Source: Clostridia bacterium
Lineage (GTDB): Bacteria > Bacillota > Clostridia > Christensenellales > Borkfalkiaceae
DNA length: 39,862 nucleotides
Direction: 5' to 3'
Assembly: GCA_017466825.1 (NCBI GenBank)
Contig: JAFTTJ010000010.1
Location: 1 to 39,862, forward strand
Below the pieces are notes generated by a model. The model was not told where the DNA came from, made no database searches, and saw only the letters and a list, made by a program, of their open reading frames with translations. The position numbers and the translations under genes were made by a program. Within the stretch, counting starts at the first letter, position 1, and the number at the start of each line of letters is the position of its first letter. Shown here in pieces: positions 1 through 39,862 of this stretch.

Positions 1-44
1 AAAACTTTTCTATCGGTTGCTCCTTTTCCCACAAAATCTTTTTT

Positions 45-170
45 CAAAATCTTTTGCGGGAGCCCTTTATGGCTCGCATTAAAGGATAAGACACGATAGA
101 CCTTTGTGGTCATCGGGGTTTAGACTTTAATGCAGTAACGCGCTTTTGCGAAGTTTATACGACTTTAAAC
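45..170 (+). repeat. Structured repeat element, copy 1 (array A)
   Basis: First of three tandem copies downstream of ftsY. The side hairpin (56-77) pairs GGAGCC with GGCTC. The long arm (76-133) begins and ends with the 9-bp pair GCATTAAAG / CTTTAATGC and closes on a CGAT-A-GACC / GGTCATCG tip with a bulged A. The small hairpin at 138-150 is CGC-type, and the 3' basal strand is at 151-170. The 5' basal strand has diverged, so this copy may be truncated or degenerate on its left side. Function unknown; no protein is encoded. Confidence 0.7.
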
Positions 171-173
171 TCG

Positions 174-299
174 TTTAAAGGTTTAGATGCGAGCAAAAGA
201 AGGCTCGCTTTTTGTTTGCGGACACAATAGACCTTGTTGGTCATTGGGGTCGAAAACTAAAAGCAGTAACGCACTTTTGCGAAGTAGATAAGCCTTTAA
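174..299 (+). repeat. Structured repeat element, copy 2 (array A)
   Basis: A complete copy. The 5' basal strand TTTAAAGGTTTAGATGC pairs with the 3' strand ending AAGCCTTTAA. The side hairpin is a perfect 6-bp GCGAGC / GCTCGC. The long arm (207-264) is an irregular stem of about 21 bp plus the tip, with the apical GACC-TTGTT-GGTC motif and bulged A. Here the tip-proximal pairs are CAAT / ATTG instead of CGAT / ATCG in copy 1, a compensatory change. A small CGC/GCG hairpin precedes the 3' basal strand. Confidence 0.82.
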
Positions 300-303
300 C
301 CCG

Positions 304-431
304 TTTAAAGGTTTAGATACGAGTACCGCTAGGCTCGCAAGGGGTTGACGGATGGGATAGACCTTGTTGGTCATCCCAGTCGGCAAGCACTTGCAGTAAA
401 CGACGCGGGGCGAAGTATATAAGGCTTTAAA
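304..431 (+). repeat. Structured repeat element, copy 3 (array A)
   Basis: A complete copy starting 130 bp after copy 2 and ending 2 bp before the ftsY stop codon (convergent). The basal strands are TTTAAAGGTTTAGATAC and GTATATAAGG. The long-arm tip is TGGGAT-A-GACC-TTGTT-GGTC-ATCCCA, a third version of the same paired positions. The small hairpin is CGC-GGG-GCG. Open reading frames across the array have no protein-like features. Confidence 0.82.
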
Positions 432-433
432 AT

Positions 434-1336
434 TTAGTCGCCGAGAATACCATCAATAAACGCATCTTTATCAAAACGTTCGATATCGTCAAGTTTTTCA
501 CCTGTGCCGACGAATGCCACGGGAACTTGCAATTCGTTACAAAGCGAAAGCACGAAACCGCCTTTTGCAGTACCGTCGAGTTTGGTTAATATAATGCCGT
601 CGATACCGACAGCGTCGTCAAAGACTTCGACTTGCGAAAGGGCGTTTTGCCCCGTTGTTGCGTCAAGCGCGATAAACTTGTAAAAATGCGCGGACGGGAA
701 TTCCCTTGCGACTACTCTTGACATCTTTTTGAGTTCTTCCATAAGGTTGGACTTGGTGTGAAGTCTGCCTGCGGTATCGATAATAAGCACGTCCGTGCCC
801 TTAGCCTTTACGGACGAAAGGGCGTCGAAAACGACTGCGGACGGATCGCTACCTTCCGAACTTTTAACTATCCTAACCTTTGCTCTTTCCGCCCAGACTT
901 CGAGTTGGTCGGCAGCGGCAGCGCGGAAAGTATCCGCCGCCGCAATAGTAACCGTCTTTTTATTGTCGGTAAAATAACGAGCCATTTTGCCGATAGACGT
1001 CGTTTTACCTACCCCGTTTACGCCGATAACCATAATTACGGCGGGGGTTTCCAAAACGAAATCGTCGGCTTGATCTAAGCAAAGTTTAAGTTCTTTTTTA
1101 AGTTCTTCGATAACGTAATCTTTATCTTTTGCCTTTTCGGCAATCATTCTATCTCTTAAATTTTCAACGATTTCGTCAGCGGTTGCAACCGAAATATCCG
1201 AAGAAATTAAAATATCTTCAAGGTCTTCGTAAAAGTCTTCGCCTATTTTATCCCTTGCAAAAAGGGTACGAAGTTTTTGCACTAAACCGTCTTTCGTCTT
1301 TTTAAGAGCGTCAAAAATTTTACTAAAAAATCCCAT
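434..1336 (-). CDS. ftsY: Signal recognition particle receptor FtsY
   Basis: SRP receptor GTPase of 300 residues. It docks the SRP-ribosome complex at the membrane for co-translational insertion. The helical N domain (about residues 1-90) is followed by the G domain: P-loop GVNGVGKTT at 105-113, then DTFRAAAADQL, DTAGR and TKLDG, all characteristic of SRP-type GTPases. The long acidic A domain of enterobacterial FtsY is absent, as is normal in Bacillota. Its ATG overlaps the smc stop by 1 bp (TAATG), so it is the last gene of the plsX-rnc-smc-ftsY block. No intrinsic terminator was found downstream; instead three copies of the structured repeat follow directly. Confidence 0.97.
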   Translation of the reverse strand: MGFFSKIFDALKKTKDGLVQKLRTLFARDKIGEDFYEDLEDILISSDISVATADEIVENLRDRMIAEKAKDKDYVIEELKKELKLCLDQADDFVLETPAVIMVIGVNGVGKTTSIGKMARYFTDNKKTVTIAAADTFRAAAADQLEVWAERAKVRIVKSSEGSDPSAVVFDALSSVKAKGTDVLIIDTAGRLHTKSNLMEELKKMSRVVAREFPSAHFYKFIALDATTGQNALSQVEVFDDAVGIDGIILTKLDGTAKGGFVLSLCNELQVPVAFVGTGEKLDDIERFDKDAFIDGILGD

Positions 1337-4300
1337 TATGCACCATAAGTATCCACAGCGTCGGCAAGTTTAACGGAAATAATCTTGGAAACGCCCTTTT
1401 CCTGCATGGTTACGCCGTAAAGAGAGTCGCCACGTTCCATAGTCACCTTTTTGTGGGTTATAACTATAAATTGAGTATCTTGCGAGAAGTTTTTAAGGTA
1501 ATTTGCAAACCTTTCTACGTTAGCGTCGTCAAGCGCCGCTTCGATTTCGTCGAGAACGACGAAAGGCATTGGGCGAAGTTTTAATATTGCAAAGAGAATT
1601 GCAATAGCCGTGAGCGCCATTTCGCCACCTGACAAAAGAGATATCTTTTGAAGTTTCTTTCCCGGCGGTTCGGCAACGATTTCAATGCCCTGTTCGAGCG
1701 GATCGTCCGTTTCGTTCTTTTCCAAAATAAGGTCGGCAGTACCGCCACCGAAAAGTTCTTTGAATATTCTCGTGAAGTTAGAGCGAATTTTAGCAAAGCC
1801 TTCGGCAAAGGTAACGCTCATTTCTTCGGTAAGTTTTTTGATAACGAGTAAAAGGTCTTCTTCCGCTTTGGTAAGGTCGTCCCTTTGCGTGGTCATATCT
1901 TGATAACGCGCGTCTAACTCGTCGAACTCTTCAATAGCGTTGTAGTTGATATTGCCAAGCGCGGAAATCTTCTTTTTAAGGGAAGCGATTTCGCTATTCG
2001 ACGTGATTATATCGTAATTATCGTCGCGAAGGGGAAGGGCGGATTCGTAGTCGATTTGATATTCGTCCCATACCCTTGCTTGCAAGTATTCGAGTTCGGT
2101 ATCGATACGGGCGAGCGCCGTTTCTTCTTTTGCCTTAGACTCTGCAAGTTTTGCAAGTTCGGCTTGAACCATATCACGCTTTAAGTTGTCTTGCTTAACT
2201 TCTTCGTTAAGTTCGACCTTTCTCGTAGCGATTCTATCTCTCTTCACCCTTACCGCGTCAAGGTATTCTTTTTCGGTATCGGTGAGCGAAACTTTTGCAA
2301 CTTCGTCTAAAAGTTTAGAAATTTCTACGTTGAGCGCGGTTATCTTTTGAGAGTTTTCGGCAACGAGATCTTCTTTTTCCTTTCTCTCAACCTTCATTCT
2401 CTCAACGTCTTCGGTAGCCGCTTTGATTTCACCGCGAAGGAATACGTTGCGCTCTTGAACTTTGTGAAGTTCGGCGGAAAGTTCGTCTCTCTTAGCGGTA
2501 TAGTCAACGAAATCGGCTTGATGCTTGTCGGCGTCGGAAGACGCTAACTCTCTCTTTTTCAAAAGTTCTTCGTTGCCTTCTTCAATAGCCGAATATTTCC
2601 TTTCGATTTCAGAAAGACGAAGGGCTATGAGCGAGTTGTCGTCCTTGCTCGCTTCGAGTTCTTTTTGAGTTTCGCTTATAGCAATTTCAAGGGCGGTAAT
2701 TTGCTCTTTTAAAATTGCAATTTGTTGCTTAGTCTCTTGGATTTCAGTCGCAACCTTTTCACTTTCGGCTTGTTGCTCGTCAATTTGCTTTAAAAATTGG
2801 GCTTTTCTCGCCGAAAGCTTATCCATTTCGGCATGCTTTTTAGCAAGTTCGTCTTCAATATCTTTAATCTTGGTGTCCATTGACAAAAGATTTGCGCCGT
2901 TGTGTCTTCTCGAACCGCCCGTCATAGTACCGGCGTTGGTTAAAATATCGCCGTCTAAAGTAGCGATTTTAAAAGCGAAACGGTACTTGTTTGCGATTTG
3001 AACGGCGTTGTCGATATTGTCAACGACGAGTGTATTGCCCAAAAGGAATTTGATAATATTGCTAAAATAATTATCGTAAGTTACGATTTCGTTTGCAAGA
3101 CCTATTACGCCTTTTTCGGAAAGGGCTTGCCTTATTTCGTAACTTTCCGGTCTTACTCTAACGCTGTTTATGGGTAAGAAAGTAGCCGAGCCCGATTCGG
3201 TTTTTCTCAAATAACTAATGAGATATTTAGCGTCTTCGGGGGTGTCGGTTACGATATGTTGAACGGCAACGCCAAGGCAAGACGTAATCGCCGCTTCGTA
3301 CTTTGATTCGGTTTTGATTATGTTTGAAACGAGCCCTTTTACTCTTTTGCCGACTTCGGGGTTGCGCTTGCTTTCAGTCATAATAAACTTGACGGGATAT
3401 TGATAGCCGTCGTAACTTTCTTTAAGGTTTTTGTAAACCTTAGCGTTTGCTTCCAAAGCCGAAATTTGAGAGTTTAAAGAATAAATCTTTCTTTCAATTT
3501 CACCAACGTAAGCCCTTGTGTCGGCAACGTCGGCTTCTCTATCTTTAAGGTCTTCCTTTAAATTGTTATGGCTCTTTTCTAAAGCGATAAGTTCGGCAGA
3601 CTTAATAGAATTTTCGGTCATTTGACCGCTCAACTTTTTGGTGAGCGATTCTATCCTAGCCAAAGACTCTATTTTGCGTTCGGAATAAACGGATTTTTCG
3701 GCCGAAAGCGAACCTATATTTTGCTTGATATCCGCAAGTGATTCAACGCTTGCTATTATCTCTTGGTGAGCGTTTTTAGCAAGTAAATCACCTTCGGTTA
3801 TTTTATCGGTCACTTTAATAAGCTCTTCGTTAAGCGCAAGAACTTTATCTTCAAGTTTTTCAATTTCCTTTTTGCAGTCGGCAGAATATTCACCCTTTTC
3901 GCGCACGCGCCTATCGAGTTCTTCAATTCTTCTTCTCGCTTCGGCGCTCTCGCCCGTAAGTCTATTTACGTCCGTACGAAGAGCGTTTACTTTTTCGTTG
4001 TAAACCTTTGCTTCGCCCGAGTGTCTTTCAAGAGCTCTCGTCTTTTCAATCAACTCTTCGTTGAGTTGGCTGATAAGTTCGTCCGCTTCACCTATTTCAC
4101 GTTGGTGTTGATTATACGCCTTTATCGCAAGGCTCAACTCTTCGTTTCTAAGCGCGGTTTGCTCTTCAATACCCTTGATACGCATTGCGATTTTATCCTT
4201 TGAACTAGCCGCGTTTTCGTGCTTGTAAAGGTATGCGTTTACTTCGTGGTATTTGAGTTGTTCACCGAGCGCGCGAGCCGCCCTAGTCTTTTCCGCCGCC

Positions 4301-4923
4301 TTTCTAAGCGGTTCTCTTTGACGCTCGAGTTCGGTGGTAATGTCTACGATACGGGTTATGTTATCTCTTACCCTATCGAGTTTACGCATGGTTTCAAGAC
4401 GTTGATTTTTGGTTTTAGCGATACCTACCGCTTCTTCAAAAATCGTCCTTCTGTCTTCGGGTTTAGACGAAAGAATTTCCGCAACTTTACCCTGACCGAT
4501 AACCGTATACCCTCCCTTACTTACACCGCATTCGTGAAGATTGTCTACGATATCACGAAGTTTAGAACGTTTTTTGTTGATGAAATACTCACTCTCGCCC
4601 GAGCGGAATAACTTTCTGGTGAAGATTACTTCGTCGTACTCAAGGTTTTTGAAAATCTTTTCGGTGTTATCGAAGATTAGCGAAACTTCGCAGTAAGAAA
4701 GGGACTTTCTGTTTTGAGTTCCGCTAAAAATTACGTCCTGCATGGACGAGCCACGGAGATTTTTTGCCGACTGCTCTCCGAGCACCCATCTGATTGCGTC
4801 GGAAACGTTACTCTTTCCGCAACCGTTAGGACCTACGATACACGTAACGCCGTTTTCAAATTGTATTTCCTGCCTATCAGCGAAAGATTTAAAGCCGATA
4901 AGTTCAATTTTCTTGAAATTCAC
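1336..4923 (-). CDS. smc: Chromosome partition protein Smc
   Basis: Condensin ATPase of 1195 residues, the usual bacterial Smc length, which acts with ScpA/ScpB (not in this window) to compact and segregate the chromosome. The N-terminal Walker A GPNGCGKSN lies at 31-39. Two long coiled-coil arms flank a hinge around residues 510-670 (GYQYPVKFIM to TMTGGSRR). The C-terminal lobe has the ABC signature LLSGGEMALTA and Walker B FVVLDEIEAALDD. The start is a GTG that overlaps the rnc stop as GTGA; the ribosome-binding site lies inside the 3' end of rnc, suggesting translational coupling. Confidence 0.97.
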   Translation of the reverse strand: MNFKKIELIGFKSFADRQEIQFENGVTCIVGPNGCGKSNVSDAIRWVLGEQSAKNLRGSSMQDVIFSGTQNRKSLSYCEVSLIFDNTEKIFKNLEYDEVIFTRKLFRSGESEYFINKKRSKLRDIVDNLHECGVSKGGYTVIGQGKVAEILSSKPEDRRTIFEEAVGIAKTKNQRLETMRKLDRVRDNITRIVDITTELERQREPLRKAAEKTRAARALGEQLKYHEVNAYLYKHENAASSKDKIAMRIKGIEEQTALRNEELSLAIKAYNQHQREIGEADELISQLNEELIEKTRALERHSGEAKVYNEKVNALRTDVNRLTGESAEARRRIEELDRRVREKGEYSADCKKEIEKLEDKVLALNEELIKVTDKITEGDLLAKNAHQEIIASVESLADIKQNIGSLSAEKSVYSERKIESLARIESLTKKLSGQMTENSIKSAELIALEKSHNNLKEDLKDREADVADTRAYVGEIERKIYSLNSQISALEANAKVYKNLKESYDGYQYPVKFIMTESKRNPEVGKRVKGLVSNIIKTESKYEAAITSCLGVAVQHIVTDTPEDAKYLISYLRKTESGSATFLPINSVRVRPESYEIRQALSEKGVIGLANEIVTYDNYFSNIIKFLLGNTLVVDNIDNAVQIANKYRFAFKIATLDGDILTNAGTMTGGSRRHNGANLLSMDTKIKDIEDELAKKHAEMDKLSARKAQFLKQIDEQQAESEKVATEIQETKQQIAILKEQITALEIAISETQKELEASKDDNSLIALRLSEIERKYSAIEEGNEELLKKRELASSDADKHQADFVDYTAKRDELSAELHKVQERNVFLRGEIKAATEDVERMKVERKEKEDLVAENSQKITALNVEISKLLDEVAKVSLTDTEKEYLDAVRVKRDRIATRKVELNEEVKQDNLKRDMVQAELAKLAESKAKEETALARIDTELEYLQARVWDEYQIDYESALPLRDDNYDIITSNSEIASLKKKISALGNINYNAIEEFDELDARYQDMTTQRDDLTKAEEDLLLVIKKLTEEMSVTFAEGFAKIRSNFTRIFKELFGGGTADLILEKNETDDPLEQGIEIVAEPPGKKLQKISLLSGGEMALTAIAILFAILKLRPMPFVVLDEIEAALDDANVERFANYLKNFSQDTQFIVITHKKVTMERGDSLYGVTMQEKGVSKIISVKLADAVDTYGA

Positions 4924-5768
4924 TTTACGTTTCTCCTTTTTCCTTTATGCGCTATCGCCCCGTTTTGCGCGCCTGCTTTCGGCTTATTTTTAGCCTTTGG
5001 CGGATTGCTCTTTGCCTGTTTTTTAGGCGTTGGGGGCGTTTTTTGTTTTATTGTCGTAGTTTCTTGTCTTGAAAGAATTTCAAGCGCTAGTCTTGCCGAT
5101 TCCTTTTCGGCGTCCGACTTTTTTCTGCCTTTTGCCGTAGCCAACTCTCTTCCGTCTACGGTAACCGCTATCGTAAAGGTCGGATCGTGGTCGGGCCCCG
5201 TCCTTTTCTTCACCGAATACAAGAGAGTGCCTAGTTTATTTTTTTGCACGTACTCTTGCAACTTGCCTTTATAGTCGGACGGTCTGCACGTTTCGGGCTT
5301 TTTGCTATTACACACTTTAATCGGAATTTTGGCAAACAAAAATCTCTTTACGAATTTTTTTGCTTCTTCTAAACCGCCGTCTAAATAAATGCCCGCTACG
5401 ATGGCTTCAAAAAGATTTTCCCTAGCCGCGCGGTGATGCTCGAAACCGTTTTTCCTTTCGCCTTCGCCAAACATTAAAAATTCGTCTAGCCCACTCTTTT
5501 CAATCGCCCTAGAAAGGGGCTCGCCCGAAACGAGTTGCTGTTTATAATCGGTCAAAAGCCCTTCGTCCGCTTGGGGGTACTTTTCCATTAAATATTCGGC
5601 GGTAATAAATCCCAAAATCGAGTCGCCAAAATACTCTAAACGCTCGTTATTTTTGACTCCGCCGTGCTCGTGCGCGTAAGAAGAGTGGGTAAAACAAAGC
5701 CTTAAAAGGGTTTTGTCTTTAAAGGAATACCCCAACTTTTCTTCGCATTCGTGTAGATAAAAAATCAT
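4920..5768 (-). CDS. rnc: Ribonuclease III
   Basis: Double-strand-specific endoribonuclease of 282 residues for rRNA and mRNA processing. The RNase III signature NERLEYFGDSILG sits at 41-53 (catalytic Asp49) and the second acidic cluster LFEAIVAG at 119-126 (Glu121). A double-stranded RNA-binding domain spans about 162-232. Residues 233-282 are an additional Lys/Pro-rich basic tail (PPTPKKQAK, KAKNKPKAG, KGKRRNVK), longer than in the usual enzyme of about 230 residues; it may add RNA affinity (inference). ATG overlaps the plsX stop as ATGA. The acpP gene often found between plsX and rnc in Bacillota is missing here. Confidence 0.96.
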   Translation of the reverse strand: MIFYLHECEEKLGYSFKDKTLLRLCFTHSSYAHEHGGVKNNERLEYFGDSILGFITAEYLMEKYPQADEGLLTDYKQQLVSGEPLSRAIEKSGLDEFLMFGEGERKNGFEHHRAARENLFEAIVAGIYLDGGLEEAKKFVKRFLFAKIPIKVCNSKKPETCRPSDYKGKLQEYVQKNKLGTLLYSVKKRTGPDHDPTFTIAVTVDGRELATAKGRKKSDAEKESARLALEILSRQETTTIKQKTPPTPKKQAKSNPPKAKNKPKAGAQNGAIAHKGKRRNVK

Positions 5769-6778
5769 TTTTCACCGCCGAGTGCGGAAAGGGCTTCTGC
5801 AATCTTTCCGCTGATGTTGAGCGAAGAGTTGTTATAGGCTTGCAAAACTGCGTTTTTAAAGGCTTCCGCCTTGGACGAACCGTGCGCTTTAACGACGGTC
5901 TTTTCCATACCGAGAAGAACTGCTCCGCCCTTTTTGTTATAGTCGATTTTGTTTTTAAGGTCTGCAAAGCATTTTTTCATAAACAAATAGCCAATCTTTG
6001 CGCTAAACGACGAACTAATGCCCGCTTTTAAATAGGATAAAATAACCTTGGTTGCGCCTTCGGTTGACTTTAAGGCTACGTTACCGCTAAAACCGTCGGC
6101 AACGACTACGTCGTAATCGCCCGAAAGAATATCTCTCGCTTCCATATTTCCTACGAAATTTATACTCTTTTCCTGTTGTAAAAGTTTAAAGGTTTCCAAG
6201 GTGAGAGCGCAACCCTTTTCGTCTTCCGTACCGTTTGACAAAAGGGCTACTCTCGGATTTTTAACGCCGAGAACTTCTCTCATATACACGCTACCCATAA
6301 CGGCGAACTGAACGAGCCAATTAGGCTTGCAGTCTACGTTTGCACCGCAGTCAAGAAGCATAGTTTGACCGTCCGCAAGGTTGGGAAGAAGGGGAGCAAG
6401 GGCGGGGCGAATTACCCCCTTTATTCTCTTTGACAAAATTACCGACGCCGTTAGCACCGCGCCCGTAGACCCTGCCGAAACGAAAGCCTTTGCGTTTTCG
6501 TCTTCCTTTAATATTTTAACCGCTCTCACTATCGAAGAGTCCTTTTTAACTCTAATCGCTTCGGTGGGTGATTCTTCACAAGTTATTACTTCGGTTGCGT
6601 TTTCAACGGTAACTCTCGCTACGTCGTAAGTTTCGTTTTGCAAAATTGCGTTTATCCCGTCCTGCTTGCCGACGAGCACTATATCGAAACCTTCTCTTTC
6701 GTTTATTGCGGCGATTGCGCCTTTTACAATTTCAGCAGGCGAATGATCTCCGCCGTATGCGTCGATAATAATCTTCAT
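5765..6778 (-). CDS. plsX: Phosphate acyltransferase PlsX
   Basis: A 337-residue PlsX that makes acyl-phosphate from acyl-ACP, the first step toward phosphatidic acid with PlsY and PlsC. The N-terminus MKIIIDAYGGDHSPAEIVKG is the typical nucleotide-fold start (DAxGGDxxP), followed by ALLSNGTEDEKG and ADGFSGNVALKSTEG, which are family hallmarks. It overlaps rnc by 4 bp. Upstream, a 19-bp unit carrying the ribosome-binding site AAGGATAG is duplicated in tandem (6777-6814). Confidence 0.95.
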   Translation of the reverse strand: MKIIIDAYGGDHSPAEIVKGAIAAINEREGFDIVLVGKQDGINAILQNETYDVARVTVENATEVITCEESPTEAIRVKKDSSIVRAVKILKEDENAKAFVSAGSTGAVLTASVILSKRIKGVIRPALAPLLPNLADGQTMLLDCGANVDCKPNWLVQFAVMGSVYMREVLGVKNPRVALLSNGTEDEKGCALTLETFKLLQQEKSINFVGNMEARDILSGDYDVVVADGFSGNVALKSTEGATKVILSYLKAGISSSFSAKIGYLFMKKCFADLKNKIDYNKKGGAVLLGMEKTVVKAHGSSKAEAFKNAVLQAYNNSSLNISGKIAEALSALGGEK

Positions 6779-6814
6779 AATTTCTATCCTTCAATATAAT
6801 TTCTATCCTTCAAC
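6777..6814 (-). repeat. Tandem duplication of the plsX ribosome-binding site
   Basis: Two adjacent 19-bp units on the plus strand, ATAATTTCTATCCTTCAAT (6777-6795) and the same with a final C (6796-6814). On the coding strand each contains TTGAAGGATAG, so plsX has two equivalent Shine-Dalgarno sequences, only the nearer one being at a usable distance from the ATG. Simple slippage or recombination duplication is the likely origin. Confidence 0.85.
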
Positions 6815-6841
6815 ATTTAGCGTTTTACGAATTTTAGCAAA

Positions 6842-8239
6842 TTAGTACAATAAGTTGTCCACCGTTCTCGGGAAGGGAATTACGTCCCTAATGTTTGAAA
6901 TGCCCGTAAGGTACATAATCATACGCTCGAAGCCAAGACCGAATCCCGCGTGGGTTGCGCCACCGAATTTACGAAGATTTAAGTACCAGTCGTAATCTTC
7001 GGGCTTTAAGCCGAGTTCCGCCATGCGCGCAAGCAATACGTCTTCACGGTCTTCTCTTTGGCTACCGCCGATAAGTTCGCCTACGCCGGGAACTAAAAGG
7101 TCTGCTGCCGCAACCGTCTTTCCGTCGTCGTTTAAGCGCATGTAAAACGCCTTGATTTCCTTAGGATAATCGGTTAAAAATACAGGTTTTTTATAAATTT
7201 GTTCGGTTATAAACCTTTCGTGCTCGCTCTGCAAGTCGCAACCCCAGAATACGGGATATTCAAACTTGTCTTTATGTGGCTCTAAAAGTTTAATCGCTTC
7301 GGTGTAGGAAAGCCTTACGAACTCGTTATCCCTAACGTTGCAAAGTCTTTCTAAAAGCCCTTTATCTACGAAATTGTTGAAAAATTCGAGTTCGCTTTTA
7401 CAAGTCGTCATAACGTGATTGATTACGTATTTAACCATATCTTCGGCAACGTCCATATCGTCGGCAAGGTCGGCAAACGCCATTTCAGGCTCAATCATCC
7501 AAAACTCTGCGGCGTGGCGAGCGGTGTTAGATCTTTCCGCTCTAAACGTAGGACCAAACGTGTAGATGTTACCGAAAGCCATAGCGTACGCTTCGCCCGA
7601 AAGTTGTCCCGAAACGGTAAGGCTTGCGGGCTTGCCGAAAAAGTCTTGCTTAAAGTCGACTTTGCCGTCTTCTGTCTTGGGGGTGTCGCCGAGCGGAAGA
7701 GTCGTTACTTGGAACATTGCGCCCGCGCCTTCACAGTCGCTACCCGTTATGAGCGGAGTATGAACGTAAACGAAACCCCTTTCGTTAAAGAATTTATGTA
7801 TAGCGAAAGCCGCTTCGCTTCTAACGCGGAAAACTGCGCTAAAAGTATTCGTCCTAGGACGAAGGTAAGCGATTTCTCTCAAATACTCGAAAGAGTGGCG
7901 CTTTTTCTGCAAGGGATAGTCGGGAGTGGAAGCCCCTTCGACTTCGACTTTTTCCGCCTTTATTTCAAAGGGTTGCTTAGCGTTTGGCGTAAGCACGAGC
8001 GTGCCTTCAACGATAAGCGAACAACCTACGTTTTGGCGAGCGATTTCGTCGTAATTATCTATTTTTTCTCTCTCAAAAACCACTTGGACGTTTTTGAAAC
8101 AACTGCCGTCGTTGAGTTCGATAAAGCCAAAGGCTTTAGAATCTCTTATCGTCCTTGCCCAACCCATTACGGTAACGTGCTTGTCGGCAAAACTTTCCGC
8201 CGACGAATAAATGTCTTTTAAAAGAATGCGTTTTTTCAT
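6842..8239 (-). CDS. asnS: Asparaginyl-tRNA synthetase
   Basis: Class IIb aminoacyl-tRNA synthetase of 465 residues charging tRNA-Asn. The N-terminal OB-fold anticodon-binding domain contains [18 protein letters not shown]. The catalytic core has motif 2 around [20 protein letters not shown] and motif 3 [20 protein letters not shown], with the C-terminus [12 protein letters not shown] typical of AsnRS rather than AspRS. It lies 63 bp upstream of plsX and may be co-transcribed with it. The short leader shows no T-box sequence, unlike thrS. Confidence 0.97.
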
Positions 8240-8268
8240 ATAAGTATACCTACTTTTTAAAATATGTT

Positions 8269-8297
8269 ATTATAATAATAACATAAACCACCGTAAA
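8269..8297 (-). promoter_or_regulatory. Probable asnS promoter
   Basis: On the minus strand, TTTACG (8292-8297) and TATAAT (8269-8274) are 17 bp apart and 30 bp upstream of asnS. The -10 box sits within the perfect dyad GTTATTATTATAATAAC, which might be an operator but could simply reflect AT-rich sequence. Confidence 0.5.
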
Positions 8298-8313
8298 AAG
8301 CAAGAAAAACAAA

Positions 8314-8345
8314 AGCCCTTTGGCGGAAAAATACGCCGAAGGGCT
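8314..8345 (-). terminator. Bidirectional terminator downstream of the 39-residue ORF
   Basis: The inverted repeat AGCCCTTTGGCG / CGCCGAAGGGCT is followed by TTTTG and TTTTTC on the minus strand and by CGTTTTTT on the plus strand. It would end the minus-strand unit containing the small ORF just before the asnS promoter. Confidence 0.8.
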
Positions 8346-8389
8346 CGTTTTTTAAGGTTTTTTTGGATAGGTCGTAACCGATATTGGTT

Positions 8390-8509
8390 TTAATCGGGTT
8401 TTTTAGGTTTTAAGGGCTTTATCGGCGTTTCGTCTTTTAGCGCCATCAAGTAATTTGCATAGTCTTCTTCCGTCATTTTTCTCACGGGGTGTTTTTTCTT
8501 TTTGCTCAT
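8390..8509 (-). CDS. Small basic hypothetical protein (39 aa)
   Basis: A short ORF starting with ATG and encoding MSKKKKHPVRKMTEED, then a middle segment, ending PIKPLKPKKPD. It has a very good Shine-Dalgarno site (AAAAGGAG, 7 nt before the ATG) and is followed by a terminator, which together argue it is translated. The product is highly Lys-rich at both ends with a short acidic/aromatic centre (EEDYANYLMALKDE). Function unknown. It lies 70 bp downstream of the QueG-like gene and may have its own promoter. Confidence 0.6.
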   Translation of the reverse strand: MSKKKKHPVRKMTEEDYANYLMALKDETPIKPLKPKKPD

Positions 8510-8579
8510 AAAAAATCTCCTTTTTGCATTGCCGATAAAGTCGGTCGATTAAATTATGCCACAAAAGGAGATTACCTAT

Positions 8580-9254
8580 TCAGTTTAAATTATTTTTTGG
8601 ACAAACTTTTATACAAATTCCGCAGACAGCGCCCCTACCAACGTCTTTATACGTCTTCATATGCGAAGAACATTTTTCAGCGTCGAAAAAGTCTTCCCTT
8701 TGCATACCGACGGTAAAATTGAGCCCCGATATTGCCCCTGCGGGACAAGCCTTTTTACATATTTCGCAACTTCCGCATCCGCCTACTATTATATCCCTTT
8801 GTCTTTCAAGGGGCATGTTCGTCAAAACGGTGGCGAGCCTTACCTTGCTACCAAACTCTTTCGTGTAGAGCAAAGCGTTTTTTCCTATATACCCAACGCC
8901 CGATAAACACGCGCCCGTTTTATGGGCAAAAATGCCCCTATAAGCCGATTTATCGTCGTTTGTAGACTGCGAAGCCGCTATCGGAAAAGCGTCGTAACCT
9001 TGGTTTTCGATATACCTTACCACGTCTAACGCAAGCGAATCAAGTCGCGCGTTTACCGCTCTGTAATGTTGAAAATAAGCAATGGTAGGTCGGCTTTCAA
9101 TGGTCTTTAAAACGGCGTTGGAAAGTTTATAAACTATCGTTACGGCATACCTTAAATCGGGCTGGTTTTTAATTGGGCTTTCACCTATATCGCTAAACCC
9201 AACCAAACTCGCCCCACCGCTTAGCAATAATTCTTCGATTTCTCTTTCCTTCAC
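8580..9254 (-). CDS. QueG-like 4Fe-4S double-cluster protein, short form
   Basis: A 224-residue protein with an N-terminal DUF1730/QueG-like region and a C-terminal ferredoxin-type pair of clusters. The cluster cysteines are C160, C163, C166, C170 (CGSCEICKKACP) and C211, C214, C218 (CGICIKVCP), with C195 a possible eighth ligand. True QueG (epoxyqueuosine reductase) is about 370-390 residues with a C-terminal HEAT-like region; this protein is much shorter, so the substrate is uncertain and it should not be called QueG outright. The start is GTG, one base after the dtd stop, with a GAGGTG ribosome-binding site inside dtd, so translation is likely coupled. Confidence 0.75.
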   Translation of the reverse strand: MKEREIEELLLSGGASLVGFSDIGESPIKNQPDLRYAVTIVYKLSNAVLKTIESRPTIAYFQHYRAVNARLDSLALDVVRYIENQGYDAFPIAASQSTNDDKSAYRGIFAHKTGACLSGVGYIGKNALLYTKEFGSKVRLATVLTNMPLERQRDIIVGGCGSCEICKKACPAGAISGLNFTVGMQREDFFDAEKCSSHMKTYKDVGRGAVCGICIKVCPKNNLN

Positions 9255-9255
9255 T

Positions 9256-9693
9256 CTACACCTCGTAAATTATCGTAACAGGGCCTTGATTTACCTGCTC
9301 TATTTTCATATCCGCGCCGAAAACGCCGAGTTTTACGTCAACGCCGTACTCTCTTATTTTTTGAGCGCAATAAAGGTATATTTCATTTGCAGGCTCGGGG
9401 CGCATTGCGCCCGAAAAACTAGGTCTGTTACCACGTGAAACGTCGGCAATCAAGGTAAATTGCGAAACGAAAAGTATACTTCCGCCAACGTCCGCAAGCC
9501 CCAAATTCATCTTGCCGTTTTCGTCTTCAAAAACCCTAAGACCTGCAATTTTTTTTGCCAAATAATCGGCTTTATCCTTTCCGTCGCTTTCGGCAACGCC
9601 AAAATATACCACGAACCCCTTTTCAATTTCCGAAATGGTTTCACCGTTTACGCTAAGCCTTGCGCTCGTTACCCTTTGAACTACCGCTCTCAT
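9256..9693 (-). CDS. dtd: D-aminoacyl-tRNA deacylase
   Basis: A 145-residue DTD that hydrolyses D-aminoacyl-tRNA (and Gly-tRNA-Ala), protecting translation from mischarging. The family start MRAVVQRVTSARLSV, the catalytic SQFTL motif (in LFVSQFTLIADVSRGNRPSF) and the cross-subunit NQGPVT motif near the C-terminus are all intact. It is the fourth gene of a tightly packed minus-strand operon; its ATG overlaps the stop codon of the CPBP protease gene. Confidence 0.95.
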   Translation of the reverse strand: MRAVVQRVTSARLSVNGETISEIEKGFVVYFGVAESDGKDKADYLAKKIAGLRVFEDENGKMNLGLADVGGSILFVSQFTLIADVSRGNRPSFSGAMRPEPANEIYLYCAQKIREYGVDVKLGVFGADMKIEQVNQGPVTIIYEV

Positions 9694-10538
9694 CAGCCTT
9701 CTCCCTTTTCCGTTTCAACCCTGTTTAAGTTAAGCCTATCAAGATTGTTGGAAAAATCTTTCTTTATAAATATAACCACGATAAAAACTGCTAAAACGAC
9801 TGAAGAAATCGCCGTCCAAACGATATTCGCCGTCGACCAAAGCACGCCTTCTGCAAGCCCTTCGCTAAGCAATAAACCGCCCACGTCGAAAAGGGCGTGG
9901 AATAAAATCGGCAGATAGATATTGCCGCTTGCAACTAGCGTAAACCCACACACCGCGCCTATCAAAAAGGCGTAGCCGACTTGCAAAAATACCATTGGCG
10001 AAAAACCGCCGAACAAATTAAATAGGTGCATACCGCCAAAAATTGCCGACGAAAGGATAATCGCCCAAAACGCACCTTTTTTGTCTTTTGAAAACTTATA
10101 AAGCAATAACGGCAAGACGATACCCCGAAAGACCGTTTCTTCTAAAACGCCTATCGAAAGGCAGTATAAAATATAGGTTAATGACTTAAAAAAAGTCGAG
10201 TTAATCGACATATAGCCCGATATTACGGGTATAAACGGCAAATTATTGAGCATTACCAAAAAGGCGGGAATCGTGAAAATCATACCCTTTAATTTGTCTT
10301 TATTTAGTTTAAAAAGGTCGGCAAAGCCGAATTGAAAGATTAAATAAATAGGCAAAATCGAACATAGTGATTTTGTTAAAAAACCGAATAAAAGTTCTAA
10401 TTCCTTGCCGACTTTAAGCCACTCGGCAAGTTGAACGTAAGGCACGGACACCGCTCCAACCGCATACAAAAGCACGGTTATTATCATGCCCCAAACGTCC
10501 TTTTTAGCGCTTTTTTCAAGCCCCGTCATACCGCTCAT
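9693..10538 (-). CDS. CPBP-family intramembrane glutamic protease
   Basis: A 281-residue polytopic membrane protein with about eight hydrophobic segments. The CPBP/Abi catalytic residues are visible: EETVFRG (E133, E134, R138), H171 in GGMHLF and H214/D218 in FHALFD. Family members (CAAX prenyl endopeptidase-like) process membrane or secreted peptides, sometimes in bacteriocin self-immunity; no bacteriocin gene is adjacent, so the substrate is unknown. It overlaps the Nudix gene by 4 bp. Confidence 0.88.
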   Translation of the reverse strand: MSGMTGLEKSAKKDVWGMIITVLLYAVGAVSVPYVQLAEWLKVGKELELLFGFLTKSLCSILPIYLIFQFGFADLFKLNKDKLKGMIFTIPAFLVMLNNLPFIPVISGYMSINSTFFKSLTYILYCLSIGVLEETVFRGIVLPLLLYKFSKDKKGAFWAIILSSAIFGGMHLFNLFGGFSPMVFLQVGYAFLIGAVCGFTLVASGNIYLPILFHALFDVGGLLLSEGLAEGVLWSTANIVWTAISSVVLAVFIVVIFIKKDFSNNLDRLNLNRVETEKGEG

Positions 10539-11062
10539 ATTTTTAAACCGCTCTTATACCAAAGTAACCCTACGAGAGTTTTAGAGTCTTTAATTACACC
10601 CTTTTCAATCATCTCGTAAGCCGTTTTTAAATCAACCCACTCGCTGGTTAAATCTTCGGTATCGTCAAAGTGAATTTCACCCTTTTCAAACTCGTCGGCA
10701 AAAAACACGCCGATAATCTCGTCCGTATAGCCGGGGGTTGGATAAATTTCGGTTATCTTTTTTAAATTGAGCGGAATAAGTCCCGTTTCTTCTTCAAGTT
10801 CGCGCCGAGCGGTTGCGAAAAAATCTTCGCCTTTATCCCTTTTGCCGGCTGGAAGTTCGTAAATTTCTTCGCCGTAAGCGTAGCGAAACTGCTTTTCAAG
10901 TAAAACCTTACCGTCTTTTACGGCTAAAATACAAGCGCCACCCCCGTGGGAAACGATTTCTCTATACGACTCGACGCCCCTTGGGGTTATTATTTTATCC
11001 TTGCGAAGTTTTACAACGACGCCGTCGTAAATTTTTTCGGACGAAAGTGTTTTTTCACTCAT
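10535..11062 (-). CDS. ADP-ribose pyrophosphatase-type Nudix hydrolase
   Basis: A 175-residue Nudix enzyme with the complete Nudix box spanning residues 73-95: G, then E79, REL-EE and TGL (GKRDKGEDFFATARRELEEE). The sequence around it (VSHGGGACILAV, LLEKQFRYAYGEEIYELPAGK, IYPTPGYTDEIIGVFFA) is typical of NudF-type ADP-ribose hydrolases, which cleave ADP-ribose to AMP and ribose 5-phosphate. It overlaps both neighbours by 4 bp, so it is part of the same operon. The exact substrate is inferred from family resemblance. Confidence 0.9.
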   Translation of the reverse strand: MSEKTLSSEKIYDGVVVKLRKDKIITPRGVESYREIVSHGGGACILAVKDGKVLLEKQFRYAYGEEIYELPAGKRDKGEDFFATARRELEEETGLIPLNLKKITEIYPTPGYTDEIIGVFFADEFEKGEIHFDDTEDLTSEWVDLKTAYEMIEKGVIKDSKTLVGLLWYKSGLKI

Positions 11063-11859
11063 CTTACCACCTCCGCAACGAGCGTTGCCAAATGCTCTAA
11101 ATCAATTTTAACTTTTTTAGCGTGTTTGGTCATATATTTTAAAGCGGTAAAACAAAGGGTAATTCCGCTTAAATTTCTCTCTTTCACAAACCTTTCGGCT
11201 TCGCCTAAAACGAATACGAGTTCTTCGTAAACGTCTTTATCTTTTTTAGCCTTTTTCATTTCTTCGTCGGCTAAAATCAAGAGTTTTAAAAGGTAGATTT
11301 CTGCGTTGGTACGCTTTACTTCTCCGCCCCTATTTTGAGTAGTTTCAACTTTGGGTTGAGCGTTTTCCGCGTTAAAATTCGATTGTTTTTCTTCGGCGTC
11401 TTTTTGGGCTTTTAACTCCAAATCTTGCTCGTTAATGAGCTTATAGGCGGTCTTTTGGGTAAGTTCGCTAAACGGACGCAAGAACTCGTTTGCAAAGCGA
11501 GCGTAGGTTTTTTGATTGCCTTCACTCGACGCAAAAAACTGATTGCAAAGTTCGTAAAGGTCGATTTTTTGCCCGTCAATTTCAACTAGCGTTAAAAAGC
11601 AAAGCGCCATTATATCGCGCTCGCTACTAGGCATTAAAAAATGCCCCTTGCCTTGCGAATCTTTAGCAAAGCAAACGCTTTTTACCGTGTCGTAATCAAA
11701 CCCCGTCGTAACGTGCTCGAAAATCTCGTACAAAAGCACCGAATCCGCAACGGCAACTAAGACCGAAGACACTTTATTGTCCGCCAAAATAAACTTTGAG
11801 TTTATAAGTTCGTCCATTTTTTGAGCAAAATTTTCAACCGATTGTCTACGAGTAACCAT
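11059..11859 (-). CDS. Hypothetical protein, first gene of the Nudix-CPBP-dtd operon
   Basis: A 266-residue soluble protein not recognised as a known family. The predicted layout is an alpha/beta-looking N-terminal region (1-110), a helical middle, a polar low-complexity linker with Gln/Asn/Lys (about 160-185, KQSNFNAENAQPKVE) and a Lys-rich helical C-terminal domain (190-266). There is no signal peptide or transmembrane segment. It starts 35 bp downstream of a good promoter and overlaps the Nudix gene, so it heads the operon. It is divergent from the HPr-like gene. Confidence 0.8.
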   Translation of the reverse strand: MVTRRQSVENFAQKMDELINSKFILADNKVSSVLVAVADSVLLYEIFEHVTTGFDYDTVKSVCFAKDSQGKGHFLMPSSERDIMALCFLTLVEIDGQKIDLYELCNQFFASSEGNQKTYARFANEFLRPFSELTQKTAYKLINEQDLELKAQKDAEEKQSNFNAENAQPKVETTQNRGGEVKRTNAEIYLLKLLILADEEMKKAKKDKDVYEELVFVLGEAERFVKERNLSGITLCFTALKYMTKHAKKVKIDLEHLATLVAEVVR

Positions 11860-11893
11860 AAAAACACCTTTTTACAACCTTGTTTATACGACA

Positions 11894-11922
11894 ATTATAC
11901 CACAAATAAAAATTTAAAACAA
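11894..11922 (-). promoter_or_regulatory. Promoter of the unknown-nudF-CPBP-dtd operon
   Basis: On the minus strand TTGTTT (11917-11922) and TATAAT (11894-11899) are separated by 17 bp. It is divergent from the promoter at 11942-11970. Confidence 0.75.
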
Positions 11923-11941
11923 TATATTTATGGTAAAACTA

Positions 11942-11970
11942 TTGATTTTTTTACTTTATTTATGTATAAT
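11942..11970 (+). promoter_or_regulatory. Promoter of the HPr-like operon
   Basis: TTGATT (11942-11947) and TATAAT (11965-11970) with an exact 17-bp spacer, about 80 bp upstream of the HPr-like start codon. Confidence 0.8.
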
Positions 11971-12048
11971 ATATCTAATAAACGGGAAGGGGCTAAAAGC
12001 AATTCTGCTCGTCGCCCCAAACCTAAAAAATTCAGGAGGATATTTTTT

Positions 12049-12276
12049 ATGAAATCAGTGCAAATCTCACTTCAAATGGCTAGCCAAGTTAAAACTTTCG
12101 TTTCTATCGTTCAAAAGTATTCTTACGAAATAGACTTGCGTAGCGACAGATACGTTGTCGACGCTAAATCAATTCTCGGCATTTTCAGTCTTGACCTTTC
12201 AAGACCCATCAACGTTGAAATCCACGCTAGCGATTGCGACGACCTTCTTCAAGACCTTAAACAATTTGAAAAATAA
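12049..12276 (+). CDS. HPr-like protein lacking the phosphorylatable histidine
   Basis: A 75-residue protein with the size and strand/helix pattern of the PTS phosphocarrier HPr. VDAKSILGIFSLDL aligns with the HPr segment around regulatory Ser46 (here S41), and the C-terminal ASDCDDLLQDLKQF matches the last HPr helix. The active-site segment GIHARPA of HPr is replaced by MASQVKT, so there is no His15 equivalent and the protein cannot carry phosphate in the usual way. The start is set by a strong AGGAGG site at 12035-12040; longer upstream reading has no ribosome-binding site. A regulatory role is an inference. Confidence 0.8.
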   Translation: MKSVQISLQMASQVKTFVSIVQKYSYEIDLRSDRYVVDAKSILGIFSLDLSRPINVEIHASDCDDLLQDLKQFEK

Positions 12277-12319
12277 GCAATTTTAAATCAAACGAAACTA
12301 ATTCACGATAGGAGAAACC

Positions 12320-12844
12320 ATGCAGATTAAAGGCGATGCGTTAGTAAACAAGTTAATATTATTATTCGTCTTTGATAAAATGGAAGTTCCCCTTTCAGAA
12401 AACACCATTTTAGACATGTGTTGTTCGTCAAATTCGTGGATTTCGTATATGGACTGCAAGCCCATACTCGTAAACCTTTTAAAAAATTCGTTTATTTACA
12501 ACGTGTCAAACCAAGGCGAGCCGTTATACAGCATCACGCCCGACGGCAGAATTTGTCTTGCGGACTTTTACGTAAAGATCCCTTCTTCTTTAAGAGAAGA
12601 AATTTCGATTTTCGTCAAAAATAACCGCAACAAATACCGCAAACGTCAAGATTGCGTCGCCGATTATTACATGAACAAGGACGGTACTTATACCGTTTAC
12701 GTCAAAATTTTAGAGCCGTCCCAACCGATGCTTGAAATCAAACTCGTCGTTGCGGACAGACAAACGGCAAAGACCGTTTACAAAAAATGGGAAGAAAAGG
12801 CGGGCAACGTTTACGCAACCGTATACGAAGCCTTGGTAGACTAA
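12320..12844 (+). CDS. DUF4364 family winged-helix protein
   Basis: A 174-residue protein matching the DUF4364 pattern of Clostridia: an N-terminal winged-helix-like region (KLILLFVFDKMEVPLSENTI, LVNLLKNSFIYNV, YSITPDGR) and a C-terminal mixed alpha/beta region with a sequence like YYMNKDGTYTVYVKI. The family is thought to bind DNA or act as a regulator but has no defined function. The ribosome-binding site is AGGAGAAACC. It lies 43 bp after the HPr-like gene, probably in the same transcript. Confidence 0.85.
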   Translation: MQIKGDALVNKLILLFVFDKMEVPLSENTILDMCCSSNSWISYMDCKPILVNLLKNSFIYNVSNQGEPLYSITPDGRICLADFYVKIPSSLREEISIFVKNNRNKYRKRQDCVADYYMNKDGTYTVYVKILEPSQPMLEIKLVVADRQTAKTVYKKWEEKAGNVYATVYEALVD

Positions 12845-12887
12845 TCTTTCCAAAAAACTAAGCGGTCTACCCCGCAAAAGGAGTATT

Positions 12888-13145
12888 ATGTTAACTTATC
12901 TCACTAAAGGAACTTGTAGCAAACAAATTTTATACGACGTAACCCCCGACAATAAACTTCACAACGTTAAATTCGTAAACGGTTGTAGCGGTAACCTTCA
13001 AGGTATTTCCAAACTCGTTGAAGGCAAAGATATCGACGAAGTTATTGCTCTTTTATCGGGCATTAAATGCAGGGCTAACACTTCTTGTCCCGACCAACTC
13101 GCAACCGCGCTTAAAGAGTACAAAGCGAGAAACGCCGATAAATAA
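12888..13145 (+). CDS. TSCPD domain protein (TIGR03905-type)
   Basis: An 85-residue protein with the TSCPD-domain layout: TKGTCSKQI, NGCSGNLQGISKLVEG, LLSGIKCRANTSCPDQLA. Five cysteines (two in the terminal C-x6-C motif) suggest metal binding. The domain also occurs at the C-terminus of some ribonucleotide reductases, but the stand-alone family has no assigned role. The ribosome-binding site AAAAGGAG precedes the ATG by 5 nt. It is the last gene of the HPr-like/DUF4364 unit. Confidence 0.88.
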   Translation: MLTYLTKGTCSKQILYDVTPDNKLHNVKFVNGCSGNLQGISKLVEGKDIDEVIALLSGIKCRANTSCPDQLATALKEYKARNADK

Positions 13146-13164
13146 TTCCACTTTAAATACTAAC

Positions 13165-13185
13165 GGCGAAGCCGACGGCTTCGCC
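13165..13185 (+). terminator. GC-rich hairpin after the TSCPD gene
   Basis: A perfect 9-bp stem GGCGAAGCC / GGCTTCGCC with a GAC loop, 20 bp after the stop codon. It lacks a proper U-run (TAAATTATT follows), so it may only attenuate readthrough or stabilise the 3' end. Confidence 0.5.
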
Positions 13186-13237
13186 TAAATTATTACGTAA
13201 AATATCAAAAAAGTAACTCTATAAGTCGATTATCACC

Positions 13238-14428
13238 ATGGCAACACTACTATTACTCGTTATTTTTACAGGCTTTATAGGGCTTGGAATACCCGACTCT
13301 TTGATCGGCTCTGCTTGGCCAGAAATTTGCTTAGAACTCGGAATTGACCAATCTCTCGCTTGGACTATTACCACACCGATTTCTTCTTGCACCTTAATCG
13401 CAAGCCTTTTTAGCGCCCAAATAATTGAAAAACTCGGCACTAAACTCGTAGCGATTTTATCAACTGCTTTAACAGCAGTCGCGCTATTTTTAACGGCGTA
13501 CGCAAACTCGCCTTGGGCGTTTATTTTAATAGGCATTCCGCTCGGCGTAGGCGCAGGCGCTATTGACAGCGCGCTAAACAACTACGTCGCGCTACACTAT
13601 AAAGCCTACCACATGAACTTTTTACATTGCTTTTACGGAATAGGCGTTGCGCTCAGCCCTTACCTTATGTCCATTGCAATATCGTTTACGAGTTGGCGCG
13701 ACGGATACAAACTCGCTTCTTTAATTCAACTCGTAATAACGGTTATTTTAATAATATCTATTCCGCTTTGGAAGGTACACGAAGGAAATACAAATCAAGA
13801 TAACCCCCAAACACTCACCACGCAAAAGGTTGGCAGTTATAAAGAAGTTATCAAAAATCCTTGTTGTATTCCCGTAGGTATCGTGTTTGCGTTATCCTGC
13901 GTTATCGAATGCACTTGCGGACTTTGGGCTACGACCTATCTCGTAGACGTAAAAAACGCAACGACTAGCGACGGAGCGTTTTACCTTGCAATATTTTACG
14001 CAGGGCTTGCCCTCGGCAGGTTTTTGTCGGGTGTACTTACCGTAAAACTAACCCCGCATCAAGTCAACTTGATAGGAATTGCAATTCTAACGGTGGCAAC
14101 CGTAACCTTAATTTTACCGATAAACTCAATAGCCGTTGCGCTTATTTCAATCTTTTTAATTGGTCTTGGCGAAGGTCCGATTTACCCCAACCTTAGTTTT
14201 TTAACCCCCGAACATTTCGGCGAAGAAAACTCTCAACGCGCTATGGGCATTCAAATGGCTTTTGCGTACGTGGGCGTTCTTTTAGGCCCTGCGCTTATGG
14301 GCGTTTTCGCCGCAGAGTTTGGCATGCAGTCCTTCGCCCCGTTTATGCTTGGGGCAACTATCGTTTTGGCTCTCAGTTACATACTCTACTCTCTTCTTTA
14401 CGATAAATTTAAGAAAAACGCCCAATAA
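13238..14428 (+). CDS. Major facilitator superfamily transporter
   Basis: A 396-residue membrane protein with about twelve hydrophobic segments in two halves and an MFS start (FTGFIGLGIPDSLIGSAWPE). The first half contains the LHCFYGIGVALSPY segment seen in FucP/BacS-like MFS carriers; the second half has the GLGEGPIYPNLSFLTPEHFG segment also found in sugar-type MFS carriers. Substrate unknown. The Shine-Dalgarno site is poor: the sequence before the ATG (TATAAGTCGATTATCACC) lacks a good GGAGG, so initiation may be weak or use another mechanism. It is followed by tcdA after 34 bp. Confidence 0.85.
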   Translation: MATLLLLVIFTGFIGLGIPDSLIGSAWPEICLELGIDQSLAWTITTPISSCTLIASLFSAQIIEKLGTKLVAILSTALTAVALFLTAYANSPWAFILIGIPLGVGAGAIDSALNNYVALHYKAYHMNFLHCFYGIGVALSPYLMSIAISFTSWRDGYKLASLIQLVITVILIISIPLWKVHEGNTNQDNPQTLTTQKVGSYKEVIKNPCCIPVGIVFALSCVIECTCGLWATTYLVDVKNATTSDGAFYLAIFYAGLALGRFLSGVLTVKLTPHQVNLIGIAILTVATVTLILPINSIAVALISIFLIGLGEGPIYPNLSFLTPEHFGEENSQRAMGIQMAFAYVGVLLGPALMGVFAAEFGMQSFAPFMLGATIVLALSYILYSLLYDKFKKNAQ

Positions 14429-14462
14429 ACGACTTATAGGGCGACTTATATTAGGTTTAATT

Positions 14463-15173
14463 ATGGAAAAATTCTCTCGAACTGCCCTGTTACTTGGCAA
14501 GGACAGTCTTGAAAAACTAAATAGTTGCAAGGTTATCGTCTTCGGCGTAGGCGGTGTAGGCGGTTACGTCGTTGAAGGGCTTGCGCGTAGCGGTGTGGGG
14601 CAAATTGACGTCGTTGACGACGACGACGTTTCGCTATCCAATATCAACCGCCAAATTATCGCCACCGTCGATACTGTCGGCAAGGCGAAAGTTGACGTTA
14701 TAAAACGGCGTATACTTTCAATCAATCCAAACGCAACGGTAAACGCTTACAAAACCTTTTTCACTCAGCAAAACGCAGACCAATTCGACCTTTCAGCATA
14801 CGATTACGTCGTGGACGCAATAGACACGGTTACGGGCAAAATTGAACTGTGCGTAAGGGCGCAACGGGCAAGCGTACCCATAATAAGTTCTATGGGGGCA
14901 GGTAATAAACTAGACCCGACCGCTTTTGAAGTAACCGACGTCTACAAAACTTCGGTATGCCCTTTGGCAAAAGTTATGCGAAGGGAACTAAAAGAAAGGG
15001 GTGTAAAAAAACTTAAAGTCGTTTACTCTAAAGAAGAGCCTATAAAAATTACGGATGCGCAAGGCGTTGCAATTCCCGACGGAAAAAGGCAAATCCCCGG
15101 TAGCGTGGCTTTCGTTCCGTCCGTAGTCGGACTAATAATTGCAGGCGAAGTTATAAAAGATTTAATTAAATGA
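14463..15173 (+). CDS. tcdA: tRNA threonylcarbamoyladenosine dehydratase (TcdA-like)
   Basis: A 236-residue E1-like (ThiF/MoeB superfamily) enzyme. TcdA uses ATP to cyclise t6A37 of tRNA to ct6A. The family start FSRTALLLGKDSLEKLN, the nucleotide-binding GVGGVGGYV (28-36), the DDDDVSLSNINRQ motif and the family-typical SSMGAGNKLDPTAFEV are all present, as is PGSVAFVPSVVGLIIAGEV near the C-terminus. The ATG at 14463 was chosen over longer upstream reading because it aligns with the family N-terminus and avoids overlap with the MFS gene. Confidence 0.9.
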   Translation: MEKFSRTALLLGKDSLEKLNSCKVIVFGVGGVGGYVVEGLARSGVGQIDVVDDDDVSLSNINRQIIATVDTVGKAKVDVIKRRILSINPNATVNAYKTFFTQQNADQFDLSAYDYVVDAIDTVTGKIELCVRAQRASVPIISSMGAGNKLDPTAFEVTDVYKTSVCPLAKVMRRELKERGVKKLKVVYSKEEPIKITDAQGVAIPDGKRQIPGSVAFVPSVVGLIIAGEVIKDLIK

Positions 15174-15189
15174 TAGGAAAATATTAAAA

Positions 15190-15226
15190 GCGTGGTTTTA
15201 CGAATACGTAAACCACGCTTTTTCGT
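15190..15226. terminator. Bidirectional terminator between tcdA and the phosphoesterase
   Basis: A long perfect stem, GCGTGGTTTTACG / CGTAAACCACGC with a short loop and an AAAA/TTTT flank on each side. It serves both the plus-strand tcdA unit and the convergent minus-strand gene. Confidence 0.9.
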
Positions 15227-15237
15227 TAGGTTAATAA

Positions 15238-16938
15238 TTAGTATGCCTTGCTAAAATCCACGTTTTGACCTGCGTTTTTGCAGTAGTAGATATAAGCGTC
15301 TTTTATAGCGCCGTCGGTTTTAGATAAAACCACAACGCTACCGCCGACGAGCGGGGTTTGAACAGAACTATCCTTTTGATAAACGGCAATTGCGGCAATT
15401 TTGCCACTTGAATCTACGACGTTATATCTGTCGTACTCGCTAGATTTTTGTCCGTATTGGAAACGGATTCCTTCGTAAACGACGCTTGCGCTATTGCAAT
15501 GTTCGTGTCCGACGAAAATCGAATCGACGCCAAGCGCTTTCATGCCGTTATAAATCTTGCGAGAAGAGTCCCACGGGTCTTTCATGTGTCTACCGATATA
15601 ACCGAAGTCGCCGTCCGCCTTATTATCTAAATAATCGACGTAAATATCTTGATCTCTTTCGCCTTGATTAAAGCCGTATTTATCAAGAGCGCTAGCAAAA
15701 ACTGATTGTTGTATATGGTATGCAAAAGAAATTTTAGTGCTAGGCGAGGATTCCTTCAACATTGTAATCTGTTTGGTATACCACTCGACTTGGTCGTCGC
15801 CAAAGCCGACCGAAGCCGTAGTATGTCCGTTTGCAAACGACTGCTCGCTCATATAATTACAACCGTTTGTGTCAAGCATATAAAACGCTCTCGTCAACTT
15901 GTCGCCCTGTCTTATAGCAACCGAATAGTTTCCGTTACCCGTCAATTGACGTTGTTTAAAAAGACAATACTCTGCGTTTTCAAGTTGTTGACTCTGCCAA
16001 TCCGAACCCATTGCGCTCTCGTTGTCGTGATTGCCAAAAACCGGCGCCCAAGGAATTTTAAAACTATCCATAAAACTTATAAAATTAAGCAAAAGCCACC
16101 CGCTATCATCGTATTTGCCGTAAATTAAGTCGCCGGTAATCAAAATCAAATGGGGCTTGGTTTCGGTTATTATTTCGGTTAGATAATCATAGCAATAATC
16201 TTTGATTTTTGAGCGCGCGTAGGTCGTTTTATCCCCTGAAGAAGCACCCGATGGCAATTGCTCTCCGTCGATAATTTGAGTGTCCGTTAGTTGTAAAACA
16301 ACGGGATCTACGCCACTTGGCACGTCAACGATAAAATCGGGAATTTTCATAAGCGTATAAATTATTAAATCTTCTTGTTTAACTGAGTTTTGGGCGTGCT
16401 CGTCTAAAAATAAAGCCCCGCACTCTTCGCATTGCCAATGCTCTAACATTCCGTTTTCATCTCCCGTAACGGGCGTTTCCGCAAAGTGTAAAAGATCGTG
16501 GTTTAAAGGCGGAATTTCCTTATCTTGACCAACGAGCGATTTAGTGCAGTCTTCGTCTGCAAAAGTGTTTTCACACACTTTGCAAACCCAATGGTCTTTA
16601 ATTCCCGCTTGGCTACAAGTCGCAGGCGAACCCGTTATCTTTTCGGCGTCGTGCTTTACCTTATCCGTCTTAGTCTGTTCGTAAGTAATCTCAGTCGCGC
16701 CACCTTCGTCTAAATAGTACTTTTTGCATTTTTTGCAATAAAAATGCTCAACGTTACCCTTTTTAGTACAAGTGGCATCATTTGCAAGAATTTTAGCAAA
16801 ATCATGAACGTGCTCTACCGATTCAACTACGCTCATAGTTTCGCTTTCGCTTGCGATTTCGCTCTCTACCGTTTCGCCACAGGCGAAAAAGGTAAAGATA
16901 CAAGATAGTAAAAGTAAAAAACAAAATAATTTTTTCAT
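15238..16938 (-). CDS. Secreted lipoprotein metallophosphoesterase with Cys-rich repeats
   Basis: A 566-residue predicted lipoprotein: signal peptide MKKLFCFLLLLSCIFTFFAC with lipobox cysteine C20, then Glu/Ser-rich spacer. Three cysteine-rich repeats of about 45 residues follow (roughly 55-195), each with a His-x-(Tyr/Trp/Phe)-x-Cys-x2-Cys core: HFYCKKCKKYYLDE, HWVCKVCENTFADE, HWQCEECGALFLDE. These repeats recur in surface proteins of gut Clostridia; function unknown, metal binding possible. The C-terminal metallophosphoesterase domain has LQLTDTQII, TGDLIYG, FGNHDNE, YHIQQS and GHEHCN, covering the five metal-ligand motifs. It probably hydrolyses phosphate esters outside the cell; substrate unknown. 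Confidence 0.88.
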   Translation of the reverse strand: MKKLFCFLLLLSCIFTFFACGETVESEIASESETMSVVESVEHVHDFAKILANDATCTKKGNVEHFYCKKCKKYYLDEGGATEITYEQTKTDKVKHDAEKITGSPATCSQAGIKDHWVCKVCENTFADEDCTKSLVGQDKEIPPLNHDLLHFAETPVTGDENGMLEHWQCEECGALFLDEHAQNSVKQEDLIIYTLMKIPDFIVDVPSGVDPVVLQLTDTQIIDGEQLPSGASSGDKTTYARSKIKDYCYDYLTEIITETKPHLILITGDLIYGKYDDSGWLLLNFISFMDSFKIPWAPVFGNHDNESAMGSDWQSQQLENAEYCLFKQRQLTGNGNYSVAIRQGDKLTRAFYMLDTNGCNYMSEQSFANGHTTASVGFGDDQVEWYTKQITMLKESSPSTKISFAYHIQQSVFASALDKYGFNQGERDQDIYVDYLDNKADGDFGYIGRHMKDPWDSSRKIYNGMKALGVDSIFVGHEHCNSASVVYEGIRFQYGQKSSEYDRYNVVDSSGKIAAIAVYQKDSSVQTPLVGGSVVVLSKTDGAIKDAYIYYCKNAGQNVDFSKAY

Positions 16939-17057
16939 AATATCACCTTTAAGTAAATTATAATATAAATATTATTTGCAATTCTACTCGTTTTTTTATC
17001 TATACTAATGCTTTTTTAATTAAGTTTGGGTAAACTACTTAATTTTCAAGATAAGTA

Positions 17058-17086
17058 TTGACTTTTTAGGTAAAAAAGGTTAAAAT
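17058..17086 (+). promoter_or_regulatory. rplI promoter
   Basis: TTGACT (17058-17063) and TAAAAT (17081-17086) with a 17-bp spacer, giving a leader of about 45 nt that contains a small GGCG/CGCC hairpin before the ribosome-binding site AAAGGAGC. Confidence 0.8.
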
Positions 17087-17137
17087 AAAATTGTAAAAAG
17101 AGCGGTGGCGCTACGCCGACTGCAAAAGGAGCAAAAA

Positions 17138-17581
17138 ATGAAAGTTATACTCTTACAAGACGTTAAAGGCACGGGCAAAAAGGACGAGATTATTGAAGTT
17201 AGCGACGGCTTTGCAAGAAACTGTTTGTTTAAAAAGAAACTTGCCGTTGAAGCTACTTCTACACAAATAAACGCTATAAATAACAAGAAAAAGGCCGAAT
17301 CTTTCCATAAACAAGAAGAAGTTAAGGCTTTTATGGAACTTGCTAATAAACTCCGCAACCAACAAGTCGTTTGCATGGTAAAATGCGGTGAAAACGGCAA
17401 GGTTTTCGGCAGTATCAACTCTAAGGAAATAGCAGACAAACTCGCCGAAATGGGCTACGATATCGACAAGAAGAAAATCTTACTTAAAGACCCTTTGAAA
17501 GTAGTTGGCGTCTACGACGTTGAAATTAAGTTTTTACCCGACGTAACCACTAAGATTAAAGTTAAAGTCGAGAGCGTTTAA
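17138..17581 (+). CDS. rplI: 50S ribosomal protein L9
   Basis: A 147-residue L9, which binds 23S rRNA near the L1 stalk. The N-terminal RNA-binding domain [18 protein letters not shown]...[13 protein letters not shown] is canonical, followed by the long connecting helix and the C-terminal domain ([27 protein letters not shown]). It starts at the ATG preceded by AAAGGAGC. It is monocistronic here, between its own promoter and a terminator, rather than in the common rpsF-ssb-rpsR-rplI or gdpP-rplI-dnaB arrangement. Confidence 0.97.
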
Positions 17582-17650
17582 TATCAGTATTTTGACTAAA
17601 AACTGCAAATAAACGGCTTATAGCCCGACTTTTAAACTAAATTAAAAACC

Positions 17651-17689
17651 ACGCCCCGCGTTTAAACCTAAGCGCGGGGCGTTATTTTT
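17651..17689. terminator. Terminator of rplI and of the convergent phosphatase gene
   Basis: ACGCCCCGCG / CGCGGGGCGT stem with TTATTTTTATTTTG on the plus strand. On the minus strand the sequence after the stem is GGTTTTTAAT, so it could serve both directions. Confidence 0.85.
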
Positions 17690-18788
17690 ATTTTGTTTTT
17701 AAAGCAAAGGTAAGTTGTACGGGGTTGTGGTCGGAATACAAAAAGTCTTTGCTTGCAACTCGACAAGATTTAACCGCCACGTTGTCGGATACGATAAATC
17801 CGTCTACCGTCAAAACGAATTGATTTTCGTTATACGGAGCGTCGGCGTTACGGCATGAAGGCACGGGGTTTTGCTCGTCGAGCGAACTGACTAAACTCAA
17901 ATTTTTATCCTTTAAAAATTCGGTTGGGAAGGGTTGCGCCCAAGTTTGACCTTGACCGCTTTTGCCAAAAATGCTCTCGCTATTGCCGAGCAAGTCTTTG
18001 TTAAAATCGCCACCGCAAATCACGTAGTTGCCCTTATCGTATTCGGTTTGCATGTCGTCGGTTAAAATTTTAATTTGCTCGGTTGCAACTACGCCGTCGG
18101 ACGTATACGCCGAAAGATGCGCCGTAAAAAGGACCAATTCTTTGCCGTTTTCAACTTGCACTCTCATCTTTGAGTAACATCTGTCAAGGTCGAAAAATTT
18201 CATTAAACTGTCTTCAACGGGCAGGCTCTTTCTGATAGCGCTTTCGGTAAACACGTTAAATTTAGATAGCGTAAGCATTCCTGCGAGCGACGCGCCGTGG
18301 GGCTGTAAAAGCGGATAGAACAAAAACGAACTGTCGTAATTGACCGCAAAGACGCTATCGTACGATAAAAAAGCGTCTTCAATCATCTTGCGCTCGTTTA
18401 CGTGATAACTTCTGGTTGCGTCTTCATCCACTTCTTGTAACATTATAAAATCGGGATTAAGCCAGCCTATAAGTAGATTAACGCAATCTATCGTATCTAT
18501 TACAGAGTCTTTTGACTTAGCCCAAGATTCCGTTCCGCCATCCATAAAAAAGCCGAAATCAGGTAGGTATGCGCCAAAGCCGATATTGTAAGTGAGCGCC
18601 GTATAGTCAACGCCGATTTGAGCGACTTTATCGCTACCTTCTCTCACCTGCAAAGAAAAATTATCTTCTATGCGCTTGTAGTCGGTGAATAGATAAACGA
18701 CGTACGCGCCCACGATAACCACGATTGCAAGGACGAGAACGAGCAATATAATTAAAATCTTCTTTACTACGTTTTTCGCGTTAGCCAT
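17688..18788 (-). CDS. Membrane-anchored endonuclease/exonuclease/phosphatase-family protein
   Basis: A 366-residue protein with one N-terminal transmembrane helix (about 8-34, ILIILLVLVLAIVVIVGAYV) and an outside-facing EEP domain: LTYNIGFG, MLQEVDED (catalytic Glu), HLSAYTS, GGDFNKDL and the C-terminal YSDHNPVQL. This superfamily includes DNases and inositol/sphingomyelin phosphodiesterases; the anchor and extracellular location favour a phosphodiesterase acting outside the cell (inference). Its ATG overlaps the stop codon of the SGNH hydrolase gene (TAATG), suggesting co-translation. Confidence 0.85.
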   Translation of the reverse strand: MANAKNVVKKILIILLVLVLAIVVIVGAYVVYLFTDYKRIEDNFSLQVREGSDKVAQIGVDYTALTYNIGFGAYLPDFGFFMDGGTESWAKSKDSVIDTIDCVNLLIGWLNPDFIMLQEVDEDATRSYHVNERKMIEDAFLSYDSVFAVNYDSSFLFYPLLQPHGASLAGMLTLSKFNVFTESAIRKSLPVEDSLMKFFDLDRCYSKMRVQVENGKELVLFTAHLSAYTSDGVVATEQIKILTDDMQTEYDKGNYVICGGDFNKDLLGNSESIFGKSGQGQTWAQPFPTEFLKDKNLSLVSSLDEQNPVPSCRNADAPYNENQFVLTVDGFIVSDNVAVKSCRVASKDFLYSDHNPVQLTFALKTK

Positions 18789-19423
18789 TATTTTGCCACC
18801 TTAGTTTTAAAGACTTTAAGCCACTCGTTTGCAATGAGCGTAGAACCTGCAACTGTTGGGTGAACGCCGTCGGAAAGTATCTTTTCAGCGCCGTACAATT
18901 TTGCGGCTTCGTCAAAACGCGCTTGTAAAGGCACGAATTCACATCCGCAGTCTTGAGCAATTCTACGTACCGCAGACGCATAGCGCTCAACTTCTTCAAA
19001 GTGCTCTTCATTACCAACGGTTGCATTGCCGGGCAAAATAAACGGCTCTAAAAGTATAATTTTAAGGTCGGGAAGTACCTTTTTCGTATCTTCTATAAGC
19101 ATGCGATAAATTCTTTCATAACGCTCCAAATCAACGCCGTTTTGCGCTGATATTTCATGCCAAACGTCGTTAACACCGATTAAAATACTCAATACGTCGG
19201 GCTCTAAATTCCAAACGTCGCATTTTATTCTCGCATAAAGATCAACAACCCTGTTTCCGCTTATGCCACGGTTGATAATTTGATGCTTTGAAGGGTCTTC
19301 TTCACTAAACTTCGACGTCAAAACGTACGGGTAGCCGTAACCCTTATCCCACGGGTCGAAACTGTCGGGTTTGCAATCCCTACCCATGTCGGTAATACTG
19401 TCACCAAAACACAAAATCTTCAT
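18788..19423 (-). CDS. SGNH/GDSL-family hydrolase
   Basis: A 211-residue esterase-type hydrolase with no signal peptide. Blocks: FGDSIT with nucleophile Ser9, RGISGNRVVDL (oxyanion Gly), GVNDVWHE (Asn of block III) and DGVHPT (catalytic Asp and His of block V). The ATG at 19423 is chosen because AAGGAG lies 7 nt upstream and the N-terminus then matches the family; an ATG eight codons earlier lacks a ribosome-binding site. Substrate unknown; such enzymes often deacetylate carbohydrates or lipids. Confidence 0.88.
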   Translation of the reverse strand: MKILCFGDSITDMGRDCKPDSFDPWDKGYGYPYVLTSKFSEEDPSKHQIINRGISGNRVVDLYARIKCDVWNLEPDVLSILIGVNDVWHEISAQNGVDLERYERIYRMLIEDTKKVLPDLKIILLEPFILPGNATVGNEEHFEEVERYASAVRRIAQDCGCEFVPLQARFDEAAKLYGAEKILSDGVHPTVAGSTLIANEWLKVFKTKVAK

Positions 19424-19480
19424 AACTTTTCTCCTTAATAACGGCATGCAACTTTCGGCTTGCCCAAATTAACGAATATA

Positions 19481-19509
19481 ATTATACCACCTTTAAACAA
19501 ATATGTCTA
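19481..19509 (-). promoter_or_regulatory. Promoter of the SGNH hydrolase operon
   Basis: On the minus strand TAGACA (19504-19509) and TATAAT (19481-19486) with a 17-bp spacer, about 55 bp upstream of the start codon. Confidence 0.7.
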
Positions 19510-19535
19510 TATAGATTTAAAATTTTTACAAAAAT

Positions 19536-19571
19536 ACCGACTTGCGATCAAAATCTCAATCGTAAATCGGT
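19536..19571 (-). terminator. Hairpin, possible thrS terminator
   Basis: ACCGA-TTGCGAT arms pair with ATCGTAA-TCGGT. On the minus strand it is followed by ATTTTTGT, fitting a terminator for transcripts coming from thrS. The 420-bp gap between the SGNH and thrS genes holds this hairpin, a stronger one at 19663-19700 and repeat copy 4; I see no coding sequence in it. Confidence 0.55.
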
Positions 19572-19662
19572 TCTATTTTTAGACACTTACAGAATAACAA
19601 GACTCTCAAACCCAAATGCGTCAAACTTGTGTTTTGCGCAAGTTTTAGATATTATTATATTA

Positions 19663-19700
19663 AGCGGGCGAGCCTAAAATAGGCTCGCCCGCTGTTTTTT
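19663..19700 (+). terminator. Strong intrinsic terminator in the SGNH-thrS gap
   Basis: A perfect 13-bp stem GCGGGCGAGCCTA / TAGGCTCGCCCGC with TGTTTTTT on the plus strand. No plus-strand gene ends here. On the minus strand the trailing run is weak (TTAATATAATAA), so its strength in the plus direction is unexplained unless a plus-strand RNA is made from this gap. Confidence 0.75.
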
Positions 19701-19717
19701 ATAGTTATTGAAATGAA

Positions 19718-19844
19718 TTAAAGGGGGAGAAACAAGCAAGGCAAGGCTCACTTCGTGACACAAGACACGATAGACCTTTGTGGTCATCGGGGTTTGGGGC
19801 ACAAAGTAGAAACGCAGCATTGCGTAGTTTATACGCCTTTAAAT
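19718..19844 (+). repeat. Structured repeat element, copy 4 (single)
   Basis: A complete single copy whose last base touches the thrS stop codon (convergent). The basal strands TTAAAGGGGGAGAAAC and GTTTATACGCCTTTAA pair. The long arm begins GTGACACAAG and ends TTTGGGGCAC with the tip CGAT-A-GACC-TTTGT-GGTC-ATCG. The small hairpin ACGCA-GCAT-TGCGT is the best of all copies. The basal-stem closing pairs are GAAAC/GTTT, against GATAC/GTAT in copies 3, 7 and 8. Confidence 0.82.
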
Positions 19845-21781
19845 TACCAGATTTCTAAATCCTTAACCTGCCTTTTAACCATTGCTATGAAGTCTTCAAC
19901 CTTCATTTTGCCGATATCACCCTTACCGCGCTGACGGACGGCAACTTCGCCGTTTAAGGCTTCTTGTTCGCCAATAACGAGCATATAGGGCAACTTTTCA
20001 AGTTGAGCGTCACGAATTTTCTTACCGATTTTTTCGGGGCGCAAATCTTTTTCTGGGCGAATACCTGCGTCGATTAACATATCGAAAACCTTATGGCAAT
20101 ACTCTTCGCTCTTTTCAGAAATATCCATGATTCTAGCCTGAACGGGGGCTACCCAAAGGGGAAGCGCGCCTGCGTATTTTTCAAGCATTAAAGCGAGCGT
20201 TCTTTCATAACAGCCGATACTCGTTCTGTGAATAACGTACGGGTATTTCTTTTCGCCGTCGTCGTCGGTGTAAACCATGCCGAAACGCTTTGCGAGTTGG
20301 AAGTCGATTTGAATAGTAATAAGAGTGTCTTCTTTGCCGAAAACGTTTTTAATTTGAATATCGAGTTTAGGACCGTAGAAAGCCGCTTCTCCGTCGGCTT
20401 CGCTATACTCTAAGCCGATATCGTCCAAAATGTTACGCATTGCGTCTTGAACGTTTTCCCATTCTTCTTCAGAGCCGATATATTTTTCCTTGTTGTCTTT
20501 ATCCCATTTTGAGAAACGGTAACTTACCGAATCGTCAAGCCCAACGGCTTTGAGCATGTAAACGGCAAGATCCAAACAGCCCTTAAATTCTTCTTCAAGT
20601 TGAGCGGGAGTACAAGCAAGGTGACCTTCGGAAATGGTAAATTGTCTTACTCTGATAAGACCGTGCATTTCGCCTGAATCTTCATTTCTGAAAAGGGTTG
20701 AAGTTTCGCCAAAACGCATGGGAAGATCTTTATAACTTCTAGGCCTATTGAGATAAACTTGGAATTGAAAGGGGCAAGTCATAGGACGAAGGGCAAAAAC
20801 TTCTTTATCCTTGCCTTCTTCACCCATAATGAACATACCGTCCCTATAATGGTCCCAATGCCCCGAAATTTTATAGAAATCAGACTTTGCGAAAAGGGGC
20901 GTTTTGGTTAAAATATAACCCCTTCTGTACTCTTCGTCTTCAACGAAACGCTGTAAAACTTGAATAGTTTTACTACCCTTTGCAAGCATAACGGGAAGAC
21001 CTTGACCGATAGTATCAACGGTGGTGAAATATTCGAGTTCTCTACCGATTTTGTTGTGATCGCGAAGTTTTGCTTCTTCAACCGCCTTTAAATACTCTTC
21101 AAGTTGAGCCTTCTTTTCAAAAGCCGTGCCGTAAATACGGGTGAGCATTTTGTTTTTAGAGTTGCCACGCCAATATGCGCCGGTTACCGAAGTGAGTTTA
21201 AACGCCTTGATGAGCCCCGTTGACGGAAGATGTGGACCACGGCAAAGGTCGGTGAAATCGCCTTGCTTATAAAAAGAAATGGTACTATCTTCAGGAAGAT
21301 CGTTTATAAGTTGAACTTTATAAGGCTCGCTAAACTTAGTCATGAGCGCAACGGCCGACTTACGGTCGAGTTCAAACCTTTCAATGGGGAAATTGCACTT
21401 GATAATCTTATTCATTTCCTCTTCGATTTTTGCCAAATCTTCTTGAGAAATAGGGGTTTTGAAATCAACGTCGTAATAAAAACCGTTTTCAACGGTAGGA
21501 CCGATTGCCAAAGCGCAGGTAGGATAAATCGACTTTACCGCTTGCGCTAAAACGTGCGCGCAAGTGTGGCGATAAATATTGAGCGCTTCAGGGTCTTTCA
21601 TAGTTACGATTCTAACTTCGGCGTCTTCGTTTATCGCGTAGGATAAATCTACGAGTTCGCCGTTCACTTTGCCGGCAACGGCGTTTCTTCTTAAACCTTC
21701 GCTGATTGCTTGCGCAACGCCAGCAACGGTCGTACCTTGTGCTAGTTCTAATATCGAACCGTCTGCAAGTTTTACGTTCAT
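19844..21781 (-). CDS. thrS: Threonyl-tRNA synthetase
   Basis: A 645-residue ThrRS charging tRNA-Thr. The N-terminal TGS domain (1-60) is followed by the editing domain with RHTCAHVLAQ, and then the class II core: GAYWRG, PMTCPFQFQVY (zinc Cys), RFGETSTLFRNEDSGE, RVRQFTISEGH (zinc His) and HRTSIGCYERTLALMLEK. The C-terminal anticodon-binding domain starts around LPLWVAPVQ. The start is ATG with AAGGAG 8 nt upstream. Expression is very probably controlled by the T-box leader directly upstream. Confidence 0.97.
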   Translation of the reverse strand: MNVKLADGSILELAQGTTVAGVAQAISEGLRRNAVAGKVNGELVDLSYAINEDAEVRIVTMKDPEALNIYRHTCAHVLAQAVKSIYPTCALAIGPTVENGFYYDVDFKTPISQEDLAKIEEEMNKIIKCNFPIERFELDRKSAVALMTKFSEPYKVQLINDLPEDSTISFYKQGDFTDLCRGPHLPSTGLIKAFKLTSVTGAYWRGNSKNKMLTRIYGTAFEKKAQLEEYLKAVEEAKLRDHNKIGRELEYFTTVDTIGQGLPVMLAKGSKTIQVLQRFVEDEEYRRGYILTKTPLFAKSDFYKISGHWDHYRDGMFIMGEEGKDKEVFALRPMTCPFQFQVYLNRPRSYKDLPMRFGETSTLFRNEDSGEMHGLIRVRQFTISEGHLACTPAQLEEEFKGCLDLAVYMLKAVGLDDSVSYRFSKWDKDNKEKYIGSEEEWENVQDAMRNILDDIGLEYSEADGEAAFYGPKLDIQIKNVFGKEDTLITIQIDFQLAKRFGMVYTDDDGEKKYPYVIHRTSIGCYERTLALMLEKYAGALPLWVAPVQARIMDISEKSEEYCHKVFDMLIDAGIRPEKDLRPEKIGKKIRDAQLEKLPYMLVIGEQEALNGEVAVRQRGKGDIGKMKVEDFIAMVKRQVKDLEIW

Positions 21782-21823
21782 AATATTCTCCTTAGTTTAC
21801 TTAAAAGTAATAGATTTTGATAT

Positions 21824-22050
21824 AAAAAAGTCCTTAAAATGCAAAATGTTGCACTTTAAGGACGAAAAATTTCCGCGGTTCCACCTTATTTACCGATATA
21901 ACGGTCGCTCTTTGACCGAATTTAGGCTCGGCAAACCTTCGCGCAGGATAGTGGTTTCGTATAATCGCCGTAAATGCAGAACTCTCACCGCCGTCCGCTC
22001 TCTGTAACTTCGTGCGAAAAACTACTTGTCTTTCCCCAAACGTTTAATTG
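21824..22050 (-). ncRNA. T-box riboswitch leader of thrS
   Basis: On the minus strand the leader shows the Stem I conserved AGAGAGC element, a candidate specifier ACC (Thr codon; 21953-21955, within GAAACCACTATCC), and the T-box sequence AAGGTGGAACCGCGG at 21873-21887. An intrinsic terminator follows at 21830-21863: 15-bp arms GTCCTTAAAGTGCAA / TTGCATTTTAAGGAC, then six T residues. Known mechanism: uncharged tRNA pairs with the specifier and the T-box bulge, stabilising the antiterminator so that thrS is transcribed when Thr-tRNA is short. Boundaries are approximate. Confidence 0.93.
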
Positions 22051-22058
22051 TAACTATA

Positions 22059-22086
22059 ATTATATACCGTTAAAATTTTTTGTCAA
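22059..22086 (-). promoter_or_regulatory. thrS promoter
   Basis: On the minus strand TTGACA (22081-22086) and TATAAT (22059-22064) with a 16-bp spacer, near consensus, directly before the T-box leader. It overlaps the last codons of the upstream YtxC-like gene. Confidence 0.85.
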
Positions 22087-22816
22087 CCGTTTTAAGCAAA
22101 CTTCCCTTCAAAAAAGTTATTCTACCGCCGAAAAAGCCCTTTAAATATTTTTCTTCCTTTTCAGAAAGGTTGCTAAAAACCTGCACGTTACCGCTTGCGG
22201 ATAGCAAAATCTCCTTGATTATATCTTCTTTTTCGCCTAAAAGTCGAGATTTTTGCAATAGATTATAATTAACGTCTAAAACTTTGCCGTCCTTTACGAT
22301 AACTTTTTTACCACGCTTTTCGCCGACCAAATACGCCACGAAGTCAAAGAGTTGATTTTGGGTAAAAAATAGGGGTATATACGCGATAATTTCCTTCCAT
22401 TTATTTTTAAGCGGGCGAAGTTTAAAGTTGTAAACCCCGTCGATATAATAATTTTCGAGTCCGCGAAGTCGCCGCATAATATACCTTTTGTCGTCTTCGA
22501 TATCCGCGGATATTATCGACGCGTAAAGTATTTCGGTTTGGTACTCGTCTAGCCCAGAAGGACGAATTCTTCTCTTTAAAAAAGAATATTTATGCTTTAT
22601 CGCCAATACGTCGGCAACCTTGCTCTCTACTTCCGACCGCAACAAATCTTGGTACCTTTCGGGGCAAGAAAGAGAAAATCCAACTCTACCGTACCCCTTA
22701 AAAGTCTGCAACTCGCCACCCAAGTCCAAAGCGAGAGCCTTGACCGACTGGGCGACGTAATCTATTCCCCCTTCTTCCCTGTCCAAATCGCTAATTTCAA
22801 TTTTCTTCATACTCAT
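22070..22816 (-). CDS. ytxC: YtxC-like putative sporulation protein
   Basis: A 248-residue protein resembling the Bacillota YtxC family: a helical N-terminal half, then ENYYIDGVYNFKLRPLKNKW and LFDFVAYLVGEKRG and a C-terminal GGRITFLKG that fit the family pattern. Its position just upstream of thrS matches the ytxC-thrS neighbourhood of Bacillus and Clostridia, which supports the assignment. YtxC is listed as a sporulation-related protein without a defined activity. There is no clear Shine-Dalgarno site; ATG at 22816 and 22810 are both possible. Confidence 0.7.
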   Translation of the reverse strand: MSMKKIEISDLDREEGGIDYVAQSVKALALDLGGELQTFKGYGRVGFSLSCPERYQDLLRSEVESKVADVLAIKHKYSFLKRRIRPSGLDEYQTEILYASIISADIEDDKRYIMRRLRGLENYYIDGVYNFKLRPLKNKWKEIIAYIPLFFTQNQLFDFVAYLVGEKRGKKVIVKDGKVLDVNYNLLQKSRLLGEKEDIIKEILLSASGNVQVFSNLSEKEEKYLKGFFGGRITFLKGSLLKTVDKKF

Positions 22817-22927
22817 ATTGTATGCAATAACCTTATTTTAATTTAATCATTTTGCTTTTTTAAGGGCGATTTTTGACTTTTTATCGCAAGGGCCAAATTT
22901 TAGGCTTTTAGGCGAACGCCCAATTTT

Positions 22928-25594
22928 TTACCTTGCTGACATCCCTCGCCCAAAACTCGTGTTTTCAGCACTCGTTTTGCCCTTTTTACCTTTAATAATC
23001 AACCTATATGCCAATTTATAACATTCTGAGAACACGACCGTAAGCGAGCATACGCCTATTATTTTTAACCAAGTTTGTATCGAAAGTGGCCTGGTGGCAA
23101 AAAAACCGCATAGCACTTGGGTTATTACTATTTGCAGTAAAAAAGTTGCGCCGAATACGAGTAACATAGGTTTGTTGTCGGCAAACCCCGAAAATACGCT
23201 ATCTCTACCCGTTTTTCGACAGTTAAAGGCGTTAAATAGTTGGAATATTACGAATATACAAAACACCGCCGTCTTTGTCGAGCCGAGTCCCGCCCCAACA
23301 AAATCGTACAAATATTCCATAACTACGACTAGCGCCATAAACGCCCCTTGCAGTATAATTTTAAAAAGCATTTTAGGCGTAATTATGCCGTCCGTCCTTT
23401 TTACGGGCATGTCTTTCATAAACTGCCCCCTATCGGCTTCCATCGCAAGGGTTAGCGCGGGCGGGCCGTCCATAATTATATCTATCCATAAAAGTTGAAC
23501 GGAAGTAAAAGGACTTTCAAGCCCTAGAATAAGACTTGCAATTACGACGATCATCGCTGTTAGATTGACGGTGAGTTGAAACGTTATAAACCGTTGAAAA
23601 TTACGGTAGACGTTTCTGCCGAAAGATACTGCTTTAACTATAGTCGAAAAAGAATCGTCAAGTAGAACGACGTCGCTCGCTTCCTTGGTTATTTCAGACC
23701 CTGAGCCCATGCTAACGCCTAAGTCGGCGCGCCGTATTGCGGGGGCGTCGTTCACCCCGTCGCCCGTAACGGCAACCACTTCACCACGATTTTGAAGGGC
23801 GTTTACGATTTTAAGTTTAGTCGTAGGCGTACTTCTCGCAACGACTTTTACTTGCGATATAACTCTTTTTAATTCATTTTCCGTCAACGAGTCGATATGG
23901 TCGGCGGAAAAAACCTTTCCTCCACCCTTCAAAAGCCCCAATTCTTCGGCGATTGCGGTTGCAGTTGCCAAGTTATCCCCCGTCATCATCATAACTTTTA
24001 TGCCTGCGCCTTGGCAGATTTCAACCGATTGTTTAACGCCCGGCCTAACGGGGTCGGATATGACGGCGTAACCGTCGAAATCGGCTTTTCCACCACTTAG
24101 TGAAAGGGCTTGTTTTTCGCCGTAAATTTTGCTTGGCAAGGACGAAAAAGCAATAACTCTTTTGCCTTGCGACTGAAACTTTTCAATCTCTTTTAATAGC
24201 CTTACCTTTTCGCTTTTGTCTACGCTACAATCGTTTATTATAATTTCGGGCGCGCCTTTAATGAATATAAGATTTTTATTACCAAGACACTCGGTAATCA
24301 TATATTTATTGCTCGAATTAAAAGGCAAAACCCTGCCTATAAGGCGTTTATCACGATATTTTTCAAAATTTTCCCCTTTTTTAAGATAATATTTTATAAG
24401 GGCAATTTCGGTTGCAGAGCCAAACGTTTGCTCTTTTTTACCTACGATTTTTACGCTTGCGGTTGAGTTGATAAGGGCGTTTAACATAAGTCTATTTTTT
24501 CTTTGCCCACCTTGAAAAACAACCCTTTCAACGCACATTTTATTTTGGGTTAAAGTACCCGTTTTATCCGAACAAATAACGCTCACCGCGCCTGCGGTTT
24601 CGGCGGCGACCAACTTTCGTATAAGCGCGTTAGAACTAGCAAGTTTTACCACGTTTAAGGTAAGGGAAATCGCTGCGGTTGCAGGCAAGCCTTCAGGCAC
24701 GGCGGCGACTATTAAAACTATGCCTTCCAAAAATGCGTCTTGCACGCTAAAAAAGTTAATTTCACCAAAGATGGCAAGTCTTGCAAGGGATAACAAAAAA
24801 ACGAAAATTGCCGAAATACTACCGATTATAGTAACCGTTTTTCCAAGCCGAGCAAGTTTTTGGTTTAAGGGGGCGCTTTGCCCCTCATCCCCTTTGAGTT
24901 CGGTTGCAATTTTACCGAGTTCGGCGCCGTCGCCAACGGCAGTAACCAGCATCTTACCCTTTCCACCGCCCACGAAAGACCCTGAATAAAGCATATTTCT
25001 TCTCTCCGCAAGCGGTGTGTTTTTAGGATAAATTCTGTCGGCAAACTTTTCAACCCGACCGCTTTCGCCCGTGAGCGTAGACTCGTCTACCGTAAGCGAA
25101 AAACTCTCGATAACCCTGCCGTCGGCAACGATTTTATCCCCTGATTCGACGATTACTATATCACCGCAAACGACTTCTTCTTTCGGAACGACCGTCTCTA
25201 CCCCGTCTCTTATTACCTTTACGCTAATTTTATCGTACACTTTTCCCAGCGCTTCAAACGCCTTTTGCGAGCGCCCTTCCATAATAAGGGTAAGCGACGC
25301 GGACAGTATTACGGCTAACATTATTCCGACGCACTCTAAAAAATCACCCGTGCCGTTTTTGAAAAATTTGCCTAGATTTACCCCTACGGTTATTACCCAA
25401 GCAAACTCTAAAATGACGAGTGTTGGCTCTGAAAGTGCCTCTATAAGTCGTTTAATAAAGGTTTTTTGCTTTTTAGGACTCAATGCGTTCGTCCCGAATT
25501 TGCCTTTTTGAATGGGCACGCTCGCCGTCTTTAATCCGCTAAAAACGCTTGAGTTAAACTCTTTTGCAACGCTATCTACAGGTTTTGTATACAA
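22928..25594 (-). CDS. Calcium-type (P2) cation-transporting ATPase
   Basis: An 888-residue P-type ATPase of the SERCA/PMCA-like group. The actuator TGES is at 175-178; M4 carries PEGLPA (300-305), the Ca2+-binding signature; the phosphorylated Asp343 is in DKTGTLT; the hinge has TGDGVNDAPA; M5/M6 contain LLWIDIIMDGPPALTLAMEAD. About ten transmembrane helices are expected. It exports Ca2+ (or possibly Mn2+) from the cytoplasm at the expense of ATP. The only possible start before the conserved region is TTG at 25594, with a weak AAGGCGG site 10 nt upstream. Confidence 0.9.
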   Translation of the reverse strand: MYTKPVDSVAKEFNSSVFSGLKTASVPIQKGKFGTNALSPKKQKTFIKRLIEALSEPTLVILEFAWVITVGVNLGKFFKNGTGDFLECVGIMLAVILSASLTLIMEGRSQKAFEALGKVYDKISVKVIRDGVETVVPKEEVVCGDIVIVESGDKIVADGRVIESFSLTVDESTLTGESGRVEKFADRIYPKNTPLAERRNMLYSGSFVGGGKGKMLVTAVGDGAELGKIATELKGDEGQSAPLNQKLARLGKTVTIIGSISAIFVFLLSLARLAIFGEINFFSVQDAFLEGIVLIVAAVPEGLPATAAISLTLNVVKLASSNALIRKLVAAETAGAVSVICSDKTGTLTQNKMCVERVVFQGGQRKNRLMLNALINSTASVKIVGKKEQTFGSATEIALIKYYLKKGENFEKYRDKRLIGRVLPFNSSNKYMITECLGNKNLIFIKGAPEIIINDCSVDKSEKVRLLKEIEKFQSQGKRVIAFSSLPSKIYGEKQALSLSGGKADFDGYAVISDPVRPGVKQSVEICQGAGIKVMMMTGDNLATATAIAEELGLLKGGGKVFSADHIDSLTENELKRVISQVKVVARSTPTTKLKIVNALQNRGEVVAVTGDGVNDAPAIRRADLGVSMGSGSEITKEASDVVLLDDSFSTIVKAVSFGRNVYRNFQRFITFQLTVNLTAMIVVIASLILGLESPFTSVQLLWIDIIMDGPPALTLAMEADRGQFMKDMPVKRTDGIITPKMLFKIILQGAFMALVVVMEYLYDFVGAGLGSTKTAVFCIFVIFQLFNAFNCRKTGRDSVFSGFADNKPMLLVFGATFLLQIVITQVLCGFFATRPLSIQTWLKIIGVCSLTVVFSECYKLAYRLIIKGKKGKTSAENTSFGRGMSAR

Positions 25595-25679
25595 ATTAAA
25601 ACAACCGCCTTATAATAAAAATTTTCACTATTAATATACTGTCGTTTGTAAAAAATTATTATAATATATTTGATTTCGG

Positions 25680-25708
25680 TTGATATTTTACGCAAAGAGT
25701 GCTATCAT
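25680..25708 (+). promoter_or_regulatory. Promoter of the phosphoribosyltransferase gene
   Basis: TTGATA (25680-25685) and TATCAT (25703-25708), 17-bp spacer, 17 bp upstream of the start codon, followed by the ribosome-binding site AGAGGTG. Confidence 0.7.
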
Positions 25709-25725
25709 TTATTTAGAGGTGCAAT

Positions 25726-26265
25726 ATGACTGAATTTTATAAAGTAAACATTGACGGCTACGACGCCGACCTACCCATACTTACACTTCCTTCGGGAATT
25801 AAAATTTGCTTTTTTAACCTTCACGGGGCGTCTGAAATGACCGAGCATTGCGGCAAGTCGCTTGCAAAACACCTTGCCGACTGCGACGTTTTAATAACCG
25901 CCGAATCAAAAGGGCTTCAACTTTGCCACGTTACCGCAAGAGAACTTGGCCACGAGTTTTACGCCGTTGCGAGAAAGAGCAAAAAACTCTATATGCAAGA
26001 CGGAATTGAAATTTCTTACGGCAGTTCTATCACCACGGGCGAACCCCAAAAACTCTACCTTTCAAAGCACGACGTAGACCTAATAAAGGGCAAAAAAGTC
26101 GGCATCGTCGACGACGTTTTATCTACCGGCGCAAGTTTAAAAGGCTTGGAAGCGCTCGTTGAAAAGGCAGGCGGTATTATACACAAAAAAGCTTTCGTTT
26201 TAGCGGAAGGTGATTCGGCAAATCGCTCTGACGTCGTTTATCTTGCAACTATTCCGCTTTTATAA
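25726..26265 (+). CDS. Adenine/purine phosphoribosyltransferase-like protein
   Basis: A 179-residue type I phosphoribosyltransferase. The PRPP-binding loop VGIVDDVLSTGASLKG is intact, and the order ITAESKGLQLCH...GHEFYAVARKSKKLYM...SITTGEPQKLYLSKHDVDLIKGKK follows adenine phosphoribosyltransferase. It probably salvages a purine base to the nucleotide using PRPP; adenine is the best guess but xanthine or another base cannot be excluded. It is monocistronic, ending at a strong terminator. Confidence 0.8.
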   Translation: MTEFYKVNIDGYDADLPILTLPSGIKICFFNLHGASEMTEHCGKSLAKHLADCDVLITAESKGLQLCHVTARELGHEFYAVARKSKKLYMQDGIEISYGSSITTGEPQKLYLSKHDVDLIKGKKVGIVDDVLSTGASLKGLEALVEKAGGIIHKKAFVLAEGDSANRSDVVYLATIPLL

Positions 26266-26315
26266 AAACGGACGCGCGACTAATTTTATAGCAAAACTAT
26301 ATAATCGCAAAAAAA

Positions 26316-26337
26316 ACTCGGCTTTAAAAGCCGAGTT
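26316..26337. terminator. Bidirectional terminator
   Basis: A perfect stem ACTCGGCTTT / AAAGCCGAGT between A-run and T-run flanks, serving the plus-strand phosphoribosyltransferase and the convergent minus-strand phosphoesterase. Confidence 0.92.
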
Positions 26338-26353
26338 TTATTTTTGTTTTTAA

Positions 26354-27199
26354 CTACTTTAATATGGTTAAAACCACTTCGGGACGGTTATTTAATCTAA
26401 ACGGAAAAGTGCTGTTTCCTATACCGCGACTTATTATCAAATCAGTTCTGCCGAGCCTTTTTACGCCTTGCGTATAACGGGGTAAAACGCCTTGTTCAGG
26501 CGCGTAAAGTCCGCCTATAAGTGGAAGAATGAACTGTCCGCCGTGCGCATGCCCGCTAAATACGACGTCCGCTCCGCTCTCGCCGTACTCGTTTGCATAT
26601 TCGGGATGGTGAGATAAAACAAGGGTAAAATCACGACCAGATCCCTTCAAACTTTCTATCGTTTTTTTGACGTAATTTTTAGATTGTTCAACTTGCTTTT
26701 TGGTAAAATAAAACCTTGGCGAAGAAACCCCCGCAATAAAAATCGTCTGCCCTGCGCGCTCTATCGCTACCCTTTCGTTTTGCAAAACCTTTACTGCGCA
26801 GTTTTCAAGTTTTGAAATAAGTTCGGCAAAGCCTGCGTAACGAGATTCGTGATTGCCGCTAGTATAAAAGCAAGGCGCAATAGATGCGAGTTGTTTAGCA
26901 AAGTTTAGGGCGACGGCTTCGTCGGTTTTTCTAGAATCTATTATATCGCCCGTAATCACGATAATATCCGGCTTACTCTTTTTTATAAGGCTTAACAGTT
27001 TTTGGTTATTCACGCCGATTTCGGTATTGTGATAGTCCGAAATATGAGCGATTTTAAAACCTTTAAAGGCGCTTGGCAAACTTTCTTTTTGCAATTTATA
27101 TTCGGTTATAACGGGGTTTTGATTTTCCCAAAAACCTCGGGCGATTAAACATGCGCCCACCGCCAAACCGACTAAAACTATAATTAAAACTATTAACAT
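26354..27199 (-). CDS. YkuE-like membrane metallophosphoesterase
   Basis: A 281-residue protein with an N-terminal transmembrane anchor (LIVLIIVLVGLAVGACLIA) and a calcineurin-like phosphoesterase domain: ISDYHNTEIG, TGDIIDS, SGNHESR, LSHHPEYA and FSGHAHGGQF, all metal-ligand motifs intact. It resembles YkuE/YaeI-type phosphodiesterases, which act on UDP-sugars or lipid precursors at the membrane; the actual substrate is unknown. The ribosome-binding site is AAGGGG 5 nt upstream of the ATG. It is divergent from rsmE. Confidence 0.88.
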   Translation of the reverse strand: MLIVLIIVLVGLAVGACLIARGFWENQNPVITEYKLQKESLPSAFKGFKIAHISDYHNTEIGVNNQKLLSLIKKSKPDIIVITGDIIDSRKTDEAVALNFAKQLASIAPCFYTSGNHESRYAGFAELISKLENCAVKVLQNERVAIERAGQTIFIAGVSSPRFYFTKKQVEQSKNYVKKTIESLKGSGRDFTLVLSHHPEYANEYGESGADVVFSGHAHGGQFILPLIGGLYAPEQGVLPRYTQGVKRLGRTDLIISRGIGNSTFPFRLNNRPEVVLTILK

Positions 27200-27275
27200 A
27201 CTTACCCCTTAAAGACATTTTACCATACGGGGCAATTTTCGTCAATACAAAAATTTTAAAAGAGCCCCGTTTTTA

Positions 27276-27304
27276 TTGTAAACTATAACTTTATATGTTA
27301 TAAT
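27276..27304 (+). promoter_or_regulatory. rsmE promoter positioned for a leaderless transcript
   Basis: TTGTAA (27276-27281) and TATAAT (27299-27304), 17-bp spacer. The start codon begins 10 nt after the -10 box, so transcription would begin within 0-3 nt of the ATG. Confidence 0.75.
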
Positions 27305-27313
27305 TATGCTGAT

Positions 27314-28051
27314 ATGTATAATTTTTTTACTGAAAACAAGAAAATAAACGACGAGTTTTTAATTTCAGGCTCGGACTATAACCACATAAAAAACGTTCTT
27401 CGTATGAAAATAGGCGAAGAAATTTTAGTCAGCGCTGACGGAGCAAGTCACCTTTGCAAACTTACACGCTTTGAAGACGAATGCGCGGTAGCCCAAATAA
27501 TTTGCGAAAATTACCAAGACACTAGTTTGCCGATAGAAATTCACCTTTTTCAAGGGCTTCCTAAAGCCGATAAATTAGAACTCATTATACAAAAAGCAGT
27601 TGAACTCGGCGCGGATAAGATTATTCCCGTTGAAATGAGCCGTTCGATAGTTAAACTTGACGAAAAGAAAAAAGACGGCAAGACTGCGCGTTGGCAAGCG
27701 ATAGCCGAGAGCGCGGCAAAACAAAGCAAACGCACCCGTATACCCACGGTGGAAAAGGCGGTAAGTTTTGCCAACGCTTTAAAGTTAGCCAAAGACCTAG
27801 ACTTGTTTTTAATCCCCTATGAAAGTAAAAACGGCATGCAAGACACCATTTCGGCTTTAAAAAGCGTAAAAGCAGGTATGAAAGTTGGCGTTTTAATAGG
27901 CCCTGAAGGTGGTTTTGACAGTAAGGAAATAGCCCAAGCATTAGGTATAAACGGTAAAGTTATTTCTCTCGGCAAGCGAATTTTACGCACGGAAACGGCG
28001 GCAATTACCGCAATTAGCATGCTAATGCTCTACGCAGAAACTAGCCTATAA
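27314..28051 (+). CDS. rsmE: 16S rRNA (uracil1498-N3)-methyltransferase RsmE
   Basis: A 245-residue SPOUT-family methyltransferase that makes m3U1498 in 16S rRNA. The N-terminal PUA-like part (MYNFFTENKK, HIKNVLRMKIGEEI) precedes the knotted SAM-binding domain with LIGPEGGFDSKE and SLGKRILRTETAAITAISML, the family signature. There is no Shine-Dalgarno site; the promoter sits so close that the mRNA is likely leaderless. The usual partner prmA is not adjacent. Confidence 0.95.
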   Translation: MYNFFTENKKINDEFLISGSDYNHIKNVLRMKIGEEILVSADGASHLCKLTRFEDECAVAQIICENYQDTSLPIEIHLFQGLPKADKLELIIQKAVELGADKIIPVEMSRSIVKLDEKKKDGKTARWQAIAESAAKQSKRTRIPTVEKAVSFANALKLAKDLDLFLIPYESKNGMQDTISALKSVKAGMKVGVLIGPEGGFDSKEIAQALGINGKVISLGKRILRTETAAITAISMLMLYAETSL

Positions 28052-28192
28052 GTCGATTTTTCAACCTTTTAAAGATAAATAAAAAAAGAGTTTTTAAAAA
28101 AACCTTTAACACGTTAAAAACGATTGACAAAAAATCTTTAAAGTATTATAATCAATAAGCAAAATGAAACTAAGTTTTCGTTTTGCCTATAC

Positions 28193-28269
28193 GCGCCGTT
28201 AGCTCAGCTGGATAGAGCGTTGGTCTACGGAACCAAAGGTCAGGAGTTCGAATCTCTTACGGCGCGCCA
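28193..28269 (+). tRNA. tRNA-Arg (anticodon ACG)
   Basis: A complete cloverleaf: acceptor GCGCCGT / ACGGCGC, D-arm GCTC...GAGC, anticodon stem TTGGT / ACCAA around the loop CTACGGA, T-loop TTCGAAT. The anticodon ACG (wobble A expected to become inosine) reads CGU, CGC and CGA arginine codons. The discriminator is G, and the CCA end is encoded (28267-28269). A terminator-like hairpin follows at 28276-28303. Confidence 0.97.
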
Positions 28270-28373
28270 GCAATTAAGGCTACCCTTTGGGTGGCCTTTT
28301 TTGCTTAACAAATTTTGCTCGACTAACCTTTTCGTTTCGTAGACCAAAAAAAATAGGGCTCCCAAAAAAGATT
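28230..28373 (+). repeat. Direct repeat unit A: tRNA-Arg 3' half plus downstream region
   Basis: About 144 bp beginning in the anticodon arm of the tRNA and running through the CCA end, the AAGGCTACCC hairpin and T-run, and the GCTCGACT...TCGTAGACC segment. It is repeated almost exactly at 28472-28614. Confidence 0.85.
28276..28303 (+). terminator. Terminator of tRNA-Arg
   Basis: AAGGC-ACCC pairs with GGGT-GCC around a TTT loop and is followed by TTTTTT. The same structure is repeated at about 28519-28547 in the duplicated unit. Confidence 0.85.
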
Positions 28374-28424
28374 TTGCCAAAAAAAGATTTTTTGGGAAGA
28401 GGAAAAGCCAACGATAAAATCATG

Positions 28425-28446
28425 CTTTTTGCGTTTGCGCAAAAAG
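28425..28446 (+). other. Perfect hairpin between the two direct repeats
   Basis: A 9-bp stem CTTTTTGCG / CGCAAAAAG with TTTG loop. No T-run follows. It lies in the 98-bp segment separating the two copies of the tRNA-derived repeat. Confidence 0.6.
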
Positions 28447-28471
28447 GTGATAAAAAGTTGCGCTTTGACGA

Positions 28472-28512
28472 GAACCAAAGGTCAGGAGTTCGAATCTCCA
28501 ACTAGCGCGCCA
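28472..28512 (+). pseudogene. tRNA 3'-half fragment
   Basis: Matches the tRNA-Arg from the anticodon-arm base GAACC through the T-arm (GGAGTTCGAATCTCC) to GCG-CCA. The acceptor strand reads CTAGCGC instead of ACGGCGC with one extra base before it, so the fragment seems to derive from a related but distinct tRNA whose 5' half is gone. No upstream sequence completes a cloverleaf. Confidence 0.75.
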
Positions 28513-28614
28513 GCAATTAAGGCTACCCTTTGGGGTGGCCTTTTTTGCTTAACAAATTTTGCTCGACTGGCCTTTTCGTTTCGTAGACCAAAAATTAGTG
28601 CTCTCAAAAAAGAT
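28472..28614 (+). repeat. Direct repeat unit B: tRNA 3' fragment plus downstream region
   Basis: Second copy of the 28230-28373 segment, including its own terminator hairpin (AAGGCTACCC... GGGTGGCC, T-run). Differences are confined to the acceptor strand and a few bases after the CGACT segment. Confidence 0.85.
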
Positions 28615-28708
28615 TGTTAAAAAAGAGAAAAACCTGTTTTTTATAAATAACTTTTAGTTTTTAAATCTTTAATAAGTTAGACTTATTGTAATTTTTAAAA
28701 TATAAAAA

Positions 28709-28734
28709 GCGGATAGCATTTATGCTATCCGCTT
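28709..28734 (-). terminator. Terminator of the N-acetylhexosamine kinase gene
   Basis: A perfect stem AGCGGATAGCAT / ATGCTATCCGCT with TTTTTATATTTT on the minus strand, 34 bp downstream of the stop codon. Confidence 0.9.
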
Positions 28735-28767
28735 AAATTTTTAATAATAATCGACCTATACGCCGAC

Positions 28768-29868
28768 TTATACGTATTTTTCTACGATTTTTTGCATTTC
28801 GTCTAAATGCAAAAGCATATCTTTTGCAAGGGCAAGTTGACAGCGAGCCCTATCAAGATTATGCCCCAAACGAGAAATCTTAAAATATTTATCGCCGTCG
28901 ATATAATCGGTTAAAAATCTTACGCCACACTCAACCGTCATAGTTAAAGCGCCGAGCGCAAGCGTAGATATTTCGTTTTTAGATAAGGTTTTGCCAACCG
29001 TTGCAACGAAACCTTTTGTAAAGGCTTCATATTTTTGCATATCTATTTTAACCTTAGACACGTCCTTTTCATCTTCCGCGCAAGTATTTGCGCCAAAACG
29101 AATAGCGTCGCCAAAGTCAAACGCAATGAGTCCGGGCATAACCGTATCAAGATCGACAACCGCCAAATTTTGGAAAGACTCTTTATCGAACAAAACGTTG
29201 TTGAGTTTAGTATCGTTATGCGTTACTTTTAAAGGAAGTTCGCCCCTTCGTTGCATTTTATACATACGGGTAGCAATTTCTTCAAAAGCCAAATATTCGT
29301 CTATTTCCGCCCTTACGAGATTTGCCCTACCGCTTTCATCCCTTTCAATACTGTCTTTAAAAATAGCGTACCTATTTACAGTATTGTGGAAATGTGGTAT
29401 TGCAATATGCAAACTTTTTACCGGATAATCGGCAAGGTGAAGTTGAAAATTACCAAACGCCTTACCCGATTCTTCAAATACCGTAAGGTTATTCGTTTCG
29501 TTAAAAGTTACCGAATCGTCTATAAAACGACTGAGTCGCCAAAACTCACCGTTGTCGCCAAAAATATAATAATTGCCGTCGTCTACGTTTTTATAATAAT
29601 GTACGACAAACCTTTTCGCGCTTATTCCGCCAAGTTTAATCTTGGCTCTTATATACTCGGTGACCGAAGATATATTATCCATAACTTCTACCGGGTTTTT
29701 AAAAACGTAAGTATTCAATTTTTGTAAAATATAATCTTTTTCTTCGCCGTCGCGGAAAAAATATACTTTATAGGTAGTATTTATATGCCCCATGGTAATA
29801 GTTTCATAGCGCAAATACTTGCCTTCTATACCAAATTTTCTGCAAATCGACTCAATTTTAACGTCCAT
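28768..29868 (-). CDS. nahK: N-acetylhexosamine 1-kinase (NahK-like) / APH-family kinase
   Basis: A 366-residue APH-fold sugar kinase. It closely follows the pattern of bifidobacterial NahK: MGHINTTYKV (ATP-site Gly loop), YILQKLNTYVFKNPVEVM, PHFHNT, VTHNDTKLNNVLFD (catalytic Asp), VVDLDTVMPG, FDFGDAIRFGANT and AEDEKDVSKV. NahK phosphorylates GlcNAc or GalNAc at C1 for use as UDP-sugar precursor. The ATG at 29868 is preferred over the GTG one codon earlier because of the AAGGCGG site. It sits downstream of a GH38 alpha-mannosidase, suggesting use of mannose/GlcNAc-containing glycans (inference). Confidence 0.87.
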   Translation of the reverse strand: MDVKIESICRKFGIEGKYLRYETITMGHINTTYKVYFFRDGEEKDYILQKLNTYVFKNPVEVMDNISSVTEYIRAKIKLGGISAKRFVVHYYKNVDDGNYYIFGDNGEFWRLSRFIDDSVTFNETNNLTVFEESGKAFGNFQLHLADYPVKSLHIAIPHFHNTVNRYAIFKDSIERDESGRANLVRAEIDEYLAFEEIATRMYKMQRRGELPLKVTHNDTKLNNVLFDKESFQNLAVVDLDTVMPGLIAFDFGDAIRFGANTCAEDEKDVSKVKIDMQKYEAFTKGFVATVGKTLSKNEISTLALGALTMTVECGVRFLTDYIDGDKYFKISRLGHNLDRARCQLALAKDMLLHLDEMQKIVEKYV

Positions 29869-29975
29869 CACATCCGCCTTTACTTTGTATTTTCCCTAAT
29901 ATCCTATACCATAAAGCGCGTTTTTACAAGACTATATCTCAGCGTATAACTCAAATACGTCTACGCGCAAGTATT

Positions 29976-30004
29976 ATTATAACATATTTTTATGCTTTTG
30001 TAAA
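29976..30004 (-). promoter_or_regulatory. nahK-like gene promoter
   Basis: On the minus strand TTTACA (29999-30004) and TATAAT (29976-29981), 17-bp spacer, with a leader of about 100 nt that contains the small hairpin GCGTA / TACGC. The kinase can therefore be expressed separately from the mannosidase. Confidence 0.75.
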
Positions 30005-30121
30005 GCCTTTCCGTCTTTAAACGACTTTTTTTAAAATTCGACGAAAATCGCTTATTATATAAGCATTTTTATGAAAATTTGTCAATTTTTGTTAAAAATT
30101 ATTATTTTTTGTTAAACAAAA

Positions 30122-30143
30122 ACCGCCCTTTTTAAAGGGCGGT
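30122..30143 (-). terminator. Terminator of the alpha-mannosidase gene
   Basis: ACCGCCCTTT / AAAGGGCGGT stem followed on the minus strand by TTTTTGTTT, 15 bp downstream of the stop codon. Confidence 0.9.
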
Positions 30144-30157
30144 CTGTTTAACTTAAA

Positions 30158-32551
30158 TTATCTGTTTACGTCGATTGCGCAAACTTCTTCAACCTTTCCG
30201 TCGCTGACGAATAGGGTTTTGACTTGATATTTACCAAAGGCAATATCTACCCTAACCCCGTCTATAAGCGCGTTAATCGACTTTTCTTTGTCGGAATTAT
30301 TAAAAAGTCTTACTTCTTTACCCGTCTTGACCTTCCTTAAAGCGGTCAAGGTTATATCGGTGGGAATATTCCATTTTTCAACCTTTTCTCTACCCTTTCC
30401 GTGGGGGAAGAACACGAGCGCAAACTGTTTTTGGTTAAAAGCGGTTGCAAAAGTTTCTTCACAACCTTCTTCCACGTAGCCTACGCGATAGTTAAAGGTG
30501 TGCCAACCAATTTCAATAGGCGTAATAAATCTAGAATAATCGATAAGCGGTCTGTCGCCGATTTTGTGAGCGCAGTACATTGAGCCGTTGTAAAGAGTCA
30601 TATAAGCGCCGGTTTGATCGCCAACTGCCGAAAAAGTACCGTCGTTTGCCACGGTAAGTCCACCGCCAAGGCGAATAAACCTATGCATGGGTTTTTCTCT
30701 ATAATCAAAAGTCAAATCTTCAACGCCGTAAGTCAAAGCGACCTTTGCCGATTTTTCATTTTCAAAACCAAGCCTTAAACCTTTTAATTTGTCCGCGTGG
30801 GAAACGTTACAAGTAACGTCTACGTAAGGCAAGTTTTTATAGACTTTATATAAAAGCCTTAATTCTACGCCTTCTTTTTTGAAAAGGCTTTCTACCTGCG
30901 TTAAGACGTCGCCGTCTTGAGTTATACGGCAACTTTCAACACCCTTAAATAAAGGCTCTTCACCGCAACTTAGGTCAAAGCGACGCATATTTGTTCCCAT
31001 AGTTCTATCGTCAAAACCCCACGGGTCTGCGCTGTCGTCAAACAGGTACGGGACGAAGATATCCCCCGCTATAAGTTCTTTGTCGCCAACTTTATAACTT
31101 GTTATAAGTCCTTTATTCTTGTCGATAACTACCGTTTTTAAATCGTCTTTTATCTTGATTAACTCGGGCGTAACGGTCTCTTTAACAACCTTTTCAACCA
31201 CCTTGATATGCAAGTCGACTCTCGTTACTTCCATAGCCTTTAAAGTGGCTTTTAAGGCAACTCTCTTTCTTCTGTCGTAGTTTATATTACTGAGTTCTTT
31301 TATGACTTGGCAAGGAATTTGCTTTCCGTCGACGAAAGCGGTGACGTCGTACCTTGTCAAATCGTCACAAATAGAGTCTAAAAGCAAAAATTCAGCTTCC
31401 GTACTCGTTTCGTAATCAAAGGGGTTGGGGTTAAATATAAAGATTGGGAAAGTACCTTTCTGCGCCTTTTCAAAGTCTTCCGTTAAGGTAAAGAAGGCTT
31501 TGAGTTTAATATCGTCTAAAATTTCTAAGGCGTGTTCGCCTTTCTTTAAAGCCGAGCGCTCGCCGTCTTCGGCGCAAGTACCCGACAAAATATCGTGGAA
31601 TTCGACAAACGCCATATCTCTCATAGCCGTGTCAAATTCCTGACGGTATTCGCCTAAGCCTTTAATAGAATCTGCTACACTCACCATTTTTTCAGTAAGG
31701 TAAAGGGCGTTTTCCACTTCGGCGTGTCTGCGCTTAACCCTAGCCATTGACGAATAGCATTTAATAAATATATTGCCAAGCGTTTCTCTAACTTCAAAAG
31801 TAGGATTAACCTTTTCAAAATACGCTTCGGGATAGGAATGTAGAATTTTATAATCTTCGGTAGCCATCATTTTTTCAATGTCGGCAAGGTCTTTTCTAGA
31901 CGGACCGCCACCGTGATTACCAACCCCCCAAAGTACGAGAGCGTAATCTCTATCGCCTAAAATTTCAAGTTTTTTACGAATATTTGCTTCGGCTTGACCG
32001 AGCGGTGAACAATAAATCGTATCCCCGTCCATACGGAAAACCTTAATTTCCGAGCCGTCGTAACCTACCCATTTAAAGGGATTTTCTTCCAAATGAAACC
32101 TGTCTTCCATAGGACGACAAACGATATAACTATCGTAACCGCAAACCTTTAAAGCCTGCGTAAGTCCGCGCGGATGACCGAAAGAGTCGAAATTGAGCGC
32201 CGTAGTAGACGACGCGCCGAATTTTTCAGCAAAATACTTTTTACCGAGATAAATTTGCCTTAAAATACTTTCACCCGTGGGCGCAACGACGTCGGGTTGA
32301 AGATACCAACCGCCCATAATACGCCATTTACCCTTTTTGATAAGGTCTTTAATTCTTTCAAATAAAACGGAATCGTACTTTTCGATAAATTCGTAGAGCA
32401 AAACTTCGTTATGACAAAAAACGTAATCGAATTCGTCGGAAAGTTCTACTGCGGAATAAAATGTCGATATGGCTTCGCTAGCGCCTTCTTGCCAGTCCCA
32501 CATCCACACGGGATCGAGATGGGCGTTACAAACGAGATGTAATTCCTTCAT
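30158..32551 (-). CDS. GH38 alpha-mannosidase
   Basis: A 797-residue glycoside hydrolase family 38 enzyme with no signal peptide, so probably cytoplasmic. The zinc-site HLDPVWMWDW (His11, Asp13) opens the catalytic domain and Asp122 in NFDSFGHPRG is the expected nucleophile. LWGVGNHGGGPSRKDL carries the conserved His zinc ligand region. The central three-helix and C-terminal beta domains cover the rest. It would release mannose from imported oligosaccharides. A GTG three codons upstream (32560) is an alternative start. AGGGTG lies 6 nt before the ATG and AAAGGA lies 4-5 nt before the GTG. Confidence 0.9.
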   Translation of the reverse strand: MKELHLVCNAHLDPVWMWDWQEGASEAISTFYSAVELSDEFDYVFCHNEVLLYEFIEKYDSVLFERIKDLIKKGKWRIMGGWYLQPDVVAPTGESILRQIYLGKKYFAEKFGASSTTALNFDSFGHPRGLTQALKVCGYDSYIVCRPMEDRFHLEENPFKWVGYDGSEIKVFRMDGDTIYCSPLGQAEANIRKKLEILGDRDYALVLWGVGNHGGGPSRKDLADIEKMMATEDYKILHSYPEAYFEKVNPTFEVRETLGNIFIKCYSSMARVKRRHAEVENALYLTEKMVSVADSIKGLGEYRQEFDTAMRDMAFVEFHDILSGTCAEDGERSALKKGEHALEILDDIKLKAFFTLTEDFEKAQKGTFPIFIFNPNPFDYETSTEAEFLLLDSICDDLTRYDVTAFVDGKQIPCQVIKELSNINYDRRKRVALKATLKAMEVTRVDLHIKVVEKVVKETVTPELIKIKDDLKTVVIDKNKGLITSYKVGDKELIAGDIFVPYLFDDSADPWGFDDRTMGTNMRRFDLSCGEEPLFKGVESCRITQDGDVLTQVESLFKKEGVELRLLYKVYKNLPYVDVTCNVSHADKLKGLRLGFENEKSAKVALTYGVEDLTFDYREKPMHRFIRLGGGLTVANDGTFSAVGDQTGAYMTLYNGSMYCAHKIGDRPLIDYSRFITPIEIGWHTFNYRVGYVEEGCEETFATAFNQKQFALVFFPHGKGREKVEKWNIPTDITLTALRKVKTGKEVRLFNNSDKEKSINALIDGVRVDIAFGKYQVKTLFVSDGKVEEVCAIDVNR

Positions 32552-32617
32552 AAATTTCACCCTGTCCTTTCATAATTTTTGGTTAAAAACCCTTGTATAG
32601 GTCGATAAACAAAATAA

Positions 32618-32641
32618 GCAAACCCACAATAGCGGGTTTGC
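32618..32641 (-). terminator. Terminator of the cyclophilin-like lipoprotein gene
   Basis: GCAAACCC / GGGTTTGC stem with TTATTTTG on the minus strand; also plausible on the plus strand (ATTTTATTTTG). Confidence 0.8.
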
Positions 32642-32664
32642 ATTTTATTTTGTGGTATTTAAAA

Positions 32665-33606
32665 TTAGTCTGCAAAAACGATTTTAGTTACGGTAATAAC
32701 GGTATCGCCGTAAGGAAGAACGTTTAAGTATTTAGCGTTGGTAGAAAACTCTTCGAGTAAAATTTCGCCTGCGTCGCCGTCAACCGATTCGTCGTCGACT
32801 ATTTCGATAGTATATTCGCCGTTTTCGTCCATAGCGTAATAAGCGCCTGTTTCTTCGCTAAGCATAAAGAAATTGCCGTATTCGTCCTTTCTTTCATTGC
32901 TTACGTAAGTGTAGTTGTAGTAGACGTTGCCGTGTTCGTCTTCGGCGTAATCTTTCATAATTTCTTTAAGGCGGTTGTAGCTCGTTTCGTCTTCATCTTC
33001 AGCGTCGTCGGTGAGAATTTTACCGATTACTGCAAATTCGCTTGCGTTGGTAAAATAGGTGTCCGAGCCAAAAGTGATAGCCATAGTTGCTCTACCGCTG
33101 TTATATTCTTCTAAATCTTCTCTCTTTAATACGAGAGCGCCGTCGAGCGTTAAGGTATTGCCGGTGTAACCGTTAGCGGCAAATTCGCCTACTACGTTAA
33201 ATTTAGCGTCGTATCTAGCGTCGCTAAAAGGACCTACCGTTTTATTTGCAGCGTAGGTAGCGTCGATAATACTAGCGTAAGACTTGTCGCCTTGGTCGTA
33301 TTTCGACTTAAACGCGCCGTCTGCAAGATAATAAGCGCCGAATTCCACGTGGCCTTTAAGGTTTGAAACGACGGTATTATCGTAATAACCTTCGGTTGCA
33401 AGGTGGGTAAAGTGATCGATAGTTCCGGGCGCTAAGTTGAGATAAAGTTCAAAATTAAAATCTTGTTGTTCACCGCCGTTTACGCTAAGCGTAACGGTAA
33501 CTTTTTGCAATTTGCTTCCGTTTTTGATAACGTCGCAAGAAGTAACGCCAAGCAAACAGCAAACTGCTAAGCAAAGGGCAAGTACGCCTTTAAATAATTT
33601 CTTCAT
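32665..33606 (-). CDS. Cyclophilin-type peptidyl-prolyl isomerase-like lipoprotein
   Basis: A 313-residue predicted lipoprotein: signal MKKLFKGVLALCLAVCCLLG with lipobox cysteine C24. The start of a cyclophilin fold is recognisable (FELYLNLAPGTIDHFTHLATEGYYDNTVV), and GRATMAITFGSDTYFTNASEFAVIG matches the usual GxxSMAxxxxxxNSxGSQFFI region, though with changed residues. An acidic insertion (EDEDETSYNRLKEIMKDYAED) follows. Likely a surface foldase or a non-catalytic relative. ATG at 33606 is chosen because GGAGG lies 6 nt upstream; an ATG five codons earlier sits on top of that site. Confidence 0.82.
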   Translation of the reverse strand: MKKLFKGVLALCLAVCCLLGVTSCDVIKNGSKLQKVTVTLSVNGGEQQDFNFELYLNLAPGTIDHFTHLATEGYYDNTVVSNLKGHVEFGAYYLADGAFKSKYDQGDKSYASIIDATYAANKTVGPFSDARYDAKFNVVGEFAANGYTGNTLTLDGALVLKREDLEEYNSGRATMAITFGSDTYFTNASEFAVIGKILTDDAEDEDETSYNRLKEIMKDYAEDEHGNVYYNYTYVSNERKDEYGNFFMLSEETGAYYAMDENGEYTIEIVDDESVDGDAGEILLEEFSTNAKYLNVLPYGDTVITVTKIVFAD

Positions 33607-33646
33607 TATGACCTCCGTCATTATAATTTGTCAAATTTTTAACATA

Positions 33647-33679
33647 TACTATTATATTTATAATAGTAAAATAAGTCAA
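33647..33679 (-). promoter_or_regulatory. Promoter with perfect dyad, upstream of the cyclophilin-like gene
   Basis: On the minus strand TTGACT (33674-33679) and TATAAT (33651-33656), 17-bp spacer. A perfect palindrome TACTATTATA-TT-TATAATAGTA (33647-33668) covers the -10 box, which might bind a repressor. Confidence 0.75.
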
Positions 33680-33756
33680 CTTATTTTTACCTTTGTACCG
33701 TGAAATTTGCGAAAATTTCATTTTTTATCGCAAATTAAACCTAAAAACCGACTTAG

Positions 33757-34851
33757 TTAAAGGTTTAAATACCAAAACAGCCATATAACTAGCGCAATAA
33801 GACCAAGTCCTAGCAAAATCGCTATGATTACGCGGATAGCCGAAACGGGCGTTTTGCCCTTTACCTTACCCGTACTGCCGTTTATTCTTACGGGGTACTC
33901 TTTTTTATTATACTTATACACGAGCGTGTATACGGGCAATAAAAGGTATTTATAGGTTACGTTGGAGTGAGTCGTAGTAACGTTGAGATAGTCGACTACG
34001 TCGCAATGAAGTCTACTTCTTATCTGCGACCTAATTTCGTCGTCGATAACCCTTTTTGCGCCGTTCCAACAATAATCCAAATTGACTTGATAGCCGTCGG
34101 CAACGTAACCCGAAAGGTATTTCTTTTCGTAAACGCAAGCCTGCGCCGTGTCAAACGGCGCTAAGGAATTGAGTTCGGTTTGAGTAAATTTGGAATTAGA
34201 CGCAATCATGACGTCGTTAAAAAACGAAGCGTGAGTTCCGCTCACGTTGCGGTATACGATATACGTTTCCGTCCTACGGTTTTTACCGCTACCGACCACT
34301 CTCGTGCGCCTGTCGCCAACCCTGCCGACGTAGTGAGAATTAGTATTGCTATCAAAAGTAAAACACGGCTCGTAAACGCCTACAAGATTTTCAACGTTTA
34401 AACTCTTTTTAAATTTACTAGGCGCAAAAAGGCGTGATTTAGCCCACTTTTTTGAATATTCGCTGGCTTTTTCCGCCCCAAACTGAAAGGGTATAACCAT
34501 GTGCGGACGAATAGTTTTAAAACTGCCGTCTTTAACGACGTGAGTCGTTTGACAAAACGGGCATTTCTTCGCTTCTTCGTCGGCGGAAATAACGACCACC
34601 GCGCCACAGTTATCGCACTTATAGGTAGACTGCTCATCTTGCCCCCAAGTTTCGGCTTGTGCAAAACCGAGCGCTATATCGTTTTCAATAACTTCAAAAT
34701 CTTTTTCAATTTCACCCGTCGTTCCACAATGTTCGCATTTTAAAGACTGCGAATCGGCGTCGAAAACCATCGCGCTACCGCAATTTGGACATTTTGCGCT
34801 AAACGTATCAACTTCTTTGCCTTCTTGGGCAAGATTTCTTTCTTCGGACAT
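33757..34851 (-). CDS. YdjG-like zinc-ribbon membrane protein
   Basis: A 364-residue protein with two N-terminal zinc-ribbon pairs (CPNCGSAM...CEHCG, CDNCGAV...CPFC) and a C-terminal transmembrane helix (AIRVIIAILLGLGLIALVIWLFWY). The region between includes a conserved VIPFQFGAEKASEYSKKWAKSR and LPVYTLVYKYNKKEYPVRINGSTGKVKG, as in Bacillus subtilis YdjG and related TFIIB-type zinc ribbon proteins. YdjG and YdjI work with a PspA homologue at the membrane in Bacillus; here a YdjI-like gene lies 630 bp upstream. ATG at 34851 is chosen for its AAGGGGTGG site; GTG three codons earlier is the alternative. Confidence 0.78.
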   Translation of the reverse strand: MSEERNLAQEGKEVDTFSAKCPNCGSAMVFDADSQSLKCEHCGTTGEIEKDFEVIENDIALGFAQAETWGQDEQSTYKCDNCGAVVVISADEEAKKCPFCQTTHVVKDGSFKTIRPHMVIPFQFGAEKASEYSKKWAKSRLFAPSKFKKSLNVENLVGVYEPCFTFDSNTNSHYVGRVGDRRTRVVGSGKNRRTETYIVYRNVSGTHASFFNDVMIASNSKFTQTELNSLAPFDTAQACVYEKKYLSGYVADGYQVNLDYCWNGAKRVIDDEIRSQIRSRLHCDVVDYLNVTTTHSNVTYKYLLLPVYTLVYKYNKKEYPVRINGSTGKVKGKTPVSAIRVIIAILLGLGLIALVIWLFWYLNL

Positions 34852-34978
34852 TGTTGCCACCCCTTAATTTTAGCATCAACTTTGCAATTTCAGTCACGAG
34901 TTGAGTTTGCGTTTTATCAATTTTCGGCAATCACCTACAAAAAACGATTTTTTAAGATTAACGCCGAATAAAACGCTA

Positions 34979-34998
34979 CCCTTCGAAAAATCGAAGGG
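34979..34998 (-). terminator. Terminator of the DUF1858 gene
   Basis: CCCTTCGA / TCGAAGGG stem with TAGCGTTTTATT on the minus strand, 15 bp downstream of the stop codon. Confidence 0.7.
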
Positions 34999-35013
34999 CG
35001 CATAAAAATAAAA

Positions 35014-35211
35014 TTATTCGATATCGTTGAGTTCGTCGAGCATTTTTTCAAGGTCTGCTCCGTGAACTGCAGCCGCTTCGCCAACGGTTTCGCCGTGAGC
35101 GATTGCGCATCCAAGGCAATGCATGCCGTAACTCATTAAAATTGCTGCAGCGTTTGGATTGATTTCAAGCGCGTCGGTAATGATGGTGTTTTCAGTAATT
35201 TTTCTTTCCAT
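35014..35211 (-). CDS. DUF1858 domain protein
   Basis: A 65-residue protein with the family pattern ITENTIITDALEINPNAAAILMSYGMHCLGCAIAHGETVGEAAA. The CLGC motif is conserved and implies redox or metal/iron-sulfur binding; the family is often seen near hybrid-cluster or redox genes. The start ATG has GGAG 9 nt upstream; a TTG five codons earlier is unlikely. It is monocistronic with its own terminator. Confidence 0.9.
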   Translation of the reverse strand: MERKITENTIITDALEINPNAAAILMSYGMHCLGCAIAHGETVGEAAAVHGADLEKMLDELNDIE

Positions 35212-35329
35212 AATATTTATCTCCAAAAATTTGTTTTTAAGTTGTTTTGGGTTTTTACCCTTGTTTTTATAAGTTTGGGTATTTACACTTGGTTTATAAT
35301 GGCGATATCACAGCGTATGACTGATTAAA

Positions 35330-35458
35330 TTTAAACGGATTAGATGCAAGCAAGACGGGATTTTTACGAGATTTTTGCAAGGGAATTACCTTGTTGGTAA
35401 TCGGAATTGCAAAAAACCGTAAAAAGACTAGTATTGCGAAGCATATAAGCCTTTAAAT
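35330..35458 (+). repeat. Structured repeat element, copy 5 (single, divergent)
   Basis: Basal strands TTTAAACGGATTAGATGC and GCATATAAGCCTTTAAA pair (closing pairs GATGC/GCAT). The long arm is U/A rich: TTTTTAC and TTTTTGCA on the left pair with TGCAAAAA and GTAAAAA on the right, giving a stem longer than in other copies. The tip is ATTACC-TTGTT-GGTAAT, so GACC/GGTC has changed to TACC/GGTA with pairing kept, and the bulged A is absent. The side hairpin is poorly preserved. Confidence 0.75.
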
Positions 35459-35484
35459 ATCAGTCACGAGATGTGATAGAGCTT

Positions 35485-36543
35485 TTACAATTTATGTCCG
35501 CATTCGGGACAGAATTTAGCGGTTGCGCCAACCTTACCGCCACACTCTGGGCAGAATTTAGCAACGGGTTGCTTAGTTCCGCACTCTGGGCAGAATTTCG
35601 AGCCCTTTGCAATTTCTTTTCCGCATCCCGCGCAAGTAATAGTTGCAGTTGCGGTTTGGGGCTTTTCAGGTTGAGCGGGCTGGTTTTGCTGTTGATTGAA
35701 GACGCTCGCCATCATTCCGCCAATGCCAACGCCTGCGCCCATCCCAACGCCTGCGCCGATAAACGCTCCGCCTGCGCCGGGGTTTTTAGCCGCTTCTTTA
35801 ACGGCTTCCGCAGCGTTGATTTTCATCAAAGTATCCGCTTCGCTCTTCAAAACGCCGAGTTTAGCCCTTTCGTCAATAGCCTTTTCAACTTCGGGCGGAA
35901 CGGACATGTTTTCAATGAAAAGATTGGTCATTTCAAGACCGATTTCTCTAAATTTGTCTTGAATTTTAGCCTTTACGATAGCGTTGAATTCCAAAGTGTT
36001 CGCAGCCAAATCTATTGCCGAAATCCTACTTTCGCCCAAGGCATCCGCAAGGGACGAAATGAGCATGGTTTTTAAATAACCCGTTATATCAGAAGTTTTG
36101 AACGAACTGTTCGTTCCAAACAATTCTTTTAAGAACACGCCGGGATCGTTAACCCTAAACGCAAACGCGCCGAAGCCCCTAACTCTAATCATGCCGAATT
36201 CGGGATCACGCATCATAATGGGGTTCATAGTTCCCCACTTTATATCCGTAAACTGTTTGGTGTTAATAAAGTAAACGTCTACGGTAATAGGCGTTTCAAA
36301 GCCGTACTTCCACGCCGTAAGTTTTGACAAAACGGGAAAGACTTCCGTGCCGAGAGTATAAAGACCGGGGCCGAACACGTCGGCAATTTGACCTTTATGT
36401 ACGAAAACGGCAACCTGCGATTCCTTTACGGTGAGCGTAGATTTGTCGTTTACTTCGCGACCTTGTTTTTTAAAAGGATATTTGTAGACGAGCGTATTTT
36501 TACTGTCGTCGTCCCATAAGATATTAAGCCTAAATAATGCCAT
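35485..36543 (-). CDS. YdjI-like SPFH-domain protein with C-terminal zinc ribbons
   Basis: A 352-residue protein with an SPFH/virion-core-like domain (about 20-235): KESQVAVFVHKGQIADVFGPG, YFINTKQFTDIKWGTMNPI, GAFAFRVNDPGVFLKELFG, EMTNLFIENMSVPPEVEKAIDERAKLG. A Gly/Ala/Met-rich linker (GAGGAFIGAGVGMGAGVGIGG) is followed by three treble-clef or half-ribbon Cys motifs (CAGCGKEI, KFCPECG repeated three times). This layout is as in Bacillus subtilis YdjI. SPFH proteins form membrane-associated rings. The start is ATG with AAAGGAG 7 nt upstream. The stop codon lies 27 bp from repeat copy 5. Confidence 0.85.
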   Translation of the reverse strand: MALFRLNILWDDDSKNTLVYKYPFKKQGREVNDKSTLTVKESQVAVFVHKGQIADVFGPGLYTLGTEVFPVLSKLTAWKYGFETPITVDVYFINTKQFTDIKWGTMNPIMMRDPEFGMIRVRGFGAFAFRVNDPGVFLKELFGTNSSFKTSDITGYLKTMLISSLADALGESRISAIDLAANTLEFNAIVKAKIQDKFREIGLEMTNLFIENMSVPPEVEKAIDERAKLGVLKSEADTLMKINAAEAVKEAAKNPGAGGAFIGAGVGMGAGVGIGGMMASVFNQQQNQPAQPEKPQTATATITCAGCGKEIAKGSKFCPECGTKQPVAKFCPECGGKVGATAKFCPECGHKL

Positions 36544-36649
36544 AACAATCTCCTTTCTTTCTTGATAAAGAAAGTATATCATAAATTTTATCGTTTTTCA
36601 ATAAATTTATAAGTTTTTTTCAAATTTTTTATCTTTGATAAATTTGCGA

Positions 36650-38521
36650 CTAAATTTCTTCTTTAGGTTTTTTCAAAGTGCGCATAGAATTTAGTATCGC
36701 AAGCACCGAAACGCCTACGTCTGCAAACACGGCGTACCACATTCCGCCCACGCCAAACGCCGATAAAACGAGCGCCGAAAACTTAACCAAAAGAGCGAAA
36801 ATTATATTTTGAGTAACTATTCTCATCGTCTTTTTCGCTATTTTTTTTGCGGTAACAACGCCGTAAATTTTATCGTGCATAAGCACCGCGTCGGACGCTT
36901 CGATAGCGCTGTCGCTTCCTATACCGCCCATTGAAACGCCCACGTCGGCGCGCATTATTACGGGGGCGTCGTTTATTCCGTCGCCGACGAAACACATTAC
37001 GTCGCCTTGCTTTTTGTTACGAATAATCTCTTCCAACGCGGTCATTTTATCTTGCGGTAAAAGTCCGCTTTTGTAATTTTCAACGCCGAGTTTTTGAGCG
37101 ACCTTTTTTGCCGAATTGCAGTCGTCGCCCGTAAGCATATAAATTTGAGATCCTTGTTTTTTTAGTTCGGCAATCGTCTTAAAAGCATCTTCTCGCACGG
37201 TATCCGCAAGGGTTATTGAGCCTAAAAAAACACCGTTAATCGCCATATAGACCGTCGTTTGCGAATTATCGCTTAATTTTTCACCGCTTGGAATAGCCAC
37301 TTCGTAATCTTTTAAAAGGGCTAAGTTTCCGCACAAAACGATTTCGTCTTTACCCTTTGCAACAACGCCTTTTCCAGCAATTTCGGTTATCTCGTATTCG
37401 CCAAGATTATCTTTTTCGCCAAAGTATTCGTTTGCAACGCTCTTTGCTATCGGGTGATTTGAGTCCCTTTCACAAATATAGGCGTAGCGCAAAATCTCAT
37501 CTCTTTTATCACTCGGCTCAACCGCTACGACTGAAAATTCGCCTTTCGTCAACGTGCCTGTCTTATCAAAGACGAATACGTTAGCCTTTGCTAGTTGCTC
37601 AACGTAATTCGCGCCCTTAATTAAAATCCCAGAACTTCCCGCTCCGCCGATTCCGCCGAAAAAGCCTAGCGGAACGCTTATAACCAAGGCGCACGGGCAA
37701 CTAACTACTAAAAAGGTTAAAGCCCTTTCCGCCCAAACGAGCCATCCGCCGAAAAATAGCGACGGAATAAGAAATAGGGTAAGCGCGCATATAACGACAA
37801 CCGGCGTATAATATTTTGAAAAAACCGAAATAAAATTTTCAACTTTTGCTTTTTTTACCGAAGCGTTTTCAACCATGTCCAAAATTTTAGCAACCGTTCC
37901 GTCGTAAAATTCCTTTTCAACGCTAATAGTTAATTTACCGTCTAAGCACACTGTTCCGCTCAAAACTTGGTCGCCAATCGAAACCGCTAACGGCTTGCTT
38001 TCACCTGTCAGAGCCGACGTGTTTAAATGACACGCCCCGTCGACAACGATTCCGTCAAGCGGAATTTTATCCCCCGCTCTAACTACAATAATCTCGCCTA
38101 CCGACACTTCGTCGGGCTCTACGATTTCTTCATTGCCGTCCCTTACAACTCTCGCAACGTCGGGGCGAATATCCATAAGTTTAGTAACCGACTCTCTCGA
38201 CTTGCCGACGGCGTAACTTTGAAAACACTCGCCAATTTGATAAAAGAGCATTACGGCGCACCCTTCTAAAAACTCGCCTAGCACGAACGCGCCAATCGAC
38301 GCTATTGCCATAAGAAAATTTTCGTCGAAGATTTTACCGCGTAAGATATTTCTTCCCGCCTTAAATAAAACGTCGTACGAAGCGCCTAAATAAACTAAAA
38401 GAAAGGGCGCTAGCCATACCTGCCACGCCGTATCGGCAAAGATTATTTTTAATATAAAAAGTGGAATATATACGCCTAAGCAAATTAGCGTTCTTATAAG
38501 TCTTTTTTTGTTTTTTGACAT
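36650..38521 (-). CDS. Zn/Cd/Pb-exporting P1B-2-type ATPase without N-terminal HMA domain
   Basis: A 623-residue heavy-metal ATPase. The metal-path CPC is in VVSCPCALVIS, the phosphorylated Asp in FDKTGTLTKGE, the ATP-site HP motif in CERDSNHPIAKS, the actuator TGES in SALTGESKPL and the hinge in FVGDGINDAPVI. The last membrane helix has FADVGVSVLAILNSMR, where the Asp is the ligand typical of ZntA/CadA (P1B-2). It exports Zn2+, Cd2+ or Pb2+. The N-terminal heavy-metal-binding domain usually fused to such pumps is encoded separately just upstream (38554-38772). Confidence 0.92.
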   Translation of the reverse strand: MSKNKKRLIRTLICLGVYIPLFILKIIFADTAWQVWLAPFLLVYLGASYDVLFKAGRNILRGKIFDENFLMAIASIGAFVLGEFLEGCAVMLFYQIGECFQSYAVGKSRESVTKLMDIRPDVARVVRDGNEEIVEPDEVSVGEIIVVRAGDKIPLDGIVVDGACHLNTSALTGESKPLAVSIGDQVLSGTVCLDGKLTISVEKEFYDGTVAKILDMVENASVKKAKVENFISVFSKYYTPVVVICALTLFLIPSLFFGGWLVWAERALTFLVVSCPCALVISVPLGFFGGIGGAGSSGILIKGANYVEQLAKANVFVFDKTGTLTKGEFSVVAVEPSDKRDEILRYAYICERDSNHPIAKSVANEYFGEKDNLGEYEITEIAGKGVVAKGKDEIVLCGNLALLKDYEVAIPSGEKLSDNSQTTVYMAINGVFLGSITLADTVREDAFKTIAELKKQGSQIYMLTGDDCNSAKKVAQKLGVENYKSGLLPQDKMTALEEIIRNKKQGDVMCFVGDGINDAPVIMRADVGVSMGGIGSDSAIEASDAVLMHDKIYGVVTAKKIAKKTMRIVTQNIIFALLVKFSALVLSAFGVGGMWYAVFADVGVSVLAILNSMRTLKKPKEEI

Positions 38522-38553
38522 AAAAGCCCCTTTATAAGTCGATTATCGCCACT

Positions 38554-38772
38554 TTATAGTCCTAAAAGAGTTACGTCAGGCAATATTCTTTTTGCCGAAT
38601 TTTTAACGTTTTCTAAAACGCCGTCTTTGCTATCGTCGTACTCTATTATGAGTTTTTGAGCCATAAAGTTTACTGTTGCGGACATTATCCCGTCAACTTT
38701 GGCAACCGTTCTTTCAAGCAACATTCCACAGTTTGCGCAATCTAAATTTTCTAATTTAATAACTTTTTTCAT
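38554..38772 (-). CDS. Stand-alone heavy-metal-associated (HMA) domain protein
   Basis: A 72-residue HMA domain (MKKVIKLENLDCANCGMLLE) with the metal-binding Cys12 and Cys15 in the position of the ZntA GMDCxxC motif. It probably delivers Zn2+/Cd2+ to, or senses metal for, the ATPase encoded 32 bp downstream. It lies between the repressor gene and the pump gene in one operon. Confidence 0.9.
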   Translation of the reverse strand: MKKVIKLENLDCANCGMLLERTVAKVDGIMSATVNFMAQKLIIEYDDSKDGVLENVKNSAKRILPDVTLLGL

Positions 38773-38781
38773 ATTCTCCCC

Positions 38782-39150
38782 TTAATCGCAATCAGTACCT
38801 AATACGTGCTCGATTGCCATTTTAAATATAATTTTTACGTGACTGTCGGCAAGCGAATAAAAAACTTCCTTACCGCTTTTTCTCGCTTTAACGAGTTTGC
38901 TCTGTCTTAAAATGCGCAGTTGATGTGAAATTGCGCTCTTTGTCATGCCCAAAAGTTTGCCAATATCACACACGCACATTTCGCTCTCGAAAAGGGCAGT
39001 TAAAATTTTAGTTCGGGTACTATCGCCAAACACTTTAAAAAGTTCGGCAACGTCGTAGACGACGTCTTCGCTCGGCATCGTTGCGCTCACCCTTTCGACA
39101 ACTTCATCGTGCAAAATTTCCTTTTCACACGTTTCAATTTCTTCTATCAT
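38782..39150 (-). CDS. ArsR/SmtB-family metal-responsive repressor (CadC-like)
   Basis: A 122-residue winged-helix repressor. The recognition segment is VCDIGKLLGMTKSAISHQLRILRQSKLV. Metal sites: the alpha3N-type cysteines C59 and C61 (SEMCVCD) plus C8 in the N-terminal arm, as in CadC; and a partial alpha5 site with D102, H104 and H115 (ADSHVKIIFKMAIEHV). It should repress the operon until Zn/Cd/Pb binds. The start ATG has AAGGAG 7 nt upstream. It is the first gene of the operon. Confidence 0.92.
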   Translation of the reverse strand: MIEEIETCEKEILHDEVVERVSATMPSEDVVYDVAELFKVFGDSTRTKILTALFESEMCVCDIGKLLGMTKSAISHQLRILRQSKLVKARKSGKEVFYSLADSHVKIIFKMAIEHVLGTDCD

Positions 39151-39183
39151 ACTCTCTCCTTAATTATATTATTGAGAATAAAA

Positions 39184-39221
39184 AATAATAACAGTTGAAT
39201 AATTGTTCAACTGTTATTATT
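39184..39221. promoter_or_regulatory. Operator for the ArsR/CadC-like repressor
   Basis: A perfect 16-bp inverted repeat, AATAATAACAGTTGAA / TTCAACTGTTATTATT, with a 6-bp centre. Its core TGAA-TAATTG-TTCA fits the SmtB/CadC operator form TGAA-N6-TTCA. It covers the start site region and overlaps the -10 box. Confidence 0.88.
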
Positions 39222-39247
39222 ATATCACTATGTTTTATAATAGTCAA
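39219..39247 (-). promoter_or_regulatory. Metal-resistance operon promoter
   Basis: On the minus strand TTGACT (39242-39247) and TATAAT (39219-39224), 17-bp spacer, with the operator over the -10 region and start site. Confidence 0.88.
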
Positions 39248-39264
39248 GAGTTTTATAAAGTTTT

Positions 39265-39294
39265 TTGCGTTATATTTGTACAGTCCTTTAAAAT
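39265..39294 (+). promoter_or_regulatory. Candidate plus-strand promoter of repeat array B
   Basis: TTGCGT (39265-39270) and TAAAAT (39289-39294), 18-bp spacer. The expected start site (about 39301) falls right at the first base pairs of repeat copy 6. Confidence 0.5.
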
Positions 39295-39303
39295 CAAACT
39301 GGT

Positions 39304-39431
39304 TTTAAAGGTTGAGAAACGAGCTAGCCAAGGCTCGTAAATTGATTTTGGATGGGATAGACCTTGTTGGTCATCCCAGTCAAGAGCGATTTACATAAAC
39401 GATGGATAGCGACGTTTATATGCCTTTAAAA
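39304..39431 (+). repeat. Structured repeat element, copy 6 (array B)
   Basis: Basal strands TTTTAAAGGTTGAGAAAC and GTTTATATGCCTTTAAA pair. The side hairpin ACGAGC / GCTCGT is perfect. The long arm starts GTAAATTG and ends CGATTTAC, with one U.G pair, and has the tip TGGGAT-A-GACC-TTGTT-GGTC-ATCCCA. The small 3' hairpin is poorly formed. Confidence 0.82.
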
Positions 39432-39433
39432 GG

Positions 39434-39562
39434 TTTAAAGGATTAGATACGAGGTAGGCTAGGCTCATTTTTATTGACAAGGGTTTGGTAGACCTCACTG
39501 GTCACCGAAGTCTTGTCAATAAAATAGAAACGACGCATACCGAAGTATATAAGCCTTTAAAA
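39434..39562 (+). repeat. Structured repeat element, copy 7 (array B)
   Basis: Basal strands TTTAAAGGATTAGATAC and GTATATAAGCCTTTAAA. The long arm TTTTATTGACAAG / CTTGTCAATAAAA is a perfect 13-bp stem up to an internal loop. The tip has TCACT as loop in place of TTGTT. Almost identical to copy 8. Confidence 0.85.
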
Positions 39563-39564
39563 GG

Positions 39565-39692
39565 TTTGAAGGATTAGATACGAGGTAGGCTAGGCTCATT
39601 TTATTGACAAGGGTTTGGTAGACCTCACTGGTCACCGAAGTCTTGCCAATAAAATAGAAACGACGCATACCGAAGTATATAAGCCTTTAAAA
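39565..39692 (+). repeat. Structured repeat element, copy 8 (array B)
   Basis: Near-identical to copy 7: the visible differences are TTTGAAGG for TTTAAAGG, one T fewer in the A/T run and CTTGCCAA for CTTGTCAA in the 3' arm (which breaks one A-U pair). This points to a recent tandem duplication. It ends next to the 5S terminator. Confidence 0.85.
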
Positions 39693-39698
39693 AATAAA

Positions 39699-39722
39699 AG
39701 GAGTTCAGATTTGAACTCCTTT
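39699..39722. terminator. Bidirectional terminator between array B and 5S rRNA
   Basis: AAGGAGTTCA / TGAACTCCTT stem. On the minus strand TTATTTTTT follows (end of the rRNA operon); on the plus strand TTTTAG follows, so a transcript through repeats 6-8 would also stop here. Confidence 0.9.
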
Positions 39723-39732
39723 TTTAGTGGAA

Positions 39733-39848
39733 TGTGGCAACAACCTATCCTCCCGGGCGGTTGCCCGCCAAGTACTTTCGGCGCAACTGAGCTTAACTTC
39801 TGTGTTCGGAATGAGAACAGGTGGATCCTCAGCGCTATCGTCACCACA
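39733..39848 (-). rRNA. rrf: 5S ribosomal RNA
   Basis: On the minus strand the 116-nt sequence begins TGTGGTGACGATAGCG and ends GTTGTTGCCACA, the two ends pairing as helix I. The conserved segments CCACCTGTTCTCATTCCGAA, CAGAAGTTAAGC and CGGGAGGATAGG are present. The 5S is usually the last gene of an rRNA operon, so 23S and 16S are expected beyond the right edge of the window. Confidence 0.95.
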
Positions 39849-39862
39849 ATGGTTATATAATC

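Follow-up and report, generated by a model that had tools for sequence, protein, structure and literature searches.

Repeat copies and neighbouring genes in the window

The window, that is, the whole stretch of DNA analysed here (39,862 nt), is contig C38 of a draft assembly of 1.65 Mb in 39 contigs from a Clostridia bacterium (GTDB family Borkfalkiaceae). It contains eight copies of a unit of about 127 bp (length about 125-130 bp), designated F1, all of them on the plus strand when searched with the covariance model R1 (Table 1). A preliminary description, made from the letters of the sequence, had listed eight repeat copies, and the model recovered them at the same positions. The copy that it had placed at 45 is intact from about position 71; it is not a plain copy, its 5' part belonging to another repeat, F2. 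The R1 scores of the window copies (75-133 bits) are high partly by construction, because seven of the eight belonged to the training set of R1.

We take the 300-aa gene next to copies 1-3 to be FtsY-like by its motifs, and the 645-aa gene next to copy 4 presumably encodes a threonyl-tRNA synthetase-like protein. Copy 5 lies 28 nt off the 3' end of an antisense gene (35485-36582). By eye, the CCTTTAAA end of copy 8 merges with a terminator-like hairpin at its A-tract (a T-tract when read on the opposite strand).

Table 1. F1 and F2 repeats and adjoining genes in the window, with groups of repeats at other loci
Feature	Position	Strand	Remarks
F2 tail	1..70	+	truncated by contig start
F1 copy 1	43..169	+	intact from about 71; 43-70 is the end of F2; 74.7 bits
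F1 copy 2	174..300	+	133.2 bits
F1 copy 3	304..431	+	3 nt short of antisense gene 434-1336; 119.5 bits
F1 copy 4	19717..19843	+	touches 3' end of antisense gene 19844-21781; 121.8 bits
F1 copy 5	35331..35457	+	most divergent intact copy; 75.5 bits
F1 copy 6	39304..39430	+	123.2 bits
F1 copy 7	39434..39561	+	122.5 bits
F1 copy 8	39565..39691	+	125.7 bits
300-aa gene	434..1336	-	F1 copies 1-3 at its 3' end
645-aa gene	19844..21781	-	F1 copy 4 at its 3' end
5S rRNA gene	39732..39848	-	terminator-like hairpin between 5S and F1 copies 6-8
F2 examples	window 1-70; L004 1627-1850; L007 1700-2150		L004 on the minus strand
F1 copies with GTATGACTGAT/ATCAGTCACGAGTTGTGATAGAGCC flanks	L182 2879-3134; L190, L194, L208, L224, L234, L246
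Tandem-mismatch subfamily	L213, L214, L215, L231, L232, L236, L237

F1 folds as one long hairpin on one strand

Covariation and, for seven of the eight window copies, energy folding agree on one long interrupted hairpin that keeps conserved unpaired internal loops. Copy 1, which is without its own 5' arm, does not give the long hairpin in energy folding. Every window copy is more stable than its dinucleotide shuffles (z from -4.3 to -8.7). Covariation was assessed in two alignments. The first, A2, is a MAFFT alignment of 31 copies from this genome, from which R1 was built; it was not fitted to structure, yet the structure was derived from it. Here 90.5% of the cells are paired in the hairpin model, a share that drops to 31-48% when the structure is slid, and double-sided changes occupy 226 cells as compared to 73.6 +/- 7 in shuffles. 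The second, A4, comprises 110 copies of related genomes (107 distinct) and shows double-sided changes in 42 of 43 pairs (1147 cells, 335 +/- 18 in shuffles), figures that lean towards structure because A4 was aligned by fit to the model. In both alignments the cells are not independent events. G.U cells outnumber A.C cells on the plus strand by 73 to 5 in A2 and by 199 to 42 in A4, or by 43 to 5 and 109 to 42 when one nearly invariant G.U pair is left out (A2 columns 50/79; 89 of 104 lettered cells in A4). This excess identifies the plus strand as the folding strand.

The preliminary description had drawn a four-way junction with two side hairpins. Its TTTAAAGG/CCTTTAAA base is borne out in the aligned copies, its conserved tip with a bulged A recurs as GACC-TnnnT-GGTC, and its outer arm, variable between copies yet self-pairing, is confirmed in A2. 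The distinction that it made from REP elements and simple palindromes likewise holds, and the repeat is structured, with very strong covariation. The junction itself gave way to the single long hairpin: base and long arm are common to both models, but the four-way model scores lower. The GAG/CTC and CGC/GCG side hairpins do not appear as separate helices in energy folding or covariation; taken as helices, each has one double-change pair among the 31 copies and most changes are pair-breaking, position 18/34 of the GAG/CTC helix being A.C in 49 of the 107 copies of the wider set.

An ordinary MITE-like palindrome could also carry arms of this kind, if they were kept complementary by template switching with no selection on structure. 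Template switching at quasi-palindromes would yield complementary arms that differ by locus, as the arms of F1 do. Against this, the conserved unpaired internal loops and the nearly invariant G.U pair stay uncorrected, the G.U bias is pronounced in both alignments (in A4 even without the invariant pair), and pairing at the base ends after about 11-13 bp. We consider this explanation improbable.

By eye, the outer-arm sequences form a limited set of types that are common to copies elsewhere in the genome, and recombinant copies exist with non-matching arms. Chimeric copies at L013 1200-1326, L019 1504-1629 and L005 1218-1345 have one arm of one type and one of another, the change-over lying at the tip or within the inner helix. 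The basal stem of one apparent subfamily (Table 1) shows, again by eye, a recurring tandem G.A / A.G mismatch, for example TTTAAGACGTT with AACGGATTAAA.

A second repeat is nested in F1

The second repeat, F2, has GCGTCGCAA / TTGCGACGC at one end and GGGAAAAGGAGCAAACGG as its body, and nests in hairpin loops of F1, either the GAG/CTC loop or the GACC/GGTC tip. Fuller relatives of the window's F2 tail start with GCGTCGCAA after the CGAG of F1. At L004, L028 and other loci F2 lies inside the GAG/CTC loop, with sequence present on both sides, and ends just ahead of where F1 copy 1 resumes. Paired F2 copies, 154-167 nt apart, were seen on contigs C7, C11, C16 and C17. Some F1 copies are themselves flanked by GTATGACTGAT, whole or in part, and ATCAGTCACGAGTTGTGATAGAGCC, which looks like nesting at the tip of a further hairpin. 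At L021, L079, L170, L186, L219 and L247 the F1 arrays have a short GGATGCAACGTCACGTTGC-related palindrome on their distal side. For the assembly it is relevant that no fewer than eight contig ends of this MAG are located precisely within F1 or F2.

F1 is positioned at the 3' ends of antisense genes

In this genome R1 gives 74 hits in 47 arrays of 1-4 copies, none of mixed strand, and near-identical copies occur at separate loci (98% over 128 nt, 97% and 95% over 99 nt). The 3'-side neighbour could be judged for 31 of the 47 arrays. In 30 of the 31 it runs antisense and points its 3' end at the element, and 22 of these 30 arrays lie at most 14 nt from the gene end. At named loci elsewhere 71 of 79 arrays have a 3' neighbour, which is antisense in 64; random orientation would give half. 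Distances from element to gene end cluster at -14, -4 and 0 to +5, and the stop codon falls in the basal stem or right beside it. Where the genes could be named, they are housekeeping genes and not cassettes. Other arrays, such as copies 6-8 behind the 5S gene, abut terminator-like hairpins by eye.

Outward from the core, the two ends of F1 pair in a locus-specific manner over about 11 positions and then stop (128 copies). Nine of these positions are 72-95% paired, and the outermost two reach 78% and 59%; with partners swapped between copies pairing is 42-79%. The G.U bias is weaker in this basal arm (52 G.U to 27 A.C, summed over 12 positions).

Distribution among related genomes

Within the same GTDB family 95 of 151 genomes, counting the one analysed here, gave an R1 hit, and they represent 15 of the 18 genera; at most 23 candidates were scored per genome, and 56 genomes were without a hit. 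A wider covariance model, R2, gave hits in 62 of 248 genomes of the order (this one included), 46 of them in 13 other families, and in 18 of 299 genomes of the phylum, again counting this one. The filters at order and phylum level were stricter, with weak matches lost, and the R2 E-values are rough, a few hits having values no better than about 5e-4. Sixteen distant members were inspected. All 16 have complementary bases by eye, 14 have an antisense 3' neighbour, within 40 nt in 11 cases, and three (L358, L359, L363) are again located at a queA end. The distant member at L366 1501-1758 adjoins an FMN riboswitch.

A first sequence pattern had no match in contigs. A shorter one matched at least 103 stretches, and 6 of the 80 listed were in unrelated taxa and were taken for chance. 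Among the matches listed, the named carriers are Clostridia/Clostridiales MAGs, mostly from ruminant gut by their titles, plus one Christensenella sp. MAG. The genomes are draft assemblies, and the named ones are nearly all MAGs. Two viral contigs with the tip motif gave no R1 match, and one F1 copy found no blastn match in phage and plasmid sets; a phage or plasmid vehicle was set aside on these results.

queA ends are filled or empty and share elements across genera

When both flanks were compared for empty sites, queA was the main gene to yield information. At queA the gene-side basal arm is the last ~12 nt of the gene. An automatic test, which demanded complementarity at 9 or more of 12 positions, flagged 34 of 71 compared queA ends as filled; by eye it errs both ways (no core in L318, L330 and L336; a core in L156, L337, L342, L350 and L357). 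In genus g6 some species have filled queA ends and some have remnants there; in others the end is empty and a few nt separate it from the following gene. By eye two clearly different cores occupy this site in g6 (G121/G063 vs G142/G052/G039). An AMP-binding enzyme gene likewise has filled ends in certain species and empty ones elsewhere. F1 shows presence/absence variation at orthologous sites of both genes, a MITE-type feature; inverted basal arms are present too, with neither a cognate enzyme nor a clear target-site duplication found beside them.

Near-identical elements were found next to diverged genes. Between G063 (genus g6) and G136 (genus g2), identity is 50-75% per 20-nt bin from -220 to -40 of the queA end, rises to 80-90% in the last two queA bins and reaches 90-100% over the next 160 nt, and the two share the final 15 coding nt exactly. 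The same jump at queA is seen between G025 (g7) and G066 (g9), with 24 identical coding nt. In 406 pairs of 29 filled queA ends, element identity is at least 80% in 19 pairs; 18 of these span different genera and 9 have coding identity below 70%. The best pairs have element and coding identities of 97.6% vs 61% and 96.0% vs 63%, and over all 406 pairs the two correlate at 0.205. F1 apparently moves between genera into the same gene end, judging from these comparisons. So far the diverged coding sequence contradicts a transfer of the whole queA gene region. Nor was the whole operon transferred, because the genes behind the element differ: by eye, a tgt-like gene in G063 and others in G136.

In G053 the sequence behind the element resembles the queA end (DAMFIE and stop) of G097, an unfilled genome of the same genus, and we read this single case as the presumed displaced original queA end. 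At L293, L338, L319 and L348 further copies of queA-like C-terminal codons precede the following element and a spacer TCCCGTAA recurs, and these arrays look like stacked units. By eye, the queA copies of G115 and G086 have mismatches of the kind opposite to the G.U bias.

A resident structured RNA under selection, acting as an antisense or 3'-end regulator, has to be weighed here; its arms would co-evolve with the coding sequence to close the basal stem on the gene end. Long co-evolution in place could be an alternative source of the compensatory changes in the basal arm at queA. The extreme covariation with its G.U bias and the one nearly invariant G.U pair fit such an RNA, as does basal pairing that is limited in length and follows each species' own queA end. 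We nevertheless think it unlikely, given that 56 of the 151 family genomes have no hit as against 74 hits here, that near-identical elements stand beside diverged genes, and that recombinant copies have unmatched arms by eye. For a mobile F1, a basal arm carried along with the element would, from the cross-genus comparison, be simpler than a guide arm or inverted copying.

Searches for known families and for a cognate enzyme

The preliminary description had recognised no known family in the repeat, and Rfam offered none that fits. A scan of the window gave no family for F1 above the gathering cut-off, one F1 array searched with E up to 5 returned five miRNA matches and one XIST match, all far below the cut-offs, and at 18 element loci (16 of them distant members) no match fell on an element. 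The description of F1 was found neither in Rfam nor in the portions of the literature covered by the search.

Searches for reverse transcriptase, Y1 transposase and integron integrase yielded no cognate enzyme. Of 30 genomes, 4 have RVT_1: 3 of the 16 with high copy number, among them the genome analysed here, and 1 of the other 14. RVT_1 does not track copy number, and a retron or group II intron derivative was therefore dropped. An IS200 or REP-RAYT origin was dropped likewise, as Y1_Tnp, found in 10 of the 30, does not track copy number either (4 of 16 high-copy genomes, not this one, and 6 of 14 genomes without an R1 hit). The end tags GTAG and CGTC occur in 7 and 5 of 103 copies, at or below chance (~13% per 4-mer). 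A target-site duplication gave no clear signal in the same 103 copies, with exact direct repeats of at least 5 nt at the ends of 30 copies vs 99 of 515 random pairings.

Could F1 be a site like attC, a one-strand hairpin at a gene 3' end that serves an integron-type recombinase, or another tyrosine recombinase, as its substrate? The sites of attC are also positioned at gene 3' ends, and F1 shares with them a hairpin on the antisense strand, variable stems with conserved structure and arrays. No genome of 33 has an integron integrase above the TIGR02249 cut-off; sub-threshold matches occur in 32 of the 33 and also in 14 of 14 control genomes, other tyrosine recombinases being common in these genomes. 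R boxes, the motif used for the attC test, are present at the stem base in 0 of 107 distinct copies, and the named genes are housekeeping genes and not cassettes. Together these results make an attC-like site very improbable.

Discussion

The F1 repeat probably represents a previously undescribed family of small non-autonomous mobile hairpin elements. Mobility is favoured because copy number differs greatly between related genomes (0 to 74 hits), because the same queA end carries F1 in certain species and lacks it elsewhere, and because near-identical queA elements adjoin diverged coding sequence across genera.

In kind, F1 falls among the small palindromic elements that are non-autonomous, to which ERIC/RU-1 belong. 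In the passages cited, ERIC and RU-1 of enterobacteria are about 127 bp long, form one long stem-loop and are mostly intergenic and non-autonomous, and RU-1 is able to supply the C-terminal codons of a gene (PMC2759123, PMC2267715). F1 is like them, as they are described there, in length, in its one long stem-loop, in its mostly intergenic position and in being non-autonomous. At blastn sensitivity, one F1 copy (39434-39561) had no match in 20,395 E. coli records (E 1e-3). The stems differ in that F1 changes compensatorily, whereas ERIC is known to keep its stem sequence. TA ends and a TA target duplication are further marks of ERIC/RU-1. REP, CGTC-tagged palindromes and Rickettsia palindromic elements are described, in the part of the source cited, as short and mainly downstream of genes, some within genes, and no transposase is known there for the CGTC type (PMC3733652). 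F1 shares the downstream position given in that account; unlike REP, it is longer, has conserved internal loops and lacks GTAG or CGTC end tags. The bcr1 repeat is mobile, and to our knowledge gene-end targeting with carried codons is not among its properties. In the text cited, bcr1 of the Bacillus cereus group is a 147-167 bp repeat with a predicted common secondary structure (PMC2267715); both are thus structured repeats, compared here by description. The section cited on attC sites describes a one-strand hairpin with variable stems, recombined by structure (PMC2727003). F1 resembles attC, so described, in these respects and in its gene 3' end, and differs in having no R boxes, no integrase above cut-off and no cassettes seen. 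What is unusual about F1 is that its stems change in a compensating way, that it lies antisense at gene ends and that elements in the same site are apparently exchanged between genera.

How such an element might move can be outlined from its structure and placement. F1 would move as an entire hairpin, stem base to stem base. The recognised form, which may be single-stranded DNA or RNA, would be the single long hairpin made by the strand that is antisense to the gene at whose 3' end F1 lies, and a trans-acting recombinase or transposase may recognise the conserved internal loops and the tip. The gene-adjacent arm would provide, or be made to fit, the final codons and the stop, and the protein would thus stay intact on insertion. 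We tentatively suggest, as a possibility rather than an expectation, that F1 is a strand-specific hairpin homing to particular gene 3' ends, queA foremost, with an arm that brings replacement codons and a stop: integron-like and recognised by structure, operating without an integron, a cassette gene or a known enzyme, and distributed across Clostridia.

If F1 is mobile in this manner, gut Clostridia would harbour a common class of mobile DNA that is so far undescribed, within the literature and Rfam searched, and selection on the hairpin of a mobile element would be visible through base-pair covariation. Its insertion would follow a simple rule for doing no harm, namely to enter at the stop codon and bring the last codons, and the family would offer a natural system for finding a new structure-specific recombinase or transposase.
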